Shown: positions 1-64,000 of the stretch, piece by piece
Layout of the letters: each line of letters starts with the position of its first letter
Position numbering within the stretch: the stretch's first letter is position 1
DNA from: Phycisphaerae bacterium
GTDB taxonomy: Bacteria > Planctomycetota > Phycisphaerae > UBA1845
Direction: 5' to 3'
DNA: 64,000 nt
Assembly (NCBI GenBank): GCA_024102815.1
Contig: JAGFJJ010000068.1
Location: forward strand, 71,915 to 135,914
Notes under the pieces: generated by a model
What the model was told of the DNA's origin: nothing
What the model saw: only the letters and a program-made list of their open reading frames with translations
Database searches by the model: none
Program-made: the position numbers and the translations under genes

Positions 1-2
1 AT

Positions 3-3000
3 CTTGGAACCAAGAACTGGCATGTGCTGGTCTTCGGAGGGCATGTTCACACGAGAGGCCGCAAGGCGTACCTACGTTTCGCAGATGGCGACGTTGAGGA
101 CAAGTCCTTCATTGAACGGGCGATAGACAATGAAGATCTACGGTGCGTCGTACTGCTTGGCTGCTCCACCTGGCATGTCCTGGCCGACCGTTTCCTCGCC
201 CGCGGCGTGCCCGCTGTGCTCGGAACGAACTTCTATGTGCCGCGGGGTGCGCCGAAATCCGGGCTTCGCGCATTCCTTACGGAGCTGGCGCGCTCGGGAC
301 GAGTCGACGCGGCCTATGGAGCACTGCGAAGCGCATGGCCCAAAGCGTACCAGGGCGCACCCGTGCTCGCGATCAGCGACGATGACACTCAACTGTTCAC
401 TGACGACCCCATATTGCTGCAACTGGGTTCATACGTTGGAGCGATCCGGAATCGGCTGAGCCGTCTGGAGGTGCTCTCTGACACGTGCGAGTCGTGGAGA
501 GCGCAGTTGTACCGTCCGCGTTACTTGACATGGGGGCAAACTGGATGGGATCCGCAGGACGACGGGGAGCAGGGGCAGCGGAGAGAAACACGCCCTCAAT
601 CGGCACTGATGAAGGAACTCCTCACGCCCGGCGTTCACCCAAAGGTGTCTGTGACAGGCGACGCAGGCGCCGGGAAGTCGACATTCTTAGACGACATGGC
701 GTGGCATCTCGCTCGACGCTTTCTACTGCATCCGAAAGAGGCGCTGTGCCGCATCCCGTTCACCATCGACTTGACGGAGTGGAGGCCCGATCTGCATGAG
801 ACCATCAACGAGTTGGCTGCTCACACCACGCGGCTGGATACCTCGTTGGTCGATGACCTCTTTGCAAGAGGCAAAGCAGTACTGCTGCTCGATGGCCTGG
901 ATGAAGTGAACCCGCAGGCCAGACGTGAGATGCTGTTCAAGTGGCTTGATCGGGAGGTGGCTAGAGATCCCGTCTCCCACAACGCGGTAGTGATAGCCGG
1001 CCGCCCCTGGGCGTTTGAACGCATGCCGCTCCGCCGATTCCGAAAAGAACGTCTGGCGCTCGAGCAGTTCGACAGGCGTGATGTTGAGGCGTATATCAGT
1101 GCTCGCTTCTGTGATGACCCCGATCGCGGGCGTCGCCTGCTGCGGCAACTCGAAGGCAATCCCCTGACGCACAATATGGTACGCAAGCCACTCCTGTTGA
1201 TGCTCCTGTGCTTCGTGAAAGAACGCGGTGACATGACGTTGCCGGCAAACGAAGGCGAATTGCTTGAACTTGCTGTGCACGAACTCCTGCGTCGCCGCGA
1301 ACAGCAATTGATCGATCAGTCCGGGGAACACGAAACGCTCACGCGTTCGCTCATCCTTCGACTGCTGGGCCGTCTGGCGTGGGCCTGCTGGTCCGAGGCA
1401 CCCAACCGGCAACTTACCAGCAACGACGCGCTGGCGCTGATCCGCGAGAACACGGGCCGCGATACGGCCCCCGAAGATGAGCTTGCCGGTGGATGGCTGA
1501 ACACTATTCAGGAGCGAGTCCTCCGGCAGAGCGGTATGCTTGTCCAATCCGCCGATCAGTGTGTCCGGTTCGCGGACCAGACGTTCCTCGAGTATTTCGC
1601 CGGTCGCTGGCTGGCAAGACAGAGTGAGAAAGAGATCCGGCGTGCCTTCAACGAACACGCGTGGGATCCGGCGTGGATGCGCCCCTTCGTCTTCATGATG
1701 GGCAGCCTGTGGGCGCGCAGCCGAACACTTGCCAGCCGCCTCATCCGCTGGCTCTTGGCGGAAATCGACGAAGGGTACGACGATTCCTGGCGGACTTTGG
1801 TGATGCTCTGCAGCCGTTTCTTGAATCCTGCCGGGCGACCTAGGGACGATTCCGAACTAGAACTCGCACGCGATGTGGCGGAGCATGCGTTTGGCGCGTG
1901 GTGCTTCGTCGTTCGAAACAGGTATCGGGCTGAGGAGCGCGACTTTGCTCACGAGAGCTTGCTCGCACTGATCCCACTCGTCGGCGCGGATATCATCGCC
2001 CGGGTTGTGGGTGCGTTGGAGGACTCTGAACTAGGACCGTACGCTGTCGAGGCGCTCGCCTTGATTGCCACAGACGAAGCAACAGGTAGCCTTGGGCATC
2101 AGCTCGCCAACGCAGCTGATCCCCAGTTACGCGCGCGGATTGCCGAAGCACTTGGCCTCGTAGGCTCGAAGTCCGCGATCGCAGCATTAACACAGTCGCT
2201 GGACGACCAGGACCGTCACGTTCGATCGACGGCAGCTGAATCACTGGGCAGGATCGGCTCCGATCGAACGGTTGCCCCCTTGATTGCATGGCTGAACCAT
2301 GGCGAAAACTCGGACCGGTGCGCCACCGTGGAGGCGCTCGGCAGAATCCGCACGGATCGCGCGATCGCCGCTTTGGTGGACGCCCTGCTGGACCCCGATG
2401 TTGACGTACAAGAGGCGGCGGCCGAGACCCTCGCGGAGATCGGCTTAGACCGAACGCAAGACGCAATCATCTCGGGTGTGCGTCGCTTGAACGAGTGGAC
2501 AGCCCTAGTGCTCGGGACGATCGGCTCCGATCGTAGCTTGCAAGTGTTGATCGACGCGTTGACAGATACTGACCCGACCGTCCGGTCATGCGCAGCAATG
2601 GGCCTGGGCGTGGTTGAGCCCGATCGAGCCATCCCCGCTCTGATTGGCCGACTTGAGGACGACGATGGCAACGTTCGAGCCAAAGCCGCTGAGGCTTTGG
2701 GCCGGACCGGCTCGATCCTTGGTGTTGCACCTCTGATCCAAGCCTTGCGGGATGACGCAGACGATGTACGTATCGCAACGGCGAAAGCACTCGGCAACAT
2801 TAGATCGGATCAGCCTGTTGATGCGCTCGTCTTCTCTCTCAAACACGACCGGGTCGGTGCTGTTCGCGCAGCCTCAGCGTCCGCCCTGGGCCTTATTGCA
2901 TCCGATCGCGCTCTGCACGCCCTCATCGCTGCGCTGAACGACGATGTTGGCTTCGTTCGTGGGCAGGTGGTGGTCGCGATATCTCAGATCCCGTCCGAGA

Positions 3001-4391
3001 TCAGCGTGACGGCACTGGTCGCTGCTCTGTCCGACCTGGATAGACAAGTCCGGCAGATTGCGAGTGTGGCTCTTGTCTGGGTCTTCGGGGGGGACTGTAG
3101 CAGGGCCGTAGGAGTTCTAATCGATGCTCTGGCACATGAGCACGATCGTGTACGGAGGAACGCGGCAAGAGCACTGGGTTGGATGGGAGGGGGGGCAAGC
3201 GCAGAGTTGAAGGAGCATTTTTCGGAGGAGATGATCCGGACACTGAGACAAACCGTGGAAGAACGCGCGGTCGGTCCACTCGGCACTGTAGTCGCCGACC
3301 GGAAGTCCGACATCCGGCCAGAGGCGGCGGAAGCACTGCGGAGGCTGACCTCTCCGCGTGACAGTGAGACTGACGCCCTGATCGAAGCACTCCGCGACGG
3401 AGATGCTAAGATACGCAGACCGGTGGTGACAGCGCTTGGGACAATCGGCTCCGATCGGGCTGTTGACGCACTCATTGCGTCCTTGTCGGATTCAGATGGA
3501 GACGTTCGCGAGCTGGCGGCGGAAGCACTGGGGAAAACTGGCTCACATCGGGCAGTCGAACCCTTGGTCCGCTTGCTGCTAGAGAGAAGCCGCAAGGCGA
3601 CTGAGGAAGAGTGGGGAGAAAGGTACGCGTTGGCCTTAGCGCTCGGGCGAATCGGTTCCGATCAGGCCCTCGATGCACTGCTTGGGGCACTTGGCGATCC
3701 ACATGCGTGGGTTCGCTCGCAGGCGGCTGAGCAATTGGGGAAACTTGGTGCCGAAAAAGCCGTAGCTGGCTTGACCTACCTCTTGAAGGATCCGGACCGG
3801 GGTGTTCGCGGTGCGGCAGCCATAGCGCTGGGCGACGTGGGCTCGGCCGATGCGGTGGATGCGTTGATGAACGCGCTTCAGGATGAAGACGATTACGTCC
3901 GCTTGCACGCAGCCGAATCGCTTGGAAAGATCGGCTCCGGCCGCGCGTCCGAGGCGCTAATCAGCCTGTTGGATAAGCATGCTCGTCAGGTTGACGGGCT
4001 GGAGGCGCATGATGACACAGCGAGTGGCAACGCAGAGGCTGGGGCAGGCACCGGATCGGATCTGGACCCGGACGCTGCCCGGCTCGGCCAAGTGGTCGGT
4101 GAGGCGCTCGGCCGGATCGGAACAGACCATGTAGTGGACGCCCTCATCAAGATCCGACGGCGGAAGGATGATCGAGTCGGCTTCAACGCACTTCGTGGCT
4201 TGGCACGGATCAAGACGGATTGGTCAGCCGAGGCGCTTCTCACCGTCGCGCGCCAGGGGGCCAGCTGGGCCGGTCACCTTCTCGATGAACGCTGCAGGGA
4301 ACAGAAAGTCACGGTTCTTCAATCGGGCAGGGTGGCAAAGCAAGACGAGTTGAGGCTTCACTTGGAGCTGTGGCCGCAAGACGAGCGCTAG
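3..4391 (+). CDS. CHAT-NACHT-HEAT repeat protein, 5'-truncated by window edge
   Basis: This is the C-terminal part of a large STAND-type ATPase. The frame is open to base 3, so the GTG at 24 is probably internal. Residues about 1-110 (counted from that GTG) resemble the second half of a CHAT caspase-like peptidase: a His motif GGHVH and a Cys motif LLGCSTW, followed by the usual 'G.PAVLGT' strand. NACHT follows, with Walker A GDAGAGKST near residue 212 and Walker B LLLDGLDE near 288. From about residue 650 to 1410 there are around 20 HEAT-like repeats of about 31 residues, many carrying 'GSDRAVDALI'. In known families CHAT is an effector protease, NACHT a switch and the repeats a sensor; similar architectures occur in bacterial anti-phage and cell-death systems. 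A defence role here is inference. Confidence 0.8.
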   Translation, partial: LGTKNWHVLVFGGHVHTRGRKAYLRFADGDVEDKSFIERAIDNEDLRCVVLLGCSTWHVLADRFLARGVPAVLGTNFYVPRGAPKSGLRAFLTELARSGRVDAAYGALRSAWPKAYQGAPVLAISDDDTQLFTDDPILLQLGSYVGAIRNRLSRLEVLSDTCESWRAQLYRPRYLTWGQTGWDPQDDGEQGQRRETRPQSALMKELLTPGVHPKVSVTGDAGAGKSTFLDDMAWHLARRFLLHPKEALCRIPFTIDLTEWRPDLHETINELAAHTTRLDTSLVDDLFARGKAVLLLDGLDEVNPQARREMLFKWLDREVARDPVSHNAVVIAGRPWAFERMPLRRFRKERLALEQFDRRDVEAYISARFCDDPDRGRRLLRQLEGNPLTHNMVRKPLLLMLLCFVKERGDMTLPANEGELLELAVHELLRRREQQLIDQSGEHETLTRSLILRLLGRLAWACWSEAPNRQLTSNDALALIRENTGRDTAPEDELAGGWLNTIQERVLRQSGMLVQSADQCVRFADQTFLEYFAGRWLARQSEKEIRRAFNEHAWDPAWMRPFVFMMGSLWARSRTLASRLIRWLLAEIDEGYDDSWRTLVMLCSRFLNPAGRPRDDSELELARDVAEHAFGAWCFVVRNRYRAEERDFAHESLLALIPLVGADIIARVVGALEDSELGPYAVEALALIATDEATGSLGHQLANAADPQLRARIAEALGLVGSKSAIAALTQSLDDQDRHVRSTAAESLGRIGSDRTVAPLIAWLNHGENSDRCATVEALGRIRTDRAIAALVDALLDPDVDVQEAAAETLAEIGLDRTQDAIISGVRRLNEWTALVLGTIGSDRSLQVLIDALTDTDPTVRSCAAMGLGVVEPDRAIPALIGRLEDDDGNVRAKAAEALGRTGSILGVAPLIQALRDDADDVRIATAKALGNIRSDQPVDALVFSLKHDRVGAVRAASASALGLIASDRALHALIAALNDDVGFVRGQVVVAISQIPSEISVTALVAALSDLDRQVRQIASVALVWVFGGDCSRAVGVLIDALAHEHDRVRRNAARALGWMGGGASAELKEHFSEEMIRTLRQTVEERAVGPLGTVVADRKSDIRPEAAEALRRLTSPRDSETDALIEALRDGDAKIRRPVVTALGTIGSDRAVDALIASLSDSDGDVRELAAEALGKTGSHRAVEPLVRLLLERSRKATEEEWGERYALALALGRIGSDQALDALLGALGDPHAWVRSQAAEQLGKLGAEKAVAGLTYLLKDPDRGVRGAAAIALGDVGSADAVDALMNALQDEDDYVRLHAAESLGKIGSGRASEALISLLDKHARQVDGLEAHDDTASGNAEAGAGTGSDLDPDAARLGQVVGEALGRIGTDHVVDALIKIRRRKDDRVGFNALRGLARIKTDWSAEALLTVARQGASWAGHLLDERCREQKVTVLQSGRVAKQDELRLHLELWPQDER

Positions 4392-5394
4392 CCTGCATCT
4401 CGACTCACCCTCTGTCGGCACCCTAAGTTCGCACGGGGCCGACCGGCAGCCACATGAGGCCCTCGGCTGCACTTCGAACACGAGATTCAGATCCTTCCAG
4501 TGTTGTCGCCTCACTTGGGTGACCGGTTCCCGATGTTCCGGGGACAGCGGCTGTAACGAATGCCGGCCTGACCGCTGGAAGTCGTTTCCCGACCGGTTCA
4601 ACGGAGCGGAAACGTTGCCCCTCACGCCGCACGGATTCGCCGGCCCGACCTGTCAGTCACTGCCCAACGGAGCCCCGCCGCGATCTCTCGTGCCTTTATT
4701 GAGATTCGTCGCCCCCCCAATGGATTCCGGCATCAGGCTGGAGGACCCGTTCCTTCGGTCCGGGGGGGCCGCTACCGTCCCGTGGAAGCGGCGGCGCGCC
4801 AGAGGGAGGCCGAATGACAACGGATGTCCCCCGATCCCAATCGGCGGACCGGGTTTCACCAAGCGGCGCTGAATCCTCCCCGCCAGCTCCGCGAAGGCCC
4901 GCCAAGCGAGACGCCAAACATCGCACGGTTTTGAACGTAATCCCCTGTCGGAAAACACGTTACGACACGGGTGCCGGGGTTACCAATCCCCCGGCCTCAG
5001 TTACGCGGGGGAGAGGAGTTACGTCGCCAATTCCGGACCGACTTGACACTGATTCTCTGCCCGGCTGATTTTGACGCAAATCTGGTCCATAGCTGAATGC
5101 CTCGGGCAAGACCCGCTCGTGTCGCGCTCAGGTTGCTTCCCAGCAGAGCCCTGCGCCTGAACGACAGCATTCTAGGAAAGTCGTGGACCAGGTACCAGAG
5201 CATTTAGAGTAACAGAAAACTCGATCTTCTCGACAAGAGTAGGTAGGGAACATTCTTCAGCTTCAGGCGCTACGGTTTTCACCCGCCACGCGCTCCGGAA
5301 TTCATCCGCCATACACAAGGTACTCCGCAGGCTAAAACTCCAGCCTTCTGGACACGAATAAGGATCCTCTTTCTCCTCACACTTCGTTGGAGAG
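4392..5394. other. Intergenic region without convincing genes
   Basis: About 1 kb separates the HEAT protein from the convergent RND gene. I see no tRNA, insertion sequence or family-like protein. The only candidate is an 84-codon frame from ATG 4814 with a good Shine-Dalgarno (GGGAGG at 4804-4809), but its product is Pro/Arg/Ser-rich, without recognisable domains. A 7-bp GC hairpin (4973-4979 with 4989-4995) lacks a T tract. The stretch may be decayed coding DNA. Confidence 0.4.
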
Positions 5395-8300
5395 TCAAAT
5401 CACTACTTCTTCCGCCTCGTCCTTACCGAATAGTTCGTAAAGCAGCGGGAGAACGAAGAGCGTCAGAAGCGTCGATGTTACGATTCCGCCGATTACGACC
5501 GTCGCAAGTGGGCGTTGCACCTCGGCTCCGACGCCAGTCGAGATCGCCATGGGCAAGAAGCCGGCGGCGTCAGTGACGGCCGTGGCCAACACCGGGCGTA
5601 GCCGTTGCGTTGCCGCCGCCGTGACCGCTTCTCGCAAACTTGCGCCGGTATCTCGCAGCGGTCGAATCGCGGAGACCAGTATCTGACCATTGAGTACGGC
5701 GATTCCCCCAAGGACGATGAATCCTACGGCGGCACTTACACTGAAGGGAAGTCCCGCAAACTCCAGGGCCAGCACCGCCCCGACCATGGCGAACGGAATG
5801 CCCGTGTAAATGAGAAGCACATCGCGAAGACTCTTGAGACTGAAAAACAGGAGGAAGAACACGAGAGTCAGTGTAAGCGGTACGAGAATGCTCAGTCGTA
5901 ATCTCGCCCGTTCGAGATTCTCAAACTGCCCGCCCCAGTCGATCACGTAGCCTTCGGGAAGCGCCATCTCCTTGTCGATTCGCGCCTTCGCCTCTGCGAC
6001 GAAGGACGTCGTATCGCGTCCGACAACGTTGCACTGAACTCTAATAAGGCGCCGGCTCCATTCGCGATTGATGGTCGACGCTCCTTCCGTATCCTCGATC
6101 AGGGCCAGCTCAGTTAGTGGCAGGCGCGTCCCAATCTCAGTGGGGATCAGGGTAGCAGCAAGAAGATCGCTGTTCGTCCTGTATTCGTCAGGAAGCCGAA
6201 CCACAAGTGGGAACTTACGCTGCCCTTCAAAGACCTCTCCCACGCGTCGCGTGCCAATGGTTTCAACGAAATCGAGCACGTTACGGGCGGGGATCCCGAA
6301 CCGCGCGATCTTATGCCGGTCCACGCTGATTCGTAGTGTTGGCTGCCCAGTCACCTGATCCACGGCGATGTCCGACGCTCCTTCCATGTCCGCGAGAATC
6401 TCCTGAACACGGTTGCTCAGTCGGATGAGCTGGTCGAAGTCGTCACCATAGATTTTGATTCCTAGATCGGAACGAATGCCCGAGATCATCTCGTTGAGTC
6501 GCATCTCAATCGGCTGCGTAAACACCATGTTTAGGCCGGGCAGGTCCGCAACTTCCTGCTGCATGAGCGCCGTTAGTTCCGCTTGCGTCGTCGCGCGCGA
6601 CCAGTGCTCGCGCGGCTTTAGCGAGATGAAAATGTCGGTCAGTTCGATACCCATCGGATCGGTTGCAACCTCGGCCGTTCCGGTACGACTCCACACATCC
6701 CGGATCTCATCGGGGAACGCGTCGAGGAGAAGACGCTCAATGCGCGTGTTGTAGTTCACCGATTCGTCAATCGAGACGCCGGCCAAACGTATCGTGTTGA
6801 TGACGGTGGAACCCTCGCTCAGGCGGGGAATGAACTCGCCGCCCAGCCGCAGGGCCAGAAAACCGGTTGCCACGATTAGTACGGCAACAGCCGGCAGCAC
6901 AACGACACGCAGCCGCAAGGTCCATTTGAGCAACGACCCGTAGACCGCCACCAGCGCTTGTCCGACGAGACCGGCGTTCTCGCCAACTTTGCGAGGCAGG
7001 AAATAGTAGCCCAGAATCGGCGAAAGGGTGACTGCGATGAGCAGCGCACCTGCCAAAGCAAAGATGAACGTCCACGCCATGGGACGGAACATCTTACCTT
7101 CGATGCCCTGAAGCATGAGAATGGGAAAGAAGACGACCATGATGATGCCGAGGCCGAACACAGTGGGTCGAACTACCTGCTTGCTGGAGTCGATGATGCA
7201 ACGCAAACGCTCGCCTCGTTCCAGCGGGCGACCGAGTTCGGTTTGACGTTCAGCGAGCGTCCTGAGATTCGCTTCCGTCATCACGACGGAGCCGTCCACG
7301 ATCACGCCGAAGTCGATCGCGCCGAGACTCAAAAGGCTGGCGGCGATGCCAAACTCGTACATGCCCAGGACCGCAAACAGCATGGCGATGGGAATCGATA
7401 CCGCAACGACCAAACCGGCACGTATGTTTCCCAACAAGATGAAGAGTGCGATGATGACAAGCACCGCGCCGGCAGTGAGGTTGTGCTTGACAGTGTTGAT
7501 GACCTCGCGTACCAGATCGGTACGGTCGTAGACGATTTCGACGATGACGTCGCCAGGAAGAGATTTTCTGACTCCATCGAGTCGCTCTTTGAGCATCTCC
7601 GAGACGACCTTGCTGTTCTCCCCCATGAGCATAAACGCAAGGCCAAGGACCGCTTCGCCGCGACCTTGTGCGGTGACTGCGCCACGGCGTATCTCGTGCC
7701 CAATGGCAACTTCGGCGATGTCCTTGATGAAGAGTGGCGTTCCGTCGTAGGACGCAAGGACGATGTTCTCGATCTCTTCGATGCTGGTGACGCGTCCGAT
7801 GCCATGCACCAGTCTCGACTCGCCGCCCGAAACGATCTGCCCGCCGCCGACATTGTGGTTGTTCTCCTCAAGTGTCTCGAAAACGTCGTCCAGTGTCAGG
7901 TCGTATTTCAGGAGCGACTCCGGCGATACGATGACATGGAACTGTTTTTCGTTACCGCCCCAGGAGTTCACCTCCGCGACACCGGGGACCTTCCTCAGTT
8001 CGGGTTTGATGATCCAATCGTGAATTGTGCGAAGATCTTCGAGCGTTCGATTCGGGTCTTCTGATCGCACGATGTAGTGAAAGATCTCCCCCAAACCCGT
8101 GGCAATCGGCCCCAGTTCCGGTCTGCTGATGCCATCGGGAAGCTCAACTCCAGCGAGTCGCTCGGACACGTATTGCCGTGCGTCGGTGATACTGGATGCG
8201 TCGTCAAAGATGGCGACGACTTGCGAAAGCCCGAACTTCGATACCGAGCGGACGCTCGAAAGGCCCGGCAGGCCTCCAATCGAAAGCTCGACAGGTAGCG

Positions 8301-8496
8301 TAATCTGCTGCTCAATCTCCTCGGGGTTCAGAGCTGGGGCAACGGTGTTGATCTGTACCTGCACGGGCGTCGTATCGGGAAACGCATCAACGGGGATGTG
8401 CACGAGGGTCCAACCGCCGAGCCCAATGCAGAGCACAAACAGGAGCAGAACCAGCAACCGATTCTTGAGCGCGAATTCTACAAGACGATTCAACAT
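5395..8496 (-). CDS. czcA: Heavy-metal efflux RND permease (CzcA/CusA family)
   Basis: Inner-membrane proton/metal antiporter subunit of a tripartite efflux complex, 1033 aa, the normal family length. The N-terminal membrane segment is followed by 'PVDAFPDTTPVQVQ', the usual periplasmic entry of CzcA proteins. In the proton-relay helix near residue 393 it has D-F-G-x3-D-G-x5-E, the CzcA-type arrangement associated with divalent Zn/Co/Cd export rather than Cu/Ag. It lies 18 nt downstream of its adaptor (8515-10221) with a GAGGGAA Shine-Dalgarno, so the two are co-transcribed. No outer-membrane factor sits beside it; the CzcC-like protein of the cluster (19756-21285) may be shared. The family is certain; the metal is inferred. 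Confidence 0.93.
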   Translation of the reverse strand: MLNRLVEFALKNRLLVLLLFVLCIGLGGWTLVHIPVDAFPDTTPVQVQINTVAPALNPEEIEQQITLPVELSIGGLPGLSSVRSVSKFGLSQVVAIFDDASSITDARQYVSERLAGVELPDGISRPELGPIATGLGEIFHYIVRSEDPNRTLEDLRTIHDWIIKPELRKVPGVAEVNSWGGNEKQFHVIVSPESLLKYDLTLDDVFETLEENNHNVGGGQIVSGGESRLVHGIGRVTSIEEIENIVLASYDGTPLFIKDIAEVAIGHEIRRGAVTAQGRGEAVLGLAFMLMGENSKVVSEMLKERLDGVRKSLPGDVIVEIVYDRTDLVREVINTVKHNLTAGAVLVIIALFILLGNIRAGLVVAVSIPIAMLFAVLGMYEFGIAASLLSLGAIDFGVIVDGSVVMTEANLRTLAERQTELGRPLERGERLRCIIDSSKQVVRPTVFGLGIIMVVFFPILMLQGIEGKMFRPMAWTFIFALAGALLIAVTLSPILGYYFLPRKVGENAGLVGQALVAVYGSLLKWTLRLRVVVLPAVAVLIVATGFLALRLGGEFIPRLSEGSTVINTIRLAGVSIDESVNYNTRIERLLLDAFPDEIRDVWSRTGTAEVATDPMGIELTDIFISLKPREHWSRATTQAELTALMQQEVADLPGLNMVFTQPIEMRLNEMISGIRSDLGIKIYGDDFDQLIRLSNRVQEILADMEGASDIAVDQVTGQPTLRISVDRHKIARFGIPARNVLDFVETIGTRRVGEVFEGQRKFPLVVRLPDEYRTNSDLLAATLIPTEIGTRLPLTELALIEDTEGASTINREWSRRLIRVQCNVVGRDTTSFVAEAKARIDKEMALPEGYVIDWGGQFENLERARLRLSILVPLTLTLVFFLLFFSLKSLRDVLLIYTGIPFAMVGAVLALEFAGLPFSVSAAVGFIVLGGIAVLNGQILVSAIRPLRDTGASLREAVTAAATQRLRPVLATAVTDAAGFLPMAISTGVGAEVQRPLATVVIGGIVTSTLLTLFVLPLLYELFGKDEAEEVVI

Positions 8497-8514
8497 GATG
8501 GTGGCCCGTTCCCT

Positions 8515-10221
8515 CTAATCATCCACGCAGCCGGCGCCCAGGCGCGACTTGAGGAATTCAGATTTCATCGTGAAGCCACCCGACACAACAACTTCGTCGG
8601 TGGCGAGAATGCCCGCGAGAATTTCGACCGAATGAGCGTCCTTGGCGCCCACGATCACTCGCCGCAGTTGAAACAAGTCTTCGTTCTTTTTGACAAAGAC
8701 ATATGGCTGCCCCTCGAATCGCTGCAACGCCGATGGAGGCAGGCGAAGCATGCTCACCGGCTTCTCGAACACCACCTTGGCCACGCCGAACATGCCGCTT
8801 TTCAGTTGTGCGTCAGGATTTGGAACCAATGCACGTGCCTTGACGAGGCGGGTCCGCTCATCGACGCGCGAGTCGATCCAGATAAGTTCACCTTGAATTG
8901 TCAGGCCGGGTAGCCCGCTGAAAGTCCCCTCGACCACTTGGCCTGGATGCACACTCGCTATTTGGTTCTCCGGGACGGCAAGTTCGAGCCACATGGTTGA
9001 GAGGTCGGCGAGAGTGAAGAGTTTTGCGCCGGGCTCGACGGCCTCCCCGACCACGGCTTCGCGTTCCACCAAGGTCCCTGCGTAGGGAGCCCGCACGTAC
9101 ATCAACGACGAACTCGACTTCGTGCCCTCGATCTGCCTAATTTCCGCGTCGGTGAAACGATAATTCAGGAGTGTCTGCCGAGCCGTTGTTTTGACTGCTC
9201 TGGCCATCTCGTGCTCGGCCTCGGCCTTTTGATAGGCTGCCTCGGCTGAGATCTTCTTGGCGAGCAATTGCTCTTCGCGCGCAAGGGAGAAGGATTTCAC
9301 TTTCTCATCGACGATGGCCAACAAATAGTCTCGTTTGGCGGCCGCGATTTCGGAGGAGGCAATCTCGACGAGGATGTCGCCTTCGCCCACAGCCTGCCCG
9401 ACGTCGACGAGTACGCGATCAACCACGCCGGGCGCGAGCGGTGTGATGCGTGCCACCTGGTTCTGGTTGTACCGCACCTCGCAAAACACGCTGATGCCGG
9501 GTGATGATTCACCTGGCTGCGCTCTTTCCGTCGTAATTCCCGCCTTTGCTGCGGATCTCCGTGAAAGCTGACGGATCTTCAGGCTCTCACCGGGTTTCAG
9601 ATCGGGAGCCAGTTCCGGATGACAGATGCCGCACTCCTTCTCCGGCACGTTGTGCTCCTTGCACATGAGTTCGGCGGCACCTTCATTCGCAGGCTTGTTC
9701 TTCAATTCCGGGTGGCAAATAAGACACTCATCCTCGTAGACGTCGTGCTCTGAGCACCACAGCCGGTTCGGATCTCGCTTACCGGGTGGAGGGCCAGAGG
9801 ACCGGATGGAGGTTGAGTCCGGGCTGACTCCTCGTGAACCACCGCGATCATCATCCTTCTTGGCGTTTGGATTCAACTTTGCCCATTCCGCCTCCACCTC
9901 TGGATGACAGACCGTACACTGCGACTCCGGCAGCCCATGCTCGTCGCACCAGTCTCCTGCCTCCTTGAATCGCGGAATGAGCGATGCGTTGCATCTTGTG
10001 CACACCGACTCCGGTACGCCATGTCCACTGCACCAGCCCTGGTCCAACGTTGGTCTTACGGCGCTGTTGGCCGGACCAGTTGATCGGCTCGAGTCGCTGC
10101 TGCCCGATTCCGTAGTCGCTCCGCCAGAGCCGCGGACATCTTGGTTCATGTACCCGACCAACGACAAGAGGACGAGCAAGGTGCACGTCGTTGTCAGTCT
10201 TGTCCGTATTCTTGTTCTCAT
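8515..10221 (-). CDS. czcB: RND periplasmic adaptor with four N-terminal Cys/His repeats
   Basis: Membrane-fusion (HlyD/CzcB-like) protein linking the RND pump 8496-5395 to an outer-membrane channel. A signal/anchor segment (about residues 8-26) is followed by an unusual arm of about 170 residues with four repeats of C-x2-H-x3-E/P-x-x-C-x2-C(H), at roughly 62, 88, 155 and 185. Later copies continue 'HPEL'. These look like small metal-binding knuckles. The rest is a standard barrel-lipoyl-hairpin adaptor. It ends 'GAGCVDD'. The start at ATG 10221 is supported by GGAGATTCTCA. The Cys arm probably hands metal to the pump, by analogy with CusB heavy-metal-binding domains. Substrate is unknown; divalent metal is likely from the partner. 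Confidence 0.9.
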   Translation of the reverse strand: MRTRIRTRLTTTCTLLVLLSLVGYMNQDVRGSGGATTESGSSDSSRSTGPANSAVRPTLDQGWCSGHGVPESVCTRCNASLIPRFKEAGDWCDEHGLPESQCTVCHPEVEAEWAKLNPNAKKDDDRGGSRGVSPDSTSIRSSGPPPGKRDPNRLWCSEHDVYEDECLICHPELKNKPANEGAAELMCKEHNVPEKECGICHPELAPDLKPGESLKIRQLSRRSAAKAGITTERAQPGESSPGISVFCEVRYNQNQVARITPLAPGVVDRVLVDVGQAVGEGDILVEIASSEIAAAKRDYLLAIVDEKVKSFSLAREEQLLAKKISAEAAYQKAEAEHEMARAVKTTARQTLLNYRFTDAEIRQIEGTKSSSSLMYVRAPYAGTLVEREAVVGEAVEPGAKLFTLADLSTMWLELAVPENQIASVHPGQVVEGTFSGLPGLTIQGELIWIDSRVDERTRLVKARALVPNPDAQLKSGMFGVAKVVFEKPVSMLRLPPSALQRFEGQPYVFVKKNEDLFQLRRVIVGAKDAHSVEILAGILATDEVVVSGGFTMKSEFLKSRLGAGCVDD

Positions 10222-10264
10222 TGAGAATCTCCAACTAACGGATCCAATTCATCGTTCATTAAAC

Positions 10265-10284
10265 CTCGCGCGAAAGTGCGCGAG
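10265..10284 (-). terminator. Perfect 7-bp hairpin between leader protein and adaptor
   Basis: CTCGCGC (10265-10271) pairs with GCGCGAG (10278-10284) around a 6-nt loop. On the minus strand it is followed by GTTTAATG, a weak T-rich tail. It lies between the Cys-rich gene (10361-10774) and the adaptor start (10221). It could attenuate or partly terminate transcription, or be a regulator dyad. Confidence 0.35.
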
Positions 10285-10360
10285 ACCAAGTCCCTCATCA
10301 CCAATTAGCGCTGTGCGCGCACCGGCGCTGGAAGCCATTCGAAACAGTTGCTTTTGGGAA

Positions 10361-10774
10361 TCAGATCAGAAGCGGGAGATCGCTCGGTGGAAACGGCAGG
10401 CTTGTGAGCCAACTCAATCGGGACATGTTCGTGACTCGCGTGATCGCAGCTACCGTGACGACGTTTGTAGGAGGTACCAAGAAAGCGGCAAGCGTGGTCG
10501 AGTTGGAGTCATCCGTCGGTTTGGCGACGGACGCGCACACACCCGCGCAGGTGCCGCACCTGCGAGGCGTCGAGTCGGGTGCGGAATCGGATGAGCCGCT
10601 GTCGCTGCCCTCGTCGGCGCAACATGGCGATGCAACAGAGTCACTGGGATCCGGTGTGCCTTCGGATTCATGATCGCAGCATTGGACCAGAACTCCGGCT
10701 CGACACAGCGCAGGCGGGCCCAGGAGCAACCACACCATCACCAGTTTGACCGCAAGTCGTATCATCCGAGTCAT
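10361..10774 (-). CDS. Small secreted Cys-rich protein ahead of efflux genes (paralogue A)
   Basis: Predicted exported protein of 137 aa with an N-terminal hydrophobic signal (LVMVWLLLGPPALC) and Cys pairs (QCCDHES, PCCADE, CGTCAGVC). No named family recognised. ATG 10774 was chosen because AAGGA lies just upstream; a longer frame runs to 10831. It ends LPFPPSDLPLLI, identical to the end of the Cys-rich protein at 21412-21789, and both share the pattern G-x-PALC-x2-GV. Both sit first in a minus-strand efflux block. A periplasmic metal-binding role is inference from composition and context. Confidence 0.7.
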   Translation of the reverse strand: MTRMIRLAVKLVMVWLLLGPPALCRAGVLVQCCDHESEGTPDPSDSVASPCCADEGSDSGSSDSAPDSTPRRCGTCAGVCASVAKPTDDSNSTTLAAFLVPPTNVVTVAAITRVTNMSRLSWLTSLPFPPSDLPLLI

Positions 10775-10817
10775 TCTATCCTTGGAATCGACATTCTTCA
10801 ATTCGACTGTTGCAGGT

Positions 10818-12977
10818 TCAACCGTCCTCACCCTTTGCTCGAAGCAACCGCAAACCGTTGAAGGTTACGAGCAGCGACGCCCCCATATCGGCGGCGATGG
10901 CCATCCAGAGGTTCGCCAGCCCCGGGATCGCTAGCGCAAGAAACACCGCCTTGATGCCCAGCGACAGCGAGACATTCTGGATGATGATGTTCTTCGTCCT
11001 TTGGCTATGACGCAGTAGCCACGGAAGTTTGCGGAGGTCGTCCGCCATCAGTGCGATGTCCGCCGTTTCCAAAGCCGCGTCAGTTCCGCCCGTCCCCATG
11101 GCCACGCCAACGCTTGCGGCAGCCAGCGCCGGAGCGTCGTTGATTCCGTCACCCACCATCATGACATGCTCGTGCGAACGCCGGAGCTCCTCGACAGCTG
11201 CCACCTTGTCGGCGGGTAGTAGCTCCGCACGGAAATCGATGTCGCCGCATTCCTCAGCTATCGCCTTGGCCGTTCCCTCGTTGTCACCGGTCAGCATGAT
11301 AATGTGATTGACACCAATCTCACGGAGCGAGCGCACAACAACACTAGACTCCTGCCGGAGTCCGTCGGCCAGTAGAATCACACCGAGCGGTCCGCGTGTC
11401 GAAGCGAGCCCGACGGTCGTGTGATGGCAATCCTCATGATCGGCCATCGTTCGATGCATCTCCTCCGTACAAACGCCATTTTCCTCGAGCAGCCTGTGGC
11501 TGCCGAGCAAATACTCCTCCCCATCCACGGAAGCACGGGCTCCCTTACCACGAATGCCCTGGTAGTCGCGGCAGGCGGCTGGCGCAATATCGTGTTGCGC
11601 AGCGTATTCGACGATCGATCTGGCGATGGCATGTTCGCTCCGCTGTTCAATAGCTGCGGCAATCTCGAGCAAACGGTCGCCCGGTGTGTCGTTAACGGGG
11701 ATGACCTCTTGCACGACGGGTATGCCGACTGTAAGCGTGCCCGTTTTATCAATGGCGACGGCCTTGGTGCGGCCGACGGTCTCCAAGTGCTCTCCACCCT
11801 TGACTAGGACGCCATTGCGTGCTGCCGCGGCCAGCCCGCTGACGATGGATACGGGCGTCGAGATGACCAGCGCACAAGGACATGCGATGACCAACAAGAC
11901 AAGGGAGCGATAGAACCACGCCGACCAGGCGGCACCGAAAAGAAGCGGCGGCATGAGGCACATCAGTACGGCCCCGATCACGACGGCCGGCGTGTAGTAG
12001 CGGGCGAAGCGTTCGACGAATTGTTCCGAATGGGACCGTTGCGACTGAGCCTGCTCTACCAATCGGACTACGCCGGCGAGTATCGTGTCGCCAGCGGGCT
12101 TGGTTACCTCAACGGTGACGGCGCCGTCCTGATTGACCGTTCCGGCAAACACGTCGTCGCCAGGTTGTTTTGCGACGAGCGCGGACTCTCCGGTGATCGG
12201 CGCTTGATTGACAGTGGTTTCGCCTTCGACGACTCCACCATCGAGCGGGAACTTTTCGCCCGGGCGGACGATGATCCTGCTGCCAACGCCCACGTCTTGA
12301 ACGTCCAATTCTTCCTCGGCCCCGTCTGACTGCACGACGCGTGCTCGCTCGGGGCTGAGCTCCATCAGTGATTGGATCGCCCGACGCGCTCGGTTGACGC
12401 TCCACGTCTCCAGCAGGTGCGACACGGCAAACAGAACCGCGACCGATGCGCCCTCCAGCCATTCCCCAAGCCCGACAGCGCCGACTACAGCCACGGTCAT
12501 CAACACGTTCATGTCAAGCCGAAGCCGCAACATCGAGGCCCAGGCTTTGGGTAGGACGTAGCTCCAAGCCGCCGCGATCGCGAGCACGTACGCAACGGCG
12601 GCTGGCCACGTTGTGTGATGCACCATGGCTGTTGGAGCAAATGACAGCCCAGCCCCAAGTGCTGTTGCGCATGCGGCAACCGCAGCCGTCCACAATGGCC
12701 CGCGCGGCACGGTCGTTTCGATCTGGCGCGGCGCATCTGCCGGGTGTCTGGAGACAGAGGCTCGCATCCCGGTGTTGCGAAGGCGTGCGAGGATTTCCGC
12801 GGCGTCGATTCGGGAGGCGTCATGCTCAACTGTCATCGTCGCCCGCATCAGGTTGAATGAAAGTCCGCCGACACCGTCCACATCTCCGAGACAGTCGCGC
12901 AGCTCGGCGATCTCGTCAGGGCAATCCATGCCCTCCACGCGAAATGACGTCGAGTGTATCTTGCTCAATGACTGCAT
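10818..12977 (-). CDS. zntA: P1B-type metal ATPase, Zn/Cd/Pb class
   Basis: ATP-driven inner-membrane exporter of divalent soft metals, 719 aa. An N-terminal HMA-like domain carries GMDCPDEIAEL. Core motifs are CPC in 'VIACPCALV' (about 362), DKTGTLT phosphorylation site (about 407), and GDGINDAPALA (about 607). The last helices hold N-x6-K ('NVSLSLGIK') and D-x-G ('ADMGASLL'), the residues that mark the Zn/Cd/Pb class (P1B-2) rather than Cu ATPases. ATG 12977 was preferred to GTG 13013 because GGTGAAATC precedes it. Its place inside the CzcCBA-like cluster suggests that cytoplasmic metal is moved to the periplasm here and then across the outer membrane by the RND pumps. Confidence 0.92.
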   Translation of the reverse strand: MQSLSKIHSTSFRVEGMDCPDEIAELRDCLGDVDGVGGLSFNLMRATMTVEHDASRIDAAEILARLRNTGMRASVSRHPADAPRQIETTVPRGPLWTAAVAACATALGAGLSFAPTAMVHHTTWPAAVAYVLAIAAAWSYVLPKAWASMLRLRLDMNVLMTVAVVGAVGLGEWLEGASVAVLFAVSHLLETWSVNRARRAIQSLMELSPERARVVQSDGAEEELDVQDVGVGSRIIVRPGEKFPLDGGVVEGETTVNQAPITGESALVAKQPGDDVFAGTVNQDGAVTVEVTKPAGDTILAGVVRLVEQAQSQRSHSEQFVERFARYYTPAVVIGAVLMCLMPPLLFGAAWSAWFYRSLVLLVIACPCALVISTPVSIVSGLAAAARNGVLVKGGEHLETVGRTKAVAIDKTGTLTVGIPVVQEVIPVNDTPGDRLLEIAAAIEQRSEHAIARSIVEYAAQHDIAPAACRDYQGIRGKGARASVDGEEYLLGSHRLLEENGVCTEEMHRTMADHEDCHHTTVGLASTRGPLGVILLADGLRQESSVVVRSLREIGVNHIIMLTGDNEGTAKAIAEECGDIDFRAELLPADKVAAVEELRRSHEHVMMVGDGINDAPALAAASVGVAMGTGGTDAALETADIALMADDLRKLPWLLRHSQRTKNIIIQNVSLSLGIKAVFLALAIPGLANLWMAIAADMGASLLVTFNGLRLLRAKGEDG

Positions 12978-13106
12978 GATTTCACCGATCGCGGGCAATC
13001 GCCCGAGGCTCACTCAGCGTGCGACCCACAGACCCCACGCTGCGGGAGCCGTTCGAGACAGCGTTCTTGTGTCCAACTCGGGGTAGCACTCCCAGATCCT
13101 CTTGTC

Positions 13107-13586
13107 TCAACCATCAGGATCATCCGCGGATGAATCCGGAGTCGCATCATCCATCTCACGCGCCAACGCCTTGATGTCCAGGACCGAGCCGTCCGGAGGA
13201 ATCGATGCGAACTTGGTGTTGAAATGAACACCTCCACGCTTGCACCGAGACAATTCACGGATTGCCGTCTCCTGAAGTACGGTTCCCTTTGGCGACAATA
13301 CGCATACATCGACCTCGTTCGTGGCGAGGCCGCGTGACGGCGTTGTCGCGTTTAGGCAGCCGCTCACAACGAGCCCCTCCTTCCGGGCGTACGCATGTGG
13401 ATCCTGCAATTCGATGTCGCCAGGCCCCGTAAACTGGAGCGTGAGATCCTTCGTGGCCAGCAGGTCCCGGTGGTAGCGATGCTTGTGCACGGCATTGTAG
13501 ATCAAGATGAACGCCACGCCGCCAACTTGAACGAGGAGTATAGTGCCGACAACGAGGTTCATTTTGCGTTCGGTGGACTTCTTCAT
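13107..13586 (-). CDS. Membrane-anchored protein of unknown function
   Basis: 159 aa, not recognised. A single N-terminal membrane segment (MNLVVGTILLVQVGGVAFILIY begins about residue 9) is followed by 'NAVHKHRYHRD', a short His cluster, and an outside domain of about 120 residues with three Cys (SGCLNA, VDVCVLS, SRCKRGG). ATG 13586 is preceded by AAGGAA at proper spacing; the frame stays open to 13670 but without a better start. It sits between the P-type ATPase and a small lipoprotein in the efflux cluster, so an accessory envelope role in metal handling is possible but not shown. Confidence 0.65.
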   Translation of the reverse strand: MKKSTERKMNLVVGTILLVQVGGVAFILIYNAVHKHRYHRDLLATKDLTLQFTGPGDIELQDPHAYARKEGLVVSGCLNATTPSRGLATNEVDVCVLSPKGTVLQETAIRELSRCKRGGVHFNTKFASIPPDGSVLDIKALAREMDDATPDSSADDPDG

Positions 13587-13713
13587 GTCAGCATTCCTTG
13601 CCAGGCGACGACCATCTGACCTCGCTTCAGCCGTTGAGTCATCTGCCGGGCGACGCGTTTCACGACGCAATACTCGCCGCCGCCAAGCACTCGGCCTTCA
13701 GCGCAACATCACG

Positions 13714-14178
13714 TCATTGCTCCGGCTCATGCGATGGCAGGATCGAATCACGCTCATCGGGCGAAACGAGTGCCAGATGCAAGTGGTCGAAACTGTCCGG
13801 ATCGGGGATTTCGAGACGGAATGTTGCGTACCTGCTCTTGCGAAGTCGTACCCCCGAGGGTTTTCGTTCCGCGTAGCCGGTGCTGAAGGAAACGAGTGAC
13901 TCATCGCTGGTGACCGCCTCAACCCTCAACGTCGTATCCGAACGTGTAAGCGGTGGGGAGCCAGCCATACGCCCAACGATCTGCCACCGGCCGTCGGTTC
14001 TCTTGAGGCCGGCGCCGAGGATCCGGTTACTTCCTTGCCCAAGGACGTAACAGATAGCGACGCGATTTCCCGTCTCAGGTGCCGTCAGAGCAATTCGTTT
14101 GTACACCCGGGGTGCACATCCACTTTGCACCCCGAGCAACAACAAACAAGATACGGTGCTTAGCGCGATTCTGAACAT
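13714..14178 (-). CDS. Putative lipoprotein of the efflux cluster
   Basis: 154 aa. A lipoprotein signal (LLLLGVQSGC) places the mature N-terminal Cys at about residue 21. The rest looks like a small beta-rich domain ('RVAICYVLGQG', 'DGRWQIVGRM') ending in a His/Asp-containing stretch. No family recognised. ATG 14178 was preferred to the ATG two codons earlier because GGTGGAGG directly abuts the first one, leaving it no spacer. It lies between the GlnB-like gene and the anchored protein, in the same direction and with short gaps, so it is probably part of the efflux operon. Confidence 0.65.
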   Translation of the reverse strand: MFRIALSTVSCLLLLGVQSGCAPRVYKRIALTAPETGNRVAICYVLGQGSNRILGAGLKRTDGRWQIVGRMAGSPPLTRSDTTLRVEAVTSDESLVSFSTGYAERKPSGVRLRKSRYATFRLEIPDPDSFDHLHLALVSPDERDSILPSHEPEQ

Positions 14179-14245
14179 GATCATCCTCCACCGGCGTTTC
14201 GATCTCTGCCTTCGTTAGCCTCTGCGCCGATCGTCGTCGGCACGC

Positions 14246-14584
14246 TCACTCGATTCGCTCCAACCGGCTGCCAGTCCGAATCTTGACGGCTAGCTCGACA
14301 TCAAACACGAAGATCTTTCCGTCTCCGACGTTACCCGTGTGTGCCGCCTGCTGAATCAAGTCGATGACCGTGTCGACTTCCTCGTCGTTCAGCGCGCACT
14401 CAAGCTTGACCATTTCGGCGATGCCGTATTGAACCGGTGCATCGTCAGAGTCCGAGCGCCCCACGGTTCGCCCAAAGCCGCGGATGTAGGACACGGTCAC
14501 GCCGGGAAGTTCCGGATGTGCGTGCAGCGCATCGAGTACGGCATCCAGACGGTGCGGCCTGATGATCGCTTTTATTTCTTTCAT
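14246..14584 (-). CDS. P-II (GlnB/CutA-like) protein of metal efflux operon
   Basis: 112-aa trimeric ferredoxin-fold protein. 'MKEIKAIIRPHRLDAVLDAL' is the typical P-II start, and 'VGDGKIFVFDVELAVKIRTG' matches the C-terminal strand of GlnB-like proteins (VGDGKIFV...RIRTGE). The T-loop lacks the uridylylated Tyr context of canonical GlnB (here 'RTVGRSDSDDAPVQYGIAEMV'). ATG 14584 has AAGGAAA in place. It starts 25 nt after the RND stop. P-II-like proteins next to CzcA/CusA genes are a known recurring pairing; whether they bind metal or nucleotides to tune the pump is not settled. A general nitrogen-control role is unlikely here, since no glnA or amtB is adjacent. Confidence 0.85.
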   Translation of the reverse strand: MKEIKAIIRPHRLDAVLDALHAHPELPGVTVSYIRGFGRTVGRSDSDDAPVQYGIAEMVKLECALNDEEVDTVIDLIQQAAHTGNVGDGKIFVFDVELAVKIRTGSRLERIE

Positions 14585-14609
14585 AATCGATTTCCTTCTC
14601 TTGGAGCAA

Positions 14610-17600
14610 TCAGATTTCCACCTCGACGGCCTTCCCGCCCAGCCATCCATAGACCGCGGGAATGACGAATAGTGTCAGCAGCGTCGACGTCGTGAGACCA
14701 AAGACGACGACAACCGCCAGCGGGCGCTGGACCTCCGACCCGATTCCGCTTGCCAGGAGCAGGGGCAGCAAACCCAGAATCGTCGTGATGGCCGTCATGA
14801 GTACGGGGCGCAATCGAAGCAGTCCTCCGTTGATGAGGGATTCGTGTAGCGCCATTCCACCGGCGCGCAGTTCGTTGATGTAACTCACGAGAACGACGCC
14901 GTTTTGTACTGCGATTCCAAATAATGCAATGAAACCAACCGACGCGGGCACGGAAAGGTACTCGCCCGTGAGAAAGAGTCCGAAGATGCCCCCGATCAGC
15001 GCCAGTGGCACATTCACGATGATGATGAGCGCGTGGCGCGTCGAGCCGAACGACATCCACAGCATGAGGAATACGACGGCGATGACGATGGGTACGATGA
15101 TCGACAGACGGGCCATGGCGCGCTGCTGGTTCTCGAATTGACCGCCGTACTCGATGTAATACCCGGGCGTCAAATCGACTTTGTCCGTGATGGCCTGCTG
15201 GATGTCCGCAATAACACCACCCATATCCCGACCGCGCACATTGCCTTGAACGATCCAGCGCCGCTGGTTCTTCTCGCGATTCACCTGAATCGGGCCGACA
15301 ACCTCCTTCACTTGGGCGACCTGTGAGAGCGGGATGAGTGAGCCGTCATTGGTGTGCACGAGCGTGTCACGTATCGCCTGCGGGTCGATCCGCCGATCCT
15401 CCCTGAAACGGACGTGAATGCCGAATCGGCGAGTGTTGAGGTAAAGTGTATCGATCACCTCGCCACCGATCGCCAGCTCGACCATCTCTTGTATTTGGTC
15501 GACCGCGATGCCGTATCGTGAGCATGCGGCGCGATCCGCGATGATCTGAACCTGCGGTTGGCCGAAGCTCTGCTCCACCGAGAGATCGACCAAGCCGGGC
15601 ACGTCTTCGATGGCCGCACTGATTTCGTTCGATTTGTCGCGGAGGACATTCAAGTCCTCGCCATACAGCTTGATGGCCAACTGGGCGCGGATTCCCGAGA
15701 GAAGTTCGTCAAAGGCGTTCTGGATGGGCTGCGTGAAATTGAGTTGGACTCCCGGCCAGGAAGACAGGTCAGCGCTGAGGGCTGCAACCAATTCCTGCTT
15801 GTCCTCAAACCGTGTCCACTCGCCGGGCGGATGTAGTTCGATGTGGATCTCCGCGTAATTAACCGGATGGGGATGGCTACCGGCCTCGGGACGGCCGATC
15901 CTGGAGATGACTTCGTCGACTTCCGGGTACTTCATGATCTGTTTTTCGAGGGTCATGACGGTATCGGTTGCCTTCTCCAGAGAGATGGACGGCGACATGA
16001 TCACGCCCACCAGGATAGAGCCCTCCTCCAAGGTCGGAATGAACTCCGTGCCGACGAATGGTAGCACCGCCAAGCTGGCGACAAATGCGACGAGCGCGCC
16101 TGCAACCACGGCGCCTTTCCAGCGAATCGCTCGCTCCAACAGCGGGCGGTACAGAGTCTTCAGCTTGCTGACGAGGACCAGTTCCTTATGCGTTCCCTGT
16201 TTGAGCAGGAACACGGATAGAACAGGCGCCACGATGAGCGCCGTCCCGATGGAGCCCAGCAAGGCAAAGGCGATCGTGAATGCCATCGGGGAAAACATCT
16301 TTCCTTCCACGCCCTCGAGCGTGAAGATCGGAAGAAACACGGTGATGATGATTCCGATGGAAAACAGGATCGGGCGACTGACTTCTCTTGCAGCATGCAA
16401 AATGACGGTGGTTTTGTTCTTCGATGCGTTTCCGGAGTCATTCAGGTGCCGATAGATGTTCTCGACCATCACGATCGCCCCGTCTCCGAGCATGCCGATC
16501 GCGATCGCGATTCCACCCAGGGACATGAGGTTGGCCGAGATTCCATTGAATCCCATGCAGATCACGGCGACGAGTGCGCAGATCGGGAGCGACAGTACAA
16601 CAATGAATGCCGTTCGCACGTTACCCAAGAAGACACCGAGCGTCAGGAGGACCAGTGCTGCACCCTGCAGGAGTGCCTTCTTCACCGTCCACGTGGCCTG
16701 CTCGATCAACTCCGCCTGTTCGTAATACGGGATCAGTGACACACCGTTGGGGAGGGAAGCCTGGACGCCCTCGACCTTTTCGTAGAGGCGTTCGATGACA
16801 TCGGACGTGTTCTCGCCGTAGAGTTTCAGGACGATGCCCGACACCACTTCTTTTTCTCCGTTGCGGCTGACGACGCCTCGACGGATCTCGTTTCCGTAAA
16901 CCACGTCGGCCACATCGGACAGCCGGATGGCCACACCGTCTTCCACTCTGATCGGGATACTCCGAATGTCGTCCAGGCTCTCCAGCAGGCCGAGTCCGCG
17001 CACCAGAGACTCCTCAGAGCCGATAACCAGGAATTGGCCGCCGACGTTTCTGTTGTTCGCGCGTACCGCGTCGACCAGGTCATCCAAAGAAAGGCCGTAT
17101 CGCAGGAGAGCATCGGGATCCACGCGGATTTGATATTGCAGAACGTGCCCCCCGATGGACAAAATGTCCGTGACTCCGGGAACTGTCTTGAGTTGGAACT
17201 TGACAACCCAATCGTTGAGCTCACGGAGATATGTGTTGGGGTCCTTGCCCTCCGTGTCCACACCCTTATCGAGCGTCAGGTAGTAGATGAAGATCTGCCC
17301 GAGGCCCGTGGAGATTGGCCCGAGCGCGGGCGGCTCGTCCATCTCGGGCAGCTCGGCGGTAGCCGCCGCAAGGCGTTCCGCGACGAGCTGCCGCGCGAAG
17401 TAGATGTCTACACTGTCCTTGAAGTAGACGTAGATGACGGCCATCCCAAACGCGGACGTGGATTTGATCTGCGTGACACCAGGCAAGCCGTTCATCGCAG
17501 ATTCAATCGGATAGGTAATGAGTCGCTCGATCTCCTCCGGGGCCATGCCATGGCCTTCCGCGAACACCGGAACCATGATCGGTGAGATATCAGGAAAGGC

Positions 17601-17711
17601 GTCCACGGGCATCTGCCTGTACTCGTAAGCGCCGTATGCCATCACCGCGATGATGGCAACGACAACCAGGCCTTTTGCCTTCAAAGACGCCTCGACTAAC
17701 TTATTGATCAT
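14610..17711 (-). CDS. czcA: Heavy-metal efflux RND permease (second copy)
   Basis: 1033-aa inner-membrane RND pump. 'PVDAFPDISPIMVPVFAEGHGM' marks the metal-efflux branch. Near residue 397 the relay helix reads GIAIAIGMLGDGAIVMVEN: one Asp and one Glu, without the D-F-G of the pump at 5395-8496, so ion coupling and substrate probably differ between the two copies. It lies 100 nt downstream of the His-rich adaptor and upstream of the P-II gene. The family is secure; metal specificity cannot be read from the sequence alone. Confidence 0.93.
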   Translation of the reverse strand: MINKLVEASLKAKGLVVVAIIAVMAYGAYEYRQMPVDAFPDISPIMVPVFAEGHGMAPEEIERLITYPIESAMNGLPGVTQIKSTSAFGMAVIYVYFKDSVDIYFARQLVAERLAAATAELPEMDEPPALGPISTGLGQIFIYYLTLDKGVDTEGKDPNTYLRELNDWVVKFQLKTVPGVTDILSIGGHVLQYQIRVDPDALLRYGLSLDDLVDAVRANNRNVGGQFLVIGSEESLVRGLGLLESLDDIRSIPIRVEDGVAIRLSDVADVVYGNEIRRGVVSRNGEKEVVSGIVLKLYGENTSDVIERLYEKVEGVQASLPNGVSLIPYYEQAELIEQATWTVKKALLQGAALVLLTLGVFLGNVRTAFIVVLSLPICALVAVICMGFNGISANLMSLGGIAIAIGMLGDGAIVMVENIYRHLNDSGNASKNKTTVILHAAREVSRPILFSIGIIITVFLPIFTLEGVEGKMFSPMAFTIAFALLGSIGTALIVAPVLSVFLLKQGTHKELVLVSKLKTLYRPLLERAIRWKGAVVAGALVAFVASLAVLPFVGTEFIPTLEEGSILVGVIMSPSISLEKATDTVMTLEKQIMKYPEVDEVISRIGRPEAGSHPHPVNYAEIHIELHPPGEWTRFEDKQELVAALSADLSSWPGVQLNFTQPIQNAFDELLSGIRAQLAIKLYGEDLNVLRDKSNEISAAIEDVPGLVDLSVEQSFGQPQVQIIADRAACSRYGIAVDQIQEMVELAIGGEVIDTLYLNTRRFGIHVRFREDRRIDPQAIRDTLVHTNDGSLIPLSQVAQVKEVVGPIQVNREKNQRRWIVQGNVRGRDMGGVIADIQQAITDKVDLTPGYYIEYGGQFENQQRAMARLSIIVPIVIAVVFLMLWMSFGSTRHALIIIVNVPLALIGGIFGLFLTGEYLSVPASVGFIALFGIAVQNGVVLVSYINELRAGGMALHESLINGGLLRLRPVLMTAITTILGLLPLLLASGIGSEVQRPLAVVVVFGLTTSTLLTLFVIPAVYGWLGGKAVEVEI

Positions 17712-17811
17712 CTCGACTCCTCCGATGAACGTAGCGTGATGATTCGGCTCTGTTGCGGCGACCGGCCTTAGCGAGTGGCCAAGATCGCGACTCGATCAAA
17801 CTACGCTGCTG

Positions 17812-19539
17812 TCAGTGACCGTGCCCGGCATGCGCGCCGAGCCCACTTGTGACGATCTTCGCCTTCAATTCGAACGCGCCCCGCATCACGTACTGCTGTC
17901 CGGCAGCCAAGCCGGAGAGGACTTCGACTCGCGATTCATTGCTTCGTCCAAGGGATACCGGTGCAGGCTTGAAGCCTTCGATAGTGTCCAGGAACACGAC
18001 GGGTTCTTCGCCCATTCTCTGCACGGCCGACTTGGGGACGACGACCGAAGCGACATCCTGTCCAATGGCTATCTGGGCGCTGACAAAAAGACCTGGGCGA
18101 ATCTTGCCGTCCGGGTTAGGCAACACGACGCGGGCCAGCGCCGTTCTCGTTTTCTCGTCAACAATCGGCGCTACATAGGCCACAGTGCCTTCCATGCCGG
18201 GCATGCCGCCACCTGCAGAAACCGTGACACTCATACCTTTCTTAACGTACGTGAGATCCTTCTGATACACGGCAATGCTGACCCACACGGAACTCAGATC
18301 AGCGACTGTGAAAGCACCGGAATCATCACTGTGTTTCTCGCCCAATGTCAGGTGCTTTTCGATCACGGTGCCGTCAAACGGCGCGCGAAGTGGGTACCAA
18401 GCCAGCTTCTGCTCGGCTGCCCTTATCTCGTCTTCGGAGAAATTGTCATCGCCGGCGGTGGAAGACACGTGGTTGCACGTTGTGCACTGTGGATCATCGC
18501 AGACTGTGCTCCGTCGAGCGCGGTTCGTTTGGCGCTCGGCCAATCGCTCCAATTCGGCGATTTCGTCCGAAGTCAGCCCGAGCACGTAGAGGCGCCGCCT
18601 GGCGCCCTGAAGCTCGATCTCGGCAACCTGTTGCGTGCGCTCCGCTTCCAGCAGGTCCCGGCGAATCTTGAACTCGATGCCGTCACGCGTCGCGGCATAC
18701 ATCGCGTCGGCCTTTTTGTACTCCGCCTCCGCGGCCTGATAATCGCGCTCGCTCGCCACCTTCTTCTCAAAGAGCGGTTTCTCCCGCAAGAAAGCAGCCT
18801 TGGAGAACACGAATTCGGCGTAGGCGGAAACCAGAATGCTCCGATTTTCGCCCATGGGTCCCTCCTCCGTCTCGCGGAGAGTCTCCAACGAAGGGGACGA
18901 ATCCAAAACCTCCAGCAGACGCATGGTGTTGTGATGGACCTGCCGCGCGCGAACGAGGTCGACAGTGCTGCCGCTGAGCGCAGCCCACTTGGACAGATAG
19001 TCGACTTTGGCCTCGCCCAACTCAGCACTTTCAAGCCACGCCATCACTTCGCCGGTGTGGACCGAGTCTCCGACGCTAGCGATCACCTCGCGGACGACGC
19101 CGGGGGCCCGTGGGACGATATGCGCAACCCGGTCTGCGTTGAGCACGATCTCACCGGGAAGTCGTATCTGCATGGCCAACCGCCCGGGCCCCGCCGTCGC
19201 CACTTCGATGCCGAACTTGTCTCTGTCCTCAGCACTCAGACGAACGCCTGACTCCTCATCATGGTCGTCGTGTCCTTCGTGGCCGGCATGGTCGCCGTCC
19301 GTATGTGCGTCTTCATGACCGTCCTCGTCGTGATCGTCCTCGTCACCTTCGCGATGCCCTTGCTCTTCATGTTCATCCTCGTGCGGATCGGCCGTACCAT
19401 GTTCCGCATGATCGTGAGCCTGCTGAGGCTTGGTGGCGGCCGGTGTTTGCTGGGCGCGCACGCGAGATATGGCGGCTGCCCCGCCGCCAAGGATGACGAC
19501 TGCAGCGATTGCTACCAGGATTCTTGCTGTTCTGTTCAT
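17812..19539 (-). CDS. czcB: RND periplasmic adaptor with His/Asp/Glu-rich arm
   Basis: CzcB-like membrane-fusion protein, 575 aa. After a signal/anchor (ILVAIAAVVILGGGAAAI) comes a highly acidic, His-rich arm at about residues 40-97 (many DH, EH and GH pairs), a likely divalent-metal sponge. The lipoyl/barrel halves follow ('LPGEIVLNADRVAHIVPRAP', 'LRAPFDGTVIEKHLTLGEK'). In the hairpin tip there is an extra Cys motif, C-DDPQ-C-TT-C-NH (about 349-358), and the protein ends in AHAGHGH. It is followed by its RND partner (17711-14610) and preceded by a tiny lipoprotein and the outer-membrane factor. It probably captures periplasmic Zn/Co/Cd-type ions. Confidence 0.92.
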   Translation of the reverse strand: MNRTARILVAIAAVVILGGGAAAISRVRAQQTPAATKPQQAHDHAEHGTADPHEDEHEEQGHREGDEDDHDEDGHEDAHTDGDHAGHEGHDDHDEESGVRLSAEDRDKFGIEVATAGPGRLAMQIRLPGEIVLNADRVAHIVPRAPGVVREVIASVGDSVHTGEVMAWLESAELGEAKVDYLSKWAALSGSTVDLVRARQVHHNTMRLLEVLDSSPSLETLRETEEGPMGENRSILVSAYAEFVFSKAAFLREKPLFEKKVASERDYQAAEAEYKKADAMYAATRDGIEFKIRRDLLEAERTQQVAEIELQGARRRLYVLGLTSDEIAELERLAERQTNRARRSTVCDDPQCTTCNHVSSTAGDDNFSEDEIRAAEQKLAWYPLRAPFDGTVIEKHLTLGEKHSDDSGAFTVADLSSVWVSIAVYQKDLTYVKKGMSVTVSAGGGMPGMEGTVAYVAPIVDEKTRTALARVVLPNPDGKIRPGLFVSAQIAIGQDVASVVVPKSAVQRMGEEPVVFLDTIEGFKPAPVSLGRSNESRVEVLSGLAAGQQYVMRGAFELKAKIVTSGLGAHAGHGH

Positions 19540-19600
19540 TGCGTTAGTTCTCCATGCGTCATGTCACTGCGCGACAAACGCTCTATCTCGTCGGAAGCGA

Positions 19601-19759
19601 TCAAAGAAGAAATGCTGCGGCAGCGTTGAGCAGCAGGTCTCTCAGGAACGTTTCAATCTCACCGCCACTGAGCGGTGTACATCCGCCGCAGAGCGTCAGG
19701 GACATGACGGTCAGCATCGTAAATGCAACAACCTTGTATTGCGGGTTCTTGTGTGTCAC
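19601..19759 (-). CDS. 52-aa lipoprotein coupled to CzcC-like gene
   Basis: GTG 19759 overlaps the stop of the outer-membrane factor by 4 nt (GTGA), so translation is probably coupled; the frame closes at TGA 19601-19603. The peptide has a hydrophobic signal with lipobox-like 'LTLCGGC' (Cys about residue 27), then 'TPLSGGEIETFLRDLLLNA' and a hydrophobic tail. It resembles the small lipoprotein at 52375-52554, which directly follows the CusA gene, in layout (signal, Cys, 'TP', short amphipathic helix). Function unknown; it may cap or stabilise the efflux complex. Confidence 0.6.
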   Translation of the reverse strand: MTHKNPQYKVVAFTMLTVMSLTLCGGCTPLSGGEIETFLRDLLLNAAAAFLL

Positions 19760-21285
19760 GGTTCGACATCCTCCTCAGCATCCGCTCCCAGCGCTGACTC
19801 GGCCTTGATTCCTTCGATCAGCTTGGCGAACGGTAGACCGATCGTTCTCTCTAATTCGGGCACGGCGATGGCTGCGGCTTGCGCCGCGCTCACCAGGCCA
19901 CTTCGTGTTTCCAGGGAAAGGCGCTGCGCTTCGAGCACCGAGAGAAAGGATGCGCGGCCGGCGCGGTAGGCTTCGCGCGACAGTTCCAGATTACTTTGCG
20001 CCAGCGGTATCGATTGCTCCCGAAACTTCTGCATCAGCCTCCATGTGGTCAGCGCCCGGTCCGCCGCGCCTCGGACTTCCTGGCTGACGGCGCGATCCAC
20101 AGCATCGAGCGTCTTGCGAGCCTGCTGCAGGGCGTATTGAGCTTTCGCGATCTGTGCCTGGTTCTGATCGAAAATCGGAAGTTCAACCCCCAGACTCGGC
20201 CCGAAGATAGTGTTCTGCCCGTGCTCGCTCCGGCGCTCCGACCGAGGTTGAATATCCGGCGCGGTCAGGCCACCATTTGCAATCGAGGCCCGCGCGGTGT
20301 CAGCCAGGATGTCGCGGCCGCCTTGCGAACGGCGATCTTCTCGCTCGAGGTCCAGGCCAAGCTCGACGACCGGCCAAACGAGTCGATACTGTTCGTCCAA
20401 CTGAGCCTCGGCCAGGGCAACCGCTTCTTGAGCCGACCTCAGATCAAGGCGCCACCGCTTTGCAAGTTCCACCAATGACGGGGTATCCTGGATCTCGGGA
20501 TAGGCGTCCGGAAGTGAATCGGCCAGGACAAGTTGGTCGGCGCGGCTCACCAACCCCAGCAGTATGGCCAGTTCGCGTCTAGCGTCCGCGGATGCGAGGC
20601 GCGCTCGTTCGACCTCGATGTCCGCGTTCAGCGCGATGCTTCGCGACAGGTTGACGTCCAATTCGTTCGCCGCGCCTGCTTCCTGACGGGCCAGAGCGAG
20701 TTCAAGTAGATCCTGGGCAATGATGAGATTCTCCTGTGCGATCCGGTGGAGTTCGTCCGCACCGACGGCCTCGAAGTACGCGGCCTTGGCATCGGCACCG
20801 AGGCCGACCGCCGTCCTCGCCAAGTCGAGTATTGCGCGATCGAGGGTACGCTCCGCAGCTCGCTTGCGGATGGGAATCTGCCACAACTCGGCGATATTCT
20901 GCGCGACGCTGGCCTCGATGTTCGCCAGGCCGCCGCCATCGGGAAACCTCGCCGAGATCCCCACAAACGGGTTGGAAAACAGTCCCGCCTGAACGGCGTC
21001 GGCACGTGCCATTCCGACATCCATGAACGCCGCCTGAAGTGTCGGGCTGTTGAGCAAGCATATCTCGACGGCCTCGGCTGCCGTGATTCCGTCTTCGCAC
21101 AGGCCAACGACAATCTCCGCCACGAGTTCGTCGTCTTCGGGCTGGTAGGTTTGTTCCCGCCCGGTAGCCTCCGTGACGTGCCGTCCTACACGTTCGTAGT
21201 CCGAGCGTGGATTGACGGTCGCACAGCCACCAATCGCGGCCAACGCGACGGACGACCAGAAAACGCTTCGCATATGTCCAAGCAT
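19756..21285 (-). CDS. czcC: TolC-like outer-membrane factor of metal efflux (CzcC type)
   Basis: 509 aa outer-membrane efflux protein. Signal with lipobox 'ALAAIGGC', then two TolC-repeat halves rich in alpha-helical heptads ('AQNIAELWQIPIRKRAAERTL', 'LGVELPIFDQNQAQIAKAQ'). This forms the outer-membrane duct of the RND complex. It is encoded first among the structural genes, ahead of the tiny lipoprotein, adaptor and RND pump, in the common czcCBA order. The adaptor/RND pair at 5395-10221 has no outer-membrane gene of its own, so this channel may serve both. Confidence 0.9.
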   Translation of the reverse strand: MLGHMRSVFWSSVALAAIGGCATVNPRSDYERVGRHVTEATGREQTYQPEDDELVAEIVVGLCEDGITAAEAVEICLLNSPTLQAAFMDVGMARADAVQAGLFSNPFVGISARFPDGGGLANIEASVAQNIAELWQIPIRKRAAERTLDRAILDLARTAVGLGADAKAAYFEAVGADELHRIAQENLIIAQDLLELALARQEAGAANELDVNLSRSIALNADIEVERARLASADARRELAILLGLVSRADQLVLADSLPDAYPEIQDTPSLVELAKRWRLDLRSAQEAVALAEAQLDEQYRLVWPVVELGLDLEREDRRSQGGRDILADTARASIANGGLTAPDIQPRSERRSEHGQNTIFGPSLGVELPIFDQNQAQIAKAQYALQQARKTLDAVDRAVSQEVRGAADRALTTWRLMQKFREQSIPLAQSNLELSREAYRAGRASFLSVLEAQRLSLETRSGLVSAAQAAAIAVPELERTIGLPFAKLIEGIKAESALGADAEEDVEP

Positions 21286-21411
21286 ACAAGCAGTCCCTGA
21301 ATGAGTTTTTCACGAGATTGGTGCGCATCGAACGGATGGCGCATTCCGAGAATGCTGAAGCGGGCGCGCAGATGCGACCCGCAACGGCCCATACGGAGTT
21401 CGAAAGTGGAA

Positions 21412-21789
21412 TCAGATCAAGAGAGGGAGGTCACTGGGAGGGAACGGCAGAGTGTCACCGCCAAACCGTTCCCGCACGCAGGCACACACCGTTTGAGGTG
21501 ACGGCTGCGTGTCAATGCTGTGAACAAACGTAGCTGGGATCGCATGCGAAGACACCGTGACGACTTCGGGGCCCTGGCGATCGGTTCGAACGACCTGGAT
21601 GCTGCACGGATCGTCGGAGCAGCCGCTTTCGTGCCCACAGCCGGAGTCGTGATCGCAGTCGGCTTGGCAGTTGCATGCGGTCTCCGACGCGCAATCGCAC
21701 GCATGCGTGATTACGCCGCCCATGCACAACGCCGGGACGCCGAGAAATGACGCCGCAACCACAGAAACTGCAAACATCCTTACGATCAT
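21412..21789 (-). CDS. Small secreted Cys-rich protein ahead of czcCBA (paralogue B)
   Basis: 125 aa. Signal peptide (MFAVSVVAASFLGVPALC) followed by a dense run of Cys/Asp/His (CDC, CNCQADCDHDSGCGHESGC), then a linker and the terminal LPFPPSDLPLLI shared exactly with the protein at 10361-10774. No family recognised. The ATG at 21789 is chosen; a TTG at 21795 and an ATG at 21777 are alternatives. It is the first gene of the efflux cluster. A TTGACG...TAGGCT pair upstream on the minus strand could be its promoter, but this is weak. Likely a periplasmic metal buffer or sensor, by composition only. Confidence 0.7.
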   Translation of the reverse strand: MIVRMFAVSVVAASFLGVPALCMGGVITHACDCASETACNCQADCDHDSGCGHESGCSDDPCSIQVVRTDRQGPEVVTVSSHAIPATFVHSIDTQPSPQTVCACVRERFGGDTLPFPPSDLPLLI

Positions 21790-22024
21790 GCTCAAAGCCT
21801 AGCCTACGCGCGTCGGAGTCGTCAAACTGCTCACGGTAACTTCCGAGTAACACGCCGCTTGGGGGCGGCGCGCCGCCAGCGGTCACGACTGCCCCATTCG
21901 AACCGCTCTTGCCCCGGGGTATCGATCGCGGAATGGCGGTTCGATGCCGCCGTCATGTGGGGGCAACCAGCGTCATGGCGGCCCTTCCTGTCACTATCGG
22001 CCGATTGGGCCGTTTGATTTCACA

Positions 22025-22795
22025 CTACTTCCGAGGGATCCATGGCAACCGTGACATGCCAAGGCTGACCTCGACGAGCCAATCAGACGCGAATGGCTCC
22101 TCGCCGAAGTCGTTGTGCCAGAACAGGCCCGAGGTGCCGCCCTCTTGCCTTCCGAAGTACGCGATCTGTTTCGCCCAGTGGATTGGCCTGCGCGGGCCAT
22201 CGCCCCACTCGGTTTCCTTGGCGTAAAACATGGCGACGTCCCAGAGCGGTCGCTTCTCCGACTGCGCGTCCGCTCTCGACTTGAGCGATTCAAAGAGAGT
22301 GTCGCCGGGGGGCAATGCCGCTGCTGCATCCGCAGCCCATCGGGGGAACACATCACGCGAATAGGCGATCCCACTCCGTCGGTTGGCATCCCAGAGTTGG
22401 TGAACACGGGCGTCGTCGAACATGCCGCTCGCTCTCCGCGCCGCAGCCTCGCTGTCGCCCGGCAGCATGGGAATCCAGATGATGATGACGCTGATGTCGG
22501 CGTCCGGGTGTGCGTCTATGGCCGATTCAACCACCCCGCGGGCGGCGTACACGCAGCCTCCTCATGTCGGGGACAACACGGCGACGAGCCGGGGCTTGCC
22601 CTTGTCCGCGTTGAAACAGTCTTGCAGCGGCGCAAGCGAGTCGGCAAGGGGGACCAACACGAGGTCATCACTTCCGCCACGGGTATGCGATGTGTTCCGG
22701 TGCTTGGCCACAGCGTTGTGACGGGGGCGTGCTGGCGACAAGCATGCGCCCGCGAATGCGAGCACCAAGCCCGCTGAGACTGGAAGCTGTCGCAT
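22025..22795 (-). CDS. Thioredoxin-like selenoprotein (UxxC), in-frame TGA at 22562-22564
   Basis: Two adjacent frames are really one, broken only by a TGA. The first half has a signal peptide and ends 'PRLVAVLSPT'; after TGA the same frame continues 'GGCVYAARG'. In Cys homologues of this fold the position is the first Cys of the strand-loop-helix CxxC, so TGA gives U-G-G-C, a classic redox-site selenocysteine. The second half is a normal thioredoxin-like domain ('DADISVIIIWIPMLPGD', 'WHNDFGEEP') and ends at 22025. A hairpin with its loop starting 25 nt into the message lies at bacterial SECIS spacing. ATG 22795 has GGAGAGGA. It is last in the MerR-controlled operon, so a role in metal thiol/selenol chemistry in the periplasm is likely. 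The alternative is a nonsense pseudogene. Confidence 0.75.
22530..22564 (-). promoter_or_regulatory. Candidate bacterial SECIS after UGA of thioredoxin-like gene
   Basis: Counting U of UGA as 1, message nt 20-24 (CCGCC) pair with 30-34 (GGUGG), with an extra G-U pair outside; the loop 25-29 (CGCGG) has G among its first two bases. UGA-to-loop spacing is 21 nt, inside the usual bacterial range. A competing hairpin (nt 7-13 with 18-24, loop UGUA) is nearer the UGA. Confidence 0.5.
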
Positions 22796-22827
22796 GTGTC
22801 CTCTCCAACCGTCCGCCGTCGTCCTCC

Positions 22828-24000
22828 CTACGGGTCGTCGGCAGGCGCCGCGCTGAAGCCAGCGGTCTTCACGGCCTCGACCACCTGATCGACAGCACGC
22901 GGGCTGTCGGCGGCGTACCGAACCACCGCCGTCTTGGTCGGGTAGTCAACCTCAACGGAGGCCACATTCGGGAGCTTGGCCAGCGTCGCGCGCAGTCCGC
23001 TGGCGCAGCCCTCGCAGGTCATCCCTTCGATCTGGAACTTGGCCGTGGCGAGGCGAGCATCCGGCGCGAGAGCATTCTGTGATGTCGGCGCGGCGAACAG
23101 ATGGCCGACATAGTTCGGGAAGAACACGAACGCGCCGACCAAGCCCGTGGCCGTCCACAGCATTATCCGGCTGAACGCGCGCAGCCTCCGGTTCGGGGCC
23201 GTGCAGGCGGAGTCCGAGGCGCATGTCTCCCGACGGAAGTAAACTGTGTAGTACCCGAAGCTCAGCAACATCAGTGCGCCCGTGATGAGGTACGGGCGGT
23301 ACGCCTCGAAGAACCCGGCCACACCCGCCGCCGACACACCGAACGCGATCAGAACCAGCGGGAGCCAGCAGCAGGCTGACGAGAAGATCGCAGCCAGCAC
23401 CGACCCGCCCGCCGCGACAACGCCCGCCCGGTGACGGGTCGCCTCGACGCCGTGAGCGCCAGAAAATGTGGGGCAGCAATCCTCGCGGGCCGTGTCCGTT
23501 AGTTCCTTCTGTGCAGCCCCGGAAACGCAGCAGTCCTCGTTGTCGCCACCACCGCGTCGTGCCGACGCATCCTCGCGGCCAGCAAGTCTGAACCCCTGCT
23601 CCACAACTTCCTCCACGCTTCTCAGGCAGCAGCAGCCCATCGGGTTCGTGTATTCGCAGCGGCAACCCGGCCCCTTCATCGCCGCCTTGATGCTGTCCAG
23701 CACGGTCGATTGACCCGTCCCGCGAATCTCGCCGTGGATTCCCTCAACGCTGTGGTCGAAACAGTAGCACACCGGACGGGGCTGCGCGGTCTCCTTCAAG
23801 CCGAACCGGACGGAGAGGTCGGACTTGTCGAAGGAGGCGGCACCGTCAGCGCCGAAGTAGACCGTTCCGCAATCGGGCGTGAGGCAGACATGGTACGACC
23901 CGTCCCCGATGTCCGCGCGGCGATCCGGGCGCAGCAGGCTTTCAAGCGTTATGCGCTTGACGTTTCGACCGTTGTTCCCACATTGAGTGCAATGCGGCAT
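22828..24000 (-). CDS. CopZ-MerT-MerP fusion metallochaperone/transporter
   Basis: 390 aa with three fused modules. Residues 1-130 match the N-terminal domain of Archaeoglobus-type CopZ: CTQCG zinc site, 'VCYCFDHS' and 'GCRCEYTNPMGCCC', the cluster-binding Cys of that domain. Residues about 200-310 are MerT-like membrane segments with the Cys pair in 'SSACCWLPLVLIAFG'. Residues about 325-390 are a MerP/HMA domain with GMTCEGCASGLRATL. ATG 24000 is preceded by GGAGG. In mer systems MerP passes Hg(II) to MerT for uptake to MerA, but no MerA is encoded nearby, so the imported metal must be handled otherwise. It is co-transcribed with MerR and the selenoprotein gene. Confidence 0.88.
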   Translation of the reverse strand: MPHCTQCGNNGRNVKRITLESLLRPDRRADIGDGSYHVCLTPDCGTVYFGADGAASFDKSDLSVRFGLKETAQPRPVCYCFDHSVEGIHGEIRGTGQSTVLDSIKAAMKGPGCRCEYTNPMGCCCLRSVEEVVEQGFRLAGREDASARRGGGDNEDCCVSGAAQKELTDTAREDCCPTFSGAHGVEATRHRAGVVAAGGSVLAAIFSSACCWLPLVLIAFGVSAAGVAGFFEAYRPYLITGALMLLSFGYYTVYFRRETCASDSACTAPNRRLRAFSRIMLWTATGLVGAFVFFPNYVGHLFAAPTSQNALAPDARLATAKFQIEGMTCEGCASGLRATLAKLPNVASVEVDYPTKTAVVRYAADSPRAVDQVVEAVKTAGFSAAPADDP

Positions 24001-24043
24001 CCGGGTACCTCCGACGGGGCGAGTCCTACTGGTCTGCTGATAC

Positions 24044-24361
24044 TCAGCCTTTCTTCGCGCAGCACGGCGGCAATTCCGCCTGCTTCGCGTCGGCGGTCGT
24101 GCCGCTCTTGTGGAGCGGGCAACGATCCTTGCAGACCAGCTCACCGGTCAACGGGCAGACGATCCGGCCCGGACAGTCCGGGCGGTGCGGATCGACGGTC
24201 GGGCATTTGTCTCGGCAGATGATCTCGCCAGTCTGCGGGCAGGTGATCTTTCCGGGGCAGTCCGGGCGCTCGGCGCGCGACTGCGCCAGCACGATGCCCG
24301 CGACGGCAACCAGTGCCACGGCTGCGGCGGAAGCCAGCGTCAGCGTCTTGAATATCCTCAT
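24044..24361 (-). CDS. Secreted protein with two Cys-rich repeats
   Basis: 105 aa. Signal peptide (LTLASAAAVALVAVAGIVLA), then two near-identical repeats of pattern RPDCPG-x-I/V-x-CP-x-TGE-x2-C-x-D-x-CP, about 26 residues apart, and a C-terminal 'PPCCAKK'. Each repeat offers four Cys and looks like a small metal-binding knot. ATG 24361 overlaps the MerR stop by one base, so it is translationally coupled to the regulator. No family recognised; a periplasmic Hg/soft-metal buffer is the simplest guess. Confidence 0.7.
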   Translation of the reverse strand: MRIFKTLTLASAAAVALVAVAGIVLAQSRAERPDCPGKITCPQTGEIICRDKCPTVDPHRPDCPGRIVCPLTGELVCKDRCPLHKSGTTADAKQAELPPCCAKKG

Positions 24362-24786
24362 CAGTTCGATCTCCGTTTTCCGCGTTTTCGTTTCAAGTCC
24401 GCCACGACGGCGCACCCTTTCTTCGATTTGCGGCAGCGATCAAGGGCGTCGGCCAGCGTGGATCGCACGCGGCGCAGGTCGGCGAGCTTCCCGTCAACCT
24501 CGGCCAGCCGCCGTTCGATCAGCGCCTGCACCTGCTTGCAGGGCGAGTCCCCGTTCAATTGCAGGAGCGCGCGGATGTCGTCCAGCGTGAACCCGACGGC
24601 CTGCGCCGCGCGGATGAAGTCCAGCCGCTCGACGGCCCCGTCGTCGTAGAGACGGTAGCCCGCCCGGCTCCGGTTGGTCGGCGAGAGCAGCCCCTCCCGC
24701 TCGTAGTACCTCAGCGTCGTGGTGGCCACGCCCGCCGCTTGGGCTACCTCGCCGATGGTCAATCGCTCCGCGTTTTCGGGTTTCAT
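24361..24786 (-). CDS. merR: MerR-family metal-responsive activator
   Basis: 141 aa. An N-terminal winged helix ('LTIGEVAQAAGVATTTLRYYEREGLL') is followed by the dimer helix. Cys83, Cys118 and Cys125 closely match the Hg(II) ligands of Tn501 MerR (82, 117, 126): first spacing identical (35), second two residues shorter. It could therefore sense Hg(II), or possibly Zn/Cd/Pb as in ZntR-like relatives. ATG 24786 has GGGAGGTGA. It is first in its own operon, with a MerR-type promoter directly upstream, so it is autoregulated. Confidence 0.88.
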   Translation of the reverse strand: MKPENAERLTIGEVAQAAGVATTTLRYYEREGLLSPTNRSRAGYRLYDDGAVERLDFIRAAQAVGFTLDDIRALLQLNGDSPCKQVQALIERRLAEVDGKLADLRRVRSTLADALDRCRKSKKGCAVVADLKRKRGKRRSN

Positions 24787-24802
24787 GGCCTCACCTCCCT
24801 GA

Positions 24803-24834
24803 ATTATACACCTTACACCTATATGTAAGGTCAA
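24803..24834 (-). promoter_or_regulatory. MerR-type promoter with 20-bp spacer and operator dyad
   Basis: Reading the minus strand: -35 TTGACC (24829-24834), a 20-bp spacer, -10 TATAAT (24803-24808). The stretched spacer is the hallmark of promoters untwisted by MerR proteins. The spacer holds a perfect dyad, CCTTAC (24825-24830 on this strand) and GTAAGG (24811-24816), separated by 8 bp. The start codon lies 17 nt beyond the -10. Confidence 0.9.
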
Positions 24835-25309
24835 GGGCGAGCCGGCCTTTTTGTCACGGTGCGTGGAAACCCTCACGATGTAACAGCAGATCAACGGGAT
24901 TCGACCTGAGCCGAAAGAACGAATACGCACGCTCCCCTGCCCCGCACGTAGCGCAAGTCGTGATGGGCTTTCGCGCCGCAACTCTGAAACAGGCCGACAT
25001 CCACGCTTCGAAGCTGTCCTACGGTCACCAGCGGGTTGAAGGGGCACCGGACGCGGTTACAGGTCCAGGAGGTGGGTACTTATACGAGGATCTATCCCGA
25101 CTCTCGACACGCCGAATGCCTGGGCTTGCGACCTATACCCAAACGTCCGCAAGTCGTCGCAAGAGTCGCATAATCGGTATTTACGACCTGTCCGCGAGTC
25201 CGCATCGAACCGGTCAGCGAAGAAACCGCAGTGGGCCAAAACGGTTTTTGAAAGGGTATTCACGGATCGATCCGCATTGACGTGGGCTCGGCATGGTCGC
25301 CGCCGCCGC
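24835..25309. other. Intergenic region, nothing recognised
   Basis: About 475 bp between the MerR promoter and the 3' end of the protease gene. I see no RNA gene, repeat or convincing coding sequence; a 106-codon plus-strand frame here has no family features and no good start. Confidence 0.4.
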
Positions 25310-26335
25310 TCAGTGCGGCTCGCCCAGAAGCTCTCTGACAAAACGCACCGGAACGCCAAAGTTACTTCCGTGGAAGTCTCGCGTAATGGCGAAATTGACG
25401 CCGATGACGGAGCCGTTCATGGCGATCACGGGCCCGCCGGAGCCTCCCGACGTAGTTTCCGCGTCGTACACGAGCTTGCCGGCCGTGATCTCGTTGAGGG
25501 CTCCCTGCGTGATGATTGGCGAAATGGCGCCGCGTTTGGCGAGTTCTTCTAGCACAGATTCGGGCCCCACCGCCACACCAAGTATGTCTTCAACGATTTC
25601 CGGTTCGGCGCGGGCGAGGAGGGCACTCAACCCGGTCGGATAGCCCATCAACACGATTCGCTGACCGCGATACTCGTTTGACGATACTGCCGACAACGGG
25701 AGGACGGTTGCGCTGCCCGCATTAACGGTCATCGCTGCCACATCCGCCTTCTGCGACACTCGAATCGTTGAGAGATCAACGCTCCTCGGAGCTTGGCCTG
25801 GAAAATACGCCGTCAAGCACAGTAGCCGTGGTACCCAGCCTCGCCCGAGCAATTGTGCCACGCTTGAGTTGTTCCACCATGGTTCGGCCACGTGACGATT
25901 CGTCACGACATCACCTTCCGCAGAAACCCGAAATCCGGAGCCTATGTAGGCCAGTTCCAGCGGGCCGCCCGTCTCGTCCGTCACAAGTTCTTCAGTGCCA
26001 ACCGCCGGATCGACGAAGCCGAACTTCCCATGGAGCAGACACACGCCGCGGGACGACTCGTCAAGGATCCGACGCAAAGAGACGTCGCGCTGTTGGAACA
26101 GCTGGGCGGCGTTGTTCTGTTGCCCCAACTCAACGCGCAGGCGTTGCACTTCGTCGTGAGACGCGTTTGCGAGATGAGCCTTGCGACACGCTTCGAGCTG
26201 CTCGCGTAGCTTGGCAATGTCCTGGTCGGTGATCCCGGCCCTACCCCGCCCCGATACTCTGCAACCGAGACCGGTGATCGAAACGCCTGCAAGGACAAGA
26301 ACCATAGAGCTCAAGCGCCTTGACGGCATGTTCAT
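25310..26335 (-). CDS. Trypsin-like serine protease, probable lipoprotein
   Basis: 341 aa. N-terminal lipobox-like segment ('LAGVSITGLGC') then a short coiled coil (about residues 38-85) and an S1/DegP-type protease fold. The catalytic triad is visible: His in 'TNRHVAEPWW', Asp in 'KADVAAM', Ser in 'TSGGSGGPV'. There is no PDZ domain. ATG 26335 is chosen over 26365 because a GGTGG stretch precedes it. A strong hairpin (26380-26415) separates it from the upstream small-peptide gene, so it probably has its own promoter. Periplasmic quality control or processing is likely. Confidence 0.85.
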   Translation of the reverse strand: MNMPSRRLSSMVLVLAGVSITGLGCRVSGRGRAGITDQDIAKLREQLEACRKAHLANASHDEVQRLRVELGQQNNAAQLFQQRDVSLRRILDESSRGVCLLHGKFGFVDPAVGTEELVTDETGGPLELAYIGSGFRVSAEGDVVTNRHVAEPWWNNSSVAQLLGRGWVPRLLCLTAYFPGQAPRSVDLSTIRVSQKADVAAMTVNAGSATVLPLSAVSSNEYRGQRIVLMGYPTGLSALLARAEPEIVEDILGVAVGPESVLEELAKRGAISPIITQGALNEITAGKLVYDAETTSGGSGGPVIAMNGSVIGVNFAITRDFHGSNFGVPVRFVRELLGEPH

Positions 26336-26379
26336 TGGTACCACCACCCTCGCTGCGAAGCACACGAGAAATAGACACG

Positions 26380-26415
26380 CACAAGCGGCGGCCCATTCAG
26401 GCGCCGCCGCTTGTG
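26380..26415 (-). terminator. 13-bp perfect hairpin terminator
   Basis: CACAAGCGGCGGC (26380-26392) pairs fully with GCCGCCGCTTGTG (26403-26415) around a 10-nt loop. On the minus strand it is followed by CGTGTCTATTTCTC. It closes the lipoprotein/peptide operon before the protease gene. Confidence 0.7.
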
Positions 26416-26434
26416 AGTGACATCCGTGTCAAGA

Positions 26435-26527
26435 TCATCCCTGTGTGCCGACGCCAAAGAACCCTCCGCCGAATATCATCATGATCAACGCGACGATCCC
26501 CATCCATAGGCCCATACCACCCATCAT
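26435..26527 (-). CDS. 30-aa Met-rich membrane peptide
   Basis: An ATG-ATG start at 26527 follows GAGGAGA. The 30-residue product is one hydrophobic helix rich in Met and Gly (starts MMGGMGLWMG, contains IMMIFGGG). Short Met/Gly-rich single-helix peptides are common companions of copper-handling genes. It sits downstream of the His/Met-rich lipoproteins and before a strong terminator. Its small size leaves some doubt. Confidence 0.5.
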   Translation of the reverse strand: MMGGMGLWMGIVALIMMIFGGGFFGVGTQG

Positions 26528-26743
26528 TGCATCTCCTCGATTAGATGGCGCGATTCATCGGTCACTTGTCCTCTCAGCCGCCGCCGCGCCAAGCTCAGCG
26601 CTGTGAGTCAACCTCAAGTAGGAAGCCGGCACGAAATGTCCAGAGACGGCCAAACATTGATGACGCAACGTGTCTCCAAACCGGCCAGTTTTGTGCCATC
26701 CACGCGTTTCCACTGCCATCGCGCGTGCTCATGCCATCGGAAT

Positions 26744-26935
26744 TCAAGGATGCGCGTGGTCGTGGCCGTCATTAGCCTGGCCATGCCCGGGGTCGGCGCT
26801 TTGATGGCTACGACCACAGCCAGAGCAGGGATCGACCCGCCCGTGGCGACCGGAGCTTTGACATCCGATCAAAAAGACGACGGCTAACAGCGGTGTGACG
26901 AACAGCAACCTGTAACGTATCAGTCCTCGAATCAT
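26744..26935 (-). CDS. Small His-rich lipoprotein
   Basis: 63 aa. Signal ('LLFVTPLLAVVFLIGC') with lipobox Cys near residue 25, then a soluble tail with CSGCG and a terminal HGQANDGHDHAHP. GGGAG sits 8 nt before ATG 26935. It follows the larger His/Met-rich lipoprotein by 59 nt and is probably under the same promoter (27785-27813). Likely binds Cu or a similar ion in the periplasm; family not recognised. Confidence 0.65.
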   Translation of the reverse strand: MIRGLIRYRLLFVTPLLAVVFLIGCQSSGRHGRVDPCSGCGRSHQSADPGHGQANDGHDHAHP

Positions 26936-26994
26936 TCATTCACTCCCTCGATTGTATCTGCGAAATCCAATGGGCAGCCGAACGTGCCAAGCGA

Positions 26995-27693
26995 TCACAT
27001 GCCCATATGTGAGCCCATCATGCCCGAACCAATGCCGTGCCCGTGGCCCATGGGGCCACCGTTCATCATGTGGAACTCCATCGCATCGCTCAGGATGATC
27101 AGTTCCTCGGTGTCGCCGTCACCATCCAGGTCATCGACATCTTGAGTCAGCACGCACTCGTACGTCCCGTTGCAAACGAAGTCTTGGCCCAAGAACCCGG
27201 GTACCGCCATCACATTGTCGACGGCTTCGCCGTCGTCCAGATGGCAGCCCGGCTCCCCCGGTTGCTGGAGCGGCCCTATGCCTACGATCTCCGAACACGG
27301 AATCTCGACCGTGACCTCCTCGCCCACGCCGACCACGACGTCCATCATCTGATCCTCAAGCCCCATGTGGCTCGCGAAGTAGGACAAATGGAAAGTTCCC
27401 GCCTCGTCCGATTCGTTGCGAACCAGGACCATCATGTTCGTCGCTTCGGGTGCAAGATCGCTAACGTCGTAGAACCCCATTTGACCGGGCATATGATTGG
27501 CATACCCGCCCATGAGCGTGCCGCCGAATCCACTTTCCCCGCCAACCTGCGAGGCGACGTCGGCGGCCTTGGCGGATACGTCGGCGACGGCCGACGAGTC
27601 CCCGCCTCCCGGGCCGATCACACCGTTGACGCAACCGGCGCTTATCGCCGCAACGGAAACCACGACGGTAAAACTGCACAACCATTTGAGCAT
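26995..27693 (-). CDS. Lipoprotein with His/Met-rich C-terminus
   Basis: 232 aa. Lipobox 'VAAISAGC' (Cys about residue 21), an all-beta domain of about 150 residues ('NMMVLVRNESDEAGTFHLSYF'), a disulphide-like Cys pair (PCSE, PGCH), an Asp-rich stretch 'DVDDLDGDGDTEE' that may bind calcium, and a tail full of Met/His/Gly (HMMNGGPMGHGHGIG, ending MGSHMGM). The tail is typical of Cu(I)/Ag(I) binding. It is preceded at 27785-27813 by the shared ECF-type promoter and heads a small operon. No named family recognised. Confidence 0.75.
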   Translation of the reverse strand: MLKWLCSFTVVVSVAAISAGCVNGVIGPGGGDSSAVADVSAKAADVASQVGGESGFGGTLMGGYANHMPGQMGFYDVSDLAPEATNMMVLVRNESDEAGTFHLSYFASHMGLEDQMMDVVVGVGEEVTVEIPCSEIVGIGPLQQPGEPGCHLDDGEAVDNVMAVPGFLGQDFVCNGTYECVLTQDVDDLDGDGDTEELIILSDAMEFHMMNGGPMGHGHGIGSGMMGSHMGM

Positions 27694-27784
27694 GCTCTTT
27701 ACTCCTCGTTCAGAATGTAGAATCTCACGGTCCTTCTCTTCAGGCCCGAGCCTAAACCGCTGTCACTCGAACCGCTACACACAG

Positions 27785-27813
27785 TTAGATGCACAGGGGC
27801 CGGGGCTTCTTCC
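27785..27813 (-). promoter_or_regulatory. ECF-type promoter, site 1
   Basis: On the minus strand GGAAGA (27808-27813), 15 nt, GCATCTAA (27785-27792). It lies 92 nt upstream of the His/Met-rich lipoprotein start at 27693. Confidence 0.8.
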
Positions 27814-27988
27814 GGAAGTTCAAAGAAAAAACTCCGAAAGACATGGCAACCCCAAAGCTGCTGAGGCACACGTAGTGCTGCAGGGCGCGCTTCCCGCGTG
27901 GGGCGAGGTCACCTCACTCGCAAAGCCTGACCCAGAATCCGCTGGCACCTACGCCAGCACTCGTTCGCACGCCGCGGTCTAGCGACCG

Positions 27989-28726
27989 CTACCTGATTGC
28001 TATGATTTCCGCAGCCATTACCCGTCGGTTTGTCGTACGCGCGTTTCGCATCGTTCGGATCAATTCCGAAGACCGGAATCCCGCCGCCCGAAACTCGCCC
28101 AGAAAGGCACCGCCTTCCTTCGCTCCAGCCACTCATGCAAACCAGTTGCACACGTCGCGGCGTTCGTTTTCCGGCAGAGGTTCTTTCAGGATCAACTCAG
28201 CCGCGAATACCCGCCCATTGGTGCGAACCACACGAGCCAGTTCTCGGAAGATCGCTTCGCGGGCGGGGTTAAGATTGAAGATCCCGTTGATGATCACGAC
28301 GTCGATCGACGCGCTCTCGGCGGGAAGTTCCTCGGCATCGCCTTTCCTCACGTCAACATTTTGTGTACCGGCTTCCGTTACGGCTCGCCGGGCGCGATCC
28401 AGCATCGAATCGCTGAAATCTACCGCAATGACCCTGCCGTTGGCAGCGGTACGCTGCGCCGCAATCAACGTGTCGAGTCCCGCACCGCATCCAAGATCAA
28501 GGACGCGCGAATCGGCTGGGATGTCCGCGAACATGCTCACGTTGGACACGCCGGCGAAAGCCTCAACAGCGACTGCGGGCATCGCGTCGAGTACACTGCG
28601 CGGGTAACCGACGCTTTCAGCAAATGTGCGGCCCACAGGGAAGTCATGTTGTTCGTCCGGACGTTGTGCGGCCCGAGAATAGGCTGCACGCACGCCTTCA
28701 CGAAGATCCGCCGAATCCACTTGCAT
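27989..28726 (-). CDS. ArsM-like methyltransferase, probable selenoprotein (TGA 28133-28135)
   Basis: SAM-dependent methyltransferase of the arsenite-methyltransferase-like group. Motif I is VLDLGCGAGLDTL; 'GRVIAVDFSDSMLDRA' and 'NGIFNLNPAREAI' follow the family. The frame reads 'DVCNWFA', then TGA, then 47 more codons ('VAGAKEGGAFLGEFRAAGF...NARTTNRRVMAAEIIAIR') that exactly complete the family's C-terminus. The TGA stands where relatives have the Cys of 'WFACxAGA', as I recall the family. A hairpin at SECIS spacing follows. ATG 28726 is preferred over GTG 28765. Selenocysteine is the simplest reading; a truncated protein ending at WFA is the alternative. The substrate may be arsenite or another metalloid. 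Confidence 0.78.
28101..28119 (-). promoter_or_regulatory. Candidate bacterial SECIS in the methyltransferase gene
   Basis: Counting from U of UGA as 1, nt 17-24 (AGGAAGGC) pair with 28-35 (GCCUUUCU, one G-U) to give 8 bp; the apical loop 25-27 is GGU, as in the classical fdhF-type loop. Spacing UGA-to-loop is 21 nt. Confidence 0.7.
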
Positions 28727-28839
28727 GACGCTACCAGAGCTTTCGTTACAGACGATTCGTGGCACACCGTCTTGTGCCGTTGCGGACTATTCATCCATTT
28801 CGGGCACGGCTCAATCAGACAAATCCTTGCGCCCACCTG

Positions 28840-29346
28840 TCATCCGCACAGGCACAGTTTCATCCCGCATGAACAGCTGGTGGCTTCCTCCTGCGTGGTC
28901 CTGGCACTTTCGGCAAGCATGCTCTTCGACGAGTCCGCCTGCCCACATCGCCTCGCGGATGTAGATACCAGTAGGGCCGACTCCGTTCGAACCGTCGTTG
29001 CGTTGTCGGCTTTGCGCCGATCCACATTCTCAGGCAACTTCAATATGTCGCGACTTGCCGAGCAGATGGTTTCGGTTGTACCGGCATCCGGTTGTCTTTG
29101 GGGCACCGGCTCTACAAGCGGGGCCTCGCACTCCGCGAAGAACTCCGCGTTGTCGCCACACGTTCCGAACTCCGCAATGCCTGACCCGTATTCGTCATCA
29201 ACAAGGCCGTAGGTATCGAGCGACGCTGCCTCAGCGCTCGCCTCCGGCTTGGCGCGGCCATCGCCCGGCTCATCATCCTGTTTACAGGCACCAAGCCAAA
29301 CACAGACGAGCAGCATACTCGGGATCAAAACTTGCCTTCGATTCAC
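28840..29346 (-). CDS. Cys-rich lipoprotein of unknown function
   Basis: 168 aa. GTG 29346 was chosen because GGAGG lies 9 nt upstream and gives a proper lipoprotein signal ('MLLVCVWLGAC'); the frame is open to 29448. The mature part is polar, with 'CGDNAEFFAECE' and a C-terminal cluster 'TSCSCGMKLCLCG' that looks like a metal-binding tail. It follows the anti-sigma gene in the same direction, so it may be co-transcribed from the promoter at 30421-30449. No family recognised. Confidence 0.65.
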   Translation of the reverse strand: MNRRQVLIPSMLLVCVWLGACKQDDEPGDGRAKPEASAEAASLDTYGLVDDEYGSGIAEFGTCGDNAEFFAECEAPLVEPVPQRQPDAGTTETICSASRDILKLPENVDRRKADNATTVRTESALLVSTSARRCGQADSSKSMLAESARTTQEEATSCSCGMKLCLCG

Positions 29347-29486
29347 CGGTCTTTTCCTCCCCTTTTCCGGAGCGATAGCCGCTCTGGACGCCATCATTAG
29401 TCGATTCACGAAAGTTCTCTTTGCGATTCTCCCGAGACCCAACACCAATTCCTTCTATGCGCCCCGGTCGAGTCACACGCGTATCT

Positions 29487-30344
29487 TCAGGGATGATGAT
29501 GGTCGCTCGTCGGCCCTGTTTCGGTTAGTTTGGGCGCAATCGCCGCCATGACCGCCGGCATCTCGCTCTGCTCGTCAACCCTGCTCAGCAGGCAGTGACA
29601 GGTCGTCGGGTCGGTCAAGTGAACCAGTTTCCATTCCCCAACCTGTACCTTGTGTCCGCAGTGGTCGCCGATGACGCAAGGAAGATTCTCGTGCGATCCG
29701 AACTTCTCGTGCTTCATTGGTGGGTGAAACACTGCCGCCAGAAACTCGCCGTCCCTGTCATACGCGGCCGCGATGCCCCTCGTCCCACCGATTCGAAGCT
29801 CATAGACCGACTGCAACCGGAATCCACCCGGTAGCACAGGCGGCGTGTCGAAGTTCAAAGCGGAGGCAATCCGCTTCGCCGCGACAGGCGTCGAAGGCTT
29901 GGCGTCGTAACGCATCAAGAACTTCCTGAACGCCTTTTGAGCGTCGAGCGGCAGGGCGTCGAGCAGAACTCCAAAGTCCACAGTCGATGCATGCGCCGTC
30001 GATTCAAGCGACGACAGGCCGAACATGCTCAGTCCGACGGCGAGGACCACACCCGCAGCGATCGCCCAAGGAGCGCCTCGGAACCGAAGGCGCCGCAACG
30101 GGCGTGCGGGCGAGATCGTCCGGTCCGTCTTGTCGAGTCGTCGTGCGATGGATGCCCAGAGAAAGTCCGGCACGGTCACGGCAGGCGGCTGTGCGATTCC
30201 GCGCACGAGTTCGCGCATTTCCTCCAGTTCGGCCTGACAGCTCGAGCAGAAACCGAGATGGGTCTCGATCTTCTCACGCTCCGCCGCGGATATCTCGTCG
30301 TCCACGTAGCGTCCTAGTTGTCGTTCTACCTGTTCGCAGCACAT
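29487..30344 (-). CDS. Anti-sigma factor with ZAS finger and Cys/His-rich outer domain
   Basis: 285 aa. Cytoplasmic N-terminus with the zinc anti-sigma motif H-x3-C-x2-C (HLGFCSSC, about residues 31-38); one membrane helix ('AIAAGVVLAVGLSMFGLSSL', about 100-120); then an outside domain whose last third is loaded with ligands: HPPMKHEKFGSH, PCVIGDHCGH, TTCHCLL and a terminal HHHP. It should hold the ECF sigma factor encoded just upstream and release it when metal binds outside. ATG 30344 (MCCEQVERQ) is chosen; GTG 30368 is possible. Its own copy of the shared promoter at 30421-30449 implies negative feedback. Copper/silver as signal is inferred from regulon content. Confidence 0.87.
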   Translation of the reverse strand: MCCEQVERQLGRYVDDEISAAEREKIETHLGFCSSCQAELEEMRELVRGIAQPPAVTVPDFLWASIARRLDKTDRTISPARPLRRLRFRGAPWAIAAGVVLAVGLSMFGLSSLESTAHASTVDFGVLLDALPLDAQKAFRKFLMRYDAKPSTPVAAKRIASALNFDTPPVLPGGFRLQSVYELRIGGTRGIAAAYDRDGEFLAAVFHPPMKHEKFGSHENLPCVIGDHCGHKVQVGEWKLVHLTDPTTCHCLLSRVDEQSEMPAVMAAIAPKLTETGPTSDHHHP

Positions 30345-30420
30345 TTTGTTTTGCCCCGTTCGTCGCACACGCGACGTTCATCGACGGGCAGACACCTTTG
30401 ATGGGATCCATGTCTCTTAT

Positions 30421-30449
30421 TTAGATGCGTGGCAGAGAGCGCCCCTTCC
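30421..30449 (-). promoter_or_regulatory. ECF-type promoter, site 2 (anti-sigma gene)
   Basis: GGAAGG (30444-30449 on the minus strand), 15 nt, GCATCTAA (30421-30428). It lies in the short gap between the sigma-factor stop and the anti-sigma start, so the anti-sigma gene can be boosted separately. Confidence 0.85.
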
Positions 30450-30451
30450 GT

Positions 30452-30976
30452 CTATCCGTAACTTTTTCGTAAGATTTCCCGTAACTTGTCTCTGGCACGG
30501 CTTAGCCGGGAGGCTACCGTCCCCTCGGCGCAGTCGAGCGCCTCCGCAATGCCCCGATAATCGAGTTCCTCCTGGTACCGCAGGAGGAGCAATGCCCGGT
30601 CGTCCGGTGGAAGCTCGGCCAGAGCGCTCTCCATGTCGAGTTCAAGGTCGGTCCTGGGCCTCTGCGCCTCGGTAGGCTGATTTGGCGCAACGGCTTGCAG
30701 CTTGACGGTCCCCACACCCTGGCGGCGGCGGAACTGGAGCGCCTCGTTGACGGCGATCCGGTAGAACCAAGACCCGATGGCAGATCGGCCGTCGAATTGA
30801 TCCAGCCGCTGAAGCCCTTTGAAGTAGGTTTCCTGGGTCAGATCCGCGGCGTCGTCCGGGTTGCCGGTCATACGAAGAAGGAGACGATAGATGCGCACGG
30901 ACGTCTGCTCGAACAGTTGGCGCTGAGCTTCTCGCTCGCCTGTCAGGCACCGTTCGATGAGCAGTCGGTCTTCCAC
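30452..30976 (-). CDS. ECF RNA polymerase sigma factor
   Basis: 174 aa, the usual ECF length. Region 2 contains 'DDAADLTQETYFKGLQRL' and 'GSWFYRIAVNEAL'; region 4 has 'LPPDDRALLLLRYQEELDYRGIAEAL' and the helix-turn-helix 'AEGTVASRLSRARDKLREIL'. It starts at GTG 30976 with only a weak AAGG upstream. It follows the SpoIIE gene by 138 nt and precedes the anti-sigma gene by about 107 nt, all on the minus strand. It is the obvious candidate to read the GGAAG(G/A)-N15-GCATC(T/C)AA promoters that surround it on both strands; GGAA-type -35 elements are typical of ECF factors. The pairing is inference from proximity. Confidence 0.92.
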   Translation of the reverse strand: MEDRLLIERCLTGEREAQRQLFEQTSVRIYRLLLRMTGNPDDAADLTQETYFKGLQRLDQFDGRSAIGSWFYRIAVNEALQFRRRQGVGTVKLQAVAPNQPTEAQRPRTDLELDMESALAELPPDDRALLLLRYQEELDYRGIAEALDCAEGTVASRLSRARDKLREILRKSYG

Positions 30977-31114
30977 GCATCCACAACCTTAGATTGCACC
31001 GCTCCTTCGGCGCGAACCATGACTTCGTCACATACAGGCGGCTTTCGATCACCACTCCGGGATCCCTGCATCCGCTCAGCCTGACCGGACTCAGGCTCGA
31101 TCCGACGGCCCATT

Positions 31115-32653
31115 CTAGCGGCAGCCTGTACCGGCCGGAACGGAGGGACGGTTTCTCTCGTCAGATTCACTCCAATCGATGCCAACCAAGGTGACATCAT
31201 CTTCGAATTCCTCCCGTCCACAGAACGAACGGACCCGGCCCAAGGTGGTGGATACCTGCTCCTCCAAGGACAATTGATGCGTCCCGGCGAACAACTCCAA
31301 TACGCGATTTCGGCCGAATTGCTTACCCTGGGGCGACATCGCTTCGTGCAGGCCGTCCGTGAACGCAAGCAGCCTGCTCCTCGGGGCAACCTGAAGGCGG
31401 ACAGATTCATACTTGGCGTCAGCATCCACTCCGAGAAGCAGGCCGGCATGATTCAGCGTGTCTACGCCGCCATCCGGCGTGTTGAGCAACGGCGGATCAT
31501 GGCCTGCGTTCGCATACCCGACTTCGTCGTGTCCCGGTCCCAAGCGAATCAGCACGGCGGTTGCGAACACGCCGGCCGCCGTGATGTCGCAAAGGTCGCG
31601 GTTCAGGCCCTGCGCAATCTCGCCAACATCGTGTGTCTCGCGTGTCAGGTGCCGCAGCGAAGACCGGAGCAAAGCGGTGCAAAGCGCCCCGGGCACGCCG
31701 TGGCCCGTCACGTCGATGACGGCTACCACCGTGGACCCATCGTCGAGCGGTACGATGTCGAAAAAATCGCCCCCGACACTCGCCGTCGGTAGAAACACGG
31801 CTCGAATCCGACAGCCGTGAACCGAGAGGTTCCGGTCGCCCACCAGAGCCCGCTGAATCTCCCGCGCACGCCGCATCTCCGAGGCACGATGATGTTCCGT
31901 GCGGCCAAGCGCTTGAATCATCTGGTTCATACCCTGCGCCAGGTAACGAAGCTCGGCCGCTCCACGTGGCTCGATGGAATGATCAAAACGGCGATCACTG
32001 ACCGCGGCTACGGCCCCAACTAACCCACGCATCGGGTCGCGCACCCAAACGAGCAGGCTTACCGTCGTCACCCCGAAGAGAACCACCACCAGGACTCCCG
32101 TCGCCGCCGCACGACTGACACCCTGCACGCGAAGCAGTTCTTCGACCGGCTGGAGCGAGACCGCGACGACCAGGCTGGCATTTTTGTCGATATTCAGCGA
32201 GTACGCTGCGAACTGTTCACCGCTGAGGTCGAACGTGTGGACATTGTTCGCGCCGTTTTCCATCATCCGGCGCTCGAGTTCGGAATCCGCCCGTTCGTGC
32301 GCCCGGACGAGAACCTCGCCATCCGCATCGAAAACAGCGATGTGATGCCCCGGCGAGGCCGAATTTGTCATCTGTCGACAGAACCCGTCCACGAACCGCT
32401 GGAAACTCTTGGGCTCTCGAAACTGACTCCATGCGGCGCGCAGCACTCGCGCCTCCTCCTGAAGACGAGTCAAGGCGTGCTCAATCTGCGCGTCGGCGTC
32501 GCGCCGATGGTCCACCCATGCGGACACCGCGAGGACGGAAACGACCGTCACATTGACGATGACGCCCAGCCGAAAGGCAAGCGTGTTCCACCAACGCGGC
32601 CCGGCAGCTCGATTGCGCGGGGCACCGCTCGGATTGTTTGAGTCACTCGGCAT
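31115..32653 (-). CDS. Membrane sensor with SpoIIE-type PP2C phosphatase
   Basis: 512 aa. A helix near residue 23-42, an outside region of about 130 residues, a second helix ('ATGVLVVVLFGVTTVSLLVWV', about 188-208), a HAMP-like linker ('VSDRRFDHSIEPRG'), and a C-terminal SpoIIE/PP2C phosphatase with GGDFFDIV, DVTGHGVPGAL, FTDGLHEA and EDDVTLVG. ATG 32653 has GGGAGAG upstream; longer frames lack a start signal and would read through the promoter at 32715-32743. Such phosphatases usually act on anti-anti-sigma (STAS) proteins, but none is encoded nearby. It precedes the ECF sigma gene and carries the same promoter class, so it probably adds a second input to the circuit. Confidence 0.88.
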   Translation of the reverse strand: MPSDSNNPSGAPRNRAAGPRWWNTLAFRLGVIVNVTVVSVLAVSAWVDHRRDADAQIEHALTRLQEEARVLRAAWSQFREPKSFQRFVDGFCRQMTNSASPGHHIAVFDADGEVLVRAHERADSELERRMMENGANNVHTFDLSGEQFAAYSLNIDKNASLVVAVSLQPVEELLRVQGVSRAAATGVLVVVLFGVTTVSLLVWVRDPMRGLVGAVAAVSDRRFDHSIEPRGAAELRYLAQGMNQMIQALGRTEHHRASEMRRAREIQRALVGDRNLSVHGCRIRAVFLPTASVGGDFFDIVPLDDGSTVVAVIDVTGHGVPGALCTALLRSSLRHLTRETHDVGEIAQGLNRDLCDITAAGVFATAVLIRLGPGHDEVGYANAGHDPPLLNTPDGGVDTLNHAGLLLGVDADAKYESVRLQVAPRSRLLAFTDGLHEAMSPQGKQFGRNRVLELFAGTHQLSLEEQVSTTLGRVRSFCGREEFEDDVTLVGIDWSESDERNRPSVPAGTGCR

Positions 32654-32714
32654 CGGCTCTCCCGCCGGGTTTTGGCTAGCATCGCCGGGGCGAGGCGCCG
32701 GCGCCGTCTCTCGT

Positions 32715-32743
32715 TTAGATGCGCGAGCCCCGGTCTGCCTTCC
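32715..32743 (-). promoter_or_regulatory. ECF-type promoter, site 3 (SpoIIE-sigma genes)
   Basis: Minus strand GGAAGG (32738-32743), 15 nt, GCATCTAA (32715-32722), 62 nt before the SpoIIE ATG. Back-to-back with site 4, 28 bp away. Confidence 0.85.
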
Positions 32744-32771
32744 GACAAAAACTGCCTGATTAGGATTAGCC

Positions 32772-32800
32772 GGAAGAATAGGACCCTTCCATGCATCCAA
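32772..32800 (+). promoter_or_regulatory. ECF-type promoter, site 4 (YHS protein)
   Basis: GGAAGA (32772-32777), 15 nt, GCATCCAA (32793-32800), ending 25 nt before ATG 32825. The intergenic region thus carries two divergent copies. Confidence 0.85.
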
Positions 32801-32824
32801 CATAGTGGAACCTGGATCCAGAAC

Positions 32825-33511
32825 ATGGCTCGACGACAGAAACGCCTGCAGCAGCGGCGCCGCGCCAGACCGAAACGGCGTAAAACGCATCCCGTCAGGG
32901 CGCTCGGTTCGAGTCTCGCGGTGGCCACCGTGGCCGGGTTGCTCGGCTGGGTCTGGTGGGCGGGCGAAACCCCACAGCACCCTCTTCCTGACCCACCCTC
33001 CTGGCTGCCAAAGTGCCCTGTCGGCGGCGGTCCGGTGAATTTCGCCCATCGCGTGTCTGCGCCCGACGGCCCCATCTACTTCTGCTGCGAACACTGCATG
33101 GAGCAGTTTCACGCTGCCCCATCGACGTTCAATGCCAAGATCGAATTGCAGCGAAAGGAACTCGACCATCTGCCGCGAATCCAGGTCTCGTGCCCGATTT
33201 CGGGAGATCCACCCGACCCTGCGATATACGTTGAGTCGCCCGCCGGCAGGATTTTCTTCTGCTCGCCGAATTGTCGCGACAAGTACGTAGCGTCGCCGGC
33301 TGAGTACGCCGGCGCTGTTGCCAGTAGCTTTTGGTACCAGACGAAGTGTCCGGTGGATGAGAAGCAGATCGATCCAACCATCCGGGCCACGTTGCCATCA
33401 GGCGAAACGGTCTACGTGTGCTCGCAACGCTGTCACGATGAGCTGATGCAGAACACAGTGGAGTATGCTCCGGGGCTGGCCCTGCAGGGCATACGCCTGC
33501 ACCTTGACTAA
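32825..33511 (+). CDS. Membrane-anchored protein with three YHS-like domains
   Basis: 228 aa. A basic N-terminus, one membrane helix ('LGSSLAVATVAGLLGWVWWAG', about 28-48), then three TRASH/YHS-like metal-binding units: CPVGGGPV...YFCCEHC, CPISGDPP...FFCSPNC, and CPVDEKQI...YVCSQRC. YHS domains bind soft metals, often copper, through such Cys. It is a diverged relative of the triple-YHS protein at 41137-41850: same three-unit layout and similar endings ('PGLALQGIRLHL' against 'PNLVAQGFTVNP'). ATG 32825 lies just after the ECF-type promoter at 32772-32800, which excludes the longer upstream frame. Confidence 0.85.
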   Translation: MARRQKRLQQRRRARPKRRKTHPVRALGSSLAVATVAGLLGWVWWAGETPQHPLPDPPSWLPKCPVGGGPVNFAHRVSAPDGPIYFCCEHCMEQFHAAPSTFNAKIELQRKELDHLPRIQVSCPISGDPPDPAIYVESPAGRIFFCSPNCRDKYVASPAEYAGAVASSFWYQTKCPVDEKQIDPTIRATLPSGETVYVCSQRCHDELMQNTVEYAPGLALQGIRLHLD

Positions 33512-33541
33512 TCGCCCACGCCGGTTCGCGCGAAGTATTCG

Positions 33542-33570
33542 GGAAGGAATCGCCCATTCCACGCATCTAA
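33542..33570 (+). promoter_or_regulatory. ECF-type promoter, site 5 (CBM48 operon)
   Basis: GGAAGG (33542-33547), 15 nt, GCATCTAA (33563-33570); first start codon 93 nt further on (33663). Confidence 0.85.
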
Positions 33571-33662
33571 CAGGTAGAGACCTTGTCATGATGCTCTGAG
33601 CGTGCAGAGTTGAATCGTGCCGCGCACTGTGGCGACGGCTGGCGCGCGGCGGAGGCACAAGA

Positions 33663-33977
33663 GTGACGAACAAAGGCAAACTCGAACACGAGGGGCTGCG
33701 GTCAACGGCCCGAATCACTTGCTTTGCGCCAAACGCCCATGAAATCGCGCTGGTTGGGTCCTTCAACGACTGGGATCCCGGCGCATTGCGAATGACTCAG
33801 GACACTGACGGCCAGTGGAGCGCCGACTTGCAGTTGCCTGCCGGCCGCTACGAGTACAAGTTCGTCGTCGATGGCGTGTCGTGTTGCGACCCGCATTTGA
33901 AGAACGGCCACCCGGACTGCGAACAATGCGCGCCGCATGCCTGCGGTGAACTGAACCGCATTCTTCTGATCCGGTGA
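33663..33977 (+). CDS. Stand-alone CBM48/AMPK-type carbohydrate-binding mini-protein
   Basis: 104 aa. 'ITCFAPNAHEIALVGSFNDWDPGALRM...GQWSADLQLPAGRYEYKFVVDG' is the glycogen-binding fold found in AMPK beta and branching enzymes. It has no catalytic domain and no signal peptide. The C-terminal third departs from the family: CCDPHLKNGHPDCEQCAPHAC, five Cys and two His that could bind metal. GTG 33663 has GGAGG seven nt upstream. It is first in an operon with a redoxin-like lipoprotein (28-nt gap), under the regulon promoter. Why a glycan-binding fold is in a metal regulon is unclear; the Cys tail may be the point. Confidence 0.82.
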   Translation: MTNKGKLEHEGLRSTARITCFAPNAHEIALVGSFNDWDPGALRMTQDTDGQWSADLQLPAGRYEYKFVVDGVSCCDPHLKNGHPDCEQCAPHACGELNRILLIR

Positions 33978-34005
33978 CCGATGGCACAGGGAACGGAGGT
34001 AGGCA

Positions 34006-34578
34006 ATGCGTGCTTCAAGCATTCTGGCGTCCTTAGCAATCTTGATGTTCTTCTCGGGTTGTGCCGCCCGACGACCGATGCGCGGAAGAGTCGACCAGCC
34101 TGAGCTGGGCCACCATTTCCTGGACTTCTTCTTCGAGGACGAGCATGGGCGCTCCATGACGCTAGGAAATGTACTCGGCGATTTCACAGTGATTGCGTTT
34201 ACTCGTTGCGACAGCGATACGCACGCGGAATCGACCGATTATCTTGAATCCATCATCAAGGAGCATGCTCTGGATGATTCCGTTCGGGTGCGCGCTGTGG
34301 ACGTTCATTGGGCGGACCGCAGTTGCGGAACGCACAAGGACTGTCATCTGCTAGGATCGACCGACAAAGCCATCAGTATCTGTGATGCAACTGGGATGAT
34401 CCGCAAACTCTACGGGGCCACGAAACTCAACGAGTTGTTTCTGATCGGGCCTGACCGGCGTGTCATCGGAAAAGCCACAATGGCCTATCCTGACCCCTTG
34501 CGGCACCAACTGGCCATCGACGTTATACGCTTTCGAGCCCGCCTATACGAGACGCGCCCTCAGGAGCTTGGCAATTAG
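34006..34578 (+). CDS. Redoxin-like lipoprotein, family member 1
   Basis: 190 aa. Lipobox 'LMFFSGC' (Cys about 19). The fold resembles the TlpA/AhpC thioredoxin group ('LGHHFLDFFFEDEHGRSMTL', 'GDFTVIAFTRCDSD', 'FLIGPDRRVIGKA'), but the usual CxxC is absent. Instead a conserved C-x5-C-H (SCGTHKDCHLL) sits mid-protein, followed by ISICD. The same landmarks recur at 42908-43471, 35130-35663 and 35706-36206, forming a family of four. Second gene of the CBM48 operon, with GGAGG before the ATG. An envelope thiol or metal-binding role is inferred. Confidence 0.75.
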   Translation: MRASSILASLAILMFFSGCAARRPMRGRVDQPELGHHFLDFFFEDEHGRSMTLGNVLGDFTVIAFTRCDSDTHAESTDYLESIIKEHALDDSVRVRAVDVHWADRSCGTHKDCHLLGSTDKAISICDATGMIRKLYGATKLNELFLIGPDRRVIGKATMAYPDPLRHQLAIDVIRFRARLYETRPQELGN

Positions 34579-34619
34579 TTAATCTCTCTCGATCTTGATC
34601 GTCCGACGGAGACCGGAAC

Positions 34620-35066
34620 GTGACGCCAAGTAAGTCTATACTGGTGCTGAGCAGACATGCGGACCGACGACTCGTCGCATCCGATTCGTACCGGCGTGAA
34701 GGTGCCGTCGTGGTCGAGGTTGAGACGGTCGAGCGGGCCACGGTCATCCTTCGACAACTCCAATTCGACGTGCTCGCTGTCGACTTCTACGGCCTTGGGG
34801 TCGGCGTCATAGAATTCCTCCACGACCTCAGCGTTGATTATCCCCAAACGCGCATTTCCGTCATTGGTCCGCCCGTTGACAGCGATGTGCTCGCGTTGAT
34901 CCCAGTGCCGCATGCAGTCTATCGGCCCGCAGCAGGCAATCACAAACATCTCGGAGCGGCCGGTTCCGGAAATCACTGCGAAGGTGGACTTGATTCGAAG
35001 CACGACCCGGGCGGCATCTTCGGTAGTACGCGACAAGAGCAGACAGATCTTCAGGAAGACGGGTGA
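34620..35066 (+). CDS. Degenerate receiver-like protein
   Basis: 148 aa. Residues about 5-105 look like a response-regulator receiver: 'ILVLSRHADRRLVASDSYRREGAVVVEVETV', then 'FDVLAVDFYG' where the phosphorylated Asp would lie, and 'RISVIGPPVDSD'. The acidic pair at the N-terminus and the usual Thr/Lys are not obvious, so phosphorylation is doubtful. The rest (about 40 residues) is low-complexity. GTG start with GGAG upstream. It follows the lipoprotein gene by 41 nt, and promoter site 6 overlaps its 3' end. Could also be a non-receiver flavodoxin-like fold. Confidence 0.55.
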   Translation: MTPSKSILVLSRHADRRLVASDSYRREGAVVVEVETVERATVILRQLQFDVLAVDFYGLGVGVIEFLHDLSVDYPQTRISVIGPPVDSDVLALIPVPHAVYRPAAGNHKHLGAAGSGNHCEGGLDSKHDPGGIFGSTRQEQTDLQEDG

Positions 35067-35082
35067 GACGCCGTGCATCTAA
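35054..35082 (+). promoter_or_regulatory. ECF-type promoter, site 6
   Basis: GGAAGA (35054-35059), 15 nt, GCATCTAA (35075-35082). The -35 lies inside the end of the receiver-like gene. Downstream bases 'ATGGCTTGACCA' resemble those after site 7, pointing to duplication of the whole unit. Confidence 0.85.
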
Positions 35083-35129
35083 ATAAATGGCTTGACCAAT
35101 TGACGAACTCCCAATTGGAGGACTGAATC

Positions 35130-35663
35130 ATGATCACTCAACGAGTACTTCCGGACCTGCGGCTTTCGAACGGAGATGGCAGACATCGGCCGCTCCGAGA
35201 CTACCTGGCCGACTTCAACATCCTGCTGATCCGACGTGTACCTCTGGCATCGCATGGGCCGGCAACGCGCCTTCTGCGGCGACTGTTGGTCGAGAACCGC
35301 GGTGGCGACCATGTAGCGGCGCGCGCGTTCGACGTTCGGTCGCCGGATCAACCCTGTGAAACGTGCCACGGACCGCACATCGTATTCAATGGGCCGGAAC
35401 TCGCGACGATCTGTGACGGCGACGGCAGCATGCTTCGGCAATTCGACGTCATCGGTGATGACCGGTTCTTCGTCGTGAGATCTGGCCCGCAGGTGTTTGA
35501 CGTGGGCTGCCTTGAGGAGATCAGCCAATCGGGACTGAAAATCAATTTGGAGGAGGTCTCATCGGGCGATCATATCGCCCGGGCGCCGCCCAAGCGCAGG
35601 CATGCGGACGCGTCGCGAACAATTCGCGATGGAAGATCGCAACCGTGTCGTGCATCTAATTGA
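35130..35663 (+). CDS. Cytoplasmic redoxin-like protein, family member 3
   Basis: 177 aa, no signal peptide. 'LPDLRLSNGDGRHRPLRDYLADFNILLI' gives the redoxin-type start; then 'AFDVRSPDQPCETCHGPHIVFNGPELATICD' with C-x2-C-H where the lipoprotein members have C-x5-C-H, and the shared ICD. The last 30 residues are basic and disordered and overlap promoter site 7. TTGGAGGA precedes ATG 35130. It is a close neighbour and paralogue of 35706-36206. Thiol redox or metal binding likely; no enzyme name is justified. Confidence 0.7.
   Translation: MITQRVLPDLRLSNGDGRHRPLRDYLADFNILLIRRVPLASHGPATRLLRRLLVENRGGDHVAARAFDVRSPDQPCETCHGPHIVFNGPELATICDGDGSMLRQFDVIGDDRFFVVRSGPQVFDVGCLEEISQSGLKINLEEVSSGDHIARAPPKRRHADASRTIRDGRSQPCRASN
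35631..35659 (+). promoter_or_regulatory. ECF-type promoter, site 7
   Basis: GGAAGA (35631-35636), 15 nt, GCATCTAA (35652-35659), wholly inside the 3' end of the preceding gene; 47 nt before ATG 35706. Confidence 0.82.
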
Positions 35664-35705
35664 ATGGCTTGATCATGCACCGGCTGCCCGAAGGAGTACC
35701 TGATC

Positions 35706-36206
35706 ATGTTACGCCTGAGAATGCTTCCGGGTTTCAGACTCGCAGACGGGGACGGCCATGAGCGACCGTTCGATGACTTCCTGGCGGATTTCAACGTCAT
35801 TCTGCTGACTCATACATCTGAGTCGTGTCGTGGTGCCACGGACGAACTGCTTCGCAGCTTCCTGGCGGAAGGACGGGGTGTCGCCGGCGTATCGATTCAT
35901 GGGATTGATATTCGTTCGCACGACGCGTTCTGCAAACAATGCTGCGGCCCGCACGTGGTCTTCCACGGGCGCGAGCTCATCACGATCTGCGACAGCGGCG
36001 CTTGGATCCGCCGTCTCTGGGGCGTGGAAAGCGACGCTTGGATCCTGATCGTGAACGCAGGGCGACATGTCCTCGATGACGGCCCGCTCACGGAGATCGA
36101 ACGCCTGGCCATGCAATTCGGTCTGGATGCGGCGTTGTCGCCACATCGCAGTGCACGGGCACCGCCCACGAGAGAAGGGACGGGCCGGAGAGATACGGCC
36201 GCATAG
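35706..36206 (+). CDS. Cytoplasmic redoxin-like protein, family member 4
   Basis: 166 aa, paralogue of the preceding gene. Shared blocks: 'LPGFRLADGDGHERPFDDFLADFNVILL', 'GIDIRSHDAFCKQCCGPHVVFHGRELITICD', then 'RRLWGVESDAW'. The motif is C-x2-C-C-GPH. AGGAG precedes ATG 35706. It has its own promoter copy (site 7), and the pair looks like a tandem duplication of promoter plus gene. About 290 bp without a gene follow before the beta-barrel gene; a GCATCC there (36437) lacks a -35 partner. Confidence 0.7.
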   Translation: MLRLRMLPGFRLADGDGHERPFDDFLADFNVILLTHTSESCRGATDELLRSFLAEGRGVAGVSIHGIDIRSHDAFCKQCCGPHVVFHGRELITICDSGAWIRRLWGVESDAWILIVNAGRHVLDDGPLTEIERLAMQFGLDAALSPHRSARAPPTREGTGRRDTAA

Positions 36207-36498
36207 TGGCCTTTACTTCGCCGACACCGAGCAGGCGGTAGATGAGAGAACACGTTGCGGGCAGACCGGCCGGGCCAAGTGCCGACTCGCGGTGAGCCGG
36301 CTGGCCCGGTCGTGGGATCAAGTTCGGAGCGCAAGCGGATCGATTCGACGGAGCTGAGCATGATTGCCTAGCGCGTCGGTTGACCGCTTGCGTTCCCGTG
36401 ATTCCACACGAATCGATTTACGGTGAGCCGCACATCGCATCCAGCGCGGTCAGAATGCGATGCTCTCCGGCAAAAGATCAAGAATGGAGAAGTACTAT

Positions 36499-37536
36499 AT
36501 GTTCAACCATAACTCGGGATCGGGCAGTTTCAGCCCAATCTGGATTCTCGCCTCCGTTGCGATCGGCGCGCTACTCAACACGACCGAGTGTTCAAGTGTA
36601 CAGGCACAGTCAAACGACCTTTCTCTACGGCATGCTAGCTTCCTAGGTCAAGAAACCTACGACGCACCCGCTGACACTTCCAGGCGCGACCATCCGCGCT
36701 GGGTTGAGGATATGGAATCCAAGGCCTGGCCTGGATTCCTGACCGGCATGTCCGGCTACGAAGATTTCGTGATGCCGGTCGGGATGCCCATCTACTTCGA
36801 GGATCCGTTCATCACAACGGATCTGCGTTTGCTCTATATGCATCACGATATTCCGCGTGATTCGGTGTTGGGTAACGGGCAGGTTCACGTTGCTGCTGCA
36901 CAAATCAGAGTCGCCCTTACGGAGCGGCTTGCGTTCATCGTTACCAAGGGCGGCTATAGCTGGGTTGACAGCCGCGCCACACCGGAAGGGGACGGCTGGA
37001 ATGACTGGGGGCTTGGTCTGAAGTATGCCCTTTACAGCAACCCTGACGAGCAGTTTCTCGTGAGTGCCGGCCTTCGATGGGAGCTGTCGAACGGCTCTGC
37101 CGAAGCTTGGCAAGGCGGAAAGTCCGATGAGCTCAGCCCGTTCGTGAGCATGGCCAAGGGCTGGGAAAAGTGGCATTTTCTCGGTGCTTTGAGTGGGCGA
37201 ATCCCTACAAACCGAGATGCTGCCAACACCAGCCTCGTCTGGAACCTGCACTTGGACTACGAGCTGACCGAGACGTTTCGCCCGTTGATCGAGGTCCACG
37301 GTATCCACTATCTCTCGAGTGCCGACGAGTTTCCGTATAACGCCGATTACCTCGATGTCGGAAGCCTTGGGGCCACGGACGTCACCGGCCGTGACTTCTT
37401 CTCTGCGGGCTTCGGGTTTCGTTGGCAGGCGAGGGACAATGTTTCCGTTGGTCTGACGTATGAGGTGCCGTTGGAAAGCGCTTCAGAAAACCTGCAAGAG
37501 CATCGGGTCACGTTCAATACGATCATTAGCTTCTAG
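36499..37536 (+). CDS. Outer-membrane beta-barrel protein
   Basis: 345 aa. ATG 36499 is chosen because GGAG of the preceding codons gives a proper ribosome site; ATG 36484 and the 36460 start are alternatives. A signal-like segment ('WILASVAIGALLNTTECSSVQAQ') is followed by alternating amphipathic strands with aromatic girdles and a C-terminal strand ending in Phe ('VTFNTIISF'), the outer-membrane barrel signature. 'GGYSWVDSRAT', 'WNDWGLGLKYALY' and 'FGFRWQARDNVSVGLTYEVPL' are typical strands. Specific family not recognised. No regulon promoter copy directly precedes it; it may be read from site 7. Confidence 0.7.
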   Translation: MFNHNSGSGSFSPIWILASVAIGALLNTTECSSVQAQSNDLSLRHASFLGQETYDAPADTSRRDHPRWVEDMESKAWPGFLTGMSGYEDFVMPVGMPIYFEDPFITTDLRLLYMHHDIPRDSVLGNGQVHVAAAQIRVALTERLAFIVTKGGYSWVDSRATPEGDGWNDWGLGLKYALYSNPDEQFLVSAGLRWELSNGSAEAWQGGKSDELSPFVSMAKGWEKWHFLGALSGRIPTNRDAANTSLVWNLHLDYELTETFRPLIEVHGIHYLSSADEFPYNADYLDVGSLGATDVTGRDFFSAGFGFRWQARDNVSVGLTYEVPLESASENLQEHRVTFNTIISF

Positions 37537-37684
37537 GATATCCCACGCCGGCGGCTGGGCGGCGGAGGCACGGTAACAACCCGCGGAGGGAAGAAGGACA
37601 AATGCGGCAGCGAGCATCCAAACAGGCTGCATTATCGGTACCGAAGCGGTTTGCCCGAACGAGCGGGAATTGTCGGCCGGGTTT

Positions 37685-37713
37685 GGAAGACGTCGCATGG
37701 TTCATGCATCTAA
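37685..37713 (+). promoter_or_regulatory. ECF-type promoter, site 8 (ABC operon)
   Basis: GGAAGA (37685-37690), 15 nt, GCATCTAA (37706-37713), 66 nt before ATG 37780. Confidence 0.85.
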
Positions 37714-37779
37714 TCCTGTGTGGGCGCCACGGGGCGTCTCGCCCTTTGGTCGCACACGGGTGACGTGGATCGAACAACC

Positions 37780-38061
37780 ATGTGGATCGGAATCATCGCA
37801 GCCGCGGCGTTTTGCACGGGATTCCTACTTGCGTCCCTGCTCGCGTGCGGGAAGACCGCTGACGAAGAGATGCGGCGGATACGGAAGAGTATGTTCTCAC
37901 GAGGCGATTTGGATTCGGTAACCGGAACGGGCGGACCGGGTAGACGGTTGGTCACGCCATCGCCTCAAGCGAATTCGGCGTACAACGGTTTGGATGTTAA
38001 GACGGCCGAGACGGGCCGTGTACCGGCAGTGAACATCATGCGGAGGGTCGAAGCGACATGA
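37780..38061 (+). CDS. Small membrane protein heading an ABC transporter operon
   Basis: 93 aa. One N-terminal helix ('IGIIAAAAFCTGFLLASLLAC', with a possible lipobox Cys) and a polar tail. ATG 37780 was chosen; GTG 37765 is in frame. Its stop overlaps the next start by 4 nt (ATGA), so it is translationally coupled to the permease. No family recognised; an accessory lipoprotein of the exporter is plausible. Confidence 0.6.
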   Translation: MWIGIIAAAAFCTGFLLASLLACGKTADEEMRRIRKSMFSRGDLDSVTGTGGPGRRLVTPSPQANSAYNGLDVKTAETGRVPAVNIMRRVEAT

Positions 38062-39164
38062 TCGTACTATTCACAAGGAGCCTGTTGCATCGTTGGTTCG
38101 AGATCGTGCTTACGTCGGTGGTCGTGGCAGCCGTCGTCGCGACACTCACCACGCAGCGTGCGTTGTCTGCATCAACCGAGGCGCAAGTCCACGAGCTTGC
38201 GCACAAGCTCGGCAAGAACATGCTCGTCGTTCCCAAGGCGACGAATCTCTCCAGCTTTTACGCCATGGACTATGGCGAAGCGTCGATGCCGGACTCGTAC
38301 CCGGATCGAATCCTCGAGTCCCCCGAATTGCGCACACCCATCAGTCTTATCCAATCGCGCCTGTACGGCAACGTCGAGCCGAAGGGCGTTCCACTCGTAC
38401 TTGTCGGCGAACAAACAATGAAGCGCGGGCGTGTCGCCGATCCGTTCTCGTCCGACCGGGTCATCATTGGCAATACTGCTTCGGACAAACTTGCCGTCAA
38501 ACCAAACGACCATGTGGACGTCAACGGGTATCAACTGACCGTCGCGAACGTGGTGCAGACGCCACCCGACGGGCTGGATGTCGGCGTCTTTGGACCGCTC
38601 GACCTAGCCCAGGACGTACTCGACCGCCCTGAACAGCTCAACGCGATGCGCCTCGCCGGCTGCTGGTGTCGCTTGGACGTTCCCAAGCTGGCTTCGCAAG
38701 TTGAAGATACCCTTCCCGGAACCAGAGCCGTAACCATTGCCGGGATGCTCAAGGCCCAGAAGGGAACGGTGGCCACGGCGAAACGCTACTCGAAAGTCGC
38801 GATGGCGATCACGGTCGCACTCATCGCCGCCATCGTGATTGGGCTTATTGCATCACAGGTGCGCCGGCAGATCCGGCAGATCGGGCTGCTACTGGCCACG
38901 GGCTCTTCACCATGGTTCGTCGTGCTTTTGTTCACAAGTAAGGCCGCAATCATCGGCCTTCTCGGCGGTCTGGCCGGCTACTGGCTGGGGTTCCCACTGA
39001 CCGAGGACATAGCCGCTCGACTGATCGGCATCAGCCTGCCCGTTCCGAGCGGCTTGCTGGCGCCGACCATAACGCTCGCCCTTGTCGTGAGCGTGGCGGC
39101 CGCGGCGATCCCGGCATTCTGGGCGGCACGCCTCGATCCGACGAGGGTACTCAGGGAGGTATGA
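38058..39164 (+). CDS. ABC transporter permease, FtsX/MacB type
   Basis: 368 aa. One N-terminal helix, a periplasmic domain of about 200 residues with 'CWCRLDVPKL', and three C-terminal helices with the FtsX fold ('VRRQIRQIGLLLATGSSPWFVVLL', ending 'AARLDPTRVLREV', the classic MacB/LolC tail). Such permeases transmit ATPase force to the periplasm for lipoprotein or substrate release rather than forming a channel. It pairs with the ATPase 39166-39867 and a second FtsX protein 39864-40976, giving a heteromeric LolCDE-like complex under the regulon promoter. Confidence 0.88.
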   Translation: MIVLFTRSLLHRWFEIVLTSVVVAAVVATLTTQRALSASTEAQVHELAHKLGKNMLVVPKATNLSSFYAMDYGEASMPDSYPDRILESPELRTPISLIQSRLYGNVEPKGVPLVLVGEQTMKRGRVADPFSSDRVIIGNTASDKLAVKPNDHVDVNGYQLTVANVVQTPPDGLDVGVFGPLDLAQDVLDRPEQLNAMRLAGCWCRLDVPKLASQVEDTLPGTRAVTIAGMLKAQKGTVATAKRYSKVAMAITVALIAAIVIGLIASQVRRQIRQIGLLLATGSSPWFVVLLFTSKAAIIGLLGGLAGYWLGFPLTEDIAARLIGISLPVPSGLLAPTITLALVVSVAAAAIPAFWAARLDPTRVLREV

Positions 39165-39165
39165 A

Positions 39166-39867
39166 ATGATTCACATTGACCAAGCGACAAAGCGCTTTCC
39201 CGGCAAGAACGGCTCTCCCGTCACGGCTCTTCGTGACATCTCGCTCGACGTTGGCCCCGGCGAACTCGTCATGATTGTCGGCCCCAGTGGAAGCGGCAAG
39301 AGCACGCTTCTGTTTACGATCGGAGGCATGCAGCATCCGACCGAGGGGCGTGTCTTGTTTGACGACACGGACGTTTACGGGTTGAGTCCGTCCAGGCGCG
39401 CTGCGTGGCGTCGAACGCGCATTGGCTTCGTCTTCCAGACATTCAATCTCGTGCCGTACCTTAGTTGCCTCGAGAACGTCATCGTTCCGGCCGTGCTGGC
39501 CGGTAAGTCGAGAGGTGTCAGCCTTCGACGAGCCAGCACTCTGCTCGAACGCCTGGGGCTTTCGGAACGTCTGAAGCACAGGCCGTCGGAACTGAGCGTC
39601 GGCGAACGGCAGCGCGTCGCGCTTTGTCGGAGCCTCATCAACGATCCCGATGTGATTCTCGCCGACGAGCCGACCGGCAACTTGGATGAGTCCATGACCG
39701 GCGATGTGATGAATGTGCTCCGCGATCTCAATGCCGGAGGCCAGACCATCATGATGGCCACCCACAACCCGCGCCTCGCAGAGCAGGGGACGCGCCTCGT
39801 GACCCTTCAAGAGGCAAACCTCGTGAGGGACGAGCCGTGCATGTGCGTAGCAGAGGCAACGCTATGA
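39166..39867 (+). CDS. ABC transporter ATP-binding protein, LolD/MacB type
   Basis: 233 aa. Walker A GPSGSGKSTLL, Q-loop 'FVFQTFNLVPYLS', signature LSVGERQRVALCRSL (LSVGE in place of LSGGQ), Walker B 'VILADEPTGNLDE', H-loop 'MMATHNPRLA'. It powers the two FtsX-type permeases on either side; the start follows the first permease stop by 1 nt and the stop overlaps the next ATG by 4 nt. Confidence 0.92.
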   Translation: MIHIDQATKRFPGKNGSPVTALRDISLDVGPGELVMIVGPSGSGKSTLLFTIGGMQHPTEGRVLFDDTDVYGLSPSRRAAWRRTRIGFVFQTFNLVPYLSCLENVIVPAVLAGKSRGVSLRRASTLLERLGLSERLKHRPSELSVGERQRVALCRSLINDPDVILADEPTGNLDESMTGDVMNVLRDLNAGGQTIMMATHNPRLAEQGTRLVTLQEANLVRDEPCMCVAEATL

Positions 39868-40976
39868 CCCCGGCCATGTGGCTTTCCATACAGGAGCTAA
39901 CGAAACGCCGCTTTGGAACAGCCATCGCGGTCAGCGTGATCGCGCTTGCCGTTTCGTTTGCCGCCGGCCTCGAGTTGGTGGCCAGGGCGCGCGAAGCCGC
40001 GGTAGCCGCGGATCTTGACCAGATCGGTCCGGCAATCCGGGTCATCCCCCGAGAAAAGACAGCGAGAGACCTGGCCCGATTCGAACTGGAGACAGCACCG
40101 TTCCATGGGACGGACGTTCGCCGTCTGCGTAGCGAATTCCGATCGTTCGTGTCATCCATCGAGGGGCGACTGTCGCTCAAGGTTCCGTACGGCGGGCGTC
40201 GGATTCCCGTCGTAGGTGTCGTGCCGGAGACCGTTGTCGCGCCATCGGATCTGTTTCGGCAATTGGGCGAGAATCAGTTACTCATCGGCGCGGAATTGGC
40301 GACCGAACTGGGCATCACACCGGGAGAAACGGTACAACTACAAGGGCATCCCTTTGAAGTCCTCGCGGTGGTTCCGGCGACCGCGAGCCAGGATGACTCT
40401 GCTGTTTTTCTCCATCTTGGGCGCCTGCAGCAGATGTTCAGCCTGCCTGATTCCTATAATGAACTGCGCGTCTTTCCGGCCCCGGGCGCCGACGTAGATG
40501 CGCTTGCAGTCTCGATCGCCGCGCGCCATACGAATATGACGGCGCTGACCACCCAACGGGGCGAAACAGCCGAGCAGTCGATGCATACGACATTGCGCGA
40601 CCACCGGCGCGTCTTGTACTTGGTCACCGGTGTAGTTATCGCAGTCAGCGTCCTGATCTGGTCGTACATGAACGGCACCGAGCGCCGCCTTGAACTGGCC
40701 ACGTTGGTTGCGGTGGGCGGGTCCGCGTGGACTATCGTCTCGATGATCCTCACCCGCGGCGCTCTTCTCGGCGCTTCCGGCGCGGTCGTGGGCCTTCTGG
40801 TAGGCGTGGCGATCAGCCTCGGACAGGATGCGGGATCGACCTTGCGCATCCTTCCAGCCCTTGACCTGGCCGGGGTCACTATTGTTACGACAACGATACT
40901 CTCCGCCGTCGGCGCGCTGCCGGCCGCGGGCCTTGCGGCCGTTCAGGACCCTGTGAAAGCCCTGCAGGCCGCCTGA
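39864..40976 (+). CDS. ABC transporter permease, FtsX type (second)
   Basis: 370 aa. An N-terminal helix ('GTAIAVSVIALAVSFAAGLELV'), a periplasmic domain, and three C-terminal helices ('LYLVTGVVIAVSVLIWSYMNGTERRLELATLVAVGG', ending 'AAVQDPVKALQAA'). ATG 39864 overlaps the ATPase stop (ATGA), so the frame from 39837 is not used. Last gene of the four-gene exporter operon from promoter site 8. Substrate unknown; membership in the regulon suggests lipoprotein sorting or export under metal stress. Confidence 0.86.
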   Translation: MTPAMWLSIQELTKRRFGTAIAVSVIALAVSFAAGLELVARAREAAVAADLDQIGPAIRVIPREKTARDLARFELETAPFHGTDVRRLRSEFRSFVSSIEGRLSLKVPYGGRRIPVVGVVPETVVAPSDLFRQLGENQLLIGAELATELGITPGETVQLQGHPFEVLAVVPATASQDDSAVFLHLGRLQQMFSLPDSYNELRVFPAPGADVDALAVSIAARHTNMTALTTQRGETAEQSMHTTLRDHRRVLYLVTGVVIAVSVLIWSYMNGTERRLELATLVAVGGSAWTIVSMILTRGALLGASGAVVGLLVGVAISLGQDAGSTLRILPALDLAGVTIVTTTILSAVGALPAAGLAAVQDPVKALQAA

Positions 40977-41020
40977 ATTCGAGAGGCATGTCAGGGCCCG
41001 GTTCTTTTCTCAAGAGCGAT

Positions 41021-41049
41021 GGAAGGAACCGCAGGGCCTGTGCATCCAA
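41021..41049 (+). promoter_or_regulatory. ECF-type promoter, site 9 (triple-YHS protein)
   Basis: GGAAGG (41021-41026), 15 nt, GCATCCAA (41042-41049), 87 nt before ATG 41137. Confidence 0.85.
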
Positions 41050-41136
41050 TTGGAAGTAAGGGCCGGGATCACGAACTCAAACCGTGGGGTTTGGGCGGGA
41101 TGCCCGTTGGATTCGTATCGAAGGAGATTGTCTACG

Positions 41137-41850
41137 ATGAATACTTTCGTCAAGAAGTCTGCTGTGGGATGCGTCGCGGTTTTGGGTCTGGCTGCGATGC
41201 CGGTATGGGCACAACACGAAGGTCACGGTGACCACGGTAAGATGGCCATGTCGCCGGCAAAGGAGCTTCCGATGTGCCCCGTGATGGGCGAACCGATCAA
41301 CCTGGCCGTGAGTGTGGCCACCGATGAGGGGCCGGTATTCTTCTGTTGCAAGGACTGCGTGTCCAAGTACCAGGCCAACCCTGCGAAGTACGCGACGAAG
41401 GTCGCGGCGCAACGGGAAGCGATGGCGGCGCGGCCGAAGGTTCAGGTCACCTGCCCCGTATCCAAGGAGCCGGTCGACCTGGATGTGTTCGTCGAAAGCA
41501 ACGGTAACAAGGTCTACTTCTGCTGTAAGGGCTGTGTCAACAAGTACAAGCGCGACCCAAACAAGTACGCCGCTACGCTGGCGAACAGCTACACCTACCA
41601 GACCAAGTGCCCCGTAATGGGCGAGGACATCGACCCGAAGTCCTTCACGACGGCCGCAAACGGCATGAACATCTACTTCTGTTGCAAGGGCTGCGACAAG
41701 AAGTTCTTCGCTGATCCAGTCAAGTACGCGCCCAATCTGGTCGCTCAGGGCTTCACGGTGAATCCGAAAGAGATGGCACACGATGAAGGCGAGAAAGCGG
41801 GTCACGACCACGAGTCGCATGACCACAGCGGGCACGATCACGATCATTGA
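41137..41850 (+). CDS. Secreted triple-YHS metal-binding protein with His-rich tail
   Basis: 237 aa. Signal peptide (SAVGCVAVLGLAAMPVWA), a short HEGHGDHGK stretch, then three well-conserved YHS/TRASH units (CPVMGEPI...FFCCKDC; CPVSKEPV...YFCCKGC; CPVMGEDI...YFCCKGC), each about 65-70 residues apart, and a tail of HD/DH repeats ending DHDH. AAGGAGA precedes ATG 41137. Expected to bind several soft-metal ions in the periplasm. Promoter site 9 puts it in the ECF regulon; the anchored paralogue is at 32825-33511. Confidence 0.88.
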   Translation: MNTFVKKSAVGCVAVLGLAAMPVWAQHEGHGDHGKMAMSPAKELPMCPVMGEPINLAVSVATDEGPVFFCCKDCVSKYQANPAKYATKVAAQREAMAARPKVQVTCPVSKEPVDLDVFVESNGNKVYFCCKGCVNKYKRDPNKYAATLANSYTYQTKCPVMGEDIDPKSFTTAANGMNIYFCCKGCDKKFFADPVKYAPNLVAQGFTVNPKEMAHDEGEKAGHDHESHDHSGHDHDH

Positions 41851-42007
41851 GACATTCGCGCTTCCGCTAACGGTCGATCGTAAACGCTGAGAACCCCTGG
41901 AGAATACAGCACACCGACCGGTCGCGCTGATTCTGCACATCCTTCTGTGTGAGGGAACGACATGCTGCATCGGCCATCCGGCAAACGGCTTCGGCTGACC
42001 ATATACC

Positions 42008-42802
42008 ATGAAACGCCACGTGTCATCCTATTCCCAATCCCCCGTGTGGCACCGGTACTCGGTGATCACCGCGGTATTCATTGTTGTCGCGTTGGCCCGC
42101 GTGCCCGAGACCCTCGCACAGGCGCCGGTCAACAAGATGTGCCCGGTGATGAGCCTGGAAGAGGCCGATCCGGCCATTACCACGCAGTATCACGGCAAGA
42201 CGATCGCGTTCTGTTGCGACAACTGCCTGAAGAAGTTCCGGGCGAACCCGGAACGGTACGCTGGCAACACAGCGGTTCTTGCCGACGACAAGCCAGATCA
42301 GGCCAAGCACGAGCGTACGTCGAAGGGGGGCGCCGCGGAACACGGACACGACCACGCGTCCGACGAACCGAGAACACCGTTCTTAGCGCGCATTCATCCG
42401 ATCGTGGTTCACCTCCCGCTGGCAGGGACCCCGATCGCGCTGGTCGCAACGCTTGGCTGGCTCGCGTCGCGCAGAAAACTATTCGCCTACGCCGACGTAC
42501 CTGCGCTTGTGCTAGCCGCGGCGTCTTCCATCGTCGGCGTCGTCACCGGCAACATTGCCCACGATTCTATGCGCTTTTCGCCGGCGCTTCACGGCTACGT
42601 CGAGTGGCATCAGTTTTCCGCGACGGCCCTGATGATCCTCCTGCTGGTCCTTAGCGGTGTTCGCCTCTGGCGTTGGCGTCGGTTGAGCGGCAGATGGTTT
42701 GTCGCCTACGCGACAGGGTTGATTGCGGCGTCGGCGCTTGTCGGCGCGGTCGGGTTCCTCGGTGGCAGCCTGGTATTCGGCCCAGACCACTTGTGGCCTT
42801 AA
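42008..42802 (+). CDS. YHS domain fused to DUF2231 membrane domain
   Basis: 264 aa. Signal/anchor ('ITAVFIVVALARVPETLAQ'), one YHS unit (CPVMSLEEADPA...AFCCDNC, about 45-85), a His linker (HGHDHASD), then a four-helix membrane domain beginning 'ARIHPIVVHLPLAGTPIALVATLGW', the DUF2231 signature, with conserved His in 'HDSMRF' and 'ALHGYVEWHQFS'. DUF2231 proteins are often linked to haem or copper but have no firm function. It follows the triple-YHS gene by 157 nt and may be read from site 9. Confidence 0.82.
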   Translation: MKRHVSSYSQSPVWHRYSVITAVFIVVALARVPETLAQAPVNKMCPVMSLEEADPAITTQYHGKTIAFCCDNCLKKFRANPERYAGNTAVLADDKPDQAKHERTSKGGAAEHGHDHASDEPRTPFLARIHPIVVHLPLAGTPIALVATLGWLASRRKLFAYADVPALVLAAASSIVGVVTGNIAHDSMRFSPALHGYVEWHQFSATALMILLLVLSGVRLWRWRRLSGRWFVAYATGLIAASALVGAVGFLGGSLVFGPDHLWP

Positions 42803-42828
42803 GTGAGCACGATATCCGCGGCAGTTTC

Positions 42829-42857
42829 GGAAGGAAATCGTGTCGGCATGCATCTAA
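42829..42857 (+). promoter_or_regulatory. ECF-type promoter, site 10 (cus operon)
   Basis: GGAAGG (42829-42834), 15 nt, GCATCTAA (42850-42857), 50 nt before ATG 42908; it should drive the whole 42908-52554 block. Confidence 0.87.
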
Positions 42858-42907
42858 CCGGATGAAGCAACTGGTTTTCGTCTGCAATTGTAAATAGGAG
42901 TTGAGTT

Positions 42908-43471
42908 ATGAAATCAACGATACTCATCGCACTCGCACCTCTTGCGTTGCTCACCGGATGCGTATCTCCGCAGGCTCGAAGAGGGAGGGTCATCCAGGCC
43001 GACGTGGGGAACCGCTTTCCGAATTTTACCTTCCAGGATGAACGTGGAACGGCACAGGATTTGAGTCAGAATCTCGGCGACTTCACCGTGCTGGTGTTCT
43101 CGGAATGTGGCGAAGACCTCCACGGCCCTGTGTCTGCGGCCCTTGTCGATCTGGTGCAGCCGAACCAAGAGCCCGGGTACTCGGAAACCGTCGGCTTTGA
43201 CATCCACTGGTCGAGAGACGGCTGTCGGTATCACAGCGATTGCCACCTCTTGGAGGGCGGGCCGCACATCTTCAGCATCTGCGACGGTCGGTCACAAGTC
43301 CGTGATCTATACGACGCTGACGCCGCGGGTGAAATCATCGTCATCGGTCCGGACCGGCGTATCGTCGACCGAGCGCCGATGCGCGAGCTAGATTCGATCT
43401 CCAGCCGGCTGGCCCGAAGATTCAGCGACCACGCGGAAGTGGTCATCCAGACGAGGTCGCCGGACGAATGA
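42908..43471 (+). CDS. Redoxin-like lipoprotein, family member 2
   Basis: 187 aa. Lipobox 'LALLTGC' (Cys about 18). Paralogue of 34006-34578: 'VGNRFPNFTFQDERGTAQDL', 'LGDFTVLVFSECGED', 'DIHWSRDGCRYHSDCHLL' (C-x5-C-H), 'IFSICDG', 'EIIVIGPDRRIVDRAPM'. A canonical thioredoxin CxxC is missing. AGGAG precedes the ATG. It is the first gene of the CusCBA-like operon and overlaps the next start by 4 nt. Possibly a periplasmic thiol or metal chaperone for the pump. Confidence 0.75.
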   Translation: MKSTILIALAPLALLTGCVSPQARRGRVIQADVGNRFPNFTFQDERGTAQDLSQNLGDFTVLVFSECGEDLHGPVSAALVDLVQPNQEPGYSETVGFDIHWSRDGCRYHSDCHLLEGGPHIFSICDGRSQVRDLYDADAAGEIIVIGPDRRIVDRAPMRELDSISSRLARRFSDHAEVVIQTRSPDE

Positions 43472-43785
43472 CGAACTTGGCCCCCCCGACCACAAGTTCA
43501 AGAGCGCTGCCGTCCCAACGGCGCACACCGTCCAGGACGCGAAAACCAGCCCGTGCTGCGATTTCTCGGGCCGATCAGTCAACAGCGGACGCGACACGCG
43601 GTATGCTTTCCGCAGAAGGACCCGAGGCGCCGGGTAGCTGGGACGAGCTCGCGTCGAAGCTCGATCGGAAGTTCCGTGCTTTGCTGAAGAGCGTTGAGGA
43701 CATGCAAGCCGAACTTGAGGATGAGAATGAACGTGCTCGACAACTCGAAAACAGGTTGCGGCGGGAGGTCATAGGCAATGGTTGA
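43468..43785 (+). CDS. Small coiled-coil protein of the cus operon
   Basis: 105 aa, no signal peptide. A basic, Ser/Thr/Pro-rich N-terminal half is followed by a heptad coiled coil ('SWDELASKLDRKFRALLKSV...ENERARQLENRLRREV'). Both ends overlap their neighbours (4 nt upstream, 8 nt downstream), so translation is coupled. No family recognised. In TolC-type operons such a helix could assist assembly, but this is a guess. Confidence 0.6.
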   Translation: MTNLAPPTTSSRALPSQRRTPSRTRKPARAAISRADQSTADATRGMLSAEGPEAPGSWDELASKLDRKFRALLKSVEDMQAELEDENERARQLENRLRREVIGNG

Positions 43786-45259
43786 GAGTTCCTTTCGTTT
43801 CCGATCCGTGTTGTTCCTCCTCTCGTCGATCGCCGCGTTGGCGATCCTTGTGCAAGGCTGTGCGATTTACCAGAGTGGGTCGCGCGAACTCTCCTCGTAC
43901 GTGAGGCAGCGAGCTGATGCTCAAGGCGATATCGCCGGGGCCTACGCGCAGTCACCGTTGGAAGCAAATGACAAATCTCTCCCCGATGGCACGTCGACGC
44001 AACCACAGGTGCAAAAGCGCCTTCGCGACTTCATCGTCCTCGCCCTGGAGCGCAATCCGGATGTCAAGGCCGGCGAGGAGACGGCGCGTTCCAAGGTAGA
44101 GCGTATCCGCCAGGTCACGGCACTACCTGACCCGTTTTTGAACATGAAGATTTTGCCCGAACCGGTTCGGACAGCCGAGGGTGACAACTTCTTCATTCTT
44201 GGCGTCTCCCAGAAGCTACCTGTTCCGGAAAAGCTCGACCGTGCCGGTCGCATGGCCGTCGAGGACACACGCATCGCACTGCAGCAATGGCAGGCCACTC
44301 GGCTCCGCGTCATCGCGGATGTCAAGCGCGCCTATTTCCAGCTTTATGTCGTCGATCGCAGCATCGACGTCACGCAAGCGAACCAGGATCTGTTGCGCGG
44401 ACTCATCGACGTGGCCCGGTCACAACTCGCCGCCGGTCGGCGCAGCCAGGACGACGTGCTGCGCGCCCAAGTGGAGCTTTCCAATCTCGAGGCCGAACTC
44501 ATCGCGTTGAGACAACGACGTGTCACGATCGTAGCCCGCCTGAATGAGGTTCTTGATCGCCAGCCGCAAACTGAGATTCAGCCTCCAGACGAATTTGGAA
44601 TCCGGCAAGTCGCCCTTGCCATTGATGATCTGATTGCGAAGGCCGTCGACGCCAACCCGGATTTGAATCGAATCAAACATCAGATCGAGCGCGATCGCGA
44701 ATCCGTGGAACTGGCCAAGCTCGCCTACTGGCCGGACTTTGCCCTCGGTTTTGAGTGGATGTCCATGGAGCCGCGCGACGCGTTCCGGCCCCCTCCTAAC
44801 CCAGTGACCGGGCAAAGGCCAACCGTGTCCAAGATGAGCGAAGACGGCACCGACAACTGGGCCATCACTTTCGGTTTCAGCCTGCCCATCTGGTACGACA
44901 AGATTCACGGGGGAATTGAAGAAGCGACACGGCGGCTCGCCGCTTCACGCGCGCAATTCAGATCCTCCCAGAATCGCGTCGAGTTTGCTATAGAGGATGC
45001 CCTCGAACGCGTTAAGGCTCAACAGGAACTCGCACGGCTGTTTCGCGACACGATCATTCCGCAGGCCGAGCAAACGTATCACGTGTCACAGGCCTCGTAC
45101 ACGGCAGGAACGAGTGACTTTCTGTACGTCATCGACAACTGGCGCAAGTGGCTCGTCTTCACGATTCAATACTACCGCTCGATGGGCGAACTTGAACGCA
45201 GTGTCGCCGATCTGGAGCAGGCCATTGGCCTGAGTTTGCCCGAAGTGGGAGAACCGTAA
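43778..45259 (+). CDS. cusC: TolC-like outer-membrane factor (CusC type)
   Basis: 493 aa. Lipoprotein signal ('LAILVQGC'), two TolC repeats ('DFIVLALERNPDVKAGEETARSK', 'LAASRAQFRSSQNRVEFAIEDALERVKAQQELARLF'). Outer-membrane channel of the Cu/Ag-type efflux complex formed with 45259-48360 and 48424-52203. The stop and the next ATG share one base (TAATG). Metal is inferred from the partners. Confidence 0.9.
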   Translation: MVESSFRFRSVLFLLSSIAALAILVQGCAIYQSGSRELSSYVRQRADAQGDIAGAYAQSPLEANDKSLPDGTSTQPQVQKRLRDFIVLALERNPDVKAGEETARSKVERIRQVTALPDPFLNMKILPEPVRTAEGDNFFILGVSQKLPVPEKLDRAGRMAVEDTRIALQQWQATRLRVIADVKRAYFQLYVVDRSIDVTQANQDLLRGLIDVARSQLAAGRRSQDDVLRAQVELSNLEAELIALRQRRVTIVARLNEVLDRQPQTEIQPPDEFGIRQVALAIDDLIAKAVDANPDLNRIKHQIERDRESVELAKLAYWPDFALGFEWMSMEPRDAFRPPPNPVTGQRPTVSKMSEDGTDNWAITFGFSLPIWYDKIHGGIEEATRRLAASRAQFRSSQNRVEFAIEDALERVKAQQELARLFRDTIIPQAEQTYHVSQASYTAGTSDFLYVIDNWRKWLVFTIQYYRSMGELERSVADLEQAIGLSLPEVGEP

Positions 45260-48200
45260 TGTCAGCACGACGTACCTTTGGCACGAGCCGACGACGAATC
45301 GAACCGCTGGATAAGCAGCTGCACGCACGATGCGGTTTCCCGCGGGTAGCCCAACAGGTGCACAGGCGATCAGCCCGCGCAACGCTCACGGTGGTTCTCG
45401 TGGTCGTGGCTCTCGCCGGTGGCGGAATAGGAGGATACGCACTGTCGCACCGTCTCGGAACCGGGCCGTCCTCGAGCGACATGGGTAGCGGCACAGATGC
45501 GACCGCGGCAGATGGCGATCAGTGGTACACGTGCGGCATGCATCCCAACGTCCTTCAGAAGGGCCCGGGCGACTGCCCGATCTGCCACATGAAGCTCACC
45601 CCCCTTAAGAAGGGCGATGACACCGGCAGTGGCGCGAAAGCATCCAAAGAGCGGAAAGTGCTCTACTGGCGCGCCCCGATGGACCCCAATTACATTTCGG
45701 AAAAGCCGGGCAAGAGCCCTATGGGGATGGATCTCGTCCCCGTGTACGCAGACGAAGAGGAATCAGGCTCTGCGCACACCATTCGCATCGATCCCGTCAC
45801 CACCCAGAACATGGGCATCCGCACGGCCACCGTGAAGCGCGGCCCGTTGATCAAGACGATTCGAACGGTGGGGCGCATCGATTACAACGAACCACTCGTC
45901 ACGTTTGTCGACACAAAGTTCAACGGCTGGATCGAAAAACTGGGCGTCGACGAAACGGGCCAGCACGTGGAACGGGGCCAACTTCTGTTCAGCGTCTATT
46001 CACCCGAGCTCTATGCCGCTCAACAGGAATACCTCTCCGCGGTGCAGACTCTACCACGTCTCGAAGCAAGCACCTTCGCTCCCGCCCGCGAGGAAGCTGT
46101 CAAGATGGTCGAGGCCGCCTTGACCAAGCTCAAGTACCTCGACGTGTCGGACGAGCAGGTCGAGACGCTTCGTGCGACGGGAAAGATCGAAAAGACCCTC
46201 GCGATCCATTCGCCAGCTTCCGGGATCGTCACGGAGAAGATGGCGCTCGAAGGCATGTACATCAAGCCGGGGATGCGCCTCTATACGATTGCCGACTTGT
46301 CCCGCGTCTGGGTTTACGTTGACGTTTACGAATACCAGCTTCCATGGATCAGCGTCGGGCAGAATGCCACGATGACTCTTCCCTATGTTCCCGGTGAGGG
46401 GTTCGTGGGGAAGGTCGTCTACATCTACCCCTACCTGGAACCGCAGACCCGCGTAATCAAGGTCCGCCTGGAGTTTGAGAACGCCGACATGCAACTCAAG
46501 CCGGGCATGTACGCAAACATCAGATTGGAGTCGGAGCTGCAGCGCGATGCGATTCTCGTGCCCCGCGAGAGCTACATCGACTCCGGGACCCGGCAGGTGG
46601 CCTTCGTGGATCTTGGCGGAGGCAAGTTCGCGCCGCGCGACGTTCAGGTCGGCGTCGAGGCGGAGGACGGCATGGTTGAGGTTCTCTACGGTCTCGACGA
46701 GGGTGAAATCGTCGTGACGAGCGGCCAGTTTATGCTTGACGCGGAGAGCAAGTTGAAGGAAGCCGTCGCCAAGATGATGGAGGCGGAGCGGGCCAAGACA
46801 ACGAAGCGTGCGCCGGAATCAGGCGGTCACGCGGGACACTCGCCCGACCAAGAGATGGCCGGCATGCATGAAGCGCCGACGATGCCTGAGGGGACGGCCT
46901 ACAGCTGCCCGATGGAAAAGCACCCCGACGAGACCGATCCGGCGAACCAGGGTCCTTACTTCTCCGACAAGCCCGGCCAATGCCCACACTGCGGGATGAA
47001 GCTCAAACCGATTGGCGAGTTTTCCTGGGCGGACAAGTACAAGGCCGGTACAGTCGCCTCGTCCGTTGCTCCCTCAATGACAGAGGGCGGCATACCTGCC
47101 GACGCACAGTACGCCTGCCCGATGGATCGGCACCCAGACGAGACCGACGCAGCCGACCAGGGTCCGTACTTTTCCGCGGAAGCCGGTAAGTGCCCGCGAT
47201 GCGGCATGAAACTCAAACCGCTTGACGACCTGGAATGGATACGGGCGCAGCGAGCCGCCGACGGCGGTGAAGTCGCCTACACCTGCCCGGATCACCAGCA
47301 TGTTTTCTCCGACACCGGCGGTGAGTGTCCGCGCTGTGGGAGGGCGTTGGCGCCGTTTAAGGTGATGTACACGTGCCCGGATCCGGAGCACGCCTCCGCC
47401 GTCAGCGCTACTCCGGGCAACTGTCCGCATTGCGGGCGGGGCATGGCCGCGTACCGCGGTGTGTGGCTGGACGAGAAGATGGCAAGCGAAAATGTGCCGG
47501 CCTCACCGGGTCTTGCGGATGTTGCACCCTATCGGTGCCCGATCCACCCGCTCGTGCACAGCGACAAGGTGGGACGTTGCACGATCTGCGGCAGCGAACT
47601 CGCATCCACCTCGTCGGCGGCGTCTGGCGAAGCCCTTCGGACCGCCATCCCGCTCGGCGCCAAGTACACCTGTTCGATGAAGATCTGTTGGCACTTCGCC
47701 GCCGAACCCGGAGAGTGTCCGAAGTGTGGCATGCGCCTTAAACCGATCGAGGAAGTTGCGTGGGCCAAAGATCTTCTCGATGAGCGATCCGTGCAGGCGG
47801 GAGTCGCCTACGCCTGCCCGATGCACCCGCAGGAGATACGGTCGGCTGCACCGGGCACGTGTTCGATCTGCGGCATGCAACTCGTCCCAGAATCGGCGCT
47901 CAAGAGACCCGTGGCCGCTCCGGAGCACGTCGCGGCGCAAGTGGATTACATTATGGAGCACTACCTCGAGCTGCAACGTCTGCTGGCTTCGGATCGCACG
48001 AAGGATTTGACATTGCATGCGCTAGGCTTGGTTTCGGCTTCGGAGACGCTGTCCAAACACATCTCCGAGCCCGGCGTAAACCTGCCGCCGGAGGCGGCAC
48101 AGGCCGCGAAGCGCCTGCACGCCGCGGCGCTGAAGATCACAGGTAAGCTAGAGACCGATCGCGTGACGTTCGTCGAACTGAGCGCGGCGGTGAGCGTCCT

Positions 48201-48360
48201 TGTCGAGTACGCACGTCCGGACAAAACGCGCTGGCCGAAGCTGTATCTTTATCATTGCCCAATGAGCAAGGGTGACTGGCTTCAGCCCGCCGAGGAGAAG
48301 GCCAACCCCTATTACGGATTCAAAATGCTCAACTGTGGCGAACTGAGAGGAATCAAGTAG
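45259..48360 (+). CDS. cusB: CusB-like adaptor with nine heavy-metal-binding motifs and DUF3347
   Basis: 1033 aa, roughly twice the normal adaptor. After the anchor helix (about 44-62) there are two HMBD-like units (about 89 YTCGMHPN...CPICHMKL; about 134 YWRAPMDPN...PMGMDLVP, the usual CusB-type start). The adaptor core occupies about 175-510. Seven further C/H motifs follow at about 547, 617, 673, 703, 757, 803 and 850, each of pattern Y-x-C-(P/S)-x...C-x2-C-G, most with 'GMKLKP'. A DUF3347 module closes the protein (about 895-1033; 'YHCPMSKGDW', 'NPYYGFKMLNCGEL'). In CusB the N-terminal domain delivers Cu(I)/Ag(I) to CusA; the extra motifs suggest high capacity. It is encoded between CusC and CusA genes. 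Confidence 0.92.
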   Translation: MSARRTFGTSRRRIEPLDKQLHARCGFPRVAQQVHRRSARATLTVVLVVVALAGGGIGGYALSHRLGTGPSSSDMGSGTDATAADGDQWYTCGMHPNVLQKGPGDCPICHMKLTPLKKGDDTGSGAKASKERKVLYWRAPMDPNYISEKPGKSPMGMDLVPVYADEEESGSAHTIRIDPVTTQNMGIRTATVKRGPLIKTIRTVGRIDYNEPLVTFVDTKFNGWIEKLGVDETGQHVERGQLLFSVYSPELYAAQQEYLSAVQTLPRLEASTFAPAREEAVKMVEAALTKLKYLDVSDEQVETLRATGKIEKTLAIHSPASGIVTEKMALEGMYIKPGMRLYTIADLSRVWVYVDVYEYQLPWISVGQNATMTLPYVPGEGFVGKVVYIYPYLEPQTRVIKVRLEFENADMQLKPGMYANIRLESELQRDAILVPRESYIDSGTRQVAFVDLGGGKFAPRDVQVGVEAEDGMVEVLYGLDEGEIVVTSGQFMLDAESKLKEAVAKMMEAERAKTTKRAPESGGHAGHSPDQEMAGMHEAPTMPEGTAYSCPMEKHPDETDPANQGPYFSDKPGQCPHCGMKLKPIGEFSWADKYKAGTVASSVAPSMTEGGIPADAQYACPMDRHPDETDAADQGPYFSAEAGKCPRCGMKLKPLDDLEWIRAQRAADGGEVAYTCPDHQHVFSDTGGECPRCGRALAPFKVMYTCPDPEHASAVSATPGNCPHCGRGMAAYRGVWLDEKMASENVPASPGLADVAPYRCPIHPLVHSDKVGRCTICGSELASTSSAASGEALRTAIPLGAKYTCSMKICWHFAAEPGECPKCGMRLKPIEEVAWAKDLLDERSVQAGVAYACPMHPQEIRSAAPGTCSICGMQLVPESALKRPVAAPEHVAAQVDYIMEHYLELQRLLASDRTKDLTLHALGLVSASETLSKHISEPGVNLPPEAAQAAKRLHAAALKITGKLETDRVTFVELSAAVSVLVEYARPDKTRWPKLYLYHCPMSKGDWLQPAEEKANPYYGFKMLNCGELRGIK

Positions 48361-48423
48361 AGCAACCGAGCCGCCGCAGCCACTGGTGCAGCCGTCAATC
48401 GCGCGCCGGACAAGGAAAGCGAA

Positions 48424-51400
48424 ATGATTGCCAAGATCATCGAATACTGTTGTCGGAACCGTCTGCTGGTTCTTATTCTCACGTCGTTTATCATTCTCGG
48501 CGGCATCTGGACCATCTACAACATCCGCCTCGATGCCATCCCCGATCTTTCCGACGTGCAGGTCATCATCTTCACGGAATATCCCGGGCAAGCGCCACAG
48601 GTCGTCGAGGACCAGGTCACCTATCCGCTCACGACTTCGATGCTCGCTGTCCCCTACGCCAAGGTCGTCCGCGGCTATTCCATGTTCGGTTACTCCTTTG
48701 TGTACATCATCTTTGAAGACGGCACAGACATATATTGGGCGCGGTCCCGCGTCTTGGAGTATCTCAACTACGTATCCAGCCGACTGCCCAGAGGAATAAC
48801 ACCGCAGATCGGGCCCGACGCAACAGGCGTCGGCTGGGTTTACGAATACTCGCTACGCAACGGCTACTACTGCCCCGATCACGTCGACGGCATGTACCGC
48901 CATCCGGATGAACCGGGTACATGGTATGCCACAGCGGAAGACGCGCCGGACCAGGTCCGCGAGAAGCTCGAACGGGTGCGCATGTTCGAGCACGGAGGCA
49001 AGTGTCCGTGGGACGGGAGGACGGATCTCGTACTGGCTGAGTACGACCTGTCCGAGCTTCGCAGTTTCCAGGATTGGTATCTACGCTACGAGTTGACCGC
49101 CATGGAGGGTGTATCCGAGGTGGCCGCCGTGGGCGGTTACGTGCGGCAGTATCAGGTCGTCGTCGATCCGGATCGACTTCTCGCCTACAACATCCCGCTC
49201 AGCCACGTCAAAATGGCTATCCGCGGTTCCAACAACGACGTGGGCGGTCGCGTGCTGGAGATGTCCGAAACCGAATACATGGTGCGTGGGCGCGGTTATC
49301 TGGCTACGCTCACGCCGAAACAGGTTACCGATGCTCAGCAGGCGGGCACACCCATTTGGCGCGTGCGATCGAAGCAAGGGCTTGAAGACCTGCGCAAGAT
49401 CGTGATCCGCGCGACGTCTACCGGCACACCGGTTTACCTGCGGGACATCGCCGACGTTCAACTCGGCCCGGAGCTGCGCCGTGGTTTGGCCGAGGCCGAC
49501 GGCGAGGGGGAGGTCGTTGGCGGCATCGTCGTGATGCGATTCGGTGAGAACGCCCTGCAAATCATTCGCAATGTCAAGCACAAACTCGATCAGCTCAAAC
49601 AGGGGCTTCCGCCCGGTGTGGACATTGTCACCGAATACGACCGGTCCGGCCTCATCGAGCGCGCGGTCGAAACGCTCACCCACACACTCATTAAGGAGAT
49701 GATCGTCGTCGGCCTGGTGTGCATCCTGTTTCTATTGCACGCCCGCAGCGAACTCGTCGCCATTTTCGTCTTACCGACCGGCGTCCTATGCGCCCTGATC
49801 GTGATGCATTATTTGGGATTCAATGCCAACATCATGAGCCTCGGCGGCATCGCAATTTCAATCGGCGTGATGGTCGATTCGTCCATTGTCATGGTCGAGA
49901 ACTCGCACAAGCATCTGGATCGCGAGGAGGACCGCATCCATGAAGAACTCGCGGCAGGCAACACGCCCGTTCATCGGCCACGCGTCGACTTGATCATCGA
50001 CGCCGCCAGGGAAGTGGGCCCGACCCTGTTTTTCTCCTTGCTCATCATCACCGTGAGCTTCATGCCGGTCTTTGCGCTCGGGGACGAGAGCGGTCGACTC
50101 TTCAAACCTCTAGCATACACGAAAACCTTCTCGATGGCGGCGGCATCGATCCTGGCGATTACGATTATCCCTGTCCTGATGTTGTCGCTTATCACCTCCC
50201 GCGTCTTACCGAAGGCGTGGGGATGGAAGCGAAACCTGCTCATCACCTTGGGTGCGATGTTGCTGCCGGCCGGTTTGCTGCTGGTGATGCCCTTGGGGCA
50301 GTTCGAGACCTACCGCCGTGGGATCGCGTTCGCATGGGTGATTCTGATCGGAATGTTGCTGGTGCCACAGAAGATTTTCCACGAGCGCGTCAATCCCATC
50401 AGCAAGGTACTGCAGTGGATCTACAATCCTTTCTTCTCGATCGCCATGCGATTTCGCAAGACGACGCTCGTGCTTGCAGTGGTTCTCGTCTTGAGCAGTC
50501 TCGTGCCCTTCCTCGGAATCCGCGGCGTTCCTGTCATCGGTCCGCCGGTGAGCGATGCGTTTCCACAACTGGCGCGTTGGTTTCCAGGGCTGGGGCAAGA
50601 GTTCATGCCGCCGCTGGACGAGGGCGATCTCCTTTATATGCCCACCACCGATCCGGGAATCAGTATTACCAAAGCGCGCGAACTTCTCCAGCAGACCGAT
50701 GCACTCATTGCGAGCTTCCCAGAAGTGCATCACGTCTTTGGAAAGATCGGCCGCGCGGAAACCGCCACAGATCCCGCCCCGCTGTCCATGGTCGAAACAA
50801 CCATCATGTTGGAGCCAGATCGCGAGAAGTGGCGCACGCGCCATGTCGATCGGTTCTACGATTCGTGGCCTGAGTGGATGAAGGAGTGGACCGGTGCCCG
50901 CTGGTTGTGGCCAAAGGAGCGCGCGATCACAATCGATGAGCTGACGTACGGTTACGAGGACCGCGGAGAGCACATTTCAGGACTGAATGAAGTCGTTAGT
51001 TTCCCGGGCCTCACGAACGCCTGGACTATGCCGATTAAGACTCGCATCGACATGTTGTCGACCGGCATTAAGACGCCGGTCGGCATCAAGATTATGGGTG
51101 ACAGCCTCAGCGTACTTGGCGGTCTCGCCGAGCGCATCGCCGCAGAAGTGCGCGTCCTTCCCGGTACGCTCAGTGCTTACCCGGAAAAGACAGTTGGCGG
51201 CAACTACGTCGACTTCGATATCAACCGCGACGAAGTCGCGCGATACGGACTTCGGATCGAAGATGTCGAGGACGTGATCTTGTCGGCGCTAGGCGGCATG
51301 AACGTGACCTGGACCGTCGAGGGATTGGAGCGGTATCCCGTTAATCTCAGGTATAAGCGTGAGCTGCGTGACAATCTACCGGCACTGAAGAGAACGCTCG

Positions 51401-52203
51401 TCGCTACGCCGGGCGGCGCGCAGGTGCCCCTGGCCCAACTCGCCGATGTGCGCGTCCTCAAGGGTCCGCCACAAATCAAGAGCGAGAACGCTCGTAAGAC
51501 CGCCTGGATCTATGTGGACTTGACGACGACGGACGTCGTCGGCTGGATCAACCAGGCCAAAGCCCGCGTCGCCGAGGCGATCGACCTACCGGCAGGGTAC
51601 AACATCGTTTGGTCCGGGCAGTACGAATACATTCAGGAAACGAACCGGCGACTGGCAGTCGTCGTTCCGTTCACTGCCGTGCTCATCATTCTCTTACTCT
51701 ACTTCCACTCGCGATCTTGGTTCCGCACGGGCGTTGTGCTGTTGGCCGTCCCGTTCAGTCTTGTCGGCGCGATCTGGATACTTTATGCCCTCGACTATAA
51801 CGTGTCCCTTGCAGTCTACATTGGCATGATCGCTCTGGCCGGCCTCGACGCTGAGACCGGGATGGTAATGCTCCTGTACCTGGAAAACAGCCACGACCGG
51901 TTCAAGTCCGAAGGCCGCATGAACAACCTCGATGACCTTTGGCATGCGATCCACGACGGAGCCGTCATGCGCATTCGACCCAAGACCATGACCGTCGCGA
52001 CGACCTTCATCGGCCTCGTGCCCCTGCTTTGGGCCACGGGCACCGGCGCCGATACCATGCGGCGGCTGGCAGCACCGATGATAGGAGGCCTGGCGACCAG
52101 CTTTATCATGGAACTGGTGATTTATCCGGTGATATTTTTCTTCGCCAAACAGTATGAAATGTGGCGAGACGATCGACGTGCACGGGTAAACGTATCTGCC
52201 TGA
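48424..52203 (+). CDS. cusA: CusA-like Cu(I)/Ag(I) RND efflux permease with insertions
   Basis: 1259 aa against about 1040 for typical CusA. Family marks: 'RLDAIPDLSDVQVIIFTEYPGQAPQ', and the relay helix 'GGIAISIGVMVDSSIVMVEN' (about 474-493), which matches the Cu/Ag group. Two additions: about 55 residues after 'GVGWVYEYSL' (about 145-200) with YYCPDH...KCPWDG, where CusA normally runs straight into 'LRSFQDWYLRYEL', and about 70 residues with extra hydrophobic stretches before 'NPFFSIAMRFR' (about 600-665). AAGGAAA precedes ATG 48424. The cysteine insert faces the periplasm, near where the adaptor docks. Confidence 0.9.
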   Translation: MIAKIIEYCCRNRLLVLILTSFIILGGIWTIYNIRLDAIPDLSDVQVIIFTEYPGQAPQVVEDQVTYPLTTSMLAVPYAKVVRGYSMFGYSFVYIIFEDGTDIYWARSRVLEYLNYVSSRLPRGITPQIGPDATGVGWVYEYSLRNGYYCPDHVDGMYRHPDEPGTWYATAEDAPDQVREKLERVRMFEHGGKCPWDGRTDLVLAEYDLSELRSFQDWYLRYELTAMEGVSEVAAVGGYVRQYQVVVDPDRLLAYNIPLSHVKMAIRGSNNDVGGRVLEMSETEYMVRGRGYLATLTPKQVTDAQQAGTPIWRVRSKQGLEDLRKIVIRATSTGTPVYLRDIADVQLGPELRRGLAEADGEGEVVGGIVVMRFGENALQIIRNVKHKLDQLKQGLPPGVDIVTEYDRSGLIERAVETLTHTLIKEMIVVGLVCILFLLHARSELVAIFVLPTGVLCALIVMHYLGFNANIMSLGGIAISIGVMVDSSIVMVENSHKHLDREEDRIHEELAAGNTPVHRPRVDLIIDAAREVGPTLFFSLLIITVSFMPVFALGDESGRLFKPLAYTKTFSMAAASILAITIIPVLMLSLITSRVLPKAWGWKRNLLITLGAMLLPAGLLLVMPLGQFETYRRGIAFAWVILIGMLLVPQKIFHERVNPISKVLQWIYNPFFSIAMRFRKTTLVLAVVLVLSSLVPFLGIRGVPVIGPPVSDAFPQLARWFPGLGQEFMPPLDEGDLLYMPTTDPGISITKARELLQQTDALIASFPEVHHVFGKIGRAETATDPAPLSMVETTIMLEPDREKWRTRHVDRFYDSWPEWMKEWTGARWLWPKERAITIDELTYGYEDRGEHISGLNEVVSFPGLTNAWTMPIKTRIDMLSTGIKTPVGIKIMGDSLSVLGGLAERIAAEVRVLPGTLSAYPEKTVGGNYVDFDINRDEVARYGLRIEDVEDVILSALGGMNVTWTVEGLERYPVNLRYKRELRDNLPALKRTLVATPGGAQVPLAQLADVRVLKGPPQIKSENARKTAWIYVDLTTTDVVGWINQAKARVAEAIDLPAGYNIVWSGQYEYIQETNRRLAVVVPFTAVLIILLLYFHSRSWFRTGVVLLAVPFSLVGAIWILYALDYNVSLAVYIGMIALAGLDAETGMVMLLYLENSHDRFKSEGRMNNLDDLWHAIHDGAVMRIRPKTMTVATTFIGLVPLLWATGTGADTMRRLAAPMIGGLATSFIMELVIYPVIFFFAKQYEMWRDDRRARVNVSA

Positions 52204-52374
52204 CCCGGTAGTCGGAACGCTGGATATGCTGGGAGCCATAGAGTTACATCGCCCTCGCCAGCTTCTGCCAGGCTGCGTGCGCAGAACCTGCCCCCAACAG
52301 GTTTCTGGGATCCCGGATGAAAATGACCGAGCGACGTTTCAAGTTCACGGCTAATGATTCAATATGGTGATTAT

Positions 52375-52554
52375 ATGAAGTCCACAAACCGAGCACTGAT
52401 GTTCATTGTCTCGAGCGTTATGCTCGTCTTTCAGGCTGGATGTTTGACGCCGTCCGACGTTCAGAGCGTTGCACAGGGCCAGTTGATCTCGTTCATCAAC
52501 GCCCTGATCAACACCGTCACCAGCGACGCCATCCGCGGCGCACTCGGCGGCTGA
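52375..52554 (+). CDS. 59-aa lipoprotein after CusA
   Basis: ATG 52375 with GGTGA upstream. Signal 'LMFIVSSVMLVFQAGC' (Cys near 23), then 'LTPSDVQSVAQGQLISFINALINTVTSDAIRG', one amphipathic helix. It has the same plan as the 52-aa lipoprotein of the other efflux operon (19601-19759). About 170 nt separate it from CusA, without a promoter copy. Function unknown. Confidence 0.62.
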   Translation: MKSTNRALMFIVSSVMLVFQAGCLTPSDVQSVAQGQLISFINALINTVTSDAIRGALGG

Positions 52555-52595
52555 TCCTGGCGTGGCCCGCGTTTGCCCTGCGAGCGAGGCCTTGT

Positions 52596-53585
52596 ATGAA
52601 CGATCTGGTTTCAACTGGCGCCACAAGCGCTGTCGACTCAAGGCTGCGTGTATCCGTCATTGCGCTGCTTGTCATCGCCGTGACGGGCGCGCACTGGTGG
52701 ACACCTCAAGGGCAGGACTGGTTTCACGCGGTTCATATCTTCCTTCGCAAACTCTATCTACTGCCCGTTATTCTGGCGGCGATCTGGTTCGACCTTCGTG
52801 CCGCACTTCTCACGGCCGGGCTGATCACGCTGGTTTATGTGCCCCATGTGGTCTGGCAATGGGGCGGTCAGCGTGCCGAAAATCTCAATCAGGCCGGCGA
52901 GATCGTCACAATCTGGCTGGGCGCCATGATCGCTGGCTTCTTCGCCGATGCCGAGAAGGGCGCGCTGCGGAAACTCGCCGGCGCGTACGAGGGTGTTGTC
53001 AATGCGCTGGTTGCCGCCTTGGACATGCGCGAGCACGATACGGAACTCCACTCGTTGCGCGTCCGTGCCTACACGCTGAGGCTTGCAGAGGAACTCGGAG
53101 TTGCCCCCAACCGGAAGCGGGTCTTTGCCCTTGCCGCCTTGTTACATGACATCGGGAAGATCGGCGTCCCCGACGCGGTCCTTCTCAAACGTGGGAGGCT
53201 CTCTGAAGAAGAATGGAAGTGCATCCGACAGCACCCGGGACTCGGACGGAGAATCCTGGAGCCCGTTCCTTTTCTGCGCGAGGCTCAGGAAATTGTATAT
53301 GCCCATCACGAAAAGTACGACGGCACTGGATACCCGCGCGGTCTGGCCGGGACGAACATCCCACACGGCGCGCGAATCTTCGCGGTGGTCGATGTCTTCG
53401 ACGCGTTGACCTCCGCGCGTCCATACAAGGATGCTATGCCTTACGCCGCCGCGCGGCGGGAAATCGAAACAGGCAAGGCCTCGCACTTCGACCCGGAGGT
53501 CGTCGATGCCTTTCTGCGAGTGCCCGAGGCTGAATGGACAACGATTCGAAATCTGATGGCGCGGACGATTACGGCTGCGAAGTGA
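52596..53585 (+). CDS. HD-GYP domain protein with membrane sensor
   Basis: 329 aa. Three or four membrane helices in the first 120 residues (including 'LLVIAVTGAHWWTP', 'LYLLPVILAAIWFDLRAALLTAGLI'), then an HD-GYP domain: HDIGK near 183 and HHEKYDGTGYPRG near 236, 'GARIFAVVDVFDALTS'. HD-GYP proteins usually hydrolyse cyclic di-GMP. Its stop overlaps the next start by 4 nt. It lies downstream of the cus block; shared control is uncertain. Confidence 0.88.
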   Translation: MNDLVSTGATSAVDSRLRVSVIALLVIAVTGAHWWTPQGQDWFHAVHIFLRKLYLLPVILAAIWFDLRAALLTAGLITLVYVPHVVWQWGGQRAENLNQAGEIVTIWLGAMIAGFFADAEKGALRKLAGAYEGVVNALVAALDMREHDTELHSLRVRAYTLRLAEELGVAPNRKRVFALAALLHDIGKIGVPDAVLLKRGRLSEEEWKCIRQHPGLGRRILEPVPFLREAQEIVYAHHEKYDGTGYPRGLAGTNIPHGARIFAVVDVFDALTSARPYKDAMPYAAARREIETGKASHFDPEVVDAFLRVPEAEWTTIRNLMARTITAAK

Positions 53586-53776
53586 GCAATGCGTCGCCAC
53601 CATACGCGGCCGTGCGGCGGTTCCCGGGCGGTTCAGACGGGATGATTGCTACCGGCGGGTCGCTCATCGCCGCGACGCCGCCAAGGGCCTACTGTTGCAC
53701 GGCGGTGCCGTTGCTCGCCTTCACCGCTGTGACGGCTTATGTGGTAGTGCAAACCGGGAATGCGGGTACGCGATGA
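53582..53776 (+). CDS. Small membrane protein coupled to both neighbours
   Basis: 64 codons from GTG 53582, which overlaps the HD-GYP stop (GTGA); its stop overlaps the next ATG (ATGA). One hydrophobic segment ('AVPLLAFTAVTAYVVVQ') preceded by 'AYCC'. The double 4-nt overlap is the main support. A shorter start at ATG 53642 is possible. Unknown function. Confidence 0.5.
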   Translation: MSNASPPYAAVRRFPGGSDGMIATGGSLIAATPPRAYCCTAVPLLAFTAVTAYVVVQTGNAGTR

Positions 53777-54594
53777 GGCGATTCCACCTCTTCGAATTCC
53801 ATGATTTGCGGTGGTTCCCGAGCGCGTGGCGCAACGTGCTGACCGACGTGATGGCTTTCTTTGCCGTCAGATTCTGTCTGTACCAGCCGATCGTCCCGAG
53901 ATTGAAGGTTATCCTGAAGACGATGCAGTGCCGGCGAGTGGTTGACCTGTGCTCGGGAGCAGGCCGTCCCGTCCTATCCGTGTTGGAGGAACTAGATGAC
54001 GATGAAGGAGTTCCCATCACGATCACATTGACCGACAAGTATCCTAATGTTCCTGCGTTCCGCAGCCTGGCCGAGGCGTCGCCTGGCCGAGTCCTGTACT
54101 CCGAGGTACCAGTCGATGCAACCGACGTCCCCTACGACCTTGAAGGCTTCCGGACTCTGTTCGCTTCTTTCCACCACTTTGATGTTGTTGCGGCTCGCGA
54201 GATTATTTGCGACGCCGTCCGTAAGAACCAGGGGATCGGCATATTCGAGTTCACCGAAAGGAACTTCTTGATCTGGGTGCCCACTCTTCTTGTTGGTCCG
54301 GTGTTTGTCTGGCTGGTGACCCCCTTCATTCGCCCCTTTAGCTGGCAGCGTCTGCTGTGGACCTACGCGATCCCAATATGGATGCTTGCGGGGTTCTGGG
54401 ATGGCGTGGTGTCGTGCCTGAGAACGTATTCACCTCAAGAACTATGTAATCTAACGAAAGACCTCGGCGCCGGCAGCTACTCCTGGGAGGTCGGTCGCGT
54501 CCGTTCTGCCGGCGTGTTCAGGATTACCTATCTGCTGGGCGTCCCTCACGGCCCGGTCACCGGTACTGCTGAAAGTGCGGTCCGAGAGACGTGA
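53773..54594 (+). CDS. Membrane-associated SAM-dependent methyltransferase-like protein
   Basis: 273 aa. Residues about 45-165 form a Rossmann methyltransferase-like domain ('CRRVVDLCSGAGRPVLSVLEEL' as motif I, 'ITITLTDKYPNVPAF', 'FRTLFASFHHFD'), followed by a hydrophobic region with two helices ('LIWVPTLLVGPVFVWLVTPF', 'LLWTYAIPIWMLAGFWDGVVSCL'). The start is fixed by the 4-nt overlap. Substrate unknown; a lipid or membrane compound is plausible. Confidence 0.72.
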   Translation: MRRFHLFEFHDLRWFPSAWRNVLTDVMAFFAVRFCLYQPIVPRLKVILKTMQCRRVVDLCSGAGRPVLSVLEELDDDEGVPITITLTDKYPNVPAFRSLAEASPGRVLYSEVPVDATDVPYDLEGFRTLFASFHHFDVVAAREIICDAVRKNQGIGIFEFTERNFLIWVPTLLVGPVFVWLVTPFIRPFSWQRLLWTYAIPIWMLAGFWDGVVSCLRTYSPQELCNLTKDLGAGSYSWEVGRVRSAGVFRITYLLGVPHGPVTGTAESAVRET

Positions 54595-54656
54595 ATTAGT
54601 TGCGGCGCTGCATGATCGGGCCTCAGCGTCGCCGGTTCGTACGCGGAGGAGCGCGT

Positions 54657-56869
54657 GTTGAGTAGCCCCGGGCGGTCACCCGACCGGGGCCCTCCCCAGA
54701 TCCGGGCTTGGAGATTTCCACCACCCGGCTCCTCCGCTGGTACGACTCACGGTTTCCTTTCCCATATCTGTACGTAGACACGGGGTGTTGGGAGCGGGTA
54801 ATCACGGAGCAAATCCGTGAAGCGCTCCCAGTTGAGACGCGCCCGGTGGCTCCGACGACAGAGCCACTTAAACCAAGCACGCTTCACGTGTTGGTCTAGC
54901 AAGACCAAACTTCGCGTATTCCCATTGACGCCGAAGTAGTTGAAATGGCCCCGGATGCGCCTCACGAGCGCGGCGTGCTGTTGTCTGACCGGTAGGTGTC
55001 GATAGCTACGGCACCAATCGTAGGCGGCCTTGATGGCGCGCCGAAGACGCGCACGCCGAGTCTTGCACGCTATCTCCCATCGACCACTACGGGCTCGTTG
55101 CCAGTACAGCGTAAAACCCAGAAAGTCGAACGTGCCCGGCCCCTTACCCTTGTGGTTCGCAGACGGGCATTGGAAGGGAAGCAACCGAGTCTTTTCCGGA
55201 TGGAGCGACAGCCCAAACTTCTTCATCCGTTTGTCCAGCACACTCATCACCCGTCGCGCATCGTCTTGCCGCTCGAAGCACATGATGAAGTCATCGGCAA
55301 ATCGGATAAGCTGCGCTTTGCCTCTCATCCGTGGTCTGACTTCTTGTTCGAACCACAAGTCCAATACGTAATGGAGATAGATGTTGCCGAGCAATGGTGA
55401 AAGAGCAGATCCTTGAGCCATGCCCCGCTCGGGCCAGGACAGATCCTCGCCATCGAGCACTCCCGCGCGCAAACATTTGCCGATGAGGCGCCAGAGCGCC
55501 CCGTCGGGAACCCGCTTTTGGAGCATCCCCAACAACGTCGGGCGATCGACGCTGTCGAAGAAGGACTCAATGTCAGCCTCCAGCACCCAGTTCACTTCTC
55601 TCCTGTAAATCGCTCGGTTCAGAGTCCGGATGGCGTCATGTGCACTGCGTTGAGGTCGAAAGCCAAACGAGCTTTCCAAGAAGTCCTGCTCGTAGATCGC
55701 CTCCAACACTTCACGCAGGGCATCTTGGACCAGTTTGTCCTCGAATGCCGAGATGCCAATAGGACGCATTCTCCTGCCCTGATCCTTGGGGATGTACACA
55801 CGGCGGATCGGCTGGTGACGATAACGCTTCGCCCGCAGCCGCTCGTGCAGATTCCTTAGATTATCTTCCAAGTTCTGCCCGTACTGTTCCTTCGTGATTC
55901 CGTCCACACCTACCGCAGCATTACTCCGCTGGCGATGATAGGCACGCTCCAAGGCTGCCGCATCGATCAGATGGGCTAGAGAGTGAAACTTGGCTTGGGG
56001 TTCTCTTCTCGCTCGTTCCGCTACCTTCAGAAGTTGCGGTGACATGGCGGTCGACGTCAATGCATCGTCCATGGTTCCCTCCTGAAGTTCGTACCAACAC
56101 GGGCAGCCTTCGCTCGACCGGGTCCGACGGAGCCACCGAAGTTCCCCGGTGTCGTAGCTACTTTGCCGCCCTCCGACTCCCCTGGATCCCTCAGCCGTCG
56201 CTCCGGTTCCCCTTGCTGACGGCCTGCCACAGATCGGACGCTTTTTCTGATCCGGCCGCACGTGCGCCCGACAACATGCGGCGCGCCGGAGAGTGATCAC
56301 CGGGTCTCCTGGCACCGGTAGCTTCTGTGGAGATTCAGGGGCCTCCCAGGTTACTGGGCCGTCCTTGGTATCCGTGCCGCAGTCATGCATACCCCGCCGG
56401 GTGCGCCACTGCCTCGCCCTTCTCGCGGTGGTGGCGCTTCTGCCTTCAGGACGGTGGACACCCTGGGCACCCGGAATGATTGCTTTTTCGAGGCTGGTTT
56501 CCTGCGGCCCACACACTCGCGCACCTACGCATCGCCGCCTCCGTTACCGGAACCGACGCAAGGCTCGCTACCGACCTGCCGGGCTCAGCTTTGGCCGGAG
56601 GGGACTTGCACCTGGACTTGCACCCCCAGGACGACTTACCGAATTTCAAGAAGGCATCGCCTCCTTCCTTCCCGTCGGACCAACATTGCCTGGTCGCGTC
56701 CCACCGTCTGCATCTGCCCGGCGATACTGGTCAAGAGCTTCAAGCAGCATCGCGCGAGGGCGACCGAAGTTCGGCCGTACATTCGTGGAGGTTTTCGTGT
56801 TGATAATCCCAAAGGGCATTGCTGTCACCGATTGACACCCGCACCGCCGCTGGGGCGACCTGGTCGCAC
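54657..56869 (-). mobile_element. Group II intron, about 2.2 kb, with internal RT gene
   Basis: The 5' end is placed at GTGCGACC (56862-56869, minus strand), the canonical group II start. Domain V is clear at 54699-54731: GAGCCGG...GGAAA...CCGGATC in a 33-nt hairpin. Domain VI follows with a GCCCCGG/CCGGGGC stem and ends CTACTCAAC, placing the 3' end at 54657. Domain I has the usual repeated 'GGTGCAAGTCC' at about 56604-56624. The intron lies between the methyltransferase gene and the integrase region and interrupts no recognisable gene. Ends are by motif and could shift by a few bases. Confidence 0.8.
54747..56072 (-). CDS. ltrA: Group II intron reverse transcriptase/maturase
   Basis: 441 aa. 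RT blocks: 'RMRPIGISAFEDKLVQDAL', 'ESSFGFRPQRSAHDAI', 'VLEADIESFFDSVDR', 'GMAQGSALSPLLGNIYLHYVLD', and the catalytic FADD in 'LIRFADDFIMCF' (YADD in most relatives). The maturase/X domain follows ('FLGFTLYWQRAR', 'RRIRGHFNYFGVNGN'). No C-terminal endonuclease domain is seen. ATG 56072 has AGGAGGGAACC upstream; the longer frame to 56516 is intron RNA. Splices and mobilises its host intron. Confidence 0.93.
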   Translation of the reverse strand: MDDALTSTAMSPQLLKVAERARREPQAKFHSLAHLIDAAALERAYHRQRSNAAVGVDGITKEQYGQNLEDNLRNLHERLRAKRYRHQPIRRVYIPKDQGRRMRPIGISAFEDKLVQDALREVLEAIYEQDFLESSFGFRPQRSAHDAIRTLNRAIYRREVNWVLEADIESFFDSVDRPTLLGMLQKRVPDGALWRLIGKCLRAGVLDGEDLSWPERGMAQGSALSPLLGNIYLHYVLDLWFEQEVRPRMRGKAQLIRFADDFIMCFERQDDARRVMSVLDKRMKKFGLSLHPEKTRLLPFQCPSANHKGKGPGTFDFLGFTLYWQRARSGRWEIACKTRRARLRRAIKAAYDWCRSYRHLPVRQQHAALVRRIRGHFNYFGVNGNTRSLVLLDQHVKRAWFKWLCRRSHRARLNWERFTDLLRDYPLPTPRVYVQIWERKP

Positions 56870-57369
56870 AATGCACGCATATTTCTGTTCAGCGATGTCG
56901 TGCGCCGTACTGGCATCCCATGACACTTACTGGCATCCATCACTCGCCGCCACCTTCAATCACCGCGTCAAGGATGAGCTGTTTGCAGGACGAGGAAAGG
57001 CCGGGCCACGCCTCGACGACGAGGGCAACGTCCTGGCCGCTGCAGAGCAACACCAAGCAGGACACCAAGCCCTCATTCCCCATGCGCGCAAGTGCTTGTC
57101 GCAACAGTACTTGCAGATCCAGGTTTCGAGGTTCGATTCCCCCCGCCTCCAATTCGTAAGTCATTTCTTTGCAAGCACTTACATGCGGGCAGGGGCACTT
57201 TTGTGTAGTATATTGTGTAGTCGATTTCCGCGCGCGGCGCATTTCACAGGGTCCGCCGGCTGAAATTCACAGCCCCACCCTGCCGCTCGCACTTACGGGA
57301 AGCTCGATCTGCGGCCAACACACCAGGGCCTTTTCTTGGCGGGCACGACCCGCGGAAAGGACGCGTGTG
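56870..57369. other. Region between intron and integrase, with att-like site
   Basis: About 500 bp without a convincing gene. Its notable content is the tRNA-like 3' end at 57130-57151, listed separately. The frames through it span the intron boundary or have no family character. Confidence 0.4.
57130..57151 (+). other. tRNA/tmRNA 3'-end-like sequence, possible att core
   Basis: GGTTCGATT followed by CCCCCCGCCTCCA is the T-loop and acceptor end of a tRNA or tmRNA. The upstream 90 nt do not fold into a tRNA and no matching 5' acceptor is present. A tyrosine integrase gene begins about 220 bp downstream in the same direction, the standard layout of an att site used by such elements. Confidence 0.45.
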
Positions 57370-58566
57370 ATGGCGAGTCTCACCCGGCAGAAGGGGAAGT
57401 ACTACCGCGTCTTCTGGAACTTCAAGGTGGCGGCCGGCCCCAAGGCCGGCCAGACGATGCAAGGCAGCGCCTACCTCGGCAGCTGCACCCGGGCGGCTGC
57501 GAAGGCACGGCTGCGGGAGGTCGAGGTCTGGGAGGAGGCGGTCAAGACCGGTCGGCACCTCCCCGACGGAGGCTGGGAGGAGGTGTACGCCCTCTGGATT
57601 CGAGAGAAGCAGCTCTCGTGCACGCCGCAATCGGTACAGCGCGCGGAGCGCGTGGTGACACGGTACATGGCGTGGCGGGAGAAGCACAAGCTCCCGTGTC
57701 AGTACGTCGAGAACATCGCCTGCCGACAGGACCTGATCAAATGGCGCGACTTTCGCCTGGACCACGAGGCAGGTCGCAAGACCGTCGCGAATGATCTGGC
57801 CACGCTATCGTCTTGGTTTGAGTGGTGTGTCCAAGAGCGGTTCCTCACCGAGAACCCGATCCGTCGAATCACGCGCCCGCGCTTTGTCACCAAGAAAGAA
57901 GGGACGCCGCTGACGAGGGAGCAGGCGGGACGCTGGCTGTGGGCCATCAAGGCGCGCGCGACGCGTAACGGCCGAGGACCGAGATCGTGGGATGAGGTGC
58001 GGCGCAAACGGCGGCTGGCTGTGTTCCTGCTCAACACCGGTGTGCGCAACGGCGAACTTTGCGGCCTCAACGTCGAGGACCTTCGCGTCGACAAGGAGGA
58101 GCAACTGGTCTACGTCATGGGCAAGGGCCAGAAGGAACGCTGGGTTCCGCTGAACGGAGCCGCGCTCGCGGCGGTGCGTCTGAACCTCAAGGAGCGCGGC
58201 AACCCGAACCGCGGTCCGCTCTTCGTGTCACGTGCCGGTGAGCGGTACAACGTACGCCAGCTCTCTTCCGAGTTCTCGGACATGGGCCGCTGCACACCGG
58301 AGAAACTCGACGCCAACCCGCACAACCTGCGACACAGCTTCGCCACCTGGCTGGCGCGATCGACGTCCAACATCTCTCTGGTGCAAAAGGTACTCGGTCA
58401 TGAGGACGTGAACACGACGCTGCGCTACTACGTTCATACTTGCGATTACGAGCTGGCCGGCGCGACGACAAACCTGCGCGGGCGTCGCGAGATGCGCGAG
58501 CGCGAAGAGAAACGAGTGCGGCCCTCGTTCAGGGTCATTCCGTTTCCGCAGCAACGAGTTGTGTAG
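57370..58566 (+). CDS. Tyrosine recombinase/integrase
   Basis: 398 aa. An N-terminal arm-binding region (about 1-65), core-binding SAM-like domain (about 70-165), and a catalytic domain with R in 'NTGVRNGELCGL', H-x-L-R-H in 'PHNLRHSFATWLA', the His of 'VLGHEDVNTT', and the nucleophilic Tyr in 'LRYYVH'. ATG 57370 was chosen for GGAAAGGA upstream; the frame is open to 57169. It lies next to the att-like site and head-to-tail with an excisionase gene, so it probably moves the element to its right. Confidence 0.93.
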   Translation: MASLTRQKGKYYRVFWNFKVAAGPKAGQTMQGSAYLGSCTRAAAKARLREVEVWEEAVKTGRHLPDGGWEEVYALWIREKQLSCTPQSVQRAERVVTRYMAWREKHKLPCQYVENIACRQDLIKWRDFRLDHEAGRKTVANDLATLSSWFEWCVQERFLTENPIRRITRPRFVTKKEGTPLTREQAGRWLWAIKARATRNGRGPRSWDEVRRKRRLAVFLLNTGVRNGELCGLNVEDLRVDKEEQLVYVMGKGQKERWVPLNGAALAAVRLNLKERGNPNRGPLFVSRAGERYNVRQLSSEFSDMGRCTPEKLDANPHNLRHSFATWLARSTSNISLVQKVLGHEDVNTTLRYYVHTCDYELAGATTNLRGRREMREREEKRVRPSFRVIPFPQQRVV

Positions 58567-58581
58567 CATCAAAGGGGACGA

Positions 58582-58612
58582 CCGACTGGAGGAACCCAAG
58601 GCCTCCAGTCGG
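58582..58612. terminator. 11-bp hairpin, bidirectional terminator
   Basis: CCGACTGGAGG (58582-58592) pairs with CCTCCAGTCGG (58602-58612) around a 9-nt loop, then CCGTTT. It lies between the convergent integrase and excisionase genes. Confidence 0.75.
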
Positions 58613-58640
58613 CCGTTTCGATCTGCGGCCCCAGAGGCCG

Positions 58641-58916
58641 CTATTTGAGCTCGCGTCGCATCTTTCGATCGACCTTGACGGCGTTCTCGTGCTGTTTCTG
58701 GCAGAAAGCCAAGACGTACTTCCATAGCCATCGGGGTCGGCCGCCGGAACTGAGACAAGGCCTTGGCAACTCGCCGCGCTCGACTATGCGTCGGATCGTG
58801 CGTTCATGCACACCCAATCGGCGGGCCAGTTCGGCTCGGTCGACGAATTCACCAAGGTCGGATTCCGGGCACGCAGCCGGCGTGTTCGTTCTGATCTCAG
58901 CCACGGGAGTCCTCAT
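58641..58916 (-). CDS. Excisionase-like helix-turn-helix protein
   Basis: About 91 aa from ATG 58916 (earlier ATGs at 58925 and 58937 are in frame). A MerR/Xis-type winged helix: 'DRAELARRLGVHERTIRRIVERGELPRP', then 'GGRPRWLWKYVLAFCQKQ'. Small proteins of this kind direct excision by a neighbouring tyrosine recombinase. It overlaps the end of the preceding gene by about 20 nt and converges on the integrase. Confidence 0.78.
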   Translation of the reverse strand: MRTPVAEIRTNTPAACPESDLGEFVDRAELARRLGVHERTIRRIVERGELPRPCLSSGGRPRWLWKYVLAFCQKQHENAVKVDRKMRRELK

Positions 58917-59208
58917 CCTGCGCATCCTCGGATTCATGAAGAGCGATGAACTGATAGGACTGCTCGGCAACGAGGCGCAGCCGAGGGAGGTCGTTCACGA
59001 AGAAGTAGTCCGTGTTGCACCAGTCGCCGGTCGCTCTGTCGTGGAAGCGCTTCTGGATTCTGACGCTATACCTGGTGGCGATACGCCCTTCTGTCTCGTT
59101 CTCCTGCTTCCAGATCGCGGCCTTGACGGTGCCTGCTCTGAACTCCTTGATCGGTTTTCGCGGCTCTTGATTCACGGCTACGTTCCTTTTCGGATAGGTG
59201 TCCTGCAT
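58897..59208 (-). CDS. Conserved-looking mobile-element protein of unknown function
   Basis: 103 aa. 'KEFRAGTVKAAIWKQE', 'RYSVRIQKRFHDRATGDWCNTDYFFVNDLPRLRLVAEQSYQFIAL' reads as one small beta-rich domain reminiscent of a single-strand-binding or DNA-processing accessory, but I cannot name the family. The acidic tail (ESEDAQDED) recalls SSB tails. It is coupled to the excisionase gene downstream. Confidence 0.6.
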   Translation of the reverse strand: MQDTYPKRNVAVNQEPRKPIKEFRAGTVKAAIWKQENETEGRIATRYSVRIQKRFHDRATGDWCNTDYFFVNDLPRLRLVAEQSYQFIALHESEDAQDEDSRG

Positions 59209-59401
59209 CGTTGGGAGGCAAGTTCGCCGTCCCTCATCCGCAAGGGAATGCGGAAGAATCGAGGCGTGTGTTTCAGCACGTGTGCCCGATCGCCAGGATC
59301 ACCACTTCGAACGATGCGCTGAAACAACATCGACGTTTCCGCCGCCTGCCACTGCGGCGATATCGGGATCGTTGACCACGTGAACAGAAGCGAGATCGAA
59401 G

Positions 59402-60328
59402 ATGGCCTTTCAGTTCAGCGAATCGGACCAAGAGCTTCTCGTCACGATCGCCGAGCACCGCCTATTGACCATCCGCCATCTGACGATGCTGCTTAGGAGG
59501 AATGCGAGTGCCTTGCGCCGGCGATTGAAGATCCTTCGATGTAAAGGCCTGATCGAAGTAGGCGGACGGCCGTTCGGAAGGAGTCGTGGACGACCCGAGA
59601 TACTGATTTCACTGGGTGATGCCGGTGTCGAACTCCTGAAGGCAAGACGGCTGCTCAAGCCGACGCTTCCCGTTGACAAGGTCACGGCGAAGGGCATCAG
59701 CTGCGTTGATCACGAACTCCTGGTGAACGACTTCCGTGCCGGATTGGCGGAGATGGCGCGGGTCGTCCCGGCGTTGTCGATCAGGTTCTTTTCGGCGAAT
59801 TCGCGTTTGCTGGCGTGCGAACCACATGACCGCCCATTTATTCATGAGACAATATTCGTCAATGACGGAACTCTCGATGACATTGACTTCATACCGGATG
59901 GAGTGCTCGCAATAACCCATGCGGAGCTGGGCAAGACGCTACTCTTTTTCCTCGAAGCGGACCGAGGTACCGAGCCACGCAACAGCACTCTATACGTGGG
60001 GCGGGGTTTTCGCCAGAAGATCTTCAATTATCAGCGGTACATCGCGGTCGAGCAGTACAAGCGATATGAGAAGATCCTCAAGTCCGAGCTACGCGGCTTT
60101 CGATTGTTGATTCTGACCGAGCAACCGGCGCGTTTCGCGGCATTGTGCGAGTTGGTCCGAGCGACGCCCCCGTCCGGGTTCATATGGCTGGCTGACCGCA
60201 CAGAGCTCCTCTCAGAAGGACTATGGGCGTCGATTTGGTTGCGGGGCGGAAACATCGCCGAGACTCGGCAGTCCATACTCGGCAGTAAGGCGCTGGACCG
60301 GCGCCCAGAGGCGACGCTGGCATCGTAA
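59402..60328 (+). CDS. Replication-relaxation family protein
   Basis: 308 aa. N-terminal winged helix ('DQELLVTIAEHRLLTIRHLTMLLRRNASALRRRLKILRCKGLI'), then a domain with 'ISCVDHELLVNDFRAGLAEM', 'FIPDGVLAI' and 'LFFLEADRGTEP', the PD(D/E)xK-like order of the Replic_Relax family found in plasmids and conjugative elements. It probably acts in DNA processing or replication start for the element. It is divergent from its neighbours on the minus strand. Confidence 0.82.
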   Translation: MAFQFSESDQELLVTIAEHRLLTIRHLTMLLRRNASALRRRLKILRCKGLIEVGGRPFGRSRGRPEILISLGDAGVELLKARRLLKPTLPVDKVTAKGISCVDHELLVNDFRAGLAEMARVVPALSIRFFSANSRLLACEPHDRPFIHETIFVNDGTLDDIDFIPDGVLAITHAELGKTLLFFLEADRGTEPRNSTLYVGRGFRQKIFNYQRYIAVEQYKRYEKILKSELRGFRLLILTEQPARFAALCELVRATPPSGFIWLADRTELLSEGLWASIWLRGGNIAETRQSILGSKALDRRPEATLAS

Positions 60329-60511
60329 GGCGGGGAAGCGTTCCGCGTGCGCCGAGGCTCATCTTTCCGCTCACCGATCAAGTTAGACGCATCGCTGCAA
60401 ATTCCGTACGCCAACTCGCTGTGCACGGTCGTCTGCGCACATCGCTGGTCACCGCGCTTAGGGCAGCTGTCAATTCCCGCACATCGGTTTCTCGTTCTCA
60501 TCCGCCCAGCG

Positions 60512-61549
60512 TCAGCGACGGGCAGGGGCAGGTCGGCCATTCGATGTTCGTTGCAGTGGGCACCCCGGGCCGCAGAACGGACTGACGGCCGGATCTTCGC
60601 AACCGCAGCTGCGGTAGGGTTTGTCGTACGCCCATGCCGTTTGCTCAACAACTTCGGCCTCTGTGATTAGGTCTTTTCCTGCGGCGGGCCGATTCTTCAT
60701 GGCCCACACGGCGAGCGCGCCCACGGCAACATCTTGTGGGATCCCGGCTCTCTTGAGATGCAGGGCGAGCCGAAAGCAGCTTACGCGTTGGTATTGGGTA
60801 ACACCTTCCGCCAGAATTCGTTGTGCGCAGGGGGGCAATCCGAACGATGGCGAAATATCCTTGGCATCGGAGGAGTGCGTTGCGGCGTATCGTGTCCCAC
60901 CCGTGCGTTGGAGCCTGTTGGCCTTGATGATCTCGTCCAGCTGCACCTCGCCGACGCGCCTGACGTTGATCAGGACATCCCACTGGTCCTCGTAGGCGGC
61001 CAGTCCTCGCTCGGGGTCGACAAATACCGTCCGCCCCTTGGGGCATGCGCGCCCGAACAGAGGCGCGTTAATGAATGCCCCGTATCGGGTTGATTGCGAA
61101 AGCCTGTCATGCTTGGGGAAAACTTCTGTGGCCGGCTCATTGATATCGTCAAGGATCGACCGAACGACGAGTCTTGCCTTGGCCGCGATCACGCCGGGTA
61201 GTTCCAGGAAGATCCACACGTGCCAGCCCTTGTGTTTGGATCGTTCGAGATAGGTTTTGAGCCCATGAGTCGCGGCCCGGCGAATGAATCGTAGCGGCGG
61301 TTTGGGGTCCTCCCTGTCGAAATCGGCCACGACGGCGCGCGTGCGAGTGTGGACCAGAAGGTAAACACCGTACGGCTGTCGACCAGTGAGATGGGACAAC
61401 AGAGTTTCATCGGTGACCGGGCGCTTTACTTGGAACGCACGACCGGTTCGGGCGTCGTAGGTGCCGTAGGCATGCATCAGTCCCGTGAAGCAGCTACGGA
61501 ATACGGCGAGCTTCTCGGCAGTCGATCGTACGCGATTCCTCGTCCTCAT
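60512..61549 (-). CDS. Archaeo-eukaryotic primase-like protein (TOTE-type)
   Basis: 345 aa. 'GVYLLVHTRTRAVVADFDRED', 'SKHKGWHVWIFLE', 'TEVFPKHDRLSQSTRYGAFINAPLFG' match the primase domain of TOTE conflict-type systems (metal-binding D-x-D, then s-H-W/H). A helical part follows, and the C-terminus has a zinc-like cluster 'CGCEDPAVSPFCGPGCPLQ'. In TOTE modules it usually comes with helicase and nuclease domains; here it stands alone in a mobile-element backbone and probably primes replication of the transferred strand. Confidence 0.82.
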   Translation of the reverse strand: MRTRNRVRSTAEKLAVFRSCFTGLMHAYGTYDARTGRAFQVKRPVTDETLLSHLTGRQPYGVYLLVHTRTRAVVADFDREDPKPPLRFIRRAATHGLKTYLERSKHKGWHVWIFLELPGVIAAKARLVVRSILDDINEPATEVFPKHDRLSQSTRYGAFINAPLFGRACPKGRTVFVDPERGLAAYEDQWDVLINVRRVGEVQLDEIIKANRLQRTGGTRYAATHSSDAKDISPSFGLPPCAQRILAEGVTQYQRVSCFRLALHLKRAGIPQDVAVGALAVWAMKNRPAAGKDLITEAEVVEQTAWAYDKPYRSCGCEDPAVSPFCGPGCPLQRTSNGRPAPARR

Positions 61550-61665
61550 CGGCCCAAGCCCTTGCTGTCAGAGAGAGGGACGGGCGGTGGCCGACTCGTT
61601 CGTTCGGCCTCGACCGCCCAAAGGCTGTCCCTCTGCCTTACTGCGGCAGCATCGCGGCGCCGATT

Positions 61666-62295
61666 TCACTTTGTCGTTGGGAAGCGATCCATGAAAACTG
61701 ATGTGGTCGGGTACTCTGAGCGTTGGGCGGCGAAGAAGAGATCGGGAATCGAATCAACGAATTGTTCAGGCCGGTGCGCCGGCGCCCCTTCCGGTAGATA
61801 TGGCCGGAGCTTCTCGAGCAGGGTGGCGGCGATAGCGAGATTCGTGTCCCAGTCCGCGGGATCAACGTAGCGGGAAAACACGCCGTTCACGTACTCTTGG
61901 CGAAGGCGGGCCTTCAGATACTCCCCAAGCCGGTGGTACAGCCAGTCCAGGCCTGGGACACGATCATCCGTCGCCTCCAGGATAGCGGACTCGAAGCCTC
62001 CGTTCGGTAGACCGCCATAGCACTGGTTGAGAAGAAAGGCCGCCTCATCACGCGCCTGCAACTCGCTGAAACAGCGAGAATCCATCGGAAGTCGAACGTA
62101 GAGCTTGCGAATCACTTCGGCGACGTGCCCAATCAGTTCGCGAGCTGAGGATAGCCGCTTTCGCGTGTCAACGGCTGCGATGACTTCATCGACCGGATCG
62201 TCGATCGCCTCCTGAATCCGGGCGTCAGCGAGCGAGCATTGAATCTCGCTGATGATCTTTGCAGCGCGGATCGCGGGGTGGTCAGAATTCGTCAT
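61666..62295 (-). CDS. Mobile-element protein of unknown function
   Basis: 209 aa, all-helical by appearance ('HPAIRAAKIISEIQCSLADARIQEAIDDPVDEVIAAVD'), no recognised family and no membrane segment. ATG 62295 overlaps the end of the ATPase gene by 14 nt, so the two are co-translated and probably work together. A relaxosome or ATPase partner role is a guess. Confidence 0.62.
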   Translation of the reverse strand: MTNSDHPAIRAAKIISEIQCSLADARIQEAIDDPVDEVIAAVDTRKRLSSARELIGHVAEVIRKLYVRLPMDSRCFSELQARDEAAFLLNQCYGGLPNGGFESAILEATDDRVPGLDWLYHRLGEYLKARLRQEYVNGVFSRYVDPADWDTNLAIAATLLEKLRPYLPEGAPAHRPEQFVDSIPDLFFAAQRSEYPTTSVFMDRFPTTK

Positions 62296-64000
62296 GTTCC
62301 GGCTCCCGAGGCAATATTGACGGCGCTTCCGTCGCATCCGACCTCTGTCTCCAGTGTCTGGTGCGACCATCGATGATTCGTTGAACCTCGGATACGGGCT
62401 TGCAGTAGCGCTGCCTTGAACGCGCAATGATCGCCTGGCGTTGACTTTTCTCGGGTAGATCCAGTGGCCGAAGAGCCTTGATACGAACAACTTCGGTTCG
62501 TCTTCGCGTGCTGATTCGGGCAATCGCCTGGCCAACGCCCTGTGTGATCAGATCCTCTTCCTCCGCGCGCCCCAGGAGGTCCTTCTTGAGGTATGTGGCA
62601 TCGTGGCGATCCACGTTGAAGATGACCGTTGACGCTACACTTGACAGAGCGCCGATCTTGCGACGGTCGAACTGGCTCATGAACTGATGGGCCAGCGTCA
62701 AGGAGACCGAGTACTTGCGAGTCTCGGCGATCAGATCGTCAACGGCCTCGGTCATGAATCGGTGCGCCTCGTCGCAATAGATGTGGAACGGACGTAACCC
62801 AGCCGGCGTCGATCTGTGTCGCCCGAGCGCCGTCTCGTATAGCAGCGCCAGCATGAAGCAGCCCAGTGTATCTCTGGTGTCGGCGCCGAGGTCTGAAAGA
62901 TCCATCAGCAGGACGTTGCCTTGATCCATGACACTGGAGAGACTGAACGCGGAATCCGGCTGGGACAGCATCAGAGATACCGTACCGCCCAAAAGCAGCT
63001 TGCTCAGTTTGTGTTGCGGCGGGCGAATGTCGTCGGGTCGGTAGTGGCGGAAGTCCTCGCTCCAAAACCGGCGGGAAAGATCATTGGTGATCTTGCCTCT
63101 GCCGATTTCCTTGATGATTCGTTTGCTTGCCGGCGAACCTTTTCTGAGCAAGTCGTTTACGTCCCGTAACGAAGAACCCGGCGAGTGAAGCAGTGCGAAG
63201 AACGCGTGCCTAAGAAGGTGCGTAAGACGATCTCCGGAACCATCGACGATCGAGCGGACGGCTGCGACCAGGTTGGCGGTAACTCGGCCCGCATCATGGG
63301 CGGCCTCGCAGTGGAGCGGATTCCAGATCGGCACATAATCGCGGTCTGCCGGATTGACGTATATGACGCGATCAACGGAGTCATCTGGAATGAGCCTCAA
63401 CAGTCGATCGATCAGCGCCCCATGCGGATCGAGCACGGCGACGCCGTGTCCGGACCGTATCTCTTGTAGAATCATATGCTCCAGCATCGTTGACTTGCCG
63501 GTACCGGGCCGACCGATGACATGCATGTGCTTGCTGCGGACGTCTGGCGGCAGGCACACACGGATCCGCTTTCCGGCATGGTCACAAACGCCGATTTGAA
63601 CGCCGAATGCCAGGTCAGAGGACGGCGCTAGAGGCTCGAGCTGCTCAATGGGCTGCGGCCGATACTCCGTTGTGGTGGGCGAAGTGAAATGGGCGAGCGT
63701 GGACAACTCCTCGGAATTGACGAGAAAACCGGGCCGATATGTCCGCCCCATGGTCAGCATTTCCGCCAGTTGGGACTCGGTCAGCACTCGGCAGTATTCG
63801 GCCTCGTCCACATCGCGGATCGGCCGGCCGCCGTGTTGGATCATCCCACGGAACGCGGCCAGAGCGCGTATTTGCCTATCATTGGTCTTCCTACTGCCCC
63901 AGGTGGCCACGCGCAGGGCGGTGAAAAAGAGGGGCTTGTCCGGGTGAGCCCTCCTCTCGGACTGCTTGGCCATGTAGCTTATGTAGCCTGACGGAGGGTG
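62282..64000 (-). CDS. VirD4/TraD-like conjugative ATPase, 5' end beyond the window
   Basis: At least 563 aa (from ATG 63973) and open to base 64000, with no clear ribosome site at that ATG, so the true start is probably outside. Walker A GRPGTGKST, 'HGVAVLDPHGALIDRLLRLIP', Walker B 'FHIYCDEAHRF', 'SLTLAHQFMSQFD' mark a type IV coupling-protein/HerA-like ATPase (TraM-recognition type). It moves DNA to a conjugation channel. Its presence with the integrase and primase suggests an integrative conjugative or mobilisable element. Confidence 0.85.
   Translation of the reverse strand, partial: HPPSGYISYMAKQSERRAHPDKPLFFTALRVATWGSRKTNDRQIRALAAFRGMIQHGGRPIRDVDEAEYCRVLTESQLAEMLTMGRTYRPGFLVNSEELSTLAHFTSPTTTEYRPQPIEQLEPLAPSSDLAFGVQIGVCDHAGKRIRVCLPPDVRSKHMHVIGRPGTGKSTMLEHMILQEIRSGHGVAVLDPHGALIDRLLRLIPDDSVDRVIYVNPADRDYVPIWNPLHCEAAHDAGRVTANLVAAVRSIVDGSGDRLTHLLRHAFFALLHSPGSSLRDVNDLLRKGSPASKRIIKEIGRGKITNDLSRRFWSEDFRHYRPDDIRPPQHKLSKLLLGGTVSLMLSQPDSAFSLSSVMDQGNVLLMDLSDLGADTRDTLGCFMLALLYETALGRHRSTPAGLRPFHIYCDEAHRFMTEAVDDLIAETRKYSVSLTLAHQFMSQFDRRKIGALSSVASTVIFNVDRHDATYLKKDLLGRAEEEDLITQGVGQAIARISTRRRTEVVRIKALRPLDLPEKSQRQAIIARSRQRYCKPVSEVQRIIDGRTRHWRQRSDATEAPSILPREPEHDEF

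Follow-up and report, generated by a model that had tools for sequence, protein, structure and literature searches.

The analysed stretch of DNA (the window, 64,000 nucleotides, C68:71915-135914 of a 5.09 Mb draft assembly in 79 contigs) very probably encodes an autoregulated ECF sigma regulon for the handling of copper or silver in the cell envelope. Comparative evidence strongly supports a real and well-bounded ECF regulon; the metal and the sensing step we infer, copper or silver being suggested as the signal by the target genes. The features of the region, with predicted promoters and gene products, are as follows.

26995-27693, minus strand: lipoprotein-like protein with a Met/His-rich C-terminus; no Pfam match, relatives in seven related loci
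27785-27813, minus strand: promoter copy 1, 91 nt ahead of the Met/His-rich lipoprotein gene
29487-30344, minus strand: anti-sigma factor with a zf-HC2 N-terminus, one membrane helix and an RseB/MucB-C-like periplasmic domain
30421-30449, minus strand: promoter copy 2, upstream of the anti-sigma gene, 2 nt beyond the stop codon of sigma
30452-30976, minus strand: ECF sigma factor, 174 aa, sigma-70 ECF superfamily
31115-32653, minus strand: membrane sensor phosphatase (SpoIIE), with putative helices around a periplasmic domain, HAMP and SpoIIE/PP2C domains
32715-32743, minus strand: promoter copy 3, 61 nt ahead of the SpoIIE gene, heading a probable SpoIIE-sigma operon
32772-32800, plus strand: promoter copy 4, 24 nt ahead of the YHS gene
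32825-33511, plus strand: predicted YHS/TRASH-type metal-binding protein
33542-33570, plus strand: promoter copy 5, exact motif
33663-33977, plus strand: small CBM48/AMPK1_CBM-like protein with a Cys-rich C-terminus; its L071 relative likewise follows a motif copy
34006-34578, plus strand: redoxin-like lipoprotein A, predicted thioredoxin fold without CxxC
35054-35082, plus strand: promoter copy 6, exact motif
35130-35663, plus strand: redoxin-like protein B
35631-35659, plus strand: promoter copy 7, exact motif
35706-36206, plus strand: redoxin-like protein C
36460-37536, plus strand: outer-membrane-type protein, weak LIC11086 family match; its counterpart in G022 (75% identity) comes with a motif copy of its own
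37685-37713, plus strand: promoter copy 8, exact motif
37780-38061, plus strand: small putative membrane protein; its G025 relative likewise follows a motif copy
38058-40976, plus strand: ABC exporter (FtsX-type permease, LolD/MacB-like ATPase, FtsX-type permease)
41021-41049, plus strand: promoter copy 9, exact motif
41137-41850, plus strand: periplasmic protein with three YHS domains; leaving aside the anti-sigma gene, the best conserved of the targets
42008-42802, plus strand: YHS + DUF2231 membrane protein
42829-42857, plus strand: promoter copy 10, ahead of the redoxin D and Cus genes
42908-43471, plus strand: redoxin-like lipoprotein D
43778-45259, plus strand: CusC-like outer-membrane efflux protein
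45259-48360, plus strand: CusB-like adaptor with a long extension of heavy-metal-binding (HMBD) repeats
48424-52203, plus strand: CusA-like RND pump, with three Met-bearing motifs kept

A sequence-only reading of the window had proposed ten copies of a bipartite motif with an invariant 15-nt spacer, each pointing at a gene start 24-92 nt away, and all of this was borne out. The motif GGAAGR-N15-GCATCYAA is present in ten copies with no mismatch at the positions and on the strands listed, with none expected from 100 shuffles. Counted from the end of the motif, the start codons are 24, 46, 47, 50, 61, 66, 76, 87, 91 and 92 nt away, those at 37780, 41137 and 30344 having been picked by judgement from the sequences. 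The proposed extent of about 25 kb applies if the Cus operon is counted; the sites alone span 15 kb (27785-42857).

The genome as a whole contains 11 perfect motif copies, 10 of them in the window cluster, and every copy is oriented towards a gene. Spacer lengths other than 15 were at background: allowing 8 to 24 gave two extra matches genome-wide (N13 and N19), against three for the reversed-pattern control. With up to two mismatches there were 108 matches, hardly above the 91 of the control, so that the regulon is defined by near-perfect sites; relaxing the motif to two or three mismatches in search of weaker members gave background, and none are claimed. This genome scan had been named beforehand as the check on the proposal, and the clustering, the fixed spacer and the placement ahead of gene starts are all as an ECF regulon predicts. 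A scan for sigma-70 promoters showed no excess, and a plasmid search using the region gave no match.

Alignment of 94 unique sites gave the consensus GGAAGRAA, a free spacer and GCATCYAA; 14-18 nt ahead of the -35 element the sequence is rich in A. A purine occupies the position 7 nt past the motif in 90% of the sites (p=1e-13, an indicative value since related sites were counted as independent). If this purine is taken as +1, the invariant C falls at -10. RpoE requires C at -10 (PMC8103513), and the position of the C here appears to be that expected of an ECF promoter. A fixed bipartite motif can equally be an operator, and a MerR gene is located at 24361-25047 of the window; we nevertheless consider it scarcely credible that the motif is a dispersed repeat or is bound as an operator by some ordinary activator or repressor. 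Every copy in the genome faces a gene, the purine peak falls on the predicted +1 and the C on -10, and the motif tracks a sigma clade (see below). A repeat, MITE or palindrome is ruled out by the freely varying spacer sequence and the asymmetric, non-palindromic motif.

The ECF sigma gene that had been placed amid the sites was confirmed at 30452-30976, where the product matches TIGR02937 with 106 bits (cut-off 42.9), has only the sigma2 and sigma4 regions, and is matched over both by the SigH, SigW and RpoE structures. It ends ...RKSYG with no Cys-rich tail and its gene is adjacent to that of an anti-sigma factor, which separates it from the CorE (ECF44/ECF238) group. The GGAA-type motif precedes the SpoIIE-sigma unit and also separates the sigma from the anti-sigma genes. 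No motif copy was seen in the window gap directly before the sigma gene, and none was found there at up to two mismatches in 24 relatives; it is for this reason that a SpoIIE-sigma operon is proposed. SpoIIE had been named as a target, and the motif does lie 61 nt upstream, but the gene is not merely a target, being in this genome the first gene of the apparent sigma operon. The same SpoIIE-sigma neighbourhood is found in L054, L083 and L116.

About 20 sigma-like matches were found in the source genome. One is a paralogue with 41% identity on another contig (C56:56746-57258), and the eleventh perfect site lies at C56:57267-57295, 8 nt beyond its conserved part, in a locus with a second cusA-like gene beside the paralogue. 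At locus L131 the sigma frame continues through the site and overlaps the anti-sigma gene, followed by a convergent cusA-like gene. Because the eleventh site belongs to a sigma/anti-sigma paralogue locus, all eleven perfect sites belong to such systems, and the two sigma factors probably share a promoter class. The regulon had been called complete; this is true locally, but the eleventh site lies outside the cluster, with the paralogous sigma/anti-sigma pair of another contig. Since the paralogue's sigma gene likewise has a copy of the motif at its end, a different sigma of this genome, such as the C56 protein, could be the main reader of the motif, with the local sigma playing a minor part. 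We think this quite improbable: the cluster holds ten sites against one at the paralogue locus, across the clade the site directly follows orthologues of the local sigma gene, and the motif is mostly missing from genomes that lack this orthologue, numerous as their other ECF sigmas are.

The link between the motif and the local sigma was followed across the family, in 51 genomes. The closest named relatives of the source genome are Phycisphaerae metagenome bins. In the family genomes the perfect motif occurs 102 times and the reversed pattern 5 times (table sums). At spacers of 8-22 there are 166 sites in total, the 14 lengths other than 15 averaging about 5 each against the 102. At least one exact site is present in 31 of the 32 genomes with a sigma orthologue compared with 4 of the 19 without (Fisher p=1.7e-8, related genomes being counted as independent). 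An orthologue was scored as present when a match reached about 46% identity, and G038, with partial matches at contig ends only, was counted as having one. The single sites in G009, G011 and G012, which do not lie beside sigma, may be due to chance. Among 148 other Planctomycetota sampled, the motif without its first base was at background (57 matches, 53 in the control), with no enrichment.

In a tree of the sigma proteins, 33 of the 35 rows of one supported clade have a site before the anti-sigma gene, 2-23 nt after the sigma coding match and with up to one mismatch allowed, whereas none of the 33 rows outside that clade has a site after the sigma gene. L052, one of the two exceptions, has a decayed site; on another contig of the same genome (L118) a site precedes the anti-sigma gene beside a partial sigma match. 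In a sister clade, comprising Planctomycetaceae, Pirellulales and a 'Kuenenia' bin, the sigma and anti-sigma genes are adjacent without an internal site, and in most members the variant [TC]GAAGR-N15-GCATCYAA instead stands upstream of sigma or of a divergently oriented gene. Two of the genes behind such sites encode Cys-rich proteins (L096 and L103), which resemble copper-storage (Csp) proteins. A search for the sigma residues that set the first promoter base (G or T/C by clade) found seven positions that differ, none tied to that base.

The targets in relatives are of the same families as in the window. The gene found most frequently in first place after the site is the anti-sigma gene, or that of a triple-YHS protein divergent from sigma. 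Distal sites precede YHS3 genes (L144, L149, L152 and L154), SpoIIE genes (L137 and L151), redoxin-like genes (two in L133), CusB-like genes (L133 and L155), the gene for an outer-membrane protein 75% identical to that of the window (L138) and a relative of the small protein ahead of the ABC exporter (L141). For some other distal sites the next gene could not be placed, or no clear gene follows. Clustering, fixed spacer, start placement and co-occurrence with one sigma clade all support the ECF-regulon reading. The promoter class with its invariant geometry, its association with the sigma clade and the families of its targets can be regarded as established from the sequence and from the comparison of genomes.

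The anti-sigma gene adjoins the sigma gene, and the N-terminus of its product matches PF13490 with 40.4 bits (cut-off 22.2), with an HxxxCxxC zinc motif whose H29, C33 and C36 are invariant, as in class I (zf-HC2) anti-sigma factors. In the periplasmic domain, C223, H228, H242, C249 and C251 are invariant among 25 sequences and H218, H231 and H250 nearly so. In structure comparison, 93-97 residues of a predicted model (pLDDT 81) matched the RseB/MucB C-terminal domain (Z 8.4-9.0, rmsd 2.7-3.1); Foldseek gave an E of only 0.01 and Pfam no hit. The match to the RseB/MucB-C fold is suggestive, a Z of about 9 being close to what unrelated models can reach. The sister-clade anti-sigma factors have CCxC and FEH motifs in the same region. 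From the conserved residues only, the periplasmic Cys/His residues would form a candidate metal site, and the domain, which is new in this analysis, is likely to be a metal sensor of an undescribed kind.

The SpoIIE protein has a HAMP and a PP2C domain with intact acidic motifs. The local anti-sigma factor is of the zf-HC2 type and not an RsbW-type kinase, and no SpoIIE partner is encoded nearby, so that the locus does not constitute a SpoIIE partner-switching module. STAS proteins gave no match on the contig of the window; six are encoded elsewhere in the genome.

We propose that sigma is held by the membrane anti-sigma factor through its cytoplasmic zinc-finger domain, and that periplasmic metal, most likely bound by the Cys/His cluster of the RseB/MucB-C-like domain, would free it. 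RNA polymerase would then read the GGAAGR-N15-GCATCYAA promoters, yielding YHS proteins, redoxin-like lipoproteins, the ABC exporter, CusCBA, the Met/His-rich lipoprotein and the SpoIIE-type sensor phosphatase. The probable SpoIIE-sigma operon would provide positive feedback, and negative feedback would come from the promoter that the anti-sigma gene has for itself, located between it and that operon. Transcription itself, the release of sigma, metal as the signal and its identity, and a role for SpoIIE in the circuit are presumed in this model.

The term metal regulon, used in the sequence-only reading, fits the YHS, HMBD, Met/His-rich and CusCBA targets, and it is these genes that point to the metal. 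The same regulon could respond to some other signal, whether another soft metal, thiol/disulphide stress or damage to the envelope that the RseB-like domain detects, and the resemblance of this domain to RseB/MucB, which sense envelope stress and not metal, agrees with that, as do the redoxin-like targets and the ABC exporter, which would suit a wider envelope response. We judge a signal other than copper or silver unlikely, given that YHS/TRASH, HMBD, Met/His-rich and CusCBA proteins make up most of the targets, that related loci add Cys-rich, copper-storage-like proteins, and that the LLYMP, APLxMVETT and RIDMLSTGIK motifs of the CusA-like pump align with E. coli CusA, their Met residues being retained. 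These Met residues presumably correspond to the metal path of E. coli CusA, a Cu/Ag HME-RND pump.

The system proposed for copper or silver resembles several known ones in part. Like the ECF envelope stress systems RpoE-RseA-RseB (E. coli) and AlgU-MucA-MucB (Pseudomonas), it has an ECF sigma and a membrane anti-sigma, a GGAA-type -35, a TCTAA-like -10 and C at -10, and possibly the RseB/MucB-C-like fold, here modelled in the periplasmic part; unlike in those systems, the RseB-like part is fused to the anti-sigma factor, with conserved Cys/His, and the targets are metal genes. CorE and CorE2 of Myxococcus xanthus (formerly ECF44, now ECF238) likewise tie an ECF sigma to copper genes, CorE having a cysteine-rich C-terminal sensor and no anti-sigma factor (PMC3107203, PMC8999054). 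Copper-linked ECFs described so far are of the CorE type, carrying their own sensor and lacking an anti-sigma factor (PMC3107203, PMC8999054, PMC10141476). In contrast to CorE, the window sigma is without a Cys-rich extension and has a zinc-finger membrane anti-sigma factor. In CnrYXH of Cupriavidus metallidurans an ECF sigma also controls an RND metal pump via a membrane-bound system, and sensing is by the separate CnrX. CnrY is a class II anti-sigma factor (PMC8103513), whereas here a class I anti-sigma itself carries the candidate sensor. Its N-domain matches the class I (zf-HC2) factors RsiW (E 6e-8) and RsrA, but the match stops before the periplasmic Cys/His domain. The regulon had been called undescribed, and we found no paper on the sigma clade or its promoter in the literature searched; the main ECF classification (157 groups, 2021) lay outside that search.

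Planctomycetota have many ECF sigmas, few of them with a known promoter or signal. For one ECF clade, sequence analysis by itself now supplies a promoter, a set of targets and a candidate sensor, and its predictions are precise to single bases. Because the sigma-promoter-anti-sigma unit recurs in about 30 genomes, the joint change of promoter and sigma can be studied directly. More tentatively, and with some doubt, we suggest a Planctomycetota ECF lineage in which the built-in RseB-like domain of the anti-sigma factor senses periplasmic copper or silver directly, with two clades that differ in Cys/His layout and promoter variant (G or T/C at position 1), and in which SpoIIE links the metal response to partner-switching signalling. 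If the anti-sigma factor is indeed the metal sensor, copper would be sensed here by a route other than those of CueR, CusRS and CorE.

The following features of the window are considered here.

24-4391, NACHT and HEAT-repeat protein, 1455 aa
5395-25047, second metal-efflux block
34006-34578, redoxin-like protein, paralogue 1 of four
35130-35663, redoxin-like protein, paralogue 2 of four
35706-36206, redoxin-like protein, paralogue 3 of four
42908-43471, redoxin-like protein, paralogue 4 of four
45259-48360, CusB-like adaptor with heavy-metal-binding (HMBD) repeats
54747-56608 (-), group II intron (Rfam RF02005) carrying its own reverse transcriptase
59402-63973, plasmid-like or conjugative gene group

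The redoxin-like paralogues are predicted to adopt a thioredoxin/ResA/Sco-like fold, with CxxC absent from its usual place in all four. Residues C107, C126 and D127 are invariant and a loop is rich in Cys and His, which suggests a role in metal binding. The CusB-like adaptor carries at least five HMBD repeats, and a separate protein beside cusA on another contig of the source genome (L131 15030-16382) looks to be built of similar repeats.

The second metal-efflux block comprises two RND pumps with adaptors, a P-type ATPase, and a CopZ-zinc-finger/MerT/HMA fusion accompanied by a MerR gene. It contains no copy of the ECF motif (the predicted promoter, GGAAGR-N15-GCATCYAA) and is therefore probably under other control. 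The NACHT protein possibly functions in defence or signalling. Close to the contig end, the metal region adjoins a plasmid-like or conjugative element, recognised by genes at 59402-63973 for a replication-relaxation protein, a primase of TOTE type and a coupling protein resembling TrwB.

The genus g6 genomes G009, G010, G011 and G012 each hold a single perfect motif, with spacers alike among genomes, on a different contig from the best sigma match; these lone copies may be coincidence within a conserved gene. The sigma-promoter-anti-sigma unit is also present in bins labelled Nitrospira sp. CR1.3 and Bacteroidetes (loci L077 and L080), reflecting either gene transfer or mis-binning. In an Acidobacteria bin, a perfect motif (L095 1198-1226) lies 29 nt upstream of a more distantly related sigma gene (39% identity), hinting that this promoter class predates Planctomycetota.
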